DNA of 47,490 nt from Flavobacteriales bacterium (GTDB taxonomy: Bacteria > Bacteroidota > Bacteroidia > Flavobacteriales_D > Sanyastnellaceae): NCBI GenBank assembly GCA_027491075.1, contig JAIXWX010000023.1:1-47490 (forward strand). Reading direction: 5' to 3'. The translations under genes were made by a program, and so were the position numbers. The first letter of the stretch is position 1. Each line of letters opens with the position of its first letter. The notes beneath the pieces were generated by a model. The model was not told where the DNA came from, did not search any database, and saw only the letters and a program-made list of their open reading frames with translations. Of the stretch, positions 1 to 47,490 are shown piece after piece.

Positions 1-3000
1 CTTGACCTGCACCTATAGGCTCTGCGGTCAACGCTTCTGGTGAATTATTCGCCGAGGAAAGATTAGCGCTCAATGTGCTGCATGATGGGAATTGATTTCC
101 CGACAATGTTAGTGCGCCAATGCGTGTATCATTGGATGGACCAGATGGACAGCCTTCATCAATGAAGGTATCACAATCGTTGTCTATTCCATCGCCACAA
201 ATTTCTGTAGTTACAGTGACGGTTACGTTCGAAGTGGAAGTCACTCCGTTGATATCCGTTGCAGTAACGGTATAAACTGTGGTTACAGATGGTGCTGCTG
301 ATGCAGAAGATGCAGCCGCGGTGAACCCAGCTGGATTCGAAGTCCATGCATAGGTGAGGGTGCCTTCTCCGGTTCCAATTGCAGACAAGTTCACTGTTGT
401 TCCTGCGCATACTTCATTGTCGTCAACATTCGCAGCCACCTGTGGGCTTAATCCGTTGATACCTGTAAACTGACCAACAATGGTAGAAGCAGAAGCAGAA
501 AATGCAGATTGCCCTGAAATATTTGTTCCCGCAAAAGCAGTATAGGCAGTAGTTCCTACAGGAGTAACACCTAATACAATGTCATCCTCATTACCTACTA
601 CGTCTGCGGCGATATAGGTTGCTGCAAACTGAACATCCACAGACGAAAATCCTGTTTGTGAAAGTGTCCAGTAGCGGGTTATGAAATTGGTAGAATGAAG
701 ATTCAATGGAGATTTCGCATCTGTTAGATTCACTCCAAGAACACCATTGGTTGCTGTACCGTTTACAACAATTGTACATGGAGTAACATTGGTAGTAGCA
801 TCTCCTACTGGTACAAACCAAGAGAAGTTAGATGCACCCGTTGGAAACTCTCTTCTTACTTCACCAGCGCCCACTGCAATCAAACGATTCGTGCCATTTG
901 GACCTGCTGCGTAAGTTATAGAACCCATATTCGTGAATGTGATGTTGTTTGCACCCATGGCAATAGAACCCGCTTGCATGTCTAACACTCCGCTTATTCT
1001 AACGCTGCTCGCCAATGTAAATGATACATCTGTATTGTGATTCAATGTTAGATTTCCTAAAGTGTTGGATGTAGGGTGGAAACGAATTGTTCCCAAGGTA
1101 TTGATGACGCTGCGTTGAAGTAACCAGTTGGAACCGTTCACCGCAATTCTTCCAGAGGCGCCAAATGTGAATGCAGTTCCGATGGCTGTTCCATTGAATA
1201 TCGTCAAATTCGTAGATCCAATGTCAAGCGTTCCGCCATCGTTGACTGTAATTCCTCCACCTGAGTTGTTGGCCACTAAAATTCCACCGGTACCATTTAC
1301 TACTACGGTGTTGGCTGTTCCAACTTGAATACGGAACCAGCGAATTAAACTCGTTCCACCATTAATGGTTTGCGTACCCGCAGTTGTTCCATTCGTAAAT
1401 AATGTAATGCTATTTGCATCCGCAGGTGGAGTCACTGTTCCAACATAGGTCATGTCTCCCGCTAAGCGCACTGTTCCAAATGGGGATGCACTCGGACCAT
1501 TCAATGTTGTATTGTCCAACGTCAAGTTTCCAGACACGTCGGTATTGCTTCCTTTAAATGTCTTCACGCCCGAACCTGTCAACTTCAAATTGCGATAGGT
1601 AATAGCATCGTTCGTCGTGTTCGGAATGTTTAGCGCGATATCTTTATACTCAATGGTACTGCCAATGGCAAGCAAGCCAAATGTTGGAAGCGTCGTGTTT
1701 TCAATGGTCAATTCACCTGCATTGGAAACATCCGCAGGTCCTGTGAAAGCGAAAGCCGAAGGGATGGTGAAGTCAACGGCATTCGTTCCGTCACCCACCA
1801 CTACTTTCGATCCTGATCCGCTTACAGTCCATGCCGCAACAATGGTTGCGGTCGCTCTGTTTCTGATTTCAAAAATTTGACCCCCTGTGATAAAGTCAGT
1901 TGGGGCATTGCCTGTTCCATCCGTATTCTCTCCCCAAGTACTTAATACCTGCAAATCACCGGTTGACTTGGAATAAAATCTCGCTGTACGTGTTCCAGTA
2001 ACAGATACGTTTTTGGTTGTTGCACCTGTTGAGCTGTGAGAAATATTACCTGTGTTCACTCCGATGGAAGGAGTGTTCATCACCACATAAATACTCAAAG
2101 GCTCTCCAATCACATTTCCACCCGATTGAGGAATGGTCAAGGTATTCGTAAAGCCACTTCCGCTGGTAGTAGATATCTGGAAACCTGTTGGTGCATTGAT
2201 GGTGATGTCTGTGGTTAGATTATCGCCACTGACGGTGTAGGTTTGTTCCGCACTTGGATTGGTATCTACTTGAGAAAAACCTGTCAAAGAGGTAGGAGCA
2301 ACAAGGATGTTCGGATTGGTATCGATCACCACGCTACCGCTGATGGCCAAACCATTTTGCCCTGCCGCTGGCGAATTGAATCCCCAACCACCAGTGGTGC
2401 TTTGACCTGTCGCATAATAGCGAATGAAAATGGTTGTACCCGCTGGAACATTTTGCAAAGCACTTATAGCACTTACATCAACCGTCGGTAGCACTGCTGG
2501 GGTAGTTTGAATGTTGATGGGACTTCCAATTAGTGTGAAGTTTGTTCCATCCAAGCTGTATGCAAATTGCTGATTCGTACCGGGTGCGGCGGTATATCCC
2601 GCTGTACCAGCTACTCTTGCGTCTATTGCAGACAATGACACAGCATATCCTGCCGCAGGGGATATTGTCACTTGAAAATAATCGGTATTGGTAACTGCTA
2701 TTCCATCATTGGAGAAACCTACCGTACGGAAAGAGTTAGTGCCTGCGCTGGAAGCGGCACCAGGTCCGCGAGTAACGTTGCTCGCTCCAGAAGTAGAAAT
2801 TAAGTTGCTATTGAATGAAGTTGCAGCAAAAGTTGCCGGTGATGATTGTCCGAAGAAATCCCACGCAGCGATAGGTAGTCCAAGAATATTAAACGTATTT
2901 GAAGTTCCACTTGTCAAGCCTGTGCTCGCCGCAGTGAGCGTGAAGCCCGCACCTGATGCGGTGTGATTTACCGCATTGAATGTGGCAATACCAGAGACTG

Positions 3001-4405
3001 CTGCTATGCTCAAAGGAGTAACAGCCATTGTTCCGGTAGATGTAACATTTACTGTGGCCGTAAAATCAGCATCGGTGCTCAATAAAGCATCTTGAGCACG
3101 CACCACTACTGAAGGAACCATGTTGGTACCTACTAATGTATTGGATGGCTGCGTCGTAAAGTTCAAGTTGGTGGCAGTAACTTCCAAACGGTTGTTGTCT
3201 CCCGTATTATTGGTCGCTGCACCACCTGCGCTACCAGTTGCAAAACCAGAACCCGCTATATCCGCACTTGCGGATGAAATGGTATAGCCAATCAATGCAT
3301 TGTCTGTAACAGGTGCGTTAAAGCTTGCTCTCAATGAAAACGTTTTTGTAGCGTTATCACCTGCAACCAAACTCAAACCTGTGAAAGATGCAGAAGCCCC
3401 GCCTGCTATTTCCGCAATCTCGGTAGTTCCATCGTAGATAGCCAAGCGACGAACATTCGTTCCTCCCGTTACGGAGAAAGTCAAAGCAGTTAAGGTCGTA
3501 GAAGCTGCGTCCGCATCCGCAGAAGCACTACCGTCACGAATAATGAATCTTCCTATTTCCAAAGAAGAAGAAGTGAGATTTGTTTCTTGAAACGAAGCGT
3601 AGTTAATGTTAGCCGTAGGAGTGAAAGTACCATCAGCAATGATATCAGAAAGGTTGTCGTTGCCACCGCCTGCTGTTGTAGTTGCAGTAACAGAAAAATT
3701 ATCGATACCAATGGCTTGTCCATTTGTAGAACCTCCTACACCAGTGAACAGCCATCGAATGTAATAACTACTTCCATTCGCAATATTCAATCCTGAAATC
3801 GTCACCGTCTTACTTGTTGCAGTAGGCGGATTCAGCACTGTCGTATTGTTGGCATCACCAGTATAACTCTGATCACCCACTGTAAAGGCGGTCCAAGTAG
3901 ATCCATCTGTTCCTCCAAAAAAGGTCCAGTCAAAAGCGCGTGTACCCGTGCGGTACTTTTCAAAATCCCATGACAGGGAAAGATCTGTAATGATCTGCCC
4001 AGAATTATTGGTAATCTGTAAGAATATTGCTCTCGGTGAACTAAATGAACCAGAATTCAGAAAGCCGATTGCCCGATCAGTAGAACTTCCGGTTACTCCG
4101 TTCGCAAAATTATATGCACCTGCTGTGGTGCTAATAATTCCTGCACCAGAAGTTCCAGCAGCTGCAGTTGTAGCTGTTCCTGCAGAAGTAAAAACTGATG
4201 TAGAAGATGCTACTACGTTAGAAATCCTCCAACCACTTGGCAAGGTTGCCGTTGCAGTATTTCCAATCCCGTCAAAGTTTTGGTTGAACGGGGTTGCTCC
4301 AGTTGTAATGGACAACTGGGTAAAGCCCACAAAAGAAAGCGCTAGGCCAATAGTCAATAAGACTGCTCGTAGCGTCCTATTCAACAGATTTGTGCTGTTA
4401 CTCAT
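1..4405 (-). CDS. Large secreted adhesin-like repeat protein, partial (C-terminus beyond window)
   Basis: The frame is open from an ATG at 4405 to the left edge, 1,468 codons without a stop, so the C-terminus and any type IX sorting domain lie outside. Residues 1 to about 30 look like a signal peptide (MSNSTNLLNRTLRAVLLTIG, then a hydrophobic run). Residues 35-230 form a module that begins FNQNFDGIGNTATATLPSGW and ends near IGIDNFSVT, as in exported Bacteroidota proteins with a jelly-roll anchor. The middle is Thr/Ser/Asn/Gly-rich beta-repeat sequence with almost no Lys, including a surface module near residues 695-760 (TGFSQVDTNPSAEQTYTVSG). A cysteine motif at residues 1401-1420 (CGDGIDNDCD...DEGCP) matches the MopE-type putative metal-binding motif. 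Low charge and repetition suggest a cell-surface or released adhesin exported by T9SS. No catalytic motif was seen. A promoter-like TAATTTTG lies 37 nt upstream. Confidence 0.85.
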   Translation of the reverse strand, partial: MSNSTNLLNRTLRAVLLTIGLALSFVGFTQLSITTGATPFNQNFDGIGNTATATLPSGWRISNVVASSTSVFTSAGTATTAAAGTSGAGIISTTAGAYNFANGVTGSSTDRAIGFLNSGSFSSPRAIFLQITNNSGQIITDLSLSWDFEKYRTGTRAFDWTFFGGTDGSTWTAFTVGDQSYTGDANNTTVLNPPTATSKTVTISGLNIANGSSYYIRWLFTGVGGSTNGQAIGIDNFSVTATTTAGGGNDNLSDIIADGTFTPTANINYASFQETNLTSSSLEIGRFIIRDGSASADADAASTTLTALTFSVTGGTNVRRLAIYDGTTEIAEIAGGASASFTGLSLVAGDNATKTFSLRASFNAPVTDNALIGYTISSASADIAGSGFATGSAGGAATNNTGDNNRLEVTATNLNFTTQPSNTLVGTNMVPSVVVRAQDALLSTDADFTATVNVTSTGTMAVTPLSIAAVSGIATFNAVNHTASGAGFTLTAASTGLTSGTSNTFNILGLPIAAWDFFGQSSPATFAATSFNSNLISTSGASNVTRGPGAASSAGTNSFRTVGFSNDGIAVTNTDYFQVTISPAAGYAVSLSAIDARVAGTAGYTAAPGTNQQFAYSLDGTNFTLIGSPINIQTTPAVLPTVDVSAISALQNVPAGTTIFIRYYATGQSTTGGWGFNSPAAGQNGLAISGSVVIDTNPNILVAPTSLTGFSQVDTNPSAEQTYTVSGDNLTTDITINAPTGFQISTTSGSGFTNTLTIPQSGGNVIGEPLSIYVVMNTPSIGVNTGNISHSSTGATTKNVSVTGTRTARFYSKSTGDLQVLSTWGENTDGTGNAPTDFITGGQIFEIRNRATATIVAAWTVSGSGSKVVVGDGTNAVDFTIPSAFAFTGPADVSNAGELTIENTTLPTFGLLAIGSTIEYKDIALNIPNTTNDAITYRNLKLTGSGVKTFKGSNTDVSGNLTLDNTTLNGPSASPFGTVRLAGDMTYVGTVTPPADANSITLFTNGTTAGTQTINGGTSLIRWFRIQVGTANTVVVNGTGGILVANNSGGGITVNDGGTLDIGSTNLTIFNGTAIGTAFTFGASGRIAVNGSNWLLQRSVINTLGTIRFHPTSNTLGNLTLNHNTDVSFTLASSVRISGVLDMQAGSIAMGANNITFTNMGSITYAAGPNGTNRLIAVGAGEVRREFPTGASNFSWFVPVGDATTNVTPCTIVVNGTATNGVLGVNLTDAKSPLNLHSTNFITRYWTLSQTGFSSVDVQFAATYIAADVVGNEDDIVLGVTPVGTTAYTAFAGTNISGQSAFSASASTIVGQFTGINGLSPQVAANVDDNEVCAGTTVNLSAIGTGEGTLTYAWTSNPAGFTAAASSASAAPSVTTVYTVTATDINGVTSTSNVTVTVTTEICGDGIDNDCDTFIDEGCPSGPSNDTRIGALTLSGNQFPSCSTLSANLSSANNSPEALTAEPIGAGQ

Positions 4406-4442
4406 GAAATTAGATTGTTGTTTTGGGTTGATTAAATCGGCG

Positions 4443-4450
4443 CAAAATTA
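4443..4450 (-). promoter_or_regulatory. TAnnTTTG promoter element of the adhesin-like gene
   Basis: On the minus strand the bases read TAATTTTG, an exact match to the Bacteroidota -7 consensus TAnnTTTG, 37 nt before the ATG at 4405. I see no clear TTG at the -33 position. The surrounding spacer (4406-4555) holds nothing else I recognise. Confidence 0.5.
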
Positions 4451-4555
4451 ATACGTTGATTGTTAACCCAGTATTACCTACTTAACAACAATCCAGTAAC
4501 ACTCCGATGCCTGAACCTTTTTAACAAGCAACCCGCGTGAAGTCTAATGCGTTAG

Positions 4556-7500
4556 TTACCATTTTTCTAAAAGAAAATGAATGTGTTGGTCTTGCTGATG
4601 ACACACCAAAACGTACACCCCCGCGGACCAATTAGTCGTATCCAACTGTATTTTATCCGAAGATGCGTTTGCTACCTGATGAATAACACGCCCAGAAATA
4701 TCCCTCACCTCAATTTGCGCTGATATCGGGCACTCGATCGTCAAAACATCGTTTACTGGGTTGGGATATACTTTCCACAATGAAGCATTCGATTCAGAAA
4801 CCCCAACACATACAACTTCGTCAAGAAATACTTCTGACTCGCTACTGCAACCAAAGCCGTCGGTGACGGTGGCAGTGTATACCCCCTCTTGATCCGCCTC
4901 TAGCGTATTCCCAACTGTGCCATTAGACCATAAGACATCGAAATCAGTATCAATCTCTATCGTTGCCAAGCTATCCTGACAAAACTCAACCACCTCCTGT
5001 AGTTCGAACTCTGGAAGAGGTAGGAAAAAAACTTCCACTTCATCGCTGCCTTCGCATCCAAGTGTGTTGGTCACCGATACTCCAAAAGTTCCTGAAGCAG
5101 TCACTACCAGTTCTTCCTCTACGGAATTATCGGTCCACAAGATGGTGTTCCAATCTCCAGAAGAAAGTATAACCTCTGTGCCTTCACAAGCCTCAATGTT
5201 TGCTCCAAGATCGGGTGTAGGAAGAGGAACAAATTCTACTTGGGTAGAGGCGAGGGTCACACATCCTAGTTCGTTACTAACGGCAACACTATACTCTCCA
5301 CTTTCTGATACCTCAATGGAAGTGGAAACTTCATCTGTAGACCAAACGTGTAAATCACTTTCATTTGTGGTTGAAAGTGTCAATACTTCGCCCTGACATT
5401 GAAAATAAATTTCATCCAATACTACAACAGGCAATGAGGAAACTGAAATTATAAGAGTATCACGTGTCGAACAAGCTTGCTCATTGGATACTTCAGCGAA
5501 AATTTCATTCACCCCTAAATTCAGATCATTCGCCAAGACTTCAATCTCGGGCGTTTCAAAGCCTTGACTCCAACTAATGTTCGAGAATTCTCCTACAGCA
5601 ATAAGCGAGAGAGTATCATTGACACACACATTTATATCTTCTCCGAGAGATAAAAGAGGTGTACCTCGAATTTCCAATACCGCTGAACTGTAGGCAGCAC
5701 AACCTCCTGCATCTGTAGCTCGCAAGGTATAAATGCCTGCATCATCTACAGATAAAGTATCTCCTACAAATCCATTGGACCATTCATACAAAGCATATCC
5801 TTCGGGAGCAGCCCATGCCACAGACTCATTGGAACAAAAAGAAGCATCTTCTAGCACTACCGAACAATCATTCGGTAGGATATCCAACCGTTGGTCAATT
5901 GGCAAGGTGTAGATAAACAAGCGTGTTGGCTTACCAGTAGCCTCTATCAAGCCATCAGCGTTGGGTGATACTATTCCAAAATCATTATCGTTGATTACAG
6001 CTATGGTCGAATCGTTGATAATGGTCAATCCTTCTGGTTTGTCTAGAGTTCGATCCCAACCAGCCTCTAAAAGGTCTAGAAGAAGTTCTCCTTGAGCAAC
6101 CACAATTCCATTTTCCAAGCACGTCTCTGCATTAATCAATTGCTCCGGTGTAAGCCCTGAGAAATCCTCGCTATCAATAGAGGTCGCTTGAGATAAGTCA
6201 ATTTTTACAATATTCTTATAATTCCATTCATTTCTTTCCGCATGTTCTATCAATAAAAACTCTTCATTACTCACTGCAACCATGTCTCCAATCTTCCAAT
6301 CTCTCTCTCTTATTTCTCCAATCGATGGTTTATGGGAATACAAATAGGTTTTCCAAGTATCTGTCAAGGGATCAATCTCGATGATACGGTGCAGTCTGCT
6401 GTTGTTGCCTGTTGTCACATCGGGATTATTCGCAGGACTCTGAAGGATGGCATATATCTTTCCATTTGGAGCTGCAGCAATTCCTTCAAATCCGCGGTTG
6501 GGTCTTCTTTTACCAACTAAAGCATCTAAACTGTAATCCTCCTCTTCCAATGGAAATGGCGTGTAACGCTTAATTGCTTGAGCATTTTCATCGATTTTCC
6601 AAACACTACTTCCATACTCGTCACAGACATAATAATATCCATCTTGACCTCTTACAATACCTTCGCTATCGAGCCCCCATGGGTCTGTTGAAAGAATGTT
6701 ATCTTGAGTATCCAAAGCCAATTCCCCTGTATTCCCAGCATTCAATGGTAATGGCAATCCTAAAACCGAATTCCCATTCGGTTTTTTCAATGTGTCTGTA
6801 TCAAGTATCTCTATTAGCCCATTTTCTGCTCTTATGTGATGAATTTTTGGGGCATAATCTGGAAACACAAACACTTTTGTATCTCCCTGCGCCAATGGAT
6901 GATTAATGGCATCGGCATTGGGTCCTCTGTCGCTAATGATTAAAAATTCATTATCCGTATTTGGAAGATAGGTCAATCCACTAGCACCTCCTTCGAAAAC
7001 ATCAAAACCAGAAGCATTTCCGATAAGCGGACTTTGATCCAATTCAAAGGTCTGTAGTCCCACCTCCCCGCTTACAGTAAGGTCAACTGTCACCTCAAAC
7101 ACGGTCATGGTTCCACTAATCTCATTGCTCAATACCACAAGATCCCTTTCGTTCGGACTGATATCCTTCGGAATAAACATAATTCCCTCAGGGCCCATGT
7201 CCAGTGCTTCGGATGTGCCTTCCAACGCCTCCCAGCCTCTATTGTTCACCCATTGGATGAATTGCGGTGAAAATGGATCCGTGACATCATATACCATAAT
7301 TCCACCTACTCTTTCTAGTCCAACAAAGGCATAATTACGACCATGTATTTCTCCCACAACTACTCCCTCGGGTTCTGGTCCTTTGTCGTCACTTCTAGAA
7401 TCAAAACTTGTATTATCGTCATTGTTGCTATTGAAGTGATTGGGATCTTGCGCAGAAGTGATTTGCTCAAAGTCCTTTCCGCTGTCATAGATCATTTCAC

Positions 7501-9115
7501 CTTGACTGTTGAGAATGGAAAAAGAGCGCGCTCCATAACTATAAAGTTCGTCAAAATCACCGTCGAAATCAGTATCTCCCAGCGCCGAAGTAATGCGCAA
7601 ACGTCCCAAGTTCACGTTTTGCTTTAAGGTCGTCTCGTTCGGAAAAAGAAGGTCATCCAAATTGCGCGAACTCACTCTAAACTCTTCATTGAATCCACCA
7701 TAAGCACGAGCGTCACCTTCATTGGCAATGGCATAATAGGTTTCACCATTGGACTCAAATGAAGATATCGCGTCAGGTTGAAACATCCCTTTAACGGGCC
7801 ATGTAGCAATATTAATCACGGAGCCGTTATCAGATACATCCATCGCATTCTGAAGTAATGAATGATCTTTAAAACCAAGTCCTTTTATGTCTAAAATGGT
7901 GTTGTTGGTCAAGTCAATAATAGCTATAGCATTGTTCTCTTGCATGGTAACAAAAGCGCGCTGATCGTCTTCACTAAACGCGACATACTCTGGTTCCAAA
8001 TCTTGTTTTACTGAAGAAAGACGATTGTTTCCAAACACACGTGTGCTTTCATCCAGAAATGATATATGTACGTCTTCAATACCAGCGATATCATCTACAT
8101 CATCACAGTATGCAATTATTTGAACTTCTACAGTTCCATCGGTATCATCTAAAAAATACCTTTCTGTAGTCCAACCACTCTGATTTAGATTTAAAGATAT
8201 CGCAGGAATATCTTCCCAATTCTGATTGGCATAGGTCTTCAATTTCACCTGCAAATAATCACCAGATTCAAAGTTCTGGGAGAAATGTCTTATTAAAACT
8301 TGGGCGCGGCTTCTTCCTGTAACATCCTTTGATTCGAAACTTAAAATATGAGGAGTAGCGCCAGACACCTGCGAATTATCCAGGTCTTGTATACCCCAAA
8401 ACTGCGTCCCGTGTACAGCAACTCTTCCTCCTAATGCGCTTACCACTCCCCATCTATACTGTCCAGTCAAACCATAAGACATTGGAGATGCAACAAAGTC
8501 CCAGTCATTATTCATGCTCTCAAAACTCTGTCTGATGTATTCATAGAGCTGAAAATCGATCGTTACAACTTGATCTTGTGTTAAGTTGCCAACTCCTCCG
8601 GCTATATCAATTATAGAAATGCTACCTTCGGGGTCATTCGTGTAATCATCGCTAGGTTCGCCTTCGTTCGCAGTGGCGAGTTTTGTATGGCTATGATCAA
8701 TCCCAATCATATCCGGGAGAACACCTACGCTTACCTGATTGACAAAGCTTCCTTCGGAAGAAAATATGACCACCGTTCCTGGATCTTGTTTTACAAACCC
8801 TTCTATTGCTGCTGCGAGATATCCGTCAAAAGACACGATGCTATTCACCGCTCCTCCATAGGACGATATATCAATAGATCCAGTAAAATTAGGAGCATAA
8901 GGATTTTCAAAATCAAAAATATCTATCCGCGATAGGCTTCCATTCACCACAAATAACTTCTTTGAGAAGGGATCGTAAGTAGAAATTTCCGCCGCACCAT
9001 CTGCAAAAGCGCCATCCAGAAAAGTCGTCGAAATAGGACGTAGAGCTATTTGCGAATAACAAGAATTAGTCAGAATTACAAAGCTCAAGGCAATGCTATA
9101 GTAGAGTGTCCTCAT
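4556..9115 (-). CDS. Choice-of-anchor I / phytase-like esterase fusion with Ig-like repeats and T9SS sorting domain
   Basis: The protein has 1,519 residues from the ATG at 9115. A TTG at 9142 is in frame, but the ATG gives a proper signal peptide (MRTLYYSIALSFVILTNSCYSQ). Residues about 25-680 are a choice-of-anchor I beta-propeller (GSISIIDI, then DLEPEYVAFSEDD, QENNAIAIIDL, NEGDARAYGGF). It is interrupted at about 189-357 by an extra module. Residues about 690-1075 are a phytase-like esterase propeller (SGLTYLPNTDNEFLIISDRG, GFEGIAAAPNGKIYA, KPEGLTIINDSTIAVINDND). Five Ig-like repeats with the WSNG / GxYxxxVT pattern follow at about 1085-1435. The last 75 residues are a T9SS type A sorting domain (WKVYPNPVNDVLTIE). 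Likely an exported cell-surface or released protein; the phytase-like label does not prove phytase activity. The next gene upstream, on the same strand, also encodes an exported protein. Confidence 0.88.
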   Translation of the reverse strand: MRTLYYSIALSFVILTNSCYSQIALRPISTTFLDGAFADGAAEISTYDPFSKKLFVVNGSLSRIDIFDFENPYAPNFTGSIDISSYGGAVNSIVSFDGYLAAAIEGFVKQDPGTVVIFSSEGSFVNQVSVGVLPDMIGIDHSHTKLATANEGEPSDDYTNDPEGSISIIDIAGGVGNLTQDQVVTIDFQLYEYIRQSFESMNNDWDFVASPMSYGLTGQYRWGVVSALGGRVAVHGTQFWGIQDLDNSQVSGATPHILSFESKDVTGRSRAQVLIRHFSQNFESGDYLQVKLKTYANQNWEDIPAISLNLNQSGWTTERYFLDDTDGTVEVQIIAYCDDVDDIAGIEDVHISFLDESTRVFGNNRLSSVKQDLEPEYVAFSEDDQRAFVTMQENNAIAIIDLTNNTILDIKGLGFKDHSLLQNAMDVSDNGSVINIATWPVKGMFQPDAISSFESNGETYYAIANEGDARAYGGFNEEFRVSSRNLDDLLFPNETTLKQNVNLGRLRITSALGDTDFDGDFDELYSYGARSFSILNSQGEMIYDSGKDFEQITSAQDPNHFNSNNDDNTSFDSRSDDKGPEPEGVVVGEIHGRNYAFVGLERVGGIMVYDVTDPFSPQFIQWVNNRGWEALEGTSEALDMGPEGIMFIPKDISPNERDLVVLSNEISGTMTVFEVTVDLTVSGEVGLQTFELDQSPLIGNASGFDVFEGGASGLTYLPNTDNEFLIISDRGPNADAINHPLAQGDTKVFVFPDYAPKIHHIRAENGLIEILDTDTLKKPNGNSVLGLPLPLNAGNTGELALDTQDNILSTDPWGLDSEGIVRGQDGYYYVCDEYGSSVWKIDENAQAIKRYTPFPLEEEDYSLDALVGKRRPNRGFEGIAAAPNGKIYAILQSPANNPDVTTGNNSRLHRIIEIDPLTDTWKTYLYSHKPSIGEIRERDWKIGDMVAVSNEEFLLIEHAERNEWNYKNIVKIDLSQATSIDSEDFSGLTPEQLINAETCLENGIVVAQGELLLDLLEAGWDRTLDKPEGLTIINDSTIAVINDNDFGIVSPNADGLIEATGKPTRLFIYTLPIDQRLDILPNDCSVVLEDASFCSNESVAWAAPEGYALYEWSNGFVGDTLSVDDAGIYTLRATDAGGCAAYSSAVLEIRGTPLLSLGEDINVCVNDTLSLIAVGEFSNISWSQGFETPEIEVLANDLNLGVNEIFAEVSNEQACSTRDTLIISVSSLPVVVLDEIYFQCQGEVLTLSTTNESDLHVWSTDEVSTSIEVSESGEYSVAVSNELGCVTLASTQVEFVPLPTPDLGANIEACEGTEVILSSGDWNTILWTDNSVEEELVVTASGTFGVSVTNTLGCEGSDEVEVFFLPLPEFELQEVVEFCQDSLATIEIDTDFDVLWSNGTVGNTLEADQEGVYTATVTDGFGCSSESEVFLDEVVCVGVSESNASLWKVYPNPVNDVLTIECPISAQIEVRDISGRVIHQVANASSDKIQLDTTNWSAGVYVLVCHQQDQHIHFLLEKW
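5859..5876. repeat. 18-bp palindrome, site 1 (intragenic)
   Basis: The sequence is ACCGAACAATCATTCGGT: arms ACCGAAC/ATTCGGT around 4 nt, one arm mismatch from the window consensus ACCGAAT-N4-ATTCGGT. It lies inside the phytase-like gene, at the P-N-D-C-S-V codons. It is identical base for base to site 3 at 26376 in an unrelated gene. Confidence 0.7.
6765..6782. repeat. 18-bp palindrome, site 2 (intragenic, perfect arms)
   Basis: The sequence is ACCGAATTCCCATTCGGT, with perfect 7-bp arms. With its flanks the inverted repeat extends to 10 bp per arm (AAAACCGAAT at 6762-6771, ATTCGGTTTT at 6776-6785). It lies inside the phytase-like gene at the codons for K-P-N-G-N-S-V, 906 bp from site 1. Confidence 0.75.
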
Positions 9116-9250
9116 GGTCATAGAATAGACTGCAAAGAACAATTGATACTATTTTATAAAGGAAAAGAGAACGTTATCAGAATGGGAGCAATGAGCGCAA
9201 CTATGTAATCCTAGTGTTAGGCTTTTGTTATTCCCGAGAAGCTGTTGCTC

Positions 9251-10753
9251 CTAATCTTTTAAGAACTTCAAAACACTACTTCCCTGATCGTTTTTTAACT
9301 GCGCGAAGTAGAACCCTGAAGAAAGATGCCCCAAGTTGATCTGCTCTCCGTCCTTTGATATTTGCTTGCTAAAAACCATTCTGCCGTCCGTATTAAAAAC
9401 ACTGAGCACATTTGAACCACTTCCAGATGGGATAGAAACAAAAGCATCACGGTGCACCGGATTCGGAAACATTTCAAATGCAGTGGACTTGACTTCCGAG
9501 ACATTTACAGTTGAAGATAGAAACCTTGCGACATAGAGACGCTCTACATCATTTACTAAAATTCCTCCAGTCACCACAAGCCGACCTAAATTATCGATGG
9601 TAAGATCGTTGATGGTGTGAGAACCGCCCCAGTCGGGGAAATACACTCCATTCGAATGAAAGGTCTCATCAGGGCTTCCGTCGGCCTTCAGAGCGGCTAT
9701 GAATGATTGATCAATACCATTTTGAGTATAGTTTCCACTAATTAAAATTCCACCGTTGCCAAATGAATTCAGACTTGTTACCTGAATAAGTTCTGAAGAT
9801 GGAATCACCTCTAATGCAGTTATGCCATCTTCCGAAAATGAAGCATCGGGGGATCCATCGGGCATCAACTGTCGAACATGCACTACACCGTCTCCACCCG
9901 AAGCAACTACGAATTTTCCGTCAGCGGTAATCACCAAATGTCCGTTCGACTCATCTTCTGGCGCCTGGGGCATCTCTAAAGATGTAAAGGAGTAATCAAT
10001 ATTCCCCGATAAGTCCATTTTCAACAAGTTATAATTGGATGTTGCTCCTGTGCCCTGCTCTGAATACATCACTAAAACATACAAGTCCGAATTGAATAAT
10101 TCCATATCGGAGAATCTTCCTTCAAACTCCAACTCAGGCAGTGCATTAAATACTTCATCCGGCAGGCCATCCGCATTCAGTTTGCGAACTGCAGTCGTTC
10201 CCAATGTTGGTTTTATAAAAGCACAATATATGTTTTCATTTTCGTCAACTACATAATCGCTGAAAGGAGAAATTATCAAATTCGATTCACCGTCTCCCTC
10301 GCCAAAAGTAGTTATGGGAAAAAAATTCTGATTTACTTTAAGAAACCGAAAAGAACCAAACGAAAAGTTACTGCGCTCCATGCATATATAGTGGTTGTTC
10401 TCTAGCAGCGTGCAGTGGTATAAATCTTCATTAATAATAAGCGAACTGCCGGAAGAAAAAGTGGTAAAAGTATAAACACCATCACCCGAGAAACCTGCAT
10501 CCATTGATCCCACTGAATTCAACCGGCACACGGCATTGTCTGCGCTTTCGTCACTGGTTGCGGAACCTCCGGCGATAATTCGAAAGTTATTGTTCGTCAA
10601 AACAAATCGACCTCTACTCTCCGGATAGCTTGTTCCGAAACTCGGAACTCTTTTGCCATCTATTCCAAAGTTCTCATCTATAAAAACAGCTTGAGAATAG
10701 CATATTTCGCAAAGAAAAAAAAAGGATAGTAATAGTGTAACGTTCTTTCCCAT
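9251..10753 (-). CDS. Secreted delta-60 repeat protein with T9SS sorting domain
   Basis: The protein has 500 residues. A signal peptide spans about 1-20 (MGKNVTLLLSFFFLCEICYS). The body carries delta-60 repeats, the beta-propeller-like units that begin D-x-x-F-x-x-x-G: DENFGIDGK, DAGFSGDGVYTF, DEVFNALPEL, DASFSEDGITAL and DETFHSNGVYFPDW, alternating with G-x-x-VVTGG strands. Residues about 420-500 are the type A sorting domain (FEMFPNPVHRDAFVSIP ... LSSGFYFAQLKNDQGSSVLKFL). No enzymatic motif is visible; in this family the role is unknown, probably a surface or released structural protein. It has its own TATCTTTG promoter element 18 nt upstream of the ATG and is separated from the next gene downstream by about 135 bp that hold no gene. 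Confidence 0.85.
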   Translation of the reverse strand: MGKNVTLLLSFFFLCEICYSQAVFIDENFGIDGKRVPSFGTSYPESRGRFVLTNNNFRIIAGGSATSDESADNAVCRLNSVGSMDAGFSGDGVYTFTTFSSGSSLIINEDLYHCTLLENNHYICMERSNFSFGSFRFLKVNQNFFPITTFGEGDGESNLIISPFSDYVVDENENIYCAFIKPTLGTTAVRKLNADGLPDEVFNALPELEFEGRFSDMELFNSDLYVLVMYSEQGTGATSNYNLLKMDLSGNIDYSFTSLEMPQAPEDESNGHLVITADGKFVVASGGDGVVHVRQLMPDGSPDASFSEDGITALEVIPSSELIQVTSLNSFGNGGILISGNYTQNGIDQSFIAALKADGSPDETFHSNGVYFPDWGGSHTINDLTIDNLGRLVVTGGILVNDVERLYVARFLSSTVNVSEVKSTAFEMFPNPVHRDAFVSIPSGSGSNVLSVFNTDGRMVFSKQISKDGEQINLGHLSSGFYFAQLKNDQGSSVLKFLKD

Positions 10754-10771
10754 GTAAATAAGTAATTGCTA

Positions 10772-10779
10772 CAAAGATA
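10772..10779 (-). promoter_or_regulatory. TAnnTTTG promoter element of the delta-60 protein gene
   Basis: The minus strand reads TATCTTTG, an exact TAnnTTTG match, 18 nt before the ATG at 10753. No convincing -33 TTG is seen. It separates this cargo gene from the SprE/bactofilin/AtpZ run upstream. Confidence 0.5.
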
Positions 10780-10801
10780 GAAATTCAAGACGAACGACTA
10801 G

Positions 10802-11164
10802 TCACTTACTTAGCTTCATCAGCGCTCTTGACAATAAAAAAGTATAGGAAAAATAGACTACCACCATAGTCAATGCTATAGCTGCTTTATCTGCTTTATT
10901 AAAATAAATAAGCACTCCCACAAAAGAAGCAGTAGCAAGTAGCTTAATAGTGACGGAAGCCATGAATGCTGTAACAAAGCGCTGAGGGCTTTTATTCAAT
11001 GCATCCACTGCATTATTGTAAAGCAAATGAACCAAGATCGAAAAACCTATCACCGCAAAAAACAACGCAGTAGGTAAAGCATGATAATATCGAACAACAG
11101 ACATCGCTATCAATAAGACCAGCGTAACAGCAAGGTTGGACCAAACAAATCGAGACAGTTTCAC
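10802..11164 (-). CDS. Small four-helix membrane protein, AtpI-like position
   Basis: A 120-residue protein with four hydrophobic helices (about 8-24, 32-50, 66-86 and 95-113) and short basic ends; no soluble domain or catalytic motif. It begins with GTG, which overlaps the atpZ stop by 4 nt (GTGA), so translation is probably coupled. Its place directly after an AtpZ gene, where Flavobacteriales usually carry a small membrane protein and then atpB, suggests an assembly or accessory role for the F1Fo ATP synthase. Here, however, no atp structural gene follows. Sequence similarity to AtpI is weak by eye, so the role is inferred from context only. Confidence 0.7.
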   Translation of the reverse strand: MKLSRFVWSNLAVTLVLLIAMSVVRYYHALPTALFFAVIGFSILVHLLYNNAVDALNKSPQRFVTAFMASVTIKLLATASFVGVLIYFNKADKAAIALTMVVVYFSYTFLLSRALMKLSK

Positions 11165-11358
11165 TTCTTTATTAAATCTTTAATGACCGCATACATGGCA
11201 ATTAGGACGCCCAATAAGGAAAGTACTACCGTCCAAATGGGTTTATCGTTTTGTTGATATGCATCTAATCGAATTCCCCCCCATACAGCGAGTCCAATGG
11301 TCACGGCCATTTGCGTAGCCATCCCCGCATAGCGCATCACGTTTTGATTCTTCGACAT
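11161..11358 (-). CDS. atpZ: AtpZ/AtpI family protein
   Basis: A 65-residue protein with two transmembrane helices (about 10-28 and 40-60) joined by a short polar loop with D-x-x-x-x-x-x-KP, the hairpin layout of AtpZ/AtpI (GMATQMAVTIGLAVWGGIRLD). Members of this family associate with the F1Fo ATP synthase and are implicated in c-ring assembly or ion supply. The ATG shares one base with the bactofilin stop, and its own stop overlaps the next gene by 4 nt, so bactofilin, atpZ and the small membrane gene form a tight unit. The gene symbol reflects the family; the function was not tested here. Confidence 0.8.
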   Translation of the reverse strand: MSKNQNVMRYAGMATQMAVTIGLAVWGGIRLDAYQQNDKPIWTVVLSLLGVLIAMYAVIKDLIKK

Positions 11359-11750
11359 TAGACAGCCTCAGCAACACGCGCATCGTCTTTCTTCATATCC
11401 TTAACCTTTGCTCCCATGTTGCAAGCTCCAGTAAAAGACGCTCCTGGCTCAATGCTCAGTTTATCAGTGAAAATATCTCCTTCTACTTTAGCCGTTCCCT
11501 TCAACGATAACAACTGCTGAACATTGACCTTCCCTTTCACTACGCCCTCAATCTCTGCATTTTGACAGGTTATGGTGCCTTCAATCTTGCCAGTGGGCCC
11601 AATCACGCAACGTCCCTTGGTGGATAGATTTCCAACGAAAACACCGTCGATGCGGATATTGGACTCACAACGGATTTCGCCCTCTATAGAAGTTCCTTCT
11701 ACGATGCGATTGATAGCCATGTCTGGCGCTACTTCAGGTGTTCTTGCCAT
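11358..11750 (-). CDS. Bactofilin (polymer-forming cytoskeletal protein)
   Basis: A 130-residue protein whose centre (about 15-115) is the bactofilin beta-helix: repeated short strands with Gly turns (NRIVEGTSIEGEIRCESNIR, DGVFVGNLSTKGRCVIG, GKIEGTITCQNAEIEGVVKG, EGDIFTDKLSIEPGASFTG). The ends are polar and disordered, as usual. Bactofilins polymerise without nucleotide into filaments that scaffold envelope enzymes. The neighbours fit this: a divergent M23 peptidase and the T9SS lipoprotein SprE. It starts 11 bp after the sprE stop and overlaps atpZ by 1 bp. Confidence 0.9.
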   Translation of the reverse strand: MARTPEVAPDMAINRIVEGTSIEGEIRCESNIRIDGVFVGNLSTKGRCVIGPTGKIEGTITCQNAEIEGVVKGKVNVQQLLSLKGTAKVEGDIFTDKLSIEPGASFTGACNMGAKVKDMKKDDARVAEAV

Positions 11751-11761
11751 GCTATTTCGTT

Positions 11762-14449
11762 TTAAAAATTCTCACTATAAAACTGTAAATATGAATCTAG
11801 ATTCTTATTCTTAAACAGGGTAATATAATTGGATTTGGAGATGACAAATGATGTTCTGTCTGCCTCTCCCAAATCCGACATCACTCTGGCCTCACCAGAA
11901 ATAGTATTCAAATACTCCATTGCCGCTGCTGCACCCTGAAAAGGCTTGATCAATATGATGTGATTATTCTTATCCAACAAATTGTTGGTCACTTTATATC
12001 CAGATGAACTAAAATTATTGGCGTTGTAATCGGTAAGCGATGCCTTGGCTTTCGTCATGTCCGTTCCTTGTACCGGAAGAACAAAGGCCACATAAAACTC
12101 TCCGTTCATATCGGTTTTGAAGGTGACCTCTGGAGTGGGTGGATTAGAATTATTAGCTTCACTACCAGCGTTGCCGCTGTTTCCACTATTTCCAGACTCC
12201 GGTATTCCTGCTTCTTTGTTGATGTTCTTAAGTATTTCAGTGGCTCTGTCTGCTTCTTCTGTTCCCTGGCAACTCGACTTAATGGCATTCAATTCTGCAA
12301 CAAAGTTTTCTCGAATACCCAAACTTCCATCTGTATATCCCACGCTCAATGCATGCAGAAGTTTGTACTTGCACTGAAGATGATTGTCTGGCTCTTCTGC
12401 CAACACCTTATTACAAGAGCCTAGTGCTTCTGTATAATTTCTTTGAGAAAATAGCGCGTACACTTCTTGGTAGGCTGCAACTTCTTTCTTGTTTTTTTCA
12501 TCTTGCGCGTCCAGGTATTCTGGGTTGTCGATCAACTTTGCCCAATCGGAACCAGGGTAGCGATTCTTAATTTCTGAGGCCCAATAAACACTAGCACATG
12601 TTTCACACAAAGGGTTCTTCTTATAGTATGCCAACTGCTCCTTATACACCCAGGTGCGGTACAATTGATAATGTGTCATGGGATGAAAATCGCTTTCCTC
12701 CAAATCCAAAATGCACTGTTCCCATGTGTCTAAAGCGTTGTCTGGATCATCCAGCTTTTCTTTATAGATCACACCCGCTCTGTAATATGCCTCGGCCAAA
12801 TCGACTTGCATCTTTTGCATCTTCGCCCCATCTTCACAAGGCAAGTTGCTCTTCAGTTCATCCAAGGTGGGAACTTTATATCTATCCTCAGCGGTTTCTT
12901 GTGGTTCATTGGGATTGGTGGCTACCACGATACTTTCATCGGGAGTTCCAAAATCACGAGATAGGCGCGTGGTCAATCTCCAGTTATCCTTTAAGGGCCT
13001 TTCTCCCCAGTAGTCTTTAAAATTTCGTTGTCCCTTTTCTCTTAATGCTGGGTTATAGGCCCAGAAATTTCCTCCTTGTACACTGGCGGTCGCATTGGTT
13101 TGAGCCTGTGCGGCCAACTCTTCATCTTTTCTTCTTCTTTCTTCCGCTTCTCTTTCTGCGTCCTTAACAGCCTTGCGCAGTGCACGCTCTCGTTGAATTT
13201 CACTCATGCTACAGAGCTTATTCAAGCTATCCGATAATTGAATTTTATCTAAGTACTGCACCAGTTCATTCAAAGACTCAGCGCGAGCCTTTACTTCACG
13301 ATATCGAGGATGGTCAATAGCCATATTCTTCGATGTGCTATCGTAGGCCACTTGCGCGTCTTTGTACTGCCTTTGATCAAAGTACAAATCTGCCAACCGA
13401 AGGAAAGTCTTGGCGCGCATTTTCTTGTTAGAAACGCTGGCCTTCAATGATTCTTCAAAATAAAAAATAGCGGTTGGTCTGTCCTGTTCTTCCAGTGCAA
13501 GATCACCGAGTGCGAAATAAATTTGATCCAAATAGTTCTCATTCTTCTCGTCTTTCAGCATTCTAACGAGCTCCTTCTTGATTTGCTCGCTGTTTCCACC
13601 TCTTCTGCTAAAGCTTAATGCCTTATTGATTTTAGCATAAAACTCTAACTCATAAGGGGGCCTGCTGCGAATGACGGCATCGAAATGCGTCAAGGCATCG
13701 CTACTTCTATTGGAACGCTGGTAAATCTGCGCTAAAATGAAGTGGGGGCGTGCACGATCTCGCTTCTTCGGTATATTATCAATTGCTTTTTCCAATTTCT
13801 TGGCCGCTTCTACCAAATCACCTTGGCGCAAATAAGCATCAGACATCGCCATATAATACTCTGCTACAAGCTGTTTATCATGTTCAGAGGTAGGCTCTGA
13901 GCGATTCAATGCTTGGATGGCCTTGCTGTATTCACCCATTTCAGTATACGCACGAGAAAGCCAAGTTGCACTGCTCAGTTGGGTGTTCTTCTCATCGTAT
14001 TTACCACTGACATACTTGAAGACTTGTTCTGCTTTCTGCCAATTTCTTTTGTAAAAATGACTGCGTCCAATAACCATGTAGTTCTCGTCAATCCACTTGT
14101 TAAATGTCGGACGCTTCTTCTCTTTATTGGCTTCCTTCTTAATGGTGTGCCTATTGATTACCTTCTCACTTTTTTCAATAGCCCGCTCCATTTCTGGAAA
14201 AGATCCTTTCGCCGTTTCCTCTGTCCCAATAATGAACATCGGTAAAATATTATCATAATCGGGTTTGTAGGCTTCTACTATTTTCTTGTACCCCTTTTGA
14301 ATACTCTGATCAGCATTGAAATAACCATTGAAATGGGCTGTTGTGTTGTGATACACTCTATATGAGAAGCCGTCCTTTTGGGTGCTACAAGAAGCCACCA
14401 CCAGCAAAAGGAGCAGGATAAAAGCGGTATGAAGATTTTTAAAACTCAC
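11762..14449 (-). CDS. sprE: T9SS periplasmic lipoprotein SprE/PorW
   Basis: An 895-residue protein from the GTG at 14449. I chose this start because it places a lipoprotein signal at the N-terminus (VSFKNLHTAFILLLLLVVAS, then Cys). A GTG at 14503 would prepend 18 residues and bury the signal. After the lipobox comes the family's opening FSYRVYHNTTAHFNGYFNAD, then many TPR units (about 60-640), a charged coiled region near 420-450 and a C-terminal domain around 780-890. SprE/PorW is required for type IX secretion and gliding and links the outer-membrane translocon to the PorKLMN core. The many sorting-domain proteins in this window are its expected clients. The plus-strand open frames inside it are shadows. 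Confidence 0.9.
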   Translation of the reverse strand: MSFKNLHTAFILLLLLVVASCSTQKDGFSYRVYHNTTAHFNGYFNADQSIQKGYKKIVEAYKPDYDNILPMFIIGTEETAKGSFPEMERAIEKSEKVINRHTIKKEANKEKKRPTFNKWIDENYMVIGRSHFYKRNWQKAEQVFKYVSGKYDEKNTQLSSATWLSRAYTEMGEYSKAIQALNRSEPTSEHDKQLVAEYYMAMSDAYLRQGDLVEAAKKLEKAIDNIPKKRDRARPHFILAQIYQRSNRSSDALTHFDAVIRSRPPYELEFYAKINKALSFSRRGGNSEQIKKELVRMLKDEKNENYLDQIYFALGDLALEEQDRPTAIFYFEESLKASVSNKKMRAKTFLRLADLYFDQRQYKDAQVAYDSTSKNMAIDHPRYREVKARAESLNELVQYLDKIQLSDSLNKLCSMSEIQRERALRKAVKDAEREAEERRRKDEELAAQAQTNATASVQGGNFWAYNPALREKGQRNFKDYWGERPLKDNWRLTTRLSRDFGTPDESIVVATNPNEPQETAEDRYKVPTLDELKSNLPCEDGAKMQKMQVDLAEAYYRAGVIYKEKLDDPDNALDTWEQCILDLEESDFHPMTHYQLYRTWVYKEQLAYYKKNPLCETCASVYWASEIKNRYPGSDWAKLIDNPEYLDAQDEKNKKEVAAYQEVYALFSQRNYTEALGSCNKVLAEEPDNHLQCKYKLLHALSVGYTDGSLGIRENFVAELNAIKSSCQGTEEADRATEILKNINKEAGIPESGNSGNSGNAGSEANNSNPPTPEVTFKTDMNGEFYVAFVLPVQGTDMTKAKASLTDYNANNFSSSGYKVTNNLLDKNNHIILIKPFQGAAAAMEYLNTISGEARVMSDLGEADRTSFVISKSNYITLFKNKNLDSYLQFYSENF

Positions 14450-14562
14450 AAAAATTTGGTTTCTCCCAACGCAGGAATCGCAAAAATATTGGATTTTGAC
14501 CACTTTTCCTTAAAAATCAGCCCAGTTGTGTTTTTATTTGCATTGAAGTAGGCATATTTTGA

Positions 14563-15432
14563 ATGGAGACACCCGTCGCAAATAGAAGGAAACGTATTCT
14601 TAAAAAGCTGAGAAGCCGCTTCAGGCTTATCATATTGAATGAGAAGACGTTTAAGGAGCAATTGAGCTACTCGCTCACTCCCATGAACGTGATTATCATG
14701 TTTGGCGGGCTATTGCTCCTTTTTGGCACGCTCATATACCTTCTGGTGGCATTCACTCCACTCAAAGCATACGTAATCCCTGACTTCACAGACTACTCTT
14801 ACCGAGAAGACGCCAGATTGGCCCGACTTAAAGTAGATAGCTTGATGGAGGTAGCACGGATAAATGAACAATATGTTCAAAATCTTCGCTCGGTCATTAC
14901 GGGTGAAGAATTGAAAAATCAAGCCGATACAGGGACTAAGCAATTTTCAGAAGTAGATCTCAATTATGCCATTACGGATGTGGACGAAGCGGTGCGACAA
15001 CAAATCAGCGCGGGCAACCGCTACGACTTGGACATGGGCGAATCGGAGGAAGACAGCAAAAAGGGATTTCTGCTCTTTAGACCAGTAAATGGGACGATTT
15101 CAAATCGATTCAATCCAAAAGAAAAACATTTTGGAATTGACTTGATTGGCCCGGCCGACGAACCAGTGCGCGCAGTGCTTGACGGAACAGTCGTTCTTGC
15201 CTATTTCACTAGCGACGACGGTAATGTGATTCAAATACAACACCCGAATAATATGGTTTCCGTGTATAAGCACAATTCCGCTCTTCTGAAAAAACAAGGT
15301 GATCGCGTTAAAGCCGGAGAATCCATAGCTTTCATAGGAAATAGCGGTGAGCAAAGCGACGGCCCTCACTTGCATTTCGAGCTTTGGCTAAATGGAATAC
15401 CCGTGGATCCACTTGGATACATCCGAGAATAA
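14563..15432 (+). CDS. M23 family metallopeptidase, membrane-anchored
   Basis: A 289-residue protein: a basic cytoplasmic N-terminus (1-40), one transmembrane helix (about 42-64), an extracytoplasmic coiled segment (80-160) and a LytM/M23 domain (168-285). The zinc ligands are present: His189 and Asp193 in HFGID, and His271 in GPHLHFE. His237 (YKHN) occupies the catalytic position. It is therefore probably an active peptidoglycan endopeptidase of the type that trims cross-links during growth or division. It is divergent from sprE, with about 110 bp between the two starts, and converges on recO, leaving only 5 bp between stop codons. A M23 gene beside sprE/bactofilin is a recurrent arrangement in the order as I recall it. 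Confidence 0.92.
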   Translation: METPVANRRKRILKKLRSRFRLIILNEKTFKEQLSYSLTPMNVIIMFGGLLLLFGTLIYLLVAFTPLKAYVIPDFTDYSYREDARLARLKVDSLMEVARINEQYVQNLRSVITGEELKNQADTGTKQFSEVDLNYAITDVDEAVRQQISAGNRYDLDMGESEEDSKKGFLLFRPVNGTISNRFNPKEKHFGIDLIGPADEPVRAVLDGTVVLAYFTSDDGNVIQIQHPNNMVSVYKHNSALLKKQGDRVKAGESIAFIGNSGEQSDGPHLHFELWLNGIPVDPLGYIRE

Positions 15433-15437
15433 GACCG

Positions 15438-16157
15438 CTACGAAGAATACATTTGACGCAGTACCTCCAAGCTTTTGATTTCTCTCATTTCATCCAAGTG
15501 CAACCTGAAATAGAGAAGTATCAAATCCAAAAGATAATGCCTACCTTCTCCAGTGAGTTTAATGGCATCGGCATCAGAAACACTGCTCTCCGCAAATTTT
15601 TCCCAAATCTCTTTCCAATCTCCCTGCAAATAATGCGGATGGGCTGGTCGCAAGGAAGCGGTAATTCCTTGGGCCAAGTCAAAATACCCATCGGAAGGAT
15701 TTATTCTCAATGGAAAAAAACCATAGTACCGAGTGAGCTGCATCAAAAACCAGAGGTGAAAGTTGCCTACTCTTTCCTTATGATCCAAAAACTGAAGGCT
15801 ATGCTCCAAGAAATGATAGAGTGCCTCGTTCTCATAATCGTCTGCGATGGTTTTGTGAACTATTTCATTCAGAAAGAGCACTACTGAAGCCTTAATTGGA
15901 TCAAATGGAATAGAAACAAATGGGATGGCCATTCGAAGATCTTTGAGTTGCCACAGACCCCTTTGATCCTTTGAAACGGCTGAAAAATCTACAATAATGA
16001 AAGGTTGAAACAAAGGTGTAAGGTTGTTTTTCAACCCCCCACCTGAACGAACTAAAAAGGACTTTAGCCCGAATTTCTCAGTAAAAATACGGATCACCCA
16101 TTGGCGGTCCTTGTATTTAATGGTTTGGAAAACAATTCCTTTTGTACGTTGCTCCAA
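15438..16157 (-). CDS. recO: DNA repair protein RecO
   Basis: A 239-residue protein with the RecO layout: an N-terminal OB fold (TKGIVFQTIKYKDRQWVIRIFTEKFGLKSFLV, residues 5-38) and a helical C-terminal half. RecO helps load RecA on SSB-coated single-stranded DNA in the RecFOR pathway. The frame begins with TTG at 16157; no ATG lies close enough to keep the OB fold intact, and this start gives the usual RecO N-terminus (M-E-Q-R-T-K-G-I-V). The usual zinc-cysteine cluster of many RecO proteins is not visible, which is common in this phylum. It is transcribed away from a 264-bp spacer holding two inverted repeats. Confidence 0.9.
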   Translation of the reverse strand: MEQRTKGIVFQTIKYKDRQWVIRIFTEKFGLKSFLVRSGGGLKNNLTPLFQPFIIVDFSAVSKDQRGLWQLKDLRMAIPFVSIPFDPIKASVVLFLNEIVHKTIADDYENEALYHFLEHSLQFLDHKERVGNFHLWFLMQLTRYYGFFPLRINPSDGYFDLAQGITASLRPAHPHYLQGDWKEIWEKFAESSVSDADAIKLTGEGRHYLLDLILLYFRLHLDEMREIKSLEVLRQMYSS

Positions 16158-16218
16158 TCGATTTTTTTACTTTCTTCGCAGAGAATCTAATCTCTCCGTC
16201 TGTTCACATATTGTGGTT

Positions 16219-16244
16219 AACATTTCAAATACTTTCGAAATGTT
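16219..16244. promoter_or_regulatory. 8-bp inverted repeat upstream of recO
   Basis: AACATTTC (16219-16226) and GAAATGTT (16237-16244) are perfect inverted arms around 10 nt, about 60 bp upstream of the recO TTG start. This could be an operator or a hairpin in a recO leader; no regulator is identifiable. The rest of the 264-bp spacer (16158-16421) holds only this repeat and the hairpin near 16384. Confidence 0.35.
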
Positions 16245-16371
16245 CCACTCAAAAATTCGAAGATATTTGATTCCGATTACACTTGAACACTAGTCCTTAC
16301 ACGGACACTTCTTGAATAGTGAATAAGTTACATCGTCCGAAAGGGCGGTGTATGTTTAAAGTTAGGTTAGG

Positions 16372-16396
16372 CAGGGCAATCCTTTGGGTTGCCCTG
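16372..16396 (-). terminator. Hairpin downstream of the ompA-family gene
   Basis: CAGGGCAA (16372-16379) pairs perfectly with TTGCCCTG (16389-16396) around a 9-nt loop, 25 bp past the stop of the OmpA-family gene. The T-rich flank (TTACTTTCT) is on the plus-strand side, so the match to an intrinsic terminator for the minus-strand gene is imperfect. It may instead be a 3'-stabilising stem. Confidence 0.45.
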
Positions 16397-16421
16397 TTAC
16401 TTTCTAACCTATTCTATACTC

Positions 16422-17408
16422 TTATTCGTTGATCATTTTATACAACTCGCCAAGATCCGGCTGTAGAATGATCTCAATTCTTCTATTCTTTGCTTTATCT
16501 GGACTTACTGGCATGAACTCGCTTCGACCAGATGCTACAAGATTGGTAGATTTCATATTGCTGTTTGCAAGCATAATCTTTACAACTTCTGTTGCTCTCA
16601 ACACGCTCAACTCCCAATTATCTCTAGGGGGAGCGGTGGAAGAAAGTTTATCTGTGTCGGTGTGCCCTTCTACATACACTTGCATGTCTACTTCGTTCTC
16701 AATGGCTTCCGCCAAGTCAACAAGGGCTTTTCTTCCGTTTGGATCTACTTGGGTAGAACCCGATGCGAATAAGAGCTTTGCTTCCATACTCACATACACG
16801 CGCCCGTCTTTCTCGGTAACCGTTAAGCCTTTATCTCTGAAACCCAAGAGTGCATTTTGAACCTTGTCCTTTAATGCCGAAGAAGCTTCTTTCTGCGCGT
16901 TTAGAAGATCTTCCAGCTCTTTCATTTTTACCTCTCTTTCCTTCAAATCGGTATTCGCTTTGTCGATAGCAGCCTGCTTCACATTCAAGTCTTTCTCCAA
17001 TGTCTTGAGCATGTCTTCCTTTTTTTGCAAAGCTTCTTGAGCTTTGGAAAGCTCCGTTGCCAACTTCTGATTTTCTCCAGTAGCCTGACTCAGAAGCTCG
17101 TTGCTTTTCTTAGAAAGAATATCATTCAATTCATTGATTTTATCATACTGAATTTTTAATTGTCTATACTGCTTTCCCATATCAGCAGTATCAATTCTTA
17201 ACTCTTCCAATTCCTTATTGCGCACACCCAAATCGCTCGTAAGCTCCTTTTCTTTTGCTTCTAACGATTCTTTATCTTTTTTTAGTTGATCGTTTTCAGA
17301 AACCAACGAGTTCTTCTTGGCTTCTAGATCCGTGTATTTGCGATGACTCACGCAACTTGTGGCAAGCATGGATAGCGCAATGCCGCAAACGAGTATTAAT
17401 TGCTTCAT
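16422..17408 (-). CDS. OmpA family peptidoglycan-binding lipoprotein
   Basis: A 328-residue protein. A lipoprotein signal (MKQLILVCGIALSMLATS, then Cys) is followed by a long heptad coiled coil, about residues 25-185 and rich in Lys, Glu, Leu and Gln. The OmpA C-like domain spans about 205-318 (VYVSMEAKLLFASGSTQVD, YVEGHTDTD, NWELSVLRATEVVKIML, GRSEFMPVSPDKAKNRRIEI). The conserved Asp and Arg that hold the diaminopimelate of peptidoglycan are present (DTD and NRRIEI). It likely tethers the outer membrane to the cell wall, with the coiled coil as a spacer. It is a single gene with a hairpin after it. Confidence 0.92.
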   Translation of the reverse strand: MKQLILVCGIALSMLATSCVSHRKYTDLEAKKNSLVSENDQLKKDKESLEAKEKELTSDLGVRNKELEELRIDTADMGKQYRQLKIQYDKINELNDILSKKSNELLSQATGENQKLATELSKAQEALQKKEDMLKTLEKDLNVKQAAIDKANTDLKEREVKMKELEDLLNAQKEASSALKDKVQNALLGFRDKGLTVTEKDGRVYVSMEAKLLFASGSTQVDPNGRKALVDLAEAIENEVDMQVYVEGHTDTDKLSSTAPPRDNWELSVLRATEVVKIMLANSNMKSTNLVASGRSEFMPVSPDKAKNRRIEIILQPDLGELYKMINE

Positions 17409-17491
17409 ATATGATTAATTATTGAGCAAAATTGACTTAATTTTTTAAGAAAAAAACAAGAAAGGACGAATAATTTTGAACCGACTCGATG

Positions 17492-18625
17492 CTACTTCTT
17501 CAGCTGATAATGCACTTTCACTGAAAGGTCCGTAAGCACCAACTTAGAAGTAACATTTCCTCCAATATCTAGGTGCGCATCAGAAATTAGGTCCATTAAA
17601 TCTTCGGAATTCCTTTCGTTGATATATGGGGAGAACTTTACGGAAAACTCCGCTTCTTGGGCGTTCATCCTAGCCAATGAAGAACCAGCATAATTCAAAA
17701 CCAAGTTTTGTCTTACTTGATCCAAAGCATACATCAAAAAATCCTTCTGTTCCTCTCTGGTCAGCTTGTGCATTTCATCCGCCCATTTAACAACAGCGAC
17801 CATGTCCTTCTTAAAGCAGATGCGCATCCAATGAATAAACTGACTTGAAAAAAACACATTAGGATCTTCCGAAAATGCCAAAAGACGGGCTCTCCAAAAA
17901 TTGCCGTCTACATAATGAGTGATGCTCTGAGCCACTTGACTTTCCACTCCTCTACCTAGGAGATACCCGAGAATATCTTCATCCCTCAGCTTTGGGATAT
18001 GCAGGGTTTGAACCCTAGAAAGAATAGTAGTGAGAATGCGCTCACTGTTATTGCTTACGAAAAAAAACAAGGTATTTGCCGGAGGCTCTTCAATCGTTTT
18101 CAAAAGTTTGTTGGCGGTTCCAGAGCCTAAATACTCAGGCAGCCATAGAATCAAGAAACGATAGCCTCCATCGAAACTCTTTAAGCTGAGTCGCTTCATG
18201 ATATAATCTGCTTCAGCCACGGGCAATTGAAGCACTTTATTATCCTTCGTGATACAGTCTCTCCAATGATCCAAGCTCAGATAAGGCGATTCCAATAATG
18301 CCTCTCTCCAAGGAGCGGCATAAAACCCCGAGTTGGTATCTTCTCCACCACGCTCTGACTTGGGTGCAGGGAAATATGGAAATGAAAAGTGTACGTCGGG
18401 ATGTTGCAAACTTGCATGACGCTTACAGCTTACACAGGCACCGCAACTGTCTTCATGCGATTTGTTGGGACAAGAAATATATTGGGCAAAGGCTAGCGCC
18501 ATTGCCAAGTTACCAGAGCCCTCAGGACCTAGCAACATAATGGCATGAGCCAAACGCCCCTCTTTGTAGGAGTGTAAAAGCCTTTCTTTGGCGTCCTTTT
18601 GTCCAACAATGTCTTTAAACTGCAT
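17492..18625 (-). CDS. holB: DNA polymerase III subunit delta' (HolB-like)
   Basis: A 377-residue clamp-loader subunit. The AAA+ fold is recognisable: a P-loop-like LLGPEGSGNLAMALAFAQYI in which the usual Lys is Asn, a zinc-cysteine cluster CPN...CGACVSCKRH (about residues 52-70), a box near RFLILWLPEYLG, and SNNSERILTTILSRVQ, which contains the SRC-like motif (SRV here). Delta' acts in the clamp-loader complex that places the sliding clamp on DNA and normally does not hydrolyse ATP, so the degenerate P-loop is expected. It starts 10 nt after the 3' end of the tRNA-Val gene on the same strand. Confidence 0.9.
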   Translation of the reverse strand: MQFKDIVGQKDAKERLLHSYKEGRLAHAIMLLGPEGSGNLAMALAFAQYISCPNKSHEDSCGACVSCKRHASLQHPDVHFSFPYFPAPKSERGGEDTNSGFYAAPWREALLESPYLSLDHWRDCITKDNKVLQLPVAEADYIMKRLSLKSFDGGYRFLILWLPEYLGSGTANKLLKTIEEPPANTLFFFVSNNSERILTTILSRVQTLHIPKLRDEDILGYLLGRGVESQVAQSITHYVDGNFWRARLLAFSEDPNVFFSSQFIHWMRICFKKDMVAVVKWADEMHKLTREEQKDFLMYALDQVRQNLVLNYAGSSLARMNAQEAEFSVKFSPYINERNSEDLMDLISDAHLDIGGNVTSKLVLTDLSVKVHYQLKK

Positions 18626-18635
18626 AAACTTTGGG

Positions 18636-18710
18636 TGGGCTGTGCTGGATTCGAACCAGCGACCCCTACGTTGTCGACGTAGTGCTCTAAACCAGCTGAG
18701 CTAACAGCCC
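18636..18710 (-). tRNA. tRNA-Val (anticodon GAC)
   Basis: A 75-nt cloverleaf is complete on the minus strand: acceptor GGGCTGT/ACAGCCC, D stem GCTC/GAGC, anticodon stem CTACG/CGTAG with loop TCGACAA, T stem GCTGG/CCAGC with TTCGAAT, and discriminator A73. CCA is not encoded. The anticodon GAC and A73 both fit valine. Base 33 reads C where tRNAs nearly always have U. The first base sits directly after the gldH stop codon, and holB begins 10 nt after the last base. Confidence 0.93.
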
Positions 18711-19178
18711 TTAATTTGATTTTGCCAATCGAAAGCCGACATCATAAATGCCTTCTAACTGCTCATGGCGCATGCCTTGAAAAATCTCCACTTTATATCG
18801 GCCCGACAAAGGAAATCTCTTTCTTTCACGAAACAAAATTCTATTATCATAGATTTTTCCAAGACCACTTCCATACCAATTTCCCATAGGGTCTGCCAGA
18901 GGACAATCCAATGTATCTGTGCTCTTTTTACCGTTTGGAAATTCCATTTCTATAAACAGGTAAAGATTCCGATAGGCGTATTCCTCCCCGTTGCGGAGAT
19001 TTACATAAAAATTATAAAGGTGTGTTGTATCCTGAACATCAAACTCAAATGACTTACCTTCTTTCGCAGACCATTTGCCGCCGTCAATACTCTGATTTTC
19101 CTCATAAAACACAGCGTCGTCGCAGGAATATAAAAACAGCGAGCACAAGGTTATCATCAAAAAAAACAAACGCGTCAT
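18711..19178 (-). CDS. gldH: Gliding motility lipoprotein GldH
   Basis: A 155-residue lipoprotein. The signal peptide and lipobox are MTRLFFLMITLCSLFLYS then Cys19, followed by the family's DDAVFYEENQSIDGGKW and an all-beta domain (FEFDVQDTTHLYNFYVNLRN, YLFIEMEFPNGK, GKIYDNRILFRERKRFPLSGRYKVEIFQGM). GldH is one of the Gld proteins needed for gliding in Flavobacterium; its exact job in T9SS or gliding is not settled. The ATG overlaps the ricT stop by 4 nt (ATGA), so the two are translationally coupled. The stop TAA ends exactly where the tRNA-Val gene begins. Confidence 0.92.
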   Translation of the reverse strand: MTRLFFLMITLCSLFLYSCDDAVFYEENQSIDGGKWSAKEGKSFEFDVQDTTHLYNFYVNLRNGEEYAYRNLYLFIEMEFPNGKKSTDTLDCPLADPMGNWYGSGLGKIYDNRILFRERKRFPLSGRYKVEIFQGMRHEQLEGIYDVGFRLAKSN

Positions 19179-20527
19179 GACTGTTCTCCTCCCTTTTGCT
19201 CTGGGCGCGGGCCTCTGTTTCCTCGCTGTGGACCTCGTCCACGATTGGGTTGTCCTTGATTTTTTGGACCTTGACCTTCACGAGGTGGATTTTGAGGATT
19301 ACTAGGTTTATTGCCTTGTGGGCGCGGACCCTGTTGCTGAGGCCTCTGGGCAGTGTTGGATCCTGTAGCGGGCTGTCCACCTTGTCCTTGGCGAGAATTA
19401 TTCGGTCTTCGATTCTTATTGTTGGGCTTCCTACGCTTTTTCTGATCAAAGCGAGTGAGACTATCTTGACCTACTACCTGGGCGAAGTCTGTTTCTTCAA
19501 CTGTTTCTTCCACTTCCATGAAATCCTCTACATCCTCAATGACTACTCCACGTTTGTTGCGTTCAATGATTTCTTTAACAGCATCCACTGAAAGCGGGAA
19601 GGGTGACTCCTCTGGCTTTCCGTCATAGGTGTAGTATAAAGTTCTCTTAAAAATATCCGTCTTAAAGTGAGAGGCAGTTCCTTTTGGGAGTTTAAGTCTG
19701 ATCGCTGTGCTAGGCAGGTCTTTCAATGCCTCGGCATATTGGTCCAACTCATAATTCAAACAACACTTCAGCTTTCCGCACTGCCCTGCCAATTTGCTAG
19801 GGTTTAAAGAAAGCTGCTGATAACGCGCTGCGCTCGTACTTACCGCTCTGAAGTCTGTTAACCATGAGCTACAGCATAGCTCTCTTCCGCAACTTCCAAT
19901 TCCACCCAAACGGCCTGCTTCAACACGATAACCAATTTGTCTCATTTCAATTCGCACACGAAACGCCTCCGCATAACGCTTGATTAACTCGCGGAAATCC
20001 ACTCGATCGTCTGCGGTGTAATAGAACGTAACCTTGGTTTTATCACCTTGATACTCCACATCAGAAATCTTCATTTGAAGATCCAATTCGCGGGCGATGG
20101 TGCGCGCACGCATCATCGTGTCTTGCTCGATTTTACGCGCTTCCTGCCACTTCTCAATATCTTGTTGCGTAGCCTTGCGAAGCACTTTTTTGATTTCATA
20201 ATTGTCTTTCACCTCTTTGTGCTTCATTTGTACACGGACCAATTCGCCCGATAATGAAACCACACCAACATCATAGCCGGGGGAGGTTTCTACAGCGATC
20301 ACATCGCCTTGAAAAAGTTCCAATCCTGTTGAGTTTCTGTAAAATCCTTTTCTGCTGTTTTTAAATCTTACCTCGACAATATCAAAAGCTTTTTGTCCCA
20401 TGGGCACTTCCATACCAGCGAGCCAATCAAACACATCGAGTTTATTACAGCCATAGGTGCCGCAAGCGCCATTGTTTTTACAACCGCCCGGCAATCCATT
20501 ATTTGAAGAACAACTTGAACATCCCAT
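19175..20527 (-). CDS. ricT: RicT / PSP1 family protein with disordered C-terminal tail
   Basis: A 450-residue protein. The PSP1/RicT core spans about residues 35-330. It is preceded by a Cys-rich N-terminus (CSSC, GGCKNNGACGTYGC) and contains the cluster-binding Cys groups GSCGRELCCS and QCGKLKCCL. In Bacillus, RicT works with RicA and RicF as an iron-sulfur complex that affects RNase Y-dependent mRNA processing; the function in Bacteroidota is not established. Residues about 370-450 form a low-complexity Arg/Gly/Pro/Gln/Asn tail, likely disordered and possibly RNA-binding. It is first in the ricT-gldH-tRNA-holB run, with a TATATTTG promoter element 49 nt upstream. Confidence 0.9.
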   Translation of the reverse strand: MGCSSCSSNNGLPGGCKNNGACGTYGCNKLDVFDWLAGMEVPMGQKAFDIVEVRFKNSRKGFYRNSTGLELFQGDVIAVETSPGYDVGVVSLSGELVRVQMKHKEVKDNYEIKKVLRKATQQDIEKWQEARKIEQDTMMRARTIARELDLQMKISDVEYQGDKTKVTFYYTADDRVDFRELIKRYAEAFRVRIEMRQIGYRVEAGRLGGIGSCGRELCCSSWLTDFRAVSTSAARYQQLSLNPSKLAGQCGKLKCCLNYELDQYAEALKDLPSTAIRLKLPKGTASHFKTDIFKRTLYYTYDGKPEESPFPLSVDAVKEIIERNKRGVVIEDVEDFMEVEETVEETDFAQVVGQDSLTRFDQKKRRKPNNKNRRPNNSRQGQGGQPATGSNTAQRPQQQGPRPQGNKPSNPQNPPREGQGPKNQGQPNRGRGPQRGNRGPRPEQKGGEQS

Positions 20528-20576
20528 CTGATAAAATAATTTTCGTTCGCTTCACATCAAACACACGTGAAAGCAA

Positions 20577-20584
20577 CAAATATA
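20577..20584 (-). promoter_or_regulatory. TAnnTTTG promoter element of ricT-gldH-tRNA-holB
   Basis: The minus strand reads TATATTTG, an exact match to the Bacteroidota -7 consensus, 49 nt before the ricT ATG. No other element is seen between ricT and holB, so this is the most likely promoter for the whole run including the tRNA. Confidence 0.55.
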
Positions 20585-20609
20585 AGATATTGTCTTAGCA
20601 GCCCGAAGA

Positions 20610-22193
20610 CTATTTAGGCTTGCCTTCTATAACTTTGACAATCTTGCCATTAACAAACTCTTGTTTAATGATAATCTTGCCAGTCTTCTCATCATAACTG
20701 GTATACAATCCATCTCGTTTGTTATTCTTGTACGAGCATTCTTCAATCAACTTACCAGATACTCCATAAATCTTGCTTTTACCGTTGAGTTTCCCCTGAT
20801 CATATTCACACTCACGAAGCACTGGTCCATGCGGATGATAGTAAGTCCACTTTCCATGAGGTTTTTTATCTTTATAAGAACCCTTGCTCTCCAGTTTTCC
20901 ATTGGCACCATAAATTTCGGTTGGCCCGTGCAGCTCTCCTCGGTCGTTATAGGTTTCCATTTTCTCCATGCGACCTCTATCTGTCCAATAGCTCCATGAA
21001 CCTGTCTTCTCGTCATTCTTCCAAGACCCTACATAATTCTTTACACCATTGGGATAGTACCCTTCCCAGGCACCATTCATTTTTCCTTTCGAGTAGCTGC
21101 CTTTGTCCTTTGGTTTGCCTGAGTCGTAGTAGCTCACCCACTGACCTTCTTCCAAATCGTTCTTAAAGTTGCCCTCCATTAAAAGTTTTCCATTCTCAAA
21201 CCAATACTGCCACTTGCCTTCTTTTAGGCCATGAGCATAAGTTCCTTCCTTCCACGACTCTCCTGTTCTGTACCGGTACTTCCACGATCCGTGCATTTTT
21301 CCCTCTAAATACTCGCCCCAATAGTGTTTTTGACCATTGTCGTACCAATAAATCCACTCTCCGGTCTGAATATCATTTTCAAACGACCCCATCATGTCGG
21401 GTTGGCCATCTGATCGAAACCATGAAAACTTTCCGTTCTTCTTTCCTTGAAAGTGATTTCCTGAAACGTTCAATTGACCGTTGACATAATACTCTTCAAT
21501 CAACCCGTCTGGAGTGCCGTTGAGATAGTGAATTAACTTTCTTGGCTTTCCTGTGACATAGTACTCTTTCCATAAGCCCTGTTTTTTACCAAGGGTATAT
21601 TTTCCCTCCACCTTGATAGAGCCTCCGCTGAAATACTCTACAAACACGCTGTCGGGCAAACCTCCGGAATAATAGGTGATCATTCTTGGCTTGCCATTTT
21701 CGAAGTATTCGGTTACGGATCCATTCCCGTCTCGACAGGTGACCGATCCAGGCACAGAACGGAAGTACATCAGCCTTTGAAGAGAGTCGGTATATTCTTC
21801 CATTGTCAAAGTATCGCCCTTGCCATTGAACGTCACCCATGTGCCTGATTTTTTTCCTAGTTTAAAGTATCCCAATTCAAGCAAGACACTGTCAGCGCCA
21901 AATGTTTTTTGGATGCTATCTTGCTTATCATTCTTGAAATAACCTTCCACCATGAGGGCACCATTTGGATGATACCTCAAAACGGGACCATGAAACTTTC
22001 CCAATTTATAATTAGACACTTCCTGAAGCGCTCCATTTTCATAATAATACTTCCATGTGCTATCCTCCAAACCTCTTTCATACCGCCCTTCACTTCTTTT
22101 TTTTCCATTCGGATAAAAATCTTCAAAGTTCTGGCGCTGACTCCAGGAAAGAGCGCTCATCAAAAGAAACAACAGTGTAATGAATCTATTCAT
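20610..22193 (-). CDS. MORN / YwqK-type repeat protein, secreted
   Basis: A 527-residue protein from the ATG at 22193, which gives a clean signal peptide (MNRFITLLFLLMSALSWSQ). An upstream in-frame ATG at 22226 would add 11 residues before it. Residues about 22-510 are built of some 20 tandem repeats of about 22 residues with the pattern G-x-W-x-Y-Y-x-N-G-x-x-x-x-x-G-x-Y-x-x-G-K. These match the MORN-like repeats that databases label 'toxin-antitoxin system YwqK family antitoxin'. That label comes from a single Bacillus protein and should not be read as a toxin-antitoxin function. Likely an envelope or periplasmic beta-sheet scaffold. No sorting domain is present. Confidence 0.85.
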   Translation of the reverse strand: MNRFITLLFLLMSALSWSQRQNFEDFYPNGKKRSEGRYERGLEDSTWKYYYENGALQEVSNYKLGKFHGPVLRYHPNGALMVEGYFKNDKQDSIQKTFGADSVLLELGYFKLGKKSGTWVTFNGKGDTLTMEEYTDSLQRLMYFRSVPGSVTCRDGNGSVTEYFENGKPRMITYYSGGLPDSVFVEYFSGGSIKVEGKYTLGKKQGLWKEYYVTGKPRKLIHYLNGTPDGLIEEYYVNGQLNVSGNHFQGKKNGKFSWFRSDGQPDMMGSFENDIQTGEWIYWYDNGQKHYWGEYLEGKMHGSWKYRYRTGESWKEGTYAHGLKEGKWQYWFENGKLLMEGNFKNDLEEGQWVSYYDSGKPKDKGSYSKGKMNGAWEGYYPNGVKNYVGSWKNDEKTGSWSYWTDRGRMEKMETYNDRGELHGPTEIYGANGKLESKGSYKDKKPHGKWTYYHPHGPVLRECEYDQGKLNGKSKIYGVSGKLIEECSYKNNKRDGLYTSYDEKTGKIIIKQEFVNGKIVKVIEGKPK

Positions 22194-22279
22194 ACCATAC
22201 AATTCAAGGTGTGAATATCGTAACATCCGATTTTAGACTTTAGTGTAGAAGAAGGTGTTTATGAACAGTCGATAGGAGA

Positions 22280-22759
22280 TTACTGAACTTGCTCCAATCC
22301 TTTATAGTTCCAAGTTTGCAGATTAAACAAAATGGTCGGAATGGCTCCTACAGCTCCAATAAGAATAAACAGAGCAGACATGAGATCCTTTAAATTTTCA
22401 AAATTCACTTCAAATAAGGACTCTATCAAAGCAAAACTGAACAATCCTACAAAAGTCCACACCACCATGGATACGACCATCGCTGCAACTAAAAATGGTG
22501 GGATGGATCTATAAATTACCTTTCCATTCGCATGGTACATCCAATCATTATCGAGCGTTTCCGATGACAAGTAACGGGGCAACTGAATAACAGATTGAGC
22601 GAAATAGACATACAGCACTTGAATCACTAAGCCCAATTCAACAATAGCAAATACCAGTGGTTCAAAAGAAGTTTCTCGAGACAAGTAGTGGTAAAGCACC
22701 ACGAATGCTCCCAGCAAAGAACACCAAAAACTAATCCTGCCAAAAGCATTTATTAGCAT
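22280..22759 (-). CDS. Uncharacterised four-helix membrane protein
   Basis: A 159-residue protein that I do not recognise. Four hydrophobic stretches lie at about 5-24, 32-55, 88-112 and 128-148. A polar loop (residues 58-86, with DNDWMYHANGKVIYRSIPP) joins the second and third. The ATG shares its A with the lepA stop codon (TAATG), so it is probably translated from the lepA transcript. Nothing in the sequence points to transport or catalysis. Confidence 0.75.
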   Translation of the reverse strand: MLINAFGRISFWCSLLGAFVVLYHYLSRETSFEPLVFAIVELGLVIQVLYVYFAQSVIQLPRYLSSETLDNDWMYHANGKVIYRSIPPFLVAAMVVSMVVWTFVGLFSFALIESLFEVNFENLKDLMSALFILIGAVGAIPTILFNLQTWNYKGLEQVQ

Positions 22760-24549
22760 TAGGAATTCAGCTTGAGAACAGCCAGGAACGCTGCTTGCGG
22801 AACCTCTACACTGCCCACTTGACGCATTCTTTTCTTACCTTCTTTCTGTTTCTCAAGGAGCTTTCTTTTTCTAGAAATATCCCCTCCATAACATTTCGCG
22901 GTAACGTCTTTTCGCAAAGCTTTGATGGTTTCACGTGCAATAATTTTAGCACCAATCGCCGCCTGCAATGCAATTTCAAATTGTTGTCTTGGTATGAGTT
23001 CTTTTAACTTAAGACAAATCTTCTTTCCTAAATCAAAAGCATGATCACGGTGTATTAATGCAGAAAGAGCATCCACCTGATCTCCGTTGAGCAGAATGTC
23101 CATCTTTACCAAATCACTTTGCTTATAACCTGCCGGGAAATAGTCGAATGAAGCATATCCCTTCGAAATGGTTTTCAATCGATCATAAAAATCGAAGACG
23201 ATTTCTGCCAAAGGCATTTCGAAACTCAATTCAACACGATCACTGGTGAGGTATAATTGATTTGTTAAGATTCCTCTTTTCTCTATACAAAGCGTCATAA
23301 CAGAACCAACGTACTCTGACTTTGTAATGACTTGAGCCTTGATGTATGGTTCTTCAACATATTCCAGTTTATCAGGTGGTGGCAATTCACTTGGGTTATG
23401 AATCTCCAAGGTTTCTCCTTTAGTGGTGTATGCAAAATAGCTCACGTTTGGCACCGTGGTAATCACCGTCATATCGAACTCTCGTTCCAAACGCTCTTGA
23501 ATGATTTCCATGTGCAACATTCCCAAGAAACCGCAACGGAAGCCAAATCCAAGGGCGGCAGAACTTTCTGGTTCGAATACCAAAGAAGCATCATTGAGTT
23601 GTAGCTTTTCCATAGACGCCCTCAACTCTTCATATTCGTCTGTATCCACTGGATAAAGCCCTGCAAATACCATTGGTTTAACGTCTTCGAACCCTTTCAC
23701 TGCGACAGTACAGGGATTTGCAACTGTTGTAATGGTATCTCCGACCTTTACTTCTGTTGCCGTTTTAATACCACTAATGATGTATCCCACGTCACCCGCT
23801 GCGACAAAGGGCTTTGGCTTAAGATCCAATCCTAAAACACCGACTTCATCGGCTTCATAGGTTCTATCTGTACTCATGAACTTCACCTTATCGCCTTTGC
23901 GCAAAGTGCCGTTTAGAATTCTGTAATAAGCAATGATTCCTCTGAAAGAGTTAAACATGGAATCAAAGATCATCGCTTGCAATGGCGCATCGACATCTCC
24001 ACTTGGAGCAGGTATTCTTTCAACAATGGCCTCTAAAATAGAATCTACTCCCAGACCCGTTTTACCGCTTGCCGATAAAATAGAATCTCTTTCACACCCA
24101 ATGAGCTCTACGATTTGATCTTTTACTACCTCCGGCTCAGCGTTAGGTAAGTCCAATTTGTTCAAAACAGGAATGATTTCCAAGTCATGTTCCAGCGCCA
24201 AATAGAGATTCGAGATGGTTTGTGCTTGAATTCCCTGTGTAGAGTCAACGATAAGCAGAGCCCCTTCACATGCGGCAATGCTTCGTGATACCTCATAACT
24301 GAAATCCACGTGTCCTGGAGTATCAATAAGGTTCAATACATACTTTTGGCCCTTATATGTATAATCCATCTGAATGGCGTGAGCCTTGATGGTGATTCCC
24401 TTTTCTCGCTCAAGATCCATATCATCAAGCGTTTGCGCAACCAACTTGCGATCATCTACGGTGCCAGTGACCTGCAAGAGTCTGTCTGCCAATGTGGATT
24501 TACCATGGTCGATGTGAGCGATGATACAGAAATTGCGTATATTCTTCAT
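22759..24549 (-). CDS. lepA: Elongation factor 4 (LepA)
   Basis: A 596-residue translational GTPase of standard LepA length. G-domain motifs: G1 AHIDHGKST (residues 10-18), G3 DTPGHVDF and G4 NKLDLP. The specific C-terminal domain is present ([30 protein letters not shown] in spirit, with [11 protein letters not shown] visible) and replaces EF-G domain IV. LepA binds ribosomes and affects initiation and elongation under stress. A TATCTTTG promoter element lies 25 nt before the ATG. The downstream four-helix protein overlaps its stop by one base. Confidence 0.97.
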
Positions 24550-24574
24550 AATCTTTCCCCGCTTATTAGGGTTG

Positions 24575-24582
24575 CAAAGATA
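24575..24582 (-). promoter_or_regulatory. TAnnTTTG promoter element of lepA
   Basis: The minus strand reads TATCTTTG, an exact match to TAnnTTTG, 25 nt before the lepA ATG. The rest of the 189-bp spacer to the divergent DUF2490 gene holds only that gene's own promoter-like element. Confidence 0.55.
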
Positions 24583-24726
24583 ATAGAACCACTGTAAGAC
24601 AATGCGTTCTATTTAGTCATAGCTTCAAAACTCTTCTCGAGCAGCATAACCCATTGTACTTTGTTTGGTTATAATCGAATTGGGGTCTTCCACGACATTA
24701 GACGCCCCCATTTATTCTCGCTCTTG

Positions 24727-24734
24727 TATATTCG
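24727..24734 (+). promoter_or_regulatory. TATATTCG element 4 nt before the DUF2490 ATG
   Basis: This is one mismatch from TAnnTTTG (C in the fourth-last base group), separated from the ATG at 24739 by exactly 4 nt. The same geometry recurs at four other plus-strand genes in the window, which strengthens an otherwise weak call and supports the internal ATG as the start. Confidence 0.4.
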
Positions 24735-24738
24735 CATT

Positions 24739-25416
24739 ATGCGCAAGGCCACTTTAATCGTCTTTTGTTTTCTCTCGTTGATCAGTTGGGCTCAAGAAGA
24801 TCCCTTCGCGGGAAAACTGGGCTCCTGGAACGTTCTCAATGTCAGTAAAGACTTTAATAAGACCTTTGGTGTTTTTGCCGAAGCTCAACTTCGAAGTTTA
24901 TCTTTCTACAATGAATTTCACTATTATGAATTCAAAGGTGGCTTTCACTATGATCTCGATAGTGTGTTTTCTTTTATAGTCGGCGCTGGGCGTTATGATA
25001 CGTATTCTTCTGGCGGCAATTTCGAAACCCCTGTGAAAAACCAAGAAATACGATCCTGGGGGGAGTTTCGAATTCGGCACGAATTTCGAAAAACACGACT
25101 GGACCATCGCTACCGGGCTGAGCAACGATTCACTTCCAATGGTTATCGAAATCGTTTTAGATATCGCCTGTCTCTTACAGTACCAATTAATAATTTAGAA
25201 ATTAAAAAAGGTGTTGCCTATGTGCAGTGCTGGAACGAACTTTTTTTCACTGATAAAGCCACTTATTTCGAAAGAAATAGAATTTACCTCGGTATTGGAA
25301 GAAAAATGACCGACCATCTTACTATTCAAAGCGGATATCTTCATCAGTTCGATTATAATTTGACCGACGAAACAGGAAGAGACTTTTTACAAATAGCTAT
25401 ATCTATAGACCTTTAA
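24739..25416 (+). CDS. DUF2490 domain-containing outer-membrane-like protein
   Basis: A 225-residue protein from the ATG at 24739. The open frame extends 26 codons upstream, but only this start gives a signal peptide (MRKATLIVFCFLSLISWAQ). The body matches DUF2490: W-N-V-L-N-V-S-K-D-F-x-K-x-F-G-V, then alternating amphipathic strands rich in Tyr, Arg and Phe (EFRIRHEFRKTRLDHRYRAEQRF, YRNRFRYRLSLTVPI, RIYLGIGRKMTDHLTIQSGY) and a terminal IAISIDL typical of an outer-membrane beta-barrel. Its substrate is unknown. The exported esterase gene follows after 12 bp, so the two probably share a transcript. Confidence 0.8.
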   Translation: MRKATLIVFCFLSLISWAQEDPFAGKLGSWNVLNVSKDFNKTFGVFAEAQLRSLSFYNEFHYYEFKGGFHYDLDSVFSFIVGAGRYDTYSSGGNFETPVKNQEIRSWGEFRIRHEFRKTRLDHRYRAEQRFTSNGYRNRFRYRLSLTVPINNLEIKKGVAYVQCWNELFFTDKATYFERNRIYLGIGRKMTDHLTIQSGYLHQFDYNLTDETGRDFLQIAISIDL

Positions 25417-25428
25417 ATACCGCAAACA

Positions 25429-26538
25429 ATGAACAAGATTATCTACTTGATATTTTCATTATTCAGCATACAGCTCTCCGCGCAAATCAGCGGATCACTT
25501 CAATTTGGGGGAGAGACCAGAAACTTCATCTATTACGTTCCCCAAACACTACCGCCGCAGGCGCCAATGCTCGTTTTAGTTTTGCACGGAGCAACTCAAG
25601 ATGGGCCCGCCATTGCCAATGTTAGCAACATGCATCAATTCACAAACTCCGCAAATGCCGTGGTGGTATATCCCGATGGAATAAGCAACAGTTGGAATGT
25701 AGGATTGTCGGTTGGAGGAAGCACCGCTGATGATGTTGGATTTTTGGATGCATTGATCGATTACTTCATTAACGACATAGGCGTAGACCCTCAAAAATTA
25801 TATTCCTGTGGCTTTAGCAATGGTGGATATATGAGCTATAAAATGGCTTGTGAATCTTCGCATTGTTTCTCAGCAGTTGCCTCCGTAGCTGGCGTTATGA
25901 CTCAAGGAATGATCGACAATTGTGGAGATCCTGGAGAAACTTCGATCATGCACATTCATGGTACCTCTGATTTCATCGTTAGTTACAATGGCTCTTCCTT
26001 TTCTGGTTTATCTGTGCAAAGCGTAATAGATCATTGGAATAATGCAAACAACTGCAGCAATGTGTCCACTACTATTGATATTCCTAATACCAATTTGACA
26101 GATTTCTCTACTGTAGAAAAAATCACTTGGACCGACTGTCAAAACAACTCCGAAGTAATCCTGTACAGAATAGATGGGGGCGGACACCAATGGCCTGACA
26201 CGGAAGCTGTGCTGGGTGGTGTTGGAGCAATCAATAGAGACATCAATGCCAGCGAAGAAATCATTTCCTTCTTCCAAGATCACTCTTGCCCATCCATCCA
26301 AAACACCAACAATGAGGAGCTCCTAAGCTTCCTGGTTTATCCAAATCCCACTCATGATAAAATTCGAATTTCCTTACCGAACAATCATTCGGTTCGCATT
26401 GAAATCAAAGATCTTTTGGGAAAAACACTATTTACAAAAGATGTTCAAAATAACGTTGACGTCAATTGTCAGGATTGGCCAACTGGAATTTACCTTGTTT
26501 GCAGTTCTGGTCAAGTCGAAAAGTTTTATAAGAACTAA
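25429..26538 (+). CDS. Secreted PHB depolymerase-family esterase with T9SS sorting domain
   Basis: A 369-residue protein: signal peptide about 1-19, alpha/beta-hydrolase (esterase/LpqC or PHB-depolymerase type) about 20-285, and T9SS type A sorting domain 295-369 (FLVYPNPTHDKIRIS ... WPTGIYLV). The catalytic triad is complete by eye: Ser130 in CGFSNGG, Asp181 in HGTSD and His253 in GGGHQWP. The oxyanion region LHGATQDG (about 52-59) is present. Related enzymes hydrolyse polyhydroxyalkanoates or feruloyl and acetyl esters; the substrate cannot be read from sequence. The sorting domain places it on the cell surface or outside. A copy of the 18-bp palindrome overlaps its sorting-domain codons. 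Confidence 0.88.
   Translation: MNKIIYLIFSLFSIQLSAQISGSLQFGGETRNFIYYVPQTLPPQAPMLVLVLHGATQDGPAIANVSNMHQFTNSANAVVVYPDGISNSWNVGLSVGGSTADDVGFLDALIDYFINDIGVDPQKLYSCGFSNGGYMSYKMACESSHCFSAVASVAGVMTQGMIDNCGDPGETSIMHIHGTSDFIVSYNGSSFSGLSVQSVIDHWNNANNCSNVSTTIDIPNTNLTDFSTVEKITWTDCQNNSEVILYRIDGGGHQWPDTEAVLGGVGAINRDINASEEIISFFQDHSCPSIQNTNNEELLSFLVYPNPTHDKIRISLPNNHSVRIEIKDLLGKTLFTKDVQNNVDVNCQDWPTGIYLVCSSGQVEKFYKN
26376..26393. repeat. 18-bp palindrome, site 3 (intragenic)
   Basis: The sequence is ACCGAACAATCATTCGGT, identical to site 1 about 20.5 kb away in an unrelated gene on the opposite strand. It lies in the esterase sorting domain at the codons for P-N-N-H-S-V. One arm mismatch from the consensus. 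Confidence 0.7.
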
Positions 26539-26596
26539 CACCCCAAGGCTTTTTTCTATCAAAAACATATCGAATAGAAATAACGGCTGAATCCAC

Positions 26597-26604
26597 TATA
26601 TTTG
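26597..26604 (+). promoter_or_regulatory. TATATTTG element 5 nt before an ATG
   Basis: An exact TAnnTTTG match, 5 nt before the ATG at 26610. If transcription starts 4-5 nt after the G, as the -7 position implies, the mRNA of the sialidase-like gene would begin at or next to its start codon. No -33 TTG is evident. Confidence 0.55.
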
Positions 26605-26609
26605 AGCCT

Positions 26610-29369
26610 ATGAAGACCTTTATTCTCTCTTTATCTTTTGCGCTGCTTCTTTGCGGAGGAGGTGCCCTATATCTAGCGACATTTACGGATAGCCTTCCTG
26701 GCGCAATGGAAGAAGGCTACGGCGTGAATCCATCCAGTAGAAGGTATTTCGAGTATCTCCGTCATCGCGATCCAAGCACTGGAGAGATTCCTCGCGACAT
26801 GCACTTAAGAGTGCGAGAATACACCTCGCGCCTTCCGCATAAAGAATATGATAGAAGCTTGAATTGGATTCAGAGAGGTCCAATCAATAAGGGCGGACGG
26901 TCAAGAGCGCTTGCATTGGATATTCAAGATGAAAACATCATCCTTGCTGGAAGTGTCTCTGGTGGAATGTGGCGATCTGCCAATGGAGGTCAAACATGGA
27001 CAAAAACTACTGCACCCTCACAGATACATACTACTTCTTGTGTTATTCAAGACATTCGACCAGGTCATGAAGACACATGGTACATGGGCACAGGAGAAGA
27101 GTTTTATGGAATCGTTAGCGGAACCTCCTTTGTTTCTCTGTACAGCGGAGATGGAATATTCAAGAGTACCGACAATGGGCAATCATGGCAACAATTGACT
27201 TCGACTGCATCAGGAACTCCCCAAAATGTAATGCAAAACGGAAGCTATGATTTCATTTGGAACATGGCCATTGATTATTCCAATCTTGAACAAGACGAAG
27301 TGTACGCTTCGGTGTACAATGGTATCATTCGAAGTGTTGATGGAGGAGAAACTTGGAGTCAAGTGCTAGGATTCACGGCCGCTGCTTCTCAATATGTAGA
27401 CGTAGTTGTAAATGAAGACGGAGTTGTTTATGCCTACATGAGTTTTGGCAACGGAGCCAATCCGAGAGGAGTATATCGCTCTCCCGATGGAATCAATTGG
27501 ACAGAAATCACACCAGATGGGTGGTACGATCAACAGCGGGGTGTGATGTGCTTTAATCCTATGAACGCGAACGAAATGTTTCTTATCGCAGAAATGGATA
27601 ACTCAGTTACTACGGTTGATCATGTCCTTTATAAATACACTTACGTATCAGGCGACGGCACGGGTTCGGGAGGTATTTGGGAAAATAGAAGTGCCAATCT
27701 CCCAGATACACCATGTGTGCTTCAAATTGGCACCAACTTCGATTTCGCTACATGGCGATCGCAAAATGGATTCGACCTTTGTATTACACATCACCCTACA
27801 CAAGAAGCGCTCTATATTGGAGGAATCAATATTCATAGAAGCACTTCCGCATTTCAATTAGACGATGAAGATTGGATAGGCGGTTACAGGTGCAATATCG
27901 AACAACCTACCAACTACAGTTATCCCAATCATCACAGTGATCAACATGTCATGGTCTTTTCTAGAGTAAACCCCAATGTAATGTGGAGTGCCAACGACGG
28001 CGGAATTTACCGCACTGACGATGCTCTCGCAGACAGCGTCGCATGGATCCCTTTGAATCACGGGTATCTAACCACCCAGTTCTATACCGTTGCAATGGAA
28101 CAAGGGCATGCTACCAGTGATTTTGTATTCGGTGGTATGCAAGACAATGGTACTTGGATTACACACACCACAGATACACAAGCTGATTGGAAAGAAGTAC
28201 ATGCAGATGATGGCGCATATTGCGCGCTTCCAGAAGGAAGAGATTTCATTCTTACCTCGTCTCAACTTGGTAGAATCTATAAGAAAACAATCAACGACCA
28301 AGGACAGCTTACCAACACCGAACGCATTGATCCAACATCAGGACCGAGCTATCTTTTCATCAATCCGTTCATTCTCGACTCTCAGACCCATGACGATATT
28401 TGGATGGCAGGCAATAGAACGATTTGGCATTTGCCCGCTGTTAGCTCTATTGAAGTAACAGGAGACTATATCAATAAACTAGAACTTGGAATATGGGACA
28501 ATGTGAGCGAGAGCATCATTCCAGTTTCCGCAGGCCCTATTACTACATTAGATCAATCCATCATCGATAACACGAAACTCTTTTACGCTTCTTCCAATGG
28601 CAGAGCCTGGATGTTGGACAGCATATTTGTAGATCCTGTTCGCACGGAAATCACTTCCGATTTGTGGCCGAACAACGCCTATGCATCTTGCATTTCGGTG
28701 AACGACTTGAACACGGACGAACTGATGATTTCATTTGCCAACTACAACGTCAATAGTATCTTTCACTCTTTAGATCAGGGAGAAACATGGGTAGACGTTA
28801 GTGGCAATCTTGAAGAAAATCCCAATGGCACAGGCGCAGGTCCTGCAGTATATTGGGTAGAAATTTATCCATCCACGCCTCAGATTTATTTTGCAGCAAC
28901 AAGCGCAGGTCTGTACAGCACTTCGCTTCTAGACGGCATGAACACTCTTTGGGAAATGGAGGGAGCAGAAACTATTGGGAACATTGTTGTGAACATGATT
29001 AAGGCGCGCCCATTTGATGGGAAAATAGCCATTGGAACGCACGCGAATGGAATTTTTACTTCGTCCTTACCACCTGTTGAAGCGGCCTCTGTTAGCAACG
29101 TGAGTATTTTTAGTTCAGATGTAAAAGTATTCCCCAACCCTTTTAACGATCAAGTTTCCTGGAATTTTACCACCAAGAAAGATCTATTGATACAACTGGA
29201 CGTATTCGATCTTCAAGGTAGAAAAGTTCACACCGAAAATCTAGCTAAGAGCAGAGCAGGTGCTCAAAATTTGAATTGGAGACCAACGAGAGAACTTCCA
29301 AAAGGTACCTATTTATACAAACTTTCAGTAGGAGACATTATTAAAACGGGTAAAATCATTCATCAATGA
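26610..29369 (+). CDS. Secreted BNR/sialidase-fold propeller protein with T9SS sorting domain
   Basis: A 919-residue protein. Signal peptide or anchor 1-27, then a multi-bladed beta-propeller (about 80-830) marked by Asp-box (BNR) repeats: RSANGGQTWTK, KSTDNGQSWQQ, RSVDGGETWSQ, RSPDGINWTE, RTDDALADSVAW and HSLDQGETWVD. The final 80 residues are the T9SS type A domain (VKVFPNPFNDQVSWNF ... PKGTYLYKLSVGDIIKTGKIIHQ). The fold is shared by sialidases, xyloglucanases and sortilin-like VPS10 proteins. I do not see a full sialidase arginine triad, so activity is uncertain. Its stop overlaps the next gene's ATG by 4 nt (ATGA). Confidence 0.85.
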   Translation: MKTFILSLSFALLLCGGGALYLATFTDSLPGAMEEGYGVNPSSRRYFEYLRHRDPSTGEIPRDMHLRVREYTSRLPHKEYDRSLNWIQRGPINKGGRSRALALDIQDENIILAGSVSGGMWRSANGGQTWTKTTAPSQIHTTSCVIQDIRPGHEDTWYMGTGEEFYGIVSGTSFVSLYSGDGIFKSTDNGQSWQQLTSTASGTPQNVMQNGSYDFIWNMAIDYSNLEQDEVYASVYNGIIRSVDGGETWSQVLGFTAAASQYVDVVVNEDGVVYAYMSFGNGANPRGVYRSPDGINWTEITPDGWYDQQRGVMCFNPMNANEMFLIAEMDNSVTTVDHVLYKYTYVSGDGTGSGGIWENRSANLPDTPCVLQIGTNFDFATWRSQNGFDLCITHHPTQEALYIGGINIHRSTSAFQLDDEDWIGGYRCNIEQPTNYSYPNHHSDQHVMVFSRVNPNVMWSANDGGIYRTDDALADSVAWIPLNHGYLTTQFYTVAMEQGHATSDFVFGGMQDNGTWITHTTDTQADWKEVHADDGAYCALPEGRDFILTSSQLGRIYKKTINDQGQLTNTERIDPTSGPSYLFINPFILDSQTHDDIWMAGNRTIWHLPAVSSIEVTGDYINKLELGIWDNVSESIIPVSAGPITTLDQSIIDNTKLFYASSNGRAWMLDSIFVDPVRTEITSDLWPNNAYASCISVNDLNTDELMISFANYNVNSIFHSLDQGETWVDVSGNLEENPNGTGAGPAVYWVEIYPSTPQIYFAATSAGLYSTSLLDGMNTLWEMEGAETIGNIVVNMIKARPFDGKIAIGTHANGIFTSSLPPVEAASVSNVSIFSSDVKVFPNPFNDQVSWNFTTKKDLLIQLDVFDLQGRKVHTENLAKSRAGAQNLNWRPTRELPKGTYLYKLSVGDIIKTGKIIHQ

Positions 29370-30775
29370 TAAACCGAATGTTCAATCGGTATTGGCTGCT
29401 TTTGTTTACCGTTTTCAGCTTTGAATGCGCTTTCGGAAGTATGACCATTCAAGTAACTGACCTGCCTCAATTAACGCCCATTTTAGATACACTGTATCTG
29501 GCTGGAACAGTGAACAACTGGGATGAAAATTCTTCGAGTCACATCCTCACGAATAGCAATGGAGTTTGGTCTGTAGAAATAGACGGAACAAATGGAAGTG
29601 TTATTGAATTCAAAATTACTCGTGGTACATGGGCCAGAGTGGAGGGTTCCATCAGTGGTGGGTATATTCCTAACAGAACGGTAGTTTATCAAAATGGTGG
29701 AGTGATTCAAATAACCATTGCCGGTTGGGAAGATTTTGACGGCACTACGACTGTTACTCCGCATGTGAGGGTGCTCGACTCTAATTATTACATGCCGCAA
29801 TTAAATAGAGCAAGAAGAATTTGGGTAGTGCTTCCGACAGATTATTACGAAACTTCTATTTCCTATCCTGTCCTATATCTTCAGGACGGTCAAAACCTCT
29901 TCAATGCAGGAACTTCATTTTCCGGCGAGTGGTCTGTCGATGAAAGCATCATCAACGAAGTGGCCAGTCCATGCGCTAAAATGATCATTATTGGAATTGA
30001 CAACGGTGGAGAAAACCGCCTTAACGAATACGCTCCTTGGGTGAATAACCAATACAATGCAGGTGGACAAGGAGATGAATATGCGGCGTTCATTGTTGAA
30101 ACCTTAAAGCCCTTTATTGATAGTTACTTTAGAACACTTCCAGATCGGCTTAACACAGGAATAGGGGGTTCCTCCCTGGGCGCTCTCATAAGTGCGTACG
30201 TGCTTTTTACTTACCCAGATGTGTTTTCAAAAGCTGCACTGTTCTCTTCTGCCTATTGGTTCAATCCAGAGATTTATAATCTAGCGGAAAACCATGTTGT
30301 ATTTCCTGATACTCGAATCTATCACGTCTGCGGCACCAATGAAGGCAATGGAAGTGTTTTGGAAGATCAAAACGACATGATGAATAGCCTCAATCAAGTG
30401 GGATATGATCCAGGACAATTGGAAGATATTGATTGGGTCGACGGGCAGCATAGCGAATGGTTTTGGGAAAGAGAATTCCCCGCTGCGGCAGACTGGCTTT
30501 TTGTCTGTCTTTCCAAAACTGGAAATATCTCTCATTCAATTTGCCGCGTTTATCCCAATCCAGCAGAAGATTTTCTTGTTGTAGAAAGTCAAAATGATAT
30601 TCCCATTGACTCAATACAGATTTTCAATCTTGAGGGAAAGATGGTTTCTAATCAGATGACAAATACAGGCAGAAGTGCACAAGTTTCCCTACATGGTCTT
30701 TTATCAGGAACCTATACTATAAAAGCGAAACTTCGAGGTGAATTTTATTTTGAATCCACTTTCTTAAAAAAATAA
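29366..30775 (+). CDS. Secreted putative esterase with starch-binding-like N-domain and T9SS sorting domain
   Basis: A 469-residue protein with four modules. Signal peptide 1-24. A CBM20-like beta-sandwich spans about 27-120 (LYLAGTVNNWDENSSSHILT, WSVEIDGTNGSVIEFKITRG). A putative-esterase alpha/beta-hydrolase (the Fes/esterase-D-like family) spans about 130-385: PVLYLQDGQNLF, nucleophile Ser270 in GGSSLGA, His362 in DGQHSEWFW. The T9SS type A sorting domain spans about 392-469 (CRVYPNPAEDFLVVE). The most likely role is hydrolysis of an ester on a polysaccharide; the substrate is unknown. The ATG overlaps the previous stop by 4 nt and a copy of the palindrome begins at codon 3. ridA starts 2 nt after its stop. 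Confidence 0.85.
   Translation: MINRMFNRYWLLLFTVFSFECAFGSMTIQVTDLPQLTPILDTLYLAGTVNNWDENSSSHILTNSNGVWSVEIDGTNGSVIEFKITRGTWARVEGSISGGYIPNRTVVYQNGGVIQITIAGWEDFDGTTTVTPHVRVLDSNYYMPQLNRARRIWVVLPTDYYETSISYPVLYLQDGQNLFNAGTSFSGEWSVDESIINEVASPCAKMIIIGIDNGGENRLNEYAPWVNNQYNAGGQGDEYAAFIVETLKPFIDSYFRTLPDRLNTGIGGSSLGALISAYVLFTYPDVFSKAALFSSAYWFNPEIYNLAENHVVFPDTRIYHVCGTNEGNGSVLEDQNDMMNSLNQVGYDPGQLEDIDWVDGQHSEWFWEREFPAAADWLFVCLSKTGNISHSICRVYPNPAEDFLVVESQNDIPIDSIQIFNLEGKMVSNQMTNTGRSAQVSLHGLLSGTYTIKAKLRGEFYFESTFLKK
29373..29390. repeat. 18-bp palindrome, site 4 (first codons of the esterase gene)
   Basis: The sequence is ACCGAATGTTCAATCGGT, one arm mismatch. It starts 4 nt past the esterase start codon and spans the codons for N-R-M-F-N-R-Y, a different reading frame relative to the palindrome than sites 1, 2, 3 and 5. 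Confidence 0.65.
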
Positions 30776-30777
30776 AT

Positions 30778-31209
30778 ATGTCAGAACAAATTTCGACCAA
30801 CACAGCGCCCAAACCCGTAGGTCTTTATCCACATGCTCGCAAAGTAGGAAATTTACTATTCCTTTCAGGGGTGGGTCCGAGAGTGGCGGGCAGCGACGCA
30901 ACAGATAGCGGGGTACCTGGACTAGTGTTAGACAAAAATGGTAATTTCCTAGAGTTCGATTTTGAAGCTCAATGTCATAGTGTTTTTCAAAACGTACGCT
31001 CCATATTAGAGGCAAGTGGAAGCAAGTGGGAAAATCTCGTAGACGTGACTGTTTTTTTGGTCAACATGAAGCGCGACTTTCACACCTACAATCGACTTTA
31101 TGCAGAGTACTTTAAAGATGCCATGCCTTGCAGAACAACAGTAGAAATCAACTCTCTTCCTACACCCATAGCAATAGAGCTAAAGTGCATTGCTACTGTT
31201 GACGTATAA
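30778..31209 (+). CDS. RidA-family protein, 2-aminomuconate deaminase-like
   Basis: A 143-residue protein, the usual length of the RidA/YjgF family. Family features: YPHARKVGNLLFLSGVGPR (about 17-36), QNVRSILEASGSKWENLVDVTVFLVNM (about 72-98), and PCRTTVEINSLP with the substrate-contacting Arg (residue near 121) and a C-terminal ...IELKCIA with Glu. The YPHAR N-terminus and DVTVFLVNM look closer to 2-aminomuconate deaminases of the kynurenine/aminophenol pathway than to generic RidA, which deaminates reactive enamines. This is inference from remembered family sequences. The cytosolic enzyme sits 2 nt after the stop of a secreted esterase, but no other catabolic gene is next to it. Confidence 0.85.
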   Translation: MSEQISTNTAPKPVGLYPHARKVGNLLFLSGVGPRVAGSDATDSGVPGLVLDKNGNFLEFDFEAQCHSVFQNVRSILEASGSKWENLVDVTVFLVNMKRDFHTYNRLYAEYFKDAMPCRTTVEINSLPTPIAIELKCIATVDV

Positions 31210-31262
31210 TTTTCTTGTAATAGGATCGTTGCTTTGGCACTGACTTTGAAAAGCACCTTGAC

Positions 31263-32084
31263 ATGAAAAAGATTGCATTCATACTCGCAATGGCCTTCGT
31301 TGTTTCCGACCTCGTTGCTCAGACAACGAAGCCTCCCAAAGTAAACATCAGTTACTTGCCCGCCATGGGTTATCGCTCCATCCCCAACAACGCATTTCGC
31401 GCTGGTGAGAAAGTGAGTTATCGAATTCACTATGGAATGATCAACGCTGGTACTGCAACCCTCACAGTAAACGAAAGTCCTTACAAATTCGGTGGCCGAG
31501 AAGCATACCACGTTGTTGGTGAAGGAAAAAGTCTAGGTTCTTTTGACTGGTTTTTCAAGGTTCGAGATCGATTTGAGACGTATATCGACAAAGAAGGAAT
31601 TTTCCCCTACCGCTTCATACGCAATTGTGATGAGGGCGGGTATAAAATCCAACAAGATTATACCTTCCATCAAGAAAAGCGAGCATATACCGATGAGAAA
31701 AAAAATAGCTACGCCACTCCTGACTTTGTGCAAGATATGATTAGCGCATACTTCTATGCACGTACCATGGACTATTCAACAAAAAAGAAGGGAGATATCA
31801 TTACCATTCAAACCATTGTTGATGGAGAGATTTACCCAATGAAAATGAAATATTTGGGAAAAGAAACCATCAAAGTAGATGCTGGAACATTCAACTGTAT
31901 TCGCTTTGCCCCGGTCGTTCAAAAAGGGCGTGTATTTAAAAAAGAGGAAGACCTGAGTGTCTGGGTAACAGACGACTTAAATCACATCCCTGTTTTGGCG
32001 CAAGCAAAGCTAAAAGTAGGAAGTATTAAAATGGAGCTTACCTCTTACGAAGGTTTGGCTTCCACCCTCGCAAAGGTGAATTAA
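31263..32084 (+). CDS. DUF3108 domain-containing periplasmic protein
   Basis: A 273-residue protein with a signal peptide (MKKIAFILAMAFVVSDLVAQ, about 1-20) and a DUF3108 all-beta domain covering most of the rest: AFRAGEKVSYRIHYGMINAGTA (46-67), GEGKSLGSFDWFFKVRDRFETYID, VKVDAGTFNCIRFAPVV and LSVWVTDDLNHIPV near the end. The family is found beside envelope genes in many Gram-negative bacteria and its function is not known. The gene is followed by a strong intrinsic terminator. Confidence 0.85.
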   Translation: MKKIAFILAMAFVVSDLVAQTTKPPKVNISYLPAMGYRSIPNNAFRAGEKVSYRIHYGMINAGTATLTVNESPYKFGGREAYHVVGEGKSLGSFDWFFKVRDRFETYIDKEGIFPYRFIRNCDEGGYKIQQDYTFHQEKRAYTDEKKNSYATPDFVQDMISAYFYARTMDYSTKKKGDIITIQTIVDGEIYPMKMKYLGKETIKVDAGTFNCIRFAPVVQKGRVFKKEEDLSVWVTDDLNHIPVLAQAKLKVGSIKMELTSYEGLASTLAKVN

Positions 32085-32109
32085 CAACCACTGATAAGTT
32101 CATATGAAA

Positions 32110-32144
32110 GGGAATGTGTTCGAAAGACACATTCCCTTATTTTT
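32110..32144 (+). terminator. Intrinsic terminator after the DUF3108 gene
   Basis: A perfect 10-bp stem, GGGAATGTGT (32110-32119) and ACACATTCCC (32127-32136), with a 7-nt loop is followed directly by TTATTTTT. It lies 25 nt past the DUF3108 stop. Its T-tract also forms part of the promoter element of the next gene. Confidence 0.85.
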
Positions 32145-32145
32145 G
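32138..32145 (+). promoter_or_regulatory. TAnnTTTG promoter element fused to a terminator T-tract
   Basis: TATTTTTG at these bases matches TAnnTTTG exactly and lies 24 nt before the ATG at 32170. Seven of its eight bases are the T-tract of the preceding terminator, so both signals share DNA. Confidence 0.5.
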
Positions 32146-32169
32146 CGTCAAACTTTTTATTCATACAAC

Positions 32170-33156
32170 ATGAAAGCCTTAGTAGAAGCATTTCCACAGC
32201 ATTTAAAGGAAGCCTTAGAAATCGGACGTACCGCCACATTCAACATACCTTCACGTTCTTTTGAGAACATTGTCATATCTGGTCTCGGGGGTTCTGGAAT
32301 TGGAGGCAAAATCGTTTCACAAATCGTTGCTGAAACCTGCTCTCTTCCTATCATCTGTACCAACGACTATGTGCTTCCCGCTTTTGTGAATGAAAAAACC
32401 TTATTGATCATCAGCAGCTACAGCGGCGATACCGAAGAAACCGTTGCCGCATTCCATGAGGGCCGATCCAAAGGTGCTGAAATCGCTTGTATTACTAGCG
32501 GAGGCAAAATTGCAGGTTACGCAAAAGAAATGGGGTTGAATTGCATCCTTATCCCTGGAGGAAATCCTCCACGATCTATGTTTGGCTACAGCGCTGTTCA
32601 GCAATTTTTCGTTTTAGCAGCATACGGCATTATCGATCGTTCATTTGAGACTTCTATTGAAAATACCATTCGATTGATCGAAAGCAATATCGCTGATATC
32701 AGAGCGACTTCCAAGTCTATCGCCGATCGCATTGTTTCTCGTATTCCAATTCTATATAGCGAAGCTCAATATGAAGGATTGGCTATTCGTTGGAGACAGC
32801 AAATAAATGAAAACAGTAAAATGCTCTGTTGGCATCATGTCTTCCCTGAAATGAACCACAATGAACTTGTAGGTTGGACCGGTGGTGACAATCGCGTTGC
32901 GGTGCTCATTATTCGCAACGAAGACGATCACAAACGTTCGCAAATTCGCATGGAACTATGTAAAAAACTCATGGGTGAAAAATGCGATACCATTATCGAA
33001 GTACATTCCAAAGGAAGCAATAGAATTGAGCGTACCTTCTATTTGAATCATCTTGGCGACTGGTTGAGCATTGATTTAGCAGAACTTCGTTCCGAAGACC
33101 CTGTGGCCATCCCAGCAATCATTTACTTGAAGGGAGAGTTGAGTAAAATCAATTAA
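32170..33156 (+). CDS. Bifunctional phosphoglucose/phosphomannose isomerase, SIS family
   Basis: A 328-residue protein from the ATG at 32170. The open frame starts at 32104, but those 22 codons lie inside the terminator and upstream of the promoter element. Family features: the first SIS domain with ISGLGGSGIGGKI (about 36-48), the phosphosugar loop SSYSGDTEETVAA (about 82-94), and the C-terminal region with HHVFPEMNHNELVGW, a Glu/His pair typical of the PGI/PMI type. The enzyme interconverts glucose-6-phosphate, fructose-6-phosphate and mannose-6-phosphate. lipB follows after 7 bp. There is no glycolytic cluster nearby. Confidence 0.88.
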   Translation: MKALVEAFPQHLKEALEIGRTATFNIPSRSFENIVISGLGGSGIGGKIVSQIVAETCSLPIICTNDYVLPAFVNEKTLLIISSYSGDTEETVAAFHEGRSKGAEIACITSGGKIAGYAKEMGLNCILIPGGNPPRSMFGYSAVQQFFVLAAYGIIDRSFETSIENTIRLIESNIADIRATSKSIADRIVSRIPILYSEAQYEGLAIRWRQQINENSKMLCWHHVFPEMNHNELVGWTGGDNRVAVLIIRNEDDHKRSQIRMELCKKLMGEKCDTIIEVHSKGSNRIERTFYLNHLGDWLSIDLAELRSEDPVAIPAIIYLKGELSKIN

Positions 33157-33163
33157 TCTGTTT

Positions 33164-33862
33164 ATGCCCCATATCACCTTTTCTGATCTCGGCACCATGG
33201 ACTATAAAGAGTGTTGGGATTTGCAAGAAAAACTCTTCTCTGAAAATGGTGATCTCAAGTTAAGAAGAAGAAAATACCCAGAAGAAGAGATAGCCGATAC
33301 CACCGACTATCTCTTCTTTGTCGAACACCCTCATGTTTACACCTTAGGGAAGAGCGGCGACATTTCCAATCTACTCCTATCCGAAGAAGAACTCAAGAAA
33401 GTAGGAGCATCCTTCTACCCCATCAATCGCGGCGGAGACATTACTTACCACGGACCTGGTCAAATCGTTGGCTATCCCATCTTTGATTTAGAGCACTATT
33501 TCACAGATATTCACAAGTTCCTTCGGTATTTGGAAGAGGCAATTATTCGAACCCTTGCACACTACTCCATAACAGCAGGGCGCATTGACGGCCTCACTGG
33601 AGTTTGGATAGATGAGTCAGATCCTGCTAAAGCCCGCAAGATTGCTGCTCTGGGCGTTAAGTGTAGTCGTTGGATTACGATGCATGGATTTGCATTCAAT
33701 GTGAATACCGATTTATCCTATTTCAAGAACATCATACCCTGTGGAATAGACGATAAAGATGTTACAAGCATGGAGCGGGAGTTGGGACGGAGGTTCGATA
33801 TGGAGGAAGTGAAGTCGCGACTCCTTCTTGAAATACGGCAGCTCTTTGAGCACGCTCACTAG
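33164..33862 (+). CDS. lipB: Octanoyltransferase LipB
   Basis: A 232-residue protein that moves octanoyl groups from acyl carrier protein to lipoyl domains, the first step of protein lipoylation. Motifs: HPHVYTLGKSGDISNLL (55-71), NRGGDITYHGPGQIVGYPIFDL (88-109), and the catalytic pair Lys166 (IAALGVKC) with Cys193 (NIIPCGI); FAFNV and the D-V-T-S motif are also present. The terminal codons (L-F-E-H-A-H-stop) are encoded by the first copy of a REP-like repeat. It is separated by 7 bp from the isomerase gene and shares its transcript. Confidence 0.95.
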   Translation: MPHITFSDLGTMDYKECWDLQEKLFSENGDLKLRRRKYPEEEIADTTDYLFFVEHPHVYTLGKSGDISNLLLSEEELKKVGASFYPINRGGDITYHGPGQIVGYPIFDLEHYFTDIHKFLRYLEEAIIRTLAHYSITAGRIDGLTGVWIDESDPAKARKIAALGVKCSRWITMHGFAFNVNTDLSYFKNIIPCGIDDKDVTSMERELGRRFDMEEVKSRLLLEIRQLFEHAH

Positions 33863-33875
33863 CGTTCGCGGAGGA
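33848..33875 (+). repeat. REP-like palindromic unit, copy 1
   Basis: A 28-bp GC-rich unit beginning GAGCACGCTC and ending GCGGAGGA. It overlaps the lipB stop codon (33860-33862). Copies 2 (33893) and 3 (inverted, 33985) share the core CGCTC..CT...TCGCGGAG with a few substitutions. Confidence 0.7.
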
Positions 33876-33892
33876 CATTCGCTTCGCTCATG

Positions 33893-33919
33893 GAGCACGC
33901 TCGCTGCGCTCGCGGAGGA
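33893..33919 (+). repeat. REP-like palindromic unit, copy 2
   Basis: A 27-bp unit with GAGCACGCTC at its start and GCGGAGGA at its end, direct orientation relative to copy 1 and nearly identical. Its internal arms CGCTCGC/GCGCTCGCG can pair, so the unit can form a hairpin. Confidence 0.7.
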
Positions 33920-33934
33920 GCTAACGCCAGATAC

Positions 33935-33952
33935 AGAGCTCTATAGAGCTCT
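33935..33952. repeat. 18-bp perfect palindrome
   Basis: AGAGCTCTATAGAGCTCT is self-complementary over its whole length. It lies between REP-like copies 2 and 3 in the lipB/miaE spacer and is unrelated in sequence to either of the other repeat families. Confidence 0.7.
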
Positions 33953-33968
33953 ATCGAATTAAAAAATT

Positions 33969-33983
33969 ATCGCCTTCGGCGAT
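33969..33983. repeat. Short hairpin ATCGCC-TTC-GGCGAT
   Basis: A 6-bp perfect stem with a 3-nt loop. On the minus strand it is followed by a T-rich run (AATTTTTTAATT), which resembles an intrinsic terminator, but there is no minus-strand gene to serve. It is part of the repeat-rich spacer. Confidence 0.5.
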
Positions 33984-33984
33984 T

Positions 33985-34011
33985 TACTCCGCGAGCAAAG
34001 CGAGCGTACTC
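33985..34011 (-). repeat. REP-like palindromic unit, copy 3 (inverted)
   Basis: A 27-bp inverted copy of copies 1 and 2 (on the minus strand it begins GAGTACGCTCGCT and ends GCGGAGTA). It ends 7 bp before the miaE promoter element, so copies 1 and 3 bracket the whole lipB/miaE spacer. Confidence 0.7.
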
Positions 34012-34017
34012 TTTACC

Positions 34018-34025
34018 TACTTTTG
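34018..34025 (+). promoter_or_regulatory. TACTTTTG element 4 nt before the miaE ATG
   Basis: An exact TAnnTTTG match separated by 4 nt from the ATG at 34030. It is consistent with a leaderless miaE transcript that starts independently of lipB. Confidence 0.55.
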
Positions 34026-34029
34026 TGCC

Positions 34030-34629
34030 ATGGAAAAGAAAAAAGTAATGCTCGGCCTTCGACTCGCTACTGATCCCCGATGGGTCAACGTCGTGGAGAA
34101 AAATATCGAGGAAATACTTACCGATCATGCCTATTGCGAACAAAAAGCCGCCAGCAACGCCATTACTTGTATTGTCAAATACCCAGAATATCCTGATCTC
34201 GTAGATGAAATGGTCCGAATATGTCGGGAAGAAATGGAGCACTTCGGGATGGTACATCACGAATTACAAAAAAGAGGATTAACTCTTGGCAGAGAGCGGA
34301 AGGATGAATATGTCAATGACCTTGCAAACTTTTTCAAACAAGGCGGAAGCAGAGAACAACAATTTGTAGATCGAATGCTCTTTGCAGCAATGATCGAAGC
34401 AAGAAGCTGTGAACGTTTCAAGATGCTATCCGAAAACATCTCTGATGAAGGATTGAGATCTTTCTATCGCGAACTCATGGAAAGCGAGGCAGAACACTAT
34501 GCTACCTTTATTGGCTTTGCTCGAAAGTACGGAAAAGACATCGATGTGGATAAACGATGGAACGAGTTCCTAGAATACGAAGCGGAATTGATGAGTAAGT
34601 ATGGAAAAAAAGAAACCATGCATGGCTAA
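34030..34629 (+). CDS. miaE: tRNA-(ms2io6A37) hydroxylase, MiaE-like
   Basis: A 199-residue ferritin-like di-iron protein. It carries the four-helix-bundle ligands expected for MiaE: Glu in CEQKAASNA, E-E-M-E-H (about residue 70-77), E-A-R-S-C-E (about 122-128) and S-E-A-E-H-Y (about 156-161). MiaE hydroxylates the isopentenyl group of ms2i6A at tRNA position 37. The standard length is about 200-250 residues, so this is complete. It overlaps the next start by 8 nt. Confidence 0.9.
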   Translation: MEKKKVMLGLRLATDPRWVNVVEKNIEEILTDHAYCEQKAASNAITCIVKYPEYPDLVDEMVRICREEMEHFGMVHHELQKRGLTLGRERKDEYVNDLANFFKQGGSREQQFVDRMLFAAMIEARSCERFKMLSENISDEGLRSFYRELMESEAEHYATFIGFARKYGKDIDVDKRWNEFLEYEAELMSKYGKKETMHG

Positions 34630-35128
34630 TCAGATTTATATCAAACAAGCGACTAAAGAAGATATACCGAATATTCATTCGGTGATTTACAATGTCTGGC
34701 CTCAAACATACGCATCTACAATTTCTCAAGACCAAATTGATTTCATGCTTGACATGATGTATTCAGAATCATCCTTGATACAACAGATCGAGATTGAAAA
34801 ATGTATTTTTCTTATAGCATTTCTAGAGGGGAAACCCGTCGGGATTTCTTCCATATCCTCCGTCGAACCCGAAAAATTCAAACTTAACAAACTCTACGTC
34901 GACTTGGCTTTTCAAGGGTACGGTATTGGAAAATTATTACTTCACGAAAGCATACAAAGAGCGATCACCGCAAAGGCGAAAGCCATGACCCTGAACGTAA
35001 ATCGCTTCAATAAAGCGAAAGCGTTCTATGAAAGCCAGGGTTTTGAGATTATTGATGAAGTTGATGTATCCATAGGAAATGGGTTTTACATGAACGACTT
35101 CATCATGGAAAAAAAACTAATTGGTTAG
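34622..35128 (+). CDS. GNAT family N-acetyltransferase
   Basis: A 168-residue protein from the ATG at 34622. The open frame could begin at 34601, but that start lies deep inside miaE and adds only a basic tag. GNAT features: N-terminal IKQATKEDIPNIHSVIYNVW, strands 4-5 KLNKLYVDLAFQGYGIGKLLL (motif A, acetyl-CoA P-loop Q-G-Y-G-I-G), and C-terminal NVNRFNKAKAFYESQGFEI (motif B). The acceptor is unknown. Its 3' end overlaps the histidine-kinase gene on the other strand by 12 bp. Palindrome sites 5 and 6 flank it. Confidence 0.9.
   Translation: MANQIYIKQATKEDIPNIHSVIYNVWPQTYASTISQDQIDFMLDMMYSESSLIQQIEIEKCIFLIAFLEGKPVGISSISSVEPEKFKLNKLYVDLAFQGYGIGKLLLHESIQRAITAKAKAMTLNVNRFNKAKAFYESQGFEIIDEVDVSIGNGFYMNDFIMEKKLIG
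34666..34683. repeat. 18-bp palindrome, site 5 (intragenic, perfect arms)
   Basis: The sequence is ACCGAATATTCATTCGGT: perfect 7-bp arms. It lies 44 nt into the GNAT gene at the codons for P-N-I-H-S-V. Confidence 0.75.
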
Positions 35129-36607
35129 TTCTATTCTAAAGGTGGTACCTTTACCTGGCTCGCTCGACCGAATGTATATTCGGCCCTTATGATAATTCTC
35201 GATAATCCTTTTCACCAAAGACAATCCGAGTCCCCAGCCTCTTTTCTTGGTGGTATATCCTGGCTGAAAAACGGTATTCCATTTGCTTTTTGCAATCCCT
35301 TTGCCAGAGTCAATTAACTCAACACAAGGTGTATCATTCTCTGCAAAAATTCGTGCCTGTATGCTTCCTTCACCGTCCATGGCATCTACTGCATTCTTCA
35401 CAAGATTTTCCAATACCCATCCGAAAAGTGATGCATTGATGAACGCACGCAAGTGGGGCGTTTCATTGGTAATTCTAAACTGTACCCTCGAACTCACTCG
35501 CGGCATGAGATAGCCAAGTGCTTTAGTAACCACTTCTTCTACATCCAAATCCAATAACTCTGGTACAGATCCGATTTTCGAAAAACGATCCGTTATGGTG
35601 TTGAGTCGCTCAATATCCTTGTTGAGTTCAATCATGGTAGCACTATCCACTCCTTGCGCCTCCAACAAGGAAGACCAAGCCATAAGGGAGGAAAGAGGTG
35701 TCCCAAGTTGATGCGCAGTTTCCTTGGCCATTCCAACCCAAACCTGATTCTGTTCTGCTTTTCTAAACGTAGAAAAAATAAGATAGCTGATCAACAAAAA
35801 GACCCCTATCAAAATAAGTTGAAATACAGGAAATAACTGAAGTTGTTTCAACACTTGCGAGTCTTCATAAAATATAAACTGTTCACCTTGGCCAGGGAGT
35901 TTAACTCGAATTGGTGTATTCTCCTTCTTCATGTCGGCCAGTCTTTGGGCAATCGATATATCGACACTGGTAGTATCAATATTGCCCACTCGAATCACTT
36001 GCAATTGGGTGCTATCGGTTACAATTACCGGTACAGAAGCACTATTGATTACAGTTTCTGAAATAAATGAATTGATTAGATCATCCATGGTGTGTTGAAG
36101 CTCCATGAAAATATAACTATCATTGTAATAGACTTTAACCCCTACCTCTTGAAATCGAATTGGCTCATACTTCGCTCGCATTACTCGATACAATGAGTCC
36201 ACAAATGACCTTTCACTTTCTCTGCCCTCAGGAAGATTGGCACTATTACTTAATTCTCCTTTCTCATCGTAAATCAAAATGGGTATGGTGGTATTGCTCC
36301 AAATAAAGTCCGTTACAAAAGTGAGGTCATTTTGATCGTTCGGGTCGCTCAATATTTGATACGCCTTTGCAAGGAGGTTCGCCTTCTTTCGCTCCTCATC
36401 CCGTAGATTCTCAAATAGGTTTTCCGTGAATTCCACTAGCTCGGCTCTGCGTTCGATAGCAGCGCTCCAAAGCCTTACCTTCTCTCTTTCTTCTTCGCGT
36501 ATTTTTCCAGCAATGTGGTTACTGTACCAAAGTGTAATGCCCACGATGATCATGGCCACCACGAATAAAAAAAGTTTCCACCGCTGTTTGTTGCTATACA
36601 AGTTCAC
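35117..36607 (-). CDS. Sensor histidine kinase, membrane-bound
   Basis: A 496-residue protein that starts with GTG at 36607. Two transmembrane helices (about 10-29 and 258-280) flank a periplasmic sensor (about 30-257) with no recognised domain. The catalytic core holds the H-box AKETAHQLGTPLSSL with His299, the N-box LENLVKNAVDAM (400-410), the G1 box DSGKG (433-437) and the G2 box GWGLGLSLV (457-465). The H-box reads HQLGTPL, the HisKA type. No response regulator is adjacent. It follows kefC after 22 bp, on the same strand as kefF-kefC, so it is probably transcribed with the antiporter and may sense the same stress. Confidence 0.92.
   Translation of the reverse strand: MNLYSNKQRWKLFLFVVAMIIVGITLWYSNHIAGKIREEEREKVRLWSAAIERRAELVEFTENLFENLRDEERKKANLLAKAYQILSDPNDQNDLTFVTDFIWSNTTIPILIYDEKGELSNSANLPEGRESERSFVDSLYRVMRAKYEPIRFQEVGVKVYYNDSYIFMELQHTMDDLINSFISETVINSASVPVIVTDSTQLQVIRVGNIDTTSVDISIAQRLADMKKENTPIRVKLPGQGEQFIFYEDSQVLKQLQLFPVFQLILIGVFLLISYLIFSTFRKAEQNQVWVGMAKETAHQLGTPLSSLMAWSSLLEAQGVDSATMIELNKDIERLNTITDRFSKIGSVPELLDLDVEEVVTKALGYLMPRVSSRVQFRITNETPHLRAFINASLFGWVLENLVKNAVDAMDGEGSIQARIFAENDTPCVELIDSGKGIAKSKWNTVFQPGYTTKKRGWGLGLSLVKRIIENYHKGRIYIRSSEPGKGTTFRIELTN
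35167..35184. repeat. 18-bp palindrome, site 6 (intragenic)
   Basis: The sequence is ACCGAATGTATATTCGGC, one arm mismatch at the last base. It lies in the 3' part of the histidine-kinase gene (codons G-R-I-Y-I-R), 501 bp from site 5. Confidence 0.65.
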
Positions 36608-36629
36608 AGAGCGAAGATAATGAAAACAG

Positions 36630-38495
36630 CTATTTGACCTCGTTTGCCTTGCGTGCAGCGTCCCTCATTTCTTCACTATCCCATGCGTTATCTTCAGAAT
36701 TATTAATGAATCGTACATCCTCAGACAAAAGTCTTTCTTGAAGTTCTATTTCTTCTCTTGCACTAATGATGTACTGATCACCACTTCCATAATGATGCAC
36801 CAATCGCTGCATTGCTTGTTCGTCATACTTAATAAACTCTTGTGCCTTTCGCGTGGCAGTGTAATTTCTCATACCCAGTTCATGCAAAACATCCACGCCC
36901 ATAAATACAGAGCTATGAAGGCTTTCTCTATACGTTCTTTCCTGTCCATTCTTCATCAGCTCATAGCTATGAAACCGGTGCTTTGTTCGAATGAAAAGTT
37001 TTAAATGTGGTAAATGTTTGCTCGCCAGCTCTGCTAGCAGGATACTTTTCTCTTCAGAATCGAGAGCGCAAATGAGCAATTTCGCATCGTGAGCTCCCGC
37101 GGCAATAAGCAGTTCGTGTTTCGTTGCATCGCCAAAGTAAACTTTGAATCCCATTTTCCGAAGAAATCCCACCCTTTCACTGTCATAATCTAAGATCGTG
37201 GCGGGCACCCCATTGGCTCTTAAAAATCGACCTATAGTGCTCCCATAATGGCCAAATCCAGCAATTATAACTTTGTTCTTTTCCTCGATTGTATCGGCGG
37301 GAACTTCTGGTGCCTGGTCTACACCTATTACTTTTGGGGCAATAAATTTCTCATTAACAAAAATCATAATTGGAGAAATAGCCATGGTGATGGTGGTAAC
37401 CGCAATGCAGATTTCCGATTGATATGCATCCATAATTCCCAACTGAGAAGATCCACTCAATAAAATAAACGCAAACTCTCCAACTTGAGAGAGCATTACA
37501 GCAAAAACCGAAACTTGCACAAAACTCAACTTGAATCTATAGCCCAATAATAGTAGCACCGCGGATTTTATAAAAATGACTAGCGCTACAATGGTTGAGA
37601 TCATTAAAAGATTTTCTGCTATTAAGTTAAAGTTTATGGTACTCCCAACGGCGGTAAAAAAAAGCCCTAGCAATAAGCCTTTAAAAGGTTCCACATCGCT
37701 TTCTAGTTCATGCCGAAACTCGCTGTTGGCTAGCAAGACTCCAGCAACAAAAGCTCCCAATGCAGCGCTAATTCCCGCGAGGTACATGAGATATGCCACA
37801 CCAACCACAATAAATAGTGCGGCCGCAGTGAATAACTCCGGCATTCGTGTTTTAGCAATTAATCTCAGAAAAGGATTTACCGCAAAGCGACCGGCTACGA
37901 TGAGAACACCCAATGCTCCCAAAGAGAAAAGAACCGACCACACAGAACTTGATTCCGCTTCGCCTGACGATGCAGCTGGCGCCAACAGTGGCATGATCGC
38001 TAGAACTGGAATTACTGCAATATCTTGAAGCAGCAATACCGCGAACGATGCCTTTCCAGCTGGTGAGTCCGAAAGTCCTTTTTCCTTTAGAGTTTGCAAA
38101 ACAATCGCAGTACTAGAAAGAGCAAAAGAAATTGCGACAATGAGAGAAGCCTGAATTGAAAATCGAAACAATAGATAAAAAATTGGGAAGATCAATAAAG
38201 TGGTAAAAAGCACTTGAGCACCGCCCAATCCCATAATGAGTTTACGCATTCTCCAAAAGCTTTGGGGGTTGAGTTCAAGTCCAATCAAAAAGAGCATCAT
38301 CACCACGCCAAATTCTGAGGCATGCATAATATCCTCACCTTCTTCTCCAATGAATCCCAGAATAGAAGGACCAATCACTACTCCTGCGATAAGGTACCCC
38401 AAAACACTTCCGAGTCCCAACCTCTTGGCCAATGGCACTGCGATGAGCGCAGCGACAAGAAAAACAATGGCCATTTGTAAGAATGTTGCACTCAT
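36630..38495 (-). CDS. CPA2 monovalent cation:proton antiporter, KefB/KefC-like
   Basis: A 621-residue protein: about 12 transmembrane helices in the first 395 residues (with VIGPSILGF, LIGLELNP, SSTAIVLQTLKEKG, LLLQDIAVIPVLAI and the family's LASREF-like segment) and a cytoplasmic TrkA-N domain about 408-530 (IIAGFGHYGSTIGRFLRANG, a GxGxxG dinucleotide site). Family members export K+ in exchange for H+; in E. coli KefB/C activity is controlled by glutathione adducts. It overlaps the upstream KefF-like gene by 4 nt. Whether it is glutathione-gated cannot be read here. Confidence 0.93.
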   Translation of the reverse strand: MSATFLQMAIVFLVAALIAVPLAKRLGLGSVLGYLIAGVVIGPSILGFIGEEGEDIMHASEFGVVMMLFLIGLELNPQSFWRMRKLIMGLGGAQVLFTTLLIFPIFYLLFRFSIQASLIVAISFALSSTAIVLQTLKEKGLSDSPAGKASFAVLLLQDIAVIPVLAIMPLLAPAASSGEAESSSVWSVLFSLGALGVLIVAGRFAVNPFLRLIAKTRMPELFTAAALFIVVGVAYLMYLAGISAALGAFVAGVLLANSEFRHELESDVEPFKGLLLGLFFTAVGSTINFNLIAENLLMISTIVALVIFIKSAVLLLLGYRFKLSFVQVSVFAVMLSQVGEFAFILLSGSSQLGIMDAYQSEICIAVTTITMAISPIMIFVNEKFIAPKVIGVDQAPEVPADTIEEKNKVIIAGFGHYGSTIGRFLRANGVPATILDYDSERVGFLRKMGFKVYFGDATKHELLIAAGAHDAKLLICALDSEEKSILLAELASKHLPHLKLFIRTKHRFHSYELMKNGQERTYRESLHSSVFMGVDVLHELGMRNYTATRKAQEFIKYDEQAMQRLVHHYGSGDQYIISAREEIELQERLLSEDVRFINNSEDNAWDSEEMRDAARKANEVK

Positions 38496-39094
38496 AACTC
38501 CGCTTTTTCGTATTGATGAATATTGAGATAAGAACGTTGGAGCAATGCTTCATGATGTTGTTTCCCTTCACTTAGTTCCTTTAGTAATCGCGCATACTCC
38601 TCACCAAAACTGCTGCAGTACTTGGCGTCCGCAATATTGGATTGATGAACAACAAATGGAGGCAAGTAAATCATCTTGCACAGCAAAGCCGTTTGCTCAA
38701 AGGGGCGAAGAAACTCATTAATCGTAAACCTATTTCTACCATTGTGTTGGTAGACCTCTTTGCTTCCCCCTGCAGAAACGGCATTAAAGATGAGTTTGTC
38801 TTTCAAGGCTTCGCCACCCTTTCCATAGGCCCAGCCATACTGTAATACAAGATCGATCCACTGTTTCATCAAAGGAGGGCACGAATACCAGTAAATCGGA
38901 TGATGCCAAATTATAACGTCGTGTTGAAGCAAGAGTTCTTTCTCCGCAGAAATATCAATATCGAAGTCGGGATATAATTCATACAAATCCCGGATTGTCA
39001 CAAAGTCAAGGGCTTTGACAGATTGAATCATCTGAAAGTTCACTTGAGAGTCCTCCAGACGCGGGTGTGCCAGCAATAGTAAGATACGTTTCAT
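38492..39094 (-). CDS. KefF/MdaB-type NAD(P)H-dependent oxidoreductase
   Basis: A 200-residue flavodoxin-like protein: KRILLLLAHPRLEDSQVN (3-20, FMN phosphate loop), IIWHHPIYWYSCPPLMKQWIDLV (about 80-102) and YGKGGEALKDKLIFNAVSAGGS. This is the layout of KefF/KefG, ancillary subunits that bind KefC/KefB and have quinone-reductase activity. The 4-nt overlap with the antiporter and the family pairing make an accessory role likely. It is divergent from the VWA gene, with a short spacer of about 100 bp. Confidence 0.88.
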   Translation of the reverse strand: MKRILLLLAHPRLEDSQVNFQMIQSVKALDFVTIRDLYELYPDFDIDISAEKELLLQHDVIIWHHPIYWYSCPPLMKQWIDLVLQYGWAYGKGGEALKDKLIFNAVSAGGSKEVYQHNGRNRFTINEFLRPFEQTALLCKMIYLPPFVVHQSNIADAKYCSSFGEEYARLLKELSEGKQHHEALLQRSYLNIHQYEKAEL

Positions 39095-39194
39095 TCGAAG
39101 CGAAGATATTTCATTGAATCCACAAAATTCAGATTCTCGAACAAATAACTTGTGGTTTGGTTTCTATATCTTAGACCCTAACCGGGCCTCAAAA

Positions 39195-40298
39195 ATGATT
39201 GGATTTCGCTTTACAGAATGGATTCCCGAAGCCGATAAAAGAAAACCCTTTGATCGGCTTAAGCCGCTTTTTATAGAATTATTAAACTACACCAGTGGAG
39301 ATGCTAAGGATGCATTAGACTGGATGGAGGAAATTGATAAGCAACAACCGCTTTTTTCTGATGATTACACTCGTGATGATTTCGAGCAAGAGTTGAAGAG
39401 AAATGGATATTTAAGAGAAGAATATAAAGACGGTAAAAATAGTTTGGGTCTGACCGCCAGGTCTGAGCAAGCAATAAGGCAGCGTGCGCTAGAACAGTTA
39501 TTTGGAAAGATGAAAAAGGCTTCTGGCGGAAAGCACAGAACGCGTCAACAAGGTGGAGGAGAAGAAAGTACAGAAATTACTAGGCCCTTTGTTTTTGGGG
39601 ACAAGCCCGAGCAGATTCGCATGAGCGAATCTTTACGCAATGCTCAAATCAATAACGGTACAGAGGAATTTCGTATCACTGAAAATGACTTAGAAGTTTT
39701 TGAAACTGAAAACTTATCCCAAGCATCCACAGTGCTAATGATTGATATTTCTCACAGTATGATTCTGTATGGAGAAGATCGCATCACTCCGGCAAAAAAA
39801 GTGGCAATGGCACTTTCTGAACTGATCATGAAACGGTATCCAAAAGATTCATTGGATATAGTGGTTTTTGGAGATGATGCATGGCCTGTAAAGGTAAAGG
39901 ATCTCCCTTATCTTCAAGTAGGACCGTACCACACCAATACAGTTGCTGGGCTGGAATTGGCGATGGATATTTTGCGCAGACGCAAAGCAAACAATAAGCA
40001 AATATTCATGATCACTGATGGCAAACCCTCTTGTTTGAAAGAAGGAGGGCGCTATTACAAAAACTCTTTTGGACTTGATCCATATATAGTCGGCAAATGT
40101 CTAAACCTCGCCAGAGTGTGCAGAAAGTCGGGTATTCCAATCACCACTTTTATGCTCACCGACGATCCTTATTTGCAACAATTTGTAGAAGACTTCACAG
40201 AGGCCAATCACGGCAAAGCACTCTTTACTGGATTACAAGGATTAGGAGAAGGTATCTTGATTGATTATGAAAGAAACAGAAAAAGAAGACGCAACTAA
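39195..40298 (+). CDS. VWA domain protein of a MoxR/AAA-VWA pair
   Basis: A 367-residue protein from the ATG at 39195. An upstream in-frame TTG at 39114 would add 27 residues, but the ATG gives the family's usual opening (MIGFRFTEWIP). The N-terminal half (1-170) is charged and helical (RSEQAIRQRALEQLFGKM, KHRTRQQGGG). The VWA domain spans about 178-355, with an intact metal site: DISHSM (Asp184, Ser186, Ser188), the Thr in HTNTVAGLELA and MITDGKPS. VWA proteins of this type work with the AAA protein encoded 2 nt downstream, usually to insert metals or remodel complexes; the client is unknown. Confidence 0.85.
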   Translation: MIGFRFTEWIPEADKRKPFDRLKPLFIELLNYTSGDAKDALDWMEEIDKQQPLFSDDYTRDDFEQELKRNGYLREEYKDGKNSLGLTARSEQAIRQRALEQLFGKMKKASGGKHRTRQQGGGEESTEITRPFVFGDKPEQIRMSESLRNAQINNGTEEFRITENDLEVFETENLSQASTVLMIDISHSMILYGEDRITPAKKVAMALSELIMKRYPKDSLDIVVFGDDAWPVKVKDLPYLQVGPYHTNTVAGLELAMDILRRRKANNKQIFMITDGKPSCLKEGGRYYKNSFGLDPYIVGKCLNLARVCRKSGIPITTFMLTDDPYLQQFVEDFTEANHGKALFTGLQGLGEGILIDYERNRKRRRN

Positions 40299-40300
40299 GT

Positions 40301-41779
40301 ATGAAAAATATTCAAGATATTAAAACCCTTGGCGAGCTCAAAGCTTCAGGGTACAAAAGTAAGAGCATCAAAGCAGAACTCAGAGACAATTTGGTTCGTT
40401 CTTTAAAACAAAAAAGCGATCCGTTTCCGGACATAGTGGGCTATGAAGAAACTGTAATCCCCGATATTCAAAGAGCGCTTTTAAGTGGACATAGTATGAA
40501 CCTTTTGGGATTACGCGGACAGGCAAAAACAAGGATTGCAAGAGGAATTACCCGTTTGCTCGATGAGTACATCCCTGTTGTATCTGGCAGTGAACTCAAC
40601 GATGATCCCTTACAACCCATTAGCCGATATGCGATAGATTTAATCGCCGAACATGGAGACAACACCCCCATTTCATGGATGCACCGCAGCGATAGATATG
40701 TAGAAAAACTAGCAACACCGGATGTCACCGTAGCGGATCTTATTGGCGATGTAGATCCCATCAAGGCAGCGAATTTAAAGCTCAGCTATAGCGATGAGAG
40801 GGCCATTCACTTTGGATTGATACCACGAAGCAATCGGTGCATATTTGTCATCAATGAGCTCCCTGATTTACAACCGCGCATCCAAGTTTCTCTCTTCAAT
40901 ATTCTGCAAGAAAGCGATATTCAAATCAGGGGTTTTCGTTTGCGCCTGGAGCTCGACGTGCAGTTCATTTTTACGGCCAACCCAGAGGACTATACGAATC
41001 GAGGAAGCATTATTACTCCATTAAAAGACAGAATTCAATCTCAAATTCTTACACATTATCCAAAGAGTTTAGAATTGGGGATGGCCATCACCCAGAGAGA
41101 AGCCAAAGTAGAAAAAACAAGACTCAAGCACATCGATATCCCTCATACGATTGCAATGCTCATAGAGATGATTGCATTTGAGGCCCGGGGATCAGAATAT
41201 GTGGATCAAAAAAGCGGTGTTTCCGCCCGTTTGACCATTTCTGCATTGGAGAACTTGGTCAGTTCTGTTGAAAGAAGGATATTGGTCAATGGAGAAAAAA
41301 ATGGAATCGCCCGCATTGGTGACTTACTGGCAGTAGTGCCCTCCATCACGGGTAAAGTGGAATTGGTGTATGAAGGTGAACAAGAAGGCCCGCAGTTCGT
41401 TGCTATGCGCTTGATGGGTCAGGCGTTGCGAAAATTGTTCCCTCAAATTTTTCCAAACCCCGAAACCTTTAAAAGAAAAAAACAAACTTCTCCCTATGAT
41501 GAAGTGATTACTTGGTTTACCGGCAATGAACTCGAACTTCATCGCGACGCCCCAGAATCAGAATACAGAGAGGCCCTCTTTTCCGTTCCGGGTCTCTACA
41601 GTGTTGTGAAGAAATATTGTCCTGATTTACCTCAAGAATATGAGTTGCTAATGATGGAATTGGTTCTTCATGGACTGAGTGAGTTTAGCCTCATTGGTAA
41701 AAATGTAATGAATTCATCCATAGAGTTCTCCGACGTAATGAATAGCCTTTTTGAGGACGATGAAGACGAAAGAGCCTAA
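40301..41779 (+). CDS. AAA ATPase of the magnesium-chelatase/MoxR type, partner of the VWA protein
   Basis: A 492-residue protein. The AAA core spans about 40-270: Walker A GLRGQAKT (70-77, with Ala where the canonical motif has Gly), Walker B IFVINEL (181-187, with Asn-Glu instead of Asp-Glu), and sensor 1 FIFTANPEDY (about 222-232). ChlI-like inserts (DLIGDVDPIKA, LIPRSNRC, QPRIQVSLFNILQE) are clear. A helical C-terminal part (about 290-480) follows. Genes of this family are often annotated magnesium chelatase, but no tetrapyrrole gene is present here. Remodelling of a protein complex with the VWA partner is more likely. It starts 2 nt after the VWA stop. Confidence 0.85.
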   Translation: MKNIQDIKTLGELKASGYKSKSIKAELRDNLVRSLKQKSDPFPDIVGYEETVIPDIQRALLSGHSMNLLGLRGQAKTRIARGITRLLDEYIPVVSGSELNDDPLQPISRYAIDLIAEHGDNTPISWMHRSDRYVEKLATPDVTVADLIGDVDPIKAANLKLSYSDERAIHFGLIPRSNRCIFVINELPDLQPRIQVSLFNILQESDIQIRGFRLRLELDVQFIFTANPEDYTNRGSIITPLKDRIQSQILTHYPKSLELGMAITQREAKVEKTRLKHIDIPHTIAMLIEMIAFEARGSEYVDQKSGVSARLTISALENLVSSVERRILVNGEKNGIARIGDLLAVVPSITGKVELVYEGEQEGPQFVAMRLMGQALRKLFPQIFPNPETFKRKKQTSPYDEVITWFTGNELELHRDAPESEYREALFSVPGLYSVVKKYCPDLPQEYELLMMELVLHGLSEFSLIGKNVMNSSIEFSDVMNSLFEDDEDERA

Positions 41780-41849
41780 TCTATGGAAACCAATAGGAAT
41801 CCATTGAGTGGGGTATTTTATATCTAATTAGTAATGTAGCATCAATCAA

Positions 41850-41866
41850 GCGCTTTAAATTAGCGC
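41850..41866. promoter_or_regulatory. Inverted repeat GCGCT-N7-AGCGC upstream of the M43 protease
   Basis: GCGCT (41850-41854) and AGCGC (41862-41866) flank TTAAATT. The repeat ends 5 bp before the promoter element of the metalloprotease gene, an operator-like position. No regulator is identifiable. Confidence 0.35.
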
Positions 41867-41871
41867 CTCTC

Positions 41872-41879
41872 TATTTTTG
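41872..41879 (+). promoter_or_regulatory. TATTTTTG element 4 nt before the M43 protease ATG
   Basis: An exact TAnnTTTG match separated by 4 nt from the ATG at 41884. The spacer from the AAA gene (41780-41883) holds only this and the inverted repeat before it. Confidence 0.55.
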
Positions 41880-41883
41880 GATT

Positions 41884-43989
41884 ATGAAAAGAATGCTTGC
41901 GGTAACTTTCGCCCTTTGTCTGGGTGGTTTACAAATGAACGCTCAAACAGTGGATGGAGTAAAGTATTGCGGCCAAGTAGGCCGTACTGCTAAATTCTTT
42001 GAACAACACCCACACTGTGTCAACGAGTCGCGCATAGCACAAGATCAATTGGAAGCGGAATATGCCGAAAGCATGGCAAATCGCGGGGGAGACATGATCA
42101 TCTATACCATTCCTGTTGTTTTTCATATCATTCACAACAATGGAGAAGAAAACATCAGTGATGAACAAATTTTCGACGCTTTAAACATTCTCAATAGAGA
42201 CTTTAGAAAACTCAATCCAGACACTGCTTCAGTTGTAGAGGCATTCGAAGACATCATCGCCGATGTAGGGATAGAATTCCGATTGGCGAGCAAGGATCCA
42301 TTCGGCAATTGCCACCCAGGAATCAATCGGGTGCAAAGCGAGTTGACCACAGAAGGTGGTAGTGAGATGAAAGCTTTGAGCGTATGGCCCCGAGATTCAT
42401 ACATGAATATTTGGGTATGTGCCGACGCCGGAGAAGGAGCGGCAGGCTATACATTTTTGCCCGCCACAGTAAATGGAGGTTGGGGTCAACTCAACGACGG
42501 GATCGTATTGCGTCACGACTACACGGGTTCCATAGGCACCAGTAGTCCTTTCCGCAGCCGCACACTCACACACGAAGTTGGTCACTGGATCAACCTTTTT
42601 CATACTTGGGGTCCTGGTAACTCTCCAAACGAACCAGAAAACTGCGACATCGACGACCTGGTTGAAGACACTCCAAACACCATCGGATTCCTCTCATGCA
42701 ACTTGTCTGGAGCTTCTTGCGGAAACGAAATTGATAACGTGCAAAACTACATGGAGTATAGCTATTGCTCACGCATGTTCACAATTGGTCAAGCCTTGCG
42801 TATGAGAGCTGCACTGACTAGTCCAATAGCAGAACGCAATGAGCTCATTACTGAATCCAACCTTATAGAAACGGGAGTAATCAATCCAGAACTTTGTTCT
42901 GCGTCGTTTGATATTGATATGAACTCTGGTTGTGTTGGTCAAGAAATGCAATTCTTTGATGTATCCTATCACGGCGTAACAGAATGGACTTGGAACTTCG
43001 GAGACGGCACTGTGATTACAGGATCCGATCCGTTAATCTATAAAAATCCTGTTCATGTATATGACACCCCCGGAGTTTATACCGTTTCACTTACCGTGGG
43101 AAATGGAACCGAAACCTTATCAGCAACGATCAACAATGCACTCACCATATTTGAAGAAGGTCTTCTAGAAAGTCCATTGGAAGAGGGATTCGAAGCTACA
43201 TTCCCAGATAACAAGTGGATTATTTACAATGTAAACGGTGGTCAAACTTTTGAAATCACACCCAGCGCTCAATTCTCTGGCGACAAGTCTTTGCGCTTGA
43301 GAAACTTCAGCAATCAGGTTGCTGGAAGTGTGGATTATTTTCTTTCAGCTTCCTATGACATGAGTGCAATGGATACCGTTTGGCTTAGCTACAAATGGGC
43401 CTATGCAAGTAAGGCAACAGAGCAAACCAATGATCGCTTGCGCATTCAAGTGAGTGGTGATTGTGGAACCACATGGAGTACCCGTCGCACCCGAACTGGA
43501 GAGGCAACACTTGCAACAGCTGATCCAATGAATAATCAATTCACTCCTACTTCCACAGCCCAATGGAATGGAGAAACCATCATTATTGCGGATTCTATTT
43601 GGATGACCGATGGCTTTCGTATTCGATTCGAGTTCACCGGTCAAGGTGGAAATAACTTCTTTATAGACGATATTAATTTGACATCTAGTGACACAGTCAC
43701 GCAAGTTATTTCAGGAGTTTCCGAAGTGAGTCCGTTGTTCCTGTATTCCGTTTATCCCAATCCTGCTTCAGAAAACGCAACGCTTCACTATGTAAGTACT
43801 CAAACCGAAAGCATAACAGTGAAGCTTTACAATGCACTCGGACAAATGGTCGGAGTCATTTACGATGGTCAGATTGGATCCGGTGAATATTACTGGAACA
43901 TTCCTCGTCCCGCTGCAGGAATCTATACGGTAGTGTTTGAAAAGCCCGGTTATAGGGCAACAGAGAAGGTCATGTTTTCTCCAAGATAA
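41884..43989 (+). CDS. Secreted M43 (cytophagalysin-type) metalloprotease with PKD and T9SS sorting domains
   Basis: A 701-residue protein. Signal peptide 1-21. M43 catalytic domain about 70-330: zinc motif HEVGHWINLFH (His230, Glu231, His234, His240) and Met-turn region VQNYMEYSYCSRMF, with paired Cys. A PKD domain spans about 345-425 (EWTWNFGDGTVITGSDP, PGVYTVSLTV). A lectin-like beta-sandwich at about 435-610 contains LRLRNFSNQVAGSVDYF and IRFEFTGQGGNNFFIDDI. The T9SS type A sorting domain lies at the end (FLYSVYPNPASENATLHYV ... AGIYTVVFEKPG). Cytophagalysins digest extracellular proteins. It has its own promoter-like element and is monocistronic with no terminator that I can see. Confidence 0.93.
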   Translation: MKRMLAVTFALCLGGLQMNAQTVDGVKYCGQVGRTAKFFEQHPHCVNESRIAQDQLEAEYAESMANRGGDMIIYTIPVVFHIIHNNGEENISDEQIFDALNILNRDFRKLNPDTASVVEAFEDIIADVGIEFRLASKDPFGNCHPGINRVQSELTTEGGSEMKALSVWPRDSYMNIWVCADAGEGAAGYTFLPATVNGGWGQLNDGIVLRHDYTGSIGTSSPFRSRTLTHEVGHWINLFHTWGPGNSPNEPENCDIDDLVEDTPNTIGFLSCNLSGASCGNEIDNVQNYMEYSYCSRMFTIGQALRMRAALTSPIAERNELITESNLIETGVINPELCSASFDIDMNSGCVGQEMQFFDVSYHGVTEWTWNFGDGTVITGSDPLIYKNPVHVYDTPGVYTVSLTVGNGTETLSATINNALTIFEEGLLESPLEEGFEATFPDNKWIIYNVNGGQTFEITPSAQFSGDKSLRLRNFSNQVAGSVDYFLSASYDMSAMDTVWLSYKWAYASKATEQTNDRLRIQVSGDCGTTWSTRRTRTGEATLATADPMNNQFTPTSTAQWNGETIIIADSIWMTDGFRIRFEFTGQGGNNFFIDDINLTSSDTVTQVISGVSEVSPLFLYSVYPNPASENATLHYVSTQTESITVKLYNALGQMVGVIYDGQIGSGEYYWNIPRPAAGIYTVVFEKPGYRATEKVMFSPR

Positions 43990-44004
43990 GGGGGCTGTAT
44001 CTTC

Positions 44005-44012
44005 TATATTTG
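44005..44012 (+). promoter_or_regulatory. TATATTTG element 4 nt before the pepA ATG
   Basis: An exact TAnnTTTG match separated by 4 nt from the ATG at 44017. It likely drives pepA-pdxA. Confidence 0.6.
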
Positions 44013-44016
44013 CGGT

Positions 44017-45453
44017 ATGAATATTCAAACCGCAAAAAGCAATACCAAAGCAGCTGTAAGGGCCATTGTCATTTCTAAAAGAAATGTTGCCGATACCAAA
44101 GGACTTACAAAAGAAGAGTTGGCCTATTTGATATCCGAAGCAGGTCAATTCAAGGATGTAGTTCAGATTCAACGTGCAGGTGAACTTACGCGCTATATTT
44201 TAATTGATCCAGATCTACACGATGCCGAGATGATCGAGATGTGGCGTGCGAAAGGAAAAGATCTACAAGCTCTAGCCAATGGAGCCAGCACCGATAAGCT
44301 GATCATCGTCAATGAAACAAAAAATAAACATGTTTCCCTTGCCCTCGCAGAAGGTGCTGCTTTGAGCAATTATCAGTTTTTAAAATACTTCAGAGACAAG
44401 AAGAATAAATCCAACTCCTTGGATAAAATATTCGTTCGTGACAACAATCTAAAAGATGCGGAAATAGAAGAATTGATGCGTGTCGTTTCTGCCACTATGA
44501 TGGCACGCGACCTCATCAATGAGCCCGTGTCTTATCTTACCGCTGTGCAGTTTGGAAAAGAGATGCAAAAAGCAGGGAAAGCACATGGATTCTCTGTGAA
44601 GGTGTTGCAGAAAAAAGAAATAGAAGCGCTTAAAATGGGTGGCTTATTGGGGGTAAACAAAGGAAGTATTGACCCTCCCACTTTTACCGTGATGGAATAC
44701 AAACCGAAAGGCGCCAAGAATAAAAAGCCGCTGGTTTTAGTAGGAAAAGGAGTTGTATTTGATACCGGAGGACTCAGTTTAAAACCTACCCCTGGTTCTA
44801 TGGATGAAATGAAATGCGATATGAGTGGCGGGGCAGCAGTTGTTGGTGCGATGTCGGCCATCGCATCCAATAAATTGCCGGTGCATGTCATTGGCCTTGT
44901 TCCAGCAACCGACAATCGACCAGGGATGAATGCTATATGTCCACAAGACATTATCACGATGCATGACGGTACGACCGTAGAGGTACTCAATACCGACGCG
45001 GAGGGAAGGTTATTGCTTGCAGATGCGCTGAGCTATGCCCAAAAATACAATCCAGAATTAGTCATCGATTTGGCCACGCTCACCGGAGCTGCGATGCGCG
45101 CAGTGGGATCCTATGCAAGCGCCGTCATGGGCACAGCAGATCAAAAAGTGATGGAACAATTGCAGAAGAGTGCTTTCGAAGTATGGGAGCGCGTGGTTCC
45201 ATTTCCACTTTGGAAAGAATACGGGGATGAAATGCGCAGTGATATCGCAGATTTAAAAAACCTAGGTGGGGCCAATGCCGGCCATATTAGCGCGGGTAAG
45301 TTCTTAGAACACTTCACTGCCTACCCCTGGATCCATATTGATATTGCAGGACCGGCATATACCAATTCTTCCCAGAGCTATCGTACAAAGGGAGGCGTAG
45401 GCGTAGGAGTGCGTATGCTCTATCATTTCATAAAAACGAATTACGCGAAGTAA
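44017..45453 (+). CDS. pepA: Leucyl aminopeptidase family M17
   Basis: A 478-residue cytosolic enzyme that removes N-terminal amino acids from peptides. The C-terminal M17 catalytic domain (about 160-478) holds the two-metal ligands and signature: GKGVVFDTGGLSLKP (245-259), MKCDMSGGAAVVGAM, VPATDNRPGMNAICPQDI and NTDAEGRLLLADALSYA (about 326-342). The N-terminal half is the less conserved macro-like domain. It starts right after a leaderless-type promoter element and is followed 1 nt later by pdxA. Confidence 0.93.
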   Translation: MNIQTAKSNTKAAVRAIVISKRNVADTKGLTKEELAYLISEAGQFKDVVQIQRAGELTRYILIDPDLHDAEMIEMWRAKGKDLQALANGASTDKLIIVNETKNKHVSLALAEGAALSNYQFLKYFRDKKNKSNSLDKIFVRDNNLKDAEIEELMRVVSATMMARDLINEPVSYLTAVQFGKEMQKAGKAHGFSVKVLQKKEIEALKMGGLLGVNKGSIDPPTFTVMEYKPKGAKNKKPLVLVGKGVVFDTGGLSLKPTPGSMDEMKCDMSGGAAVVGAMSAIASNKLPVHVIGLVPATDNRPGMNAICPQDIITMHDGTTVEVLNTDAEGRLLLADALSYAQKYNPELVIDLATLTGAAMRAVGSYASAVMGTADQKVMEQLQKSAFEVWERVVPFPLWKEYGDEMRSDIADLKNLGGANAGHISAGKFLEHFTAYPWIHIDIAGPAYTNSSQSYRTKGGVGVGVRMLYHFIKTNYAK

Positions 45454-45454
45454 A

Positions 45455-46534
45455 ATGTCAGAAAGAAAAGAAGATAAAGTACGTGTAGCCATTACGTGTG
45501 GAGACCCCGCCGGAATAGGCCTTGAAACCATCATGAAGGTTTTCGCCGACCCGAGGATGATAGAACACGTGACCCCCGTTATTTATGCCCATCCTGAAAT
45601 TGTCAAGCAGCATAAAAAAATAAATAATATCGAGGAGTTTCAATACAACTCCATCAATTCCGCTGCCGAGGCACTTCCTAAAAAAGTGAATCTCATCAAT
45701 ATTTGGAAAGATTTCAAAGGGACAATAGAACTAGGAAAGCCAAGCAAAGAAGCAGGAGAGTTCGCATTTAAAAGCTTAGAAGCAGCAGTGAATGATATTG
45801 CATCCAACAAAGTAGATGCCTTGGTCACTGCGCCAATTAATAAAGATACCATTCAAAGCAAGGACTTCAATTTCCCAGGACATACAGAGTATTTGGCAAA
45901 AATTGCAGGTACCGACAAGGTGCTGATGTTTTTGGTAAGCGACACACTCAAAGTCGGTATTGTCACTGGTCATGTTCCACTTAAAGATGTTGCAAGTCAA
46001 ATCACCAAGGAGCGCATTCATGAGAAATTGGCGCTCATGCAAGAAAGTTTGACGAAAGATTTTTCTATCAATAGGCCTCGTATTGCGGTGCTGGGTTTGA
46101 ACCCCCATGCTGGAGACAATGGTCTTTTAGGTACAGAAGAAAAAGAGATTATTTTACCAGCAGTGAGAGAAGCTTTTGAAAAAGGACAACTTGTTTTTGG
46201 CCCTTTTGGCGCCGACGGTTTCTTCGGTTCTGGTTTGTACAAGCAATATGATGCCGTACTGGCCATGTATCATGATCAAGGACTCGCCCCTTTCAAAACC
46301 ATTGCTTTCGACCATGGCGTGAATTTCACAGCCGGATTGCCCATTGTTCGCACATCCCCAGATCACGGAACAGCATACGACTTGGCAGGAAAAGGAATTG
46401 CAGATGAAAACTCACTTCGCGCAGCGATATTCGTGGCATGTGACGTTTACAAGACGAGAAAGGAGTTCAGAGAATACGGCCTAAATCCTCTTCAAAAACA
46501 AAACGTAAACGATAAAGACGATTATCGCGAGTAA
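45455..46534 (+). CDS. pdxA: 4-hydroxythreonine-4-phosphate dehydrogenase PdxA
   Basis: A 359-residue protein, the length seen in this phylum. The family motifs are intact: VRVAITCGDPAGIGLETI at the N-terminus (9-26), TAPINKDTIQ and FPGHTEYLA with the metal-binding His (about 126-145), LGLNPHAGDNGLLGTEE, AMYHDQGLAPFKTIAFDHGVNFTAGLPIVRTSPDHGTAYDLAGK. PdxA oxidises 4-phosphohydroxy-L-threonine in the DXP-dependent route to vitamin B6 (pyridoxal phosphate). No other pdx gene is in the window. It follows pepA by 1 nt and precedes rlmH. Confidence 0.96.
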   Translation: MSERKEDKVRVAITCGDPAGIGLETIMKVFADPRMIEHVTPVIYAHPEIVKQHKKINNIEEFQYNSINSAAEALPKKVNLINIWKDFKGTIELGKPSKEAGEFAFKSLEAAVNDIASNKVDALVTAPINKDTIQSKDFNFPGHTEYLAKIAGTDKVLMFLVSDTLKVGIVTGHVPLKDVASQITKERIHEKLALMQESLTKDFSINRPRIAVLGLNPHAGDNGLLGTEEKEIILPAVREAFEKGQLVFGPFGADGFFGSGLYKQYDAVLAMYHDQGLAPFKTIAFDHGVNFTAGLPIVRTSPDHGTAYDLAGKGIADENSLRAAIFVACDVYKTRKEFREYGLNPLQKQNVNDKDDYRE

Positions 46535-46551
46535 CCGAATAAATACTCGGT
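46534..46551. repeat. 18-bp palindrome, site 7 (pdxA/rlmH spacer)
   Basis: The sequence is ACCGAATAAATACTCGGT, one arm mismatch. It starts at the last base of the pdxA stop codon and is the only intergenic member of the family apart from site 8. Confidence 0.65.
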
Positions 46552-46555
46552 ATAA

Positions 46556-46573
46556 ACCGAATGAACATTCGAA
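46556..46573. repeat. 18-bp palindrome, site 8 (over the rlmH start codon)
   Basis: The sequence is ACCGAATGAACATTCGAA, two arm mismatches but a perfect CGAATG/CATTCG core around 2 nt. It spans the rlmH start codon and is exactly 22 nt from site 7. Confidence 0.55.
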
Positions 46574-47025
46574 TACTAACCATTGGAAAAATTTCAACTT
46601 CTTTTGTGAAAGAAGGAATTGCCCTTTATGCTAAAAGGTTGGCTCACTATGCACGAGTTGATGTAATAGAACTACCCGATGTCAAGCAAAAAGAAGCGGA
46701 CCTTCAAAAAGAAAAAGAAGGGGAGTTGTTCTTGAAACAGTTACGCCCAGAGGATTATGTTGTCTTATTGGATGAAAGAGGGGAAGCGTTGAGTTCACGG
46801 GAGTTTGCTCAAGTGCTTCAGAAGCGAATGAACAGCGGCGCAAAAGTTCTTTATGTATTGATTGGCGGTGCCTTTGGTTTTTCAAAAGAAGTATATGAAA
46901 GGTCAGATGCTCAATGGTCTCTTTCTAAGATGACCTTCAATCATGAGATGGCACGACTATTCTTATTGGAGCAATTGTATCGCGCCCACACGATACTCAA
47001 GGGAGAAAAATATCACAACGATTAG
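46561..47025 (+). CDS. rlmH: 23S rRNA (pseudouridine1915-N3)-methyltransferase RlmH
   Basis: A 154-residue SPOUT methyltransferase of normal length. Motifs: MNIRILTIGKI at the start, ELPDVKQK (about 37-44), YVVLLDERGEALSSREFA (about 66-83), the knot VLYVLIGGAFGFSKEVYE (about 99-116) with the SAM-binding G-G-A-x-G, and FNHEMARLFLLEQLYRAHTILKGEKYHN at the end. RlmH methylates pseudouridine 1915 in helix 69 of 23S rRNA. The start codon lies inside palindrome site 8. It converges on the next gene; the 22-bp gap contains no clear terminator. Confidence 0.96.
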   Translation: MNIRILTIGKISTSFVKEGIALYAKRLAHYARVDVIELPDVKQKEADLQKEKEGELFLKQLRPEDYVVLLDERGEALSSREFAQVLQKRMNSGAKVLYVLIGGAFGFSKEVYERSDAQWSLSKMTFNHEMARLFLLEQLYRAHTILKGEKYHND

Positions 47026-47047
47026 TTGTCAAAGGAGAGTATCCTCT

Positions 47048-47490
47048 TTACCGCGTCACCAACCCTTGAACACTATCAATCCAAAGATTACCTTGAGACA
47101 GGTGGATGAGGTATGTTCCTGCTGGCCAAGCGCTGGTGTTCATTTCAAAGTGGCCACGGTGAAGGATTTGTTCTATTGGAATCATTTGTTCAAACAGCAT
47201 TTTGCCATCTACCGAATAAACGTTCAGCCGGAAGTCTTCTGCTGAAAATTGACTACGGAAATGTTCTGGGAAAGTAAATTCCAATTTCATCCACGTATTC
47301 GCCGGGTTGGGAAATACCCTTACCGTTCCATCCAATCCAACGGCTTGTTCTTCCGCGTTCACCAGTTGACAACCCGGTTCCAAGCACCCGTATTCATCGG
47401 TTCTGAACAACCAAGGGGTGACCTGATTGTTGATCAAAGAAGCGCTGGTGTTGTCGATCCACCCCGTCACCAACAACCCACAATCCGACA
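47048..47490 (-). CDS. C-terminal part of a T9SS sorting-domain protein, partial
   Basis: The frame is open from the right edge to the stop at 47048 (about 147 codons in window). The visible N-terminal codons read S-D-C-G-L-L-V-T-G-W-I-D and have no plausible start, so the gene begins beyond the window. Residues about 65-142 of the visible part are a type A sorting domain (VRVFPNPANTWMKLEFTFPE ... VYSVDGKMLFEQMIP ... WPAGTYLIHLSQG). The catalytic or binding part is not visible, so its function is unknown. A weak copy of the palindrome (47211-47228, ACCGAATAAACGTTCAGC) lies in the sorting domain. Confidence 0.9.
   Translation of the reverse strand, partial: SDCGLLVTGWIDNTSASLINNQVTPWLFRTDEYGCLEPGCQLVNAEEQAVGLDGTVRVFPNPANTWMKLEFTFPEHFRSQFSAEDFRLNVYSVDGKMLFEQMIPIEQILHRGHFEMNTSAWPAGTYLIHLSQGNLWIDSVQGLVTR

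Follow-up and report, generated by a model that had tools for sequence, protein, structure and literature searches.

Candidate leaderless genes with a TAnnTTTG promoter box four to five nucleotides before the start codon in a Sanyastnellaceae genome

In the genome of a Flavobacteriales bacterium of the family Sanyastnellaceae, a minority of genes carries the box TAnnTTTG 4–5 nt before the ATG, and the mRNAs of these genes very probably start at the AUG or one base before it. The spacing is sharp, depends on the whole box, comes with a pyrimidine-purine start signature and is conserved in part of the orthologs. Shine-Dalgarno helices play no part in the translation of most Bacteroidota genes, and the way in which such starts are recognised is still under study. 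We envisage that TAnnTTTG serves the housekeeping sigma factor of Bacteroidota as its -7 element and that RNA polymerase would start 4–5 nt after it; where an ATG lies exactly there, the mRNA would open at the AUG itself or one base earlier. A message of this kind may be translated by direct recognition of its 5′ AUG by a ribosome charged with initiator tRNA, which would be feasible in a phylum where ribosomes rely little on the Shine-Dalgarno helix. According to the available portions of published work, the box occupies positions -12 to -5 of mapped Flavobacterium starts (PMC9723704) and lies 4–5 nt before the transcription start in F. johnsoniae (PMC6847099). Given the former placement, the A of the ATG becomes +1 when the spacing is 4 nt. 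Together with the 4–5 nt peak described below, this supports the proposal of an earlier, sequence-only reading that transcription starts at that A, which would make these messages leaderless. Leaderless mRNAs from the TAnnTTTG promoter have already been published as a minority class, and the kind is thus known.

The window, a stretch of 47,490 nt (contig JAIXWX010000023.1), contains five such sites:

24727..24741, + strand: DUF2490 gene (24739-25416); box variant TATATTCG with T to C in the box, then CATT-ATG (4 nt).
26597..26612, + strand: sialidase/BNR-like, T9SS-tailed gene (26610-29369); box TATATTTG, then AGCCT-ATG (5 nt).
34018..34032, + strand: miaE (34030-34629); box TACTTTTG, then TGCC-ATG (4 nt).
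41872..41886, + strand: M43 peptidase gene (41884-43989); box TATTTTTG, then GATT-ATG (4 nt).
44005..44019, + strand: pepA/M17 gene (44017-45453); box TATATTTG, then CGGT-ATG (4 nt).

All ten box positions that the sequence-only reading had given, these five and the five leadered ones listed further below, are confirmed in the sequence, as are its spacings of 4 nt at miaE, M43 and pepA, 5 nt at the sialidase-like gene and 4 nt with one mismatch at DUF2490. In every one of the five sites the box has the form TAHH, neither free position being a G, and one of the five ends in TTCG. TAnnTTTG lies 4–5 nt before four of the window's 33 called gene starts, compared with none for 28 of 29 permuted motifs and one for the remaining motif. 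The 4-nt pattern occurs three times, against a shuffle mean of 0.65; taken alone, the window is only suggestive, because 4 of 100 shuffles reach this count.

At larger scale, we measured the distance from TAnnTTTG to the start codon in about 41% of the window's genome (1.25 Mb), where 939 genes were called blind to the upstream sequence; the sample consists of five long contigs already met in the motif search and is not a random draw. The histogram of box-to-ATG distances, which had been put forward as a check, is not flat but sharply peaked: 31 genes have the box at 4 nt, 11 at 5 nt, 16 at 6–9 nt and one at 10–12 nt, and a second, broad mode follows from 13 nt on. With 29 permuted motifs as the specificity control, the count at 4 nt averages 0.3 and never exceeds 2; at 4–5 nt combined, the box precedes 42 of the 939 sampled starts, as opposed to 0–5 for permuted motifs. 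The one-mismatch box TAnnTTCG peaks at 4 nt as well (10 genes, and 0–2 at every other distance from 0 to 15). With TT[TC]G allowed and the box sought within 60 nt, the 4–5 nt class comprises 53 of the 939 called genes, or 53 of the 263 with a recognisable box, and the leadered class 129; these are the groups compared below. Across the whole genome, raw matches at 4 nt number 115, compared with 31 for the same pattern read backwards and with 40 per position at 10–12 nt.

Are these ATGs the true start codons, and do the messages begin there? In three of the five window proteins a signal-peptide-like stretch opens directly at the predicted start (by eye), and MiaE aligns in register to its Pfam model, which makes the start codons of the window genes credible. 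All 53 genes at 4–5 nt start with ATG, a count weakened by the gene caller's preference for that codon, and 39 of the 53 lack an alternative in-frame start upstream. ATG is the outlier among trinucleotides at offset 4 after the box (70 versus 27.7 expected, z 8.0; AAA is next, z 3.5). We also considered a GTG class of leaderless starts and rejected it, as GTG, TTG and CTG show no excess at this offset. It is unlikely, in our judgment, that the boxes, though real promoters, supply only the lesser part of each mRNA, with most of it coming from a promoter farther upstream, or that the protein starts at a later codon, so that the functional message is leadered. Such a situation is conceivable for the 7 of 42 exact-box genes (5 at 4 nt, 2 at 5 nt) that follow a co-directional gene at a distance below 20 nt, where read-through is likely, and for genes with another in-frame start nearby: the next candidate lies a median of 17 codons downstream, and 2–3 codons downstream in 7 of 53. 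Against this, the upstream neighbour is divergent for 49% of the genes at 4–5 nt, versus 27% of those lacking a near box; where protein alignments and signal-peptide-like stretches were read, they open at these ATGs; and some of the orthologs retain the exact distance, often in flanking sequence that is dissimilar by eye.

The sequence around the start also bears on whether the motif acts in DNA or in RNA. Transcription generally starts at a purine (+1) preceded by a pyrimidine (-1). When the box is at 4 nt, -1 is a pyrimidine in 37 of 41 genes, compared with 380 of 735 that lack a near box and 86 of 129 in the leadered class; the purine at +1 in the 4-nt class is A by construction. TA stands ahead of TT[TC]G in 41 of 57 cases at 4 nt versus 86 of 820 at 60–129 nt (p 7e-25), and 26 of the 31 sampled genes at 4 nt have the TAHH form. 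The absence of a Shine-Dalgarno sequence and of a -33 TTG, noted by the sequence-only reading at the window starts, extends to the class: a Shine-Dalgarno-like 4-mer at -18 to -4 is found in 0 of 53 leaderless-class genes, 5 of 129 leadered ones and 57 of the 731 others, and a search upstream of the 53 leaderless and 129 leadered boxes reveals no TTTG peak. A fixed distance to the ATG would also be expected of a ribosome-binding element, and the motif could in principle be a translation-initiation signal in the mRNA rather than a promoter. We regard this as most improbable, since the motif is the known -7 promoter consensus in full, down to the TA two bases upstream, the same element also occurs at 13–30 nt, its spacing to the ATG is the published spacing from box to transcription start, the pyrimidine at -1 is typical of transcription starts, and boxes stand back-to-back on both strands between divergent genes. 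As for the products, their Pfam families are a mixture from metabolism, RNA modification, envelope and transport. Three of the five window genes had suggested a bias toward signal peptides or secretion, for which a crude test gave no support (18/53, against 42/129 leadered genes and 212/735 others).

Conservation of the spacing is uneven among the window genes. For miaE, 30 of 37 matches were read, with preference given to an ATG that has a box at 3–6 nt and lies no more than 25 codons from the expected start; among the 29 other family loci, the exact box lies at 4 nt in 11, at 5 nt in three and at 7 nt in one, and 14 have none within 45 nt. For pepA, relatives L111 and L132 have the box at 4 and 5 nt before the same codon, and six relatives at 66–68% identity have it at 23 nt (61 of 80 loci read, 6 of them with no ATG found; the 19 left out are mostly matches beginning inside the protein). 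The sialidase-like gene has a counterpart in the same-genus genome G179, with TATATTTG-4nt-ATG at the start of the matching fragment; of nine further family members with a readable start, eight lack a box at 4–5 nt and one (L423) has it 5 nt ahead of one of the ATGs at which it may start. An M43 relative is present at three of the five pepA loci given, with the box at 24 nt (L111), at 21 nt (L129) or absent (L132), and for DUF2490 the spacing is not kept in the six homologs read of 25 non-self matches. The spacing is thus kept in relatives for miaE and pepA, in none of those read for M43 and DUF2490, and not clearly beyond the genus for the sialidase-like gene. M43 and DUF2490 are therefore weaker cases than miaE, pepA and, within the genus, the sialidase-like gene, the spacing being absent in their relatives read.

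A broader comparison comes from G179, in which 70 fetched loci gave 76 distinct matches, 66 with a frame of at least 60 aa. Orthologs of the G179 genes with the box at 4 nt were located 29 times in the window genome (G000), 18 in the 939-gene sample and 11 at loci that had been fetched on account of the motif (10 of these 11 at 3–5 nt); the test is limited to the 18 for that reason. Nine of the 18 keep a box at 3–5 nt, against a baseline, by the same procedure, of 57 of 939 genes (p 6e-7). Of the other nine, five carry the box at 7, 7, 16, 18 and 21 nt. In two more the aligned position lacks an ATG, one of these having the box 4 nt ahead of a GTG, and in the last two no exact box lies within 32 nt. 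By eye, the ortholog flanks are often different; in some pairs (e.g. L265, L289, L292) they are similar. One gene, of the Methyltransf_30 family and presumably mnmD, was considered as an order-wide conserved leaderless gene and rejected: the box is at 4 nt in its own genus only (2 loci) and at 6 nt in one more family member, and the other 22 of 25 located loci do not have it at 3–6 nt, including 4 with no ATG found. The query, the first 30 residues, reached 26 of 80 genomes.

The coexistence of two classes of starts, suggested from the window, is borne out by the histogram, with its peak at 4–5 nt, its near-empty stretch at 10–12 nt and its broad mode from 13 nt. Leadered genes in the window, with checked box positions, are:

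4443..4450, - strand: box 37 nt before the ATG (4405).
10772..10779, - strand: box 18 nt before the ATG (10753).
20577..20584, - strand: box 49 nt before the ATG (20527).
24575..24582, - strand: box 25 nt before the ATG (24549).
32138..32145, + strand: box 24 nt before the ATG at 32170; the gene caller chose a longer frame from 32104.

The leadered class rests on the gene-call histogram, because raw ATG counts at 17–24 nt in this genome, made without gene calls, show no rise over the backward control (374 versus 375). Genes of this class (box at 13–35 nt) are A-rich at -8 to -5 and at -3 (0.38–0.42 A).

Within the window's own family, the 4-nt peak recurs in 17 of 17 genomes surveyed, each above its own 10–12 nt level (lowest ratio 1.59). 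Chance, with the spacing picked out by a reader seeking it, might serve for the window, given the shuffles and the two of five sites not conserved in relatives read, but is exceedingly unlikely for a peak that stands in 1.25 Mb with blind gene calls, genome-wide and in all family genomes surveyed; it is already refuted for the class, and a single site such as M43 could be accidental. The mean excess at 4 nt over the 10–12 nt level is 58 in family f1, 64 in f2 and 79 in f41. Leaderless usage differs between families of Flavobacteriales, some of which have no excess, and in a phylum survey (148 genomes, judged by eye) many genomes from outside the class do not exceed their own control. Samples of genomes G189 and G176 (381 and 276 kb) are too small for histograms of their own; in G189, 4 raw matches fall in the 381-kb sample, compared with 81 genome-wide.

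Back-to-back leaderless pairs, with start codons 24–54 bp apart, are found in 130 of 399 genomes, and in one with the backward control. In such a divergent pair, with start codons some 24–54 bp apart and each gene with its own box 4 nt before the ATG, two polymerases would have to share the same DNA and exclude each other, possibly creating an either/or switch without a regulator. It is possible, though we put it forward tentatively, that a heritable family preference for leaderless starts permits ultra-compact divergent promoters of this kind. Among the open-licence papers listed, no earlier description of compact divergent leaderless promoters was found. In practical terms, the rule of a box 4–5 nt before an ATG, read from sequence alone, yields for each genome some 60–80 exact candidates for leaderless genes in families where such starts are used. 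It separates these families from those without an excess, aids start-codon annotation and points to gene pairs whose two promoters would have to compete.

How does this compare with known systems? As far as the accessible parts of the mapping studies go, leaderless mRNAs are rare in Bacteroidota, a point against the leaderless reading: about 3.7% of 5′ UTRs are under 10 nt (PMC7366714), and 87% of F. johnsoniae leaders exceed 10 nt (PMC6847099). A survey confined to Pribnow-like signals, insofar as it could be consulted, reports leaderless genes in 1 of 37 Bacteroidetes/Chlorobi genomes and notes that its approach overlooks any leaderless gene driven by another type of promoter (PMC3160421). 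Judging by the same partial text, the leaderless genes of Actinobacteria, Deinococcus and Archaea likewise have a promoter element abutting the start codon at a fixed spacing, but the element is a different one (PMC3160421). The adenine-rich, Kozak-like leadered starts of F. johnsoniae, as far as described there, resemble the leadered class of this genome (PMC6847099); the 4-nt genes, in contrast, have a pyrimidine at -1 and, if leaderless, would have no such context in the mRNA. The promoter itself appears to match the sigma-ABfr-type housekeeping promoter (-33/-7, TAnnTTTG / TAHHTTTG) in its 8-base box and its 4–5 nt spacing to the presumed start, with the difference that spacing is measured here to the ATG and there to the mapped 5′ end; the -33 element, for which no TTTG peak is seen here, is also hardly visible in the portion seen of the F. 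johnsoniae promoter set (PMC6847099). Closest of all are the leaderless mRNAs of Flavobacterium psychrophilum, which belong to the same order and, on what is available of that report, share the box and the position of the start at the codon; they make up 5.5% of 890 mRNAs with mapped starts (PMC9723704), and the corresponding figures here, 53 of 939 genes or 53 of 263 box-bearing genes, are box-based and not comparable one to one with mapped shares.

The sequence-only reading proposed that the Bacteroidota -7 element TAnnTTTG (hereafter the box) lies 4–5 nt before the ATG of five genes in the window and farther upstream of five others. A letter-by-letter check bears out all ten sites, distances being counted from the end of the box to the start codon:

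34018, exact box, 4 nt before ATG, MiaE gene
41872, exact box, 4 nt before ATG, M43 peptidase gene
44005, exact box, 4 nt before ATG, M17 aminopeptidase gene (pepA)
26597, exact box, 5 nt before ATG, BNR/sortilin-like (sialidase-like) gene
24727, variant box TATATTCG, 4 nt before ATG, DUF2490 gene
4443, box 37 nt before ATG, comparison gene
10772, box 18 nt before ATG, comparison gene
20577, box 49 nt before ATG, comparison gene
24575, box 25 nt before ATG, comparison gene
32138, box 24 nt before ATG at 32170, comparison gene

The last gene is listed from 32104, but its true start is probably the ATG at 32170; the first 22 codons of the listed frame look like an erroneous start call. The sialidase-like protein has a BNR match just over the cut-off, a sortilin match under it and a T9SS tail, and the M43 peptidase carries a PKD domain and a T9SS tail.

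The observation is real. Judged on the window by itself, the 4-nt pattern is no more than mildly improbable: it occurs three times, versus a mean of 0.65 in shuffles, of which 4 in 100 reach three. Across the whole genome (G000; 3.02 Mb in 34 contigs), box, 4 nt and ATG occur together 115 times, versus 31 for the same pattern read backwards. The closest pepA relatives in the genome collection come from Flavobacteriales metagenome genomes and are 74–75% identical at the protein level; the title of one such genome gives a pond as its source. We then took a 1.25 Mb sample comprising stretches of five long contigs and the window, in which 939 genes were called from coding score only, without regard to what lies upstream. 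The sharp 4–5 nt peak to which the sequence-only reading had looked is present: TAnnTTTG lies 4 nt from the start in 31 genes, 5 nt in 11, 6–9 nt in 16 and 10–12 nt in one, and beyond this near-empty interval comes a broad second mode (tallest value 11, at 18 nt), so that the two co-existing classes it had described are visible in this histogram. At 4 nt, 29 permuted motifs give a mean of 0.3 and a maximum of 2 in the same genes. TAnnTTCG, previously regarded as a one-mismatch box, has its own peak at 4 nt (10 genes). Allowing TT[TC]G, 53 of the 939 called genes, or 53 of the 263 having a box within 60 nt, fall at 4–5 nt. When every box in the sample is simply scanned for a following ATG, independently of gene calls, offset 4 yields 49 and offset 5 yields 32, other offsets from 0 to 60 giving 8–27. 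The leadered mode is faint in raw counts for the whole genome (374 at 17–24 nt versus 375 for the backward control). The scarcity at 10–12 nt looks as if leaders of about 6–8 nt were avoided.

Why should 4–5 nt correspond to the first codon? The box occupies -12 to -5 in F. psychrophilum (PMC9723704), and probable promoters of F. johnsoniae have a box-to-start gap of 4 or 5 nt (PMC6847099). By this spacing, a 4-nt gap would place +1 on the A of ATG. Base signatures at the start agree, and support such a transcript start at the 4-nt genes: position -1 is occupied by a pyrimidine in 37 of 41 such genes, versus 380 of the 735 with no near box and 86 of the 129 leadered ones. A correctly placed TA precedes TT[TC]G in 41 of 57 cases at 4 nt versus 86 of 820 far upstream, a coupling which suggests that the whole promoter element, not TTTG alone, is selected. 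At offset 4, ATG is the sole start codon in excess. The lack of a Shine-Dalgarno sequence, remarked at the window's own starts, extends to the class, as none of the 53 genes at 4–5 nt has a Shine-Dalgarno-like 4-mer. A leaderless reading of the five window genes is supported by sequence. One possible leaderless GTG start was also seen: the G000 ortholog of the gene at locus L276 has box TAAATTTG 4 nt before GTG, where the same-genus genome G179 has ATG.

Readings of orthologs suggest that leaderless starts are often kept inside the genus and sometimes across the family, with turnover beyond. Among 18 G179 genes with a box at 4 nt and an ortholog in the G000 sample, nine orthologs have a box at 3–5 nt; the same procedure applied to all 939 genes finds 57 (p 6e-7). 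Of the other nine, five have it at 7, 7, 16, 18 or 21 nt, two lack an ATG at the aligned place (one of these has the box 4 nt before a GTG), and two lack an exact box inside 32 nt. For miaE, we read 30 of 37 matched family loci, from a search that favoured ATGs with a near box and is therefore biased towards conservation; in the 29 loci other than the window's, an exact box lies at 4 nt in 11, 5 nt in three and 7 nt in one, and is absent inside 45 nt in 14. In five of these 14 (L359, L360, L361, L377, L380) a box with one mismatch lies at 4 nt, and several further loci without a box look, by eye, like second genes of operons. For pepA, 61 loci were read: the box is at 4–5 nt in two (4 nt in L111, 5 nt in L132) and 15–27 nt before an in-frame ATG in 19; six relatives of 66–68% identity have it at 23 nt. 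The sialidase-like gene has its box at 4 nt in G179; nine more members could be read at the start, and a box at 4–5 nt is missing from eight of them, while in L423 a box precedes one of the candidate ATGs by 5 nt. Among M43 relatives, two have the box, at 24 nt and at 21 nt, and a third lacks it; it is also absent from the six DUF2490 homologs read of 25. Three sialidase-like orthologs (L418, L422, L424) carry a shorter TAnnTTG plus C just before ATG, where the window has TAnnTTTG; this resembles the SM5 motif described in F. psychrophilum (PMC9723704).

The 4-nt signal is uneven across genomes. We compared, for 80 genomes from the order, the count at 4 nt with the per-position count at 10–12 nt. 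The window's own family gives 1,432 versus 449, raised in 17 of 17 genomes (weakest G194, 53 versus 33). Among other families, the ratio is 2.5x in f41, 2.0x in f2, 1.13x in f35, 1.07x in f44 and 1.00x in f37; the single genome of f39 reaches 1.95, yet stays under its backward control (59 versus 65). One f44 genome was sampled over 276 kb, and of the 178 genes there, one has a box at 3–5 nt. Summed by family, counts at 17–24 nt exceed the backward control in 12 of 13 cases; G000 itself shows no such excess. Judged by eye, unevenness is likewise apparent among 148 genomes of the phylum. G189, an own-family genome (59.7% GC in sample), matches the 4-nt pattern 81 times over its whole length, roughly 10x its 10–12 nt level, but only four times in the 381 kb sampled, so these matches may be unevenly spread.

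Compact divergent pairs are an unexpected setting for these starts. In the G000 sample, a 4–5 nt box occurs on one side in 12 of 21 divergent pairs with start codons ≤60 bp apart, versus 14 of 129 wider pairs, and on both sides in none of the 150. This enrichment is partly geometry, because a short gap leaves scant room for a leader. We also searched 399 Flavobacteriales genomes for a symmetric pattern, in which each strand carries a box 4 nt ahead of an ATG and 0–30 bp separate the two boxes: 130 contain it, and one (G208, count 2) contains its backward control. A single pair of this kind, lying beyond the sample, is present in G000. We read 33 pairs in 34 loci, the first ones returned rather than a random draw: in 28, each side has an open frame of ≥60 aa, and in five, one side or more lacks a gene-like frame. 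The 28 make up nine gene-pair families, one with 10 pairs, and their start codons are 27–52 bp apart. One pair, which we take to be a TatD-like gene and a glycosyltransferase-9-like gene, is common to G000 and G179, the two genomes of this genus; its start codons are separated by 34 bp in the former and 39 bp in the latter, and each ATG has a box 4 nt before it:

G000:C6:35820-35859 (locus L036), shared divergent pair
G179:C136:74968-75012 (locus L298), shared divergent pair

Since a polymerase footprint on either promoter would cover the other, mutual exclusion of the two is a natural hypothesis.

Related work gives 5.5% leaderless mRNAs in F. psychrophilum (PMC9723704), leaders >10 nt in 87% in F. 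johnsoniae (PMC6847099) and 5′ UTRs <10 nt in ~3.7% in B. thetaiotaomicron (PMC7366714). The denominators differ from our 53/939 or 53/263, and we claim no higher rate. A 2011 survey that searched for Pribnow-like boxes only reports them for a single genome among 37 from Bacteroidetes/Chlorobi; it admits that other promoters were missed, but deems high missed percentages unlikely (PMC3160421). A 2017 study weighed leaderless mRNAs as a possible cause of the AT-rich bias before Bacteroidetes starts, and concluded that the bias is not simply attributable to them (PMC5397173). In gene-finding work, AT-rich non-canonical ribosome-binding sites form the category to which the FCB group is assigned (PMC9581028). 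Leaderless mRNAs from such a promoter are thus of an already known kind, of which G000 is a further case; what the analysis adds is the measured histogram with its two classes, the pattern of bases around the start, the uneven conservation, the differences between families and the compact divergent pairs.
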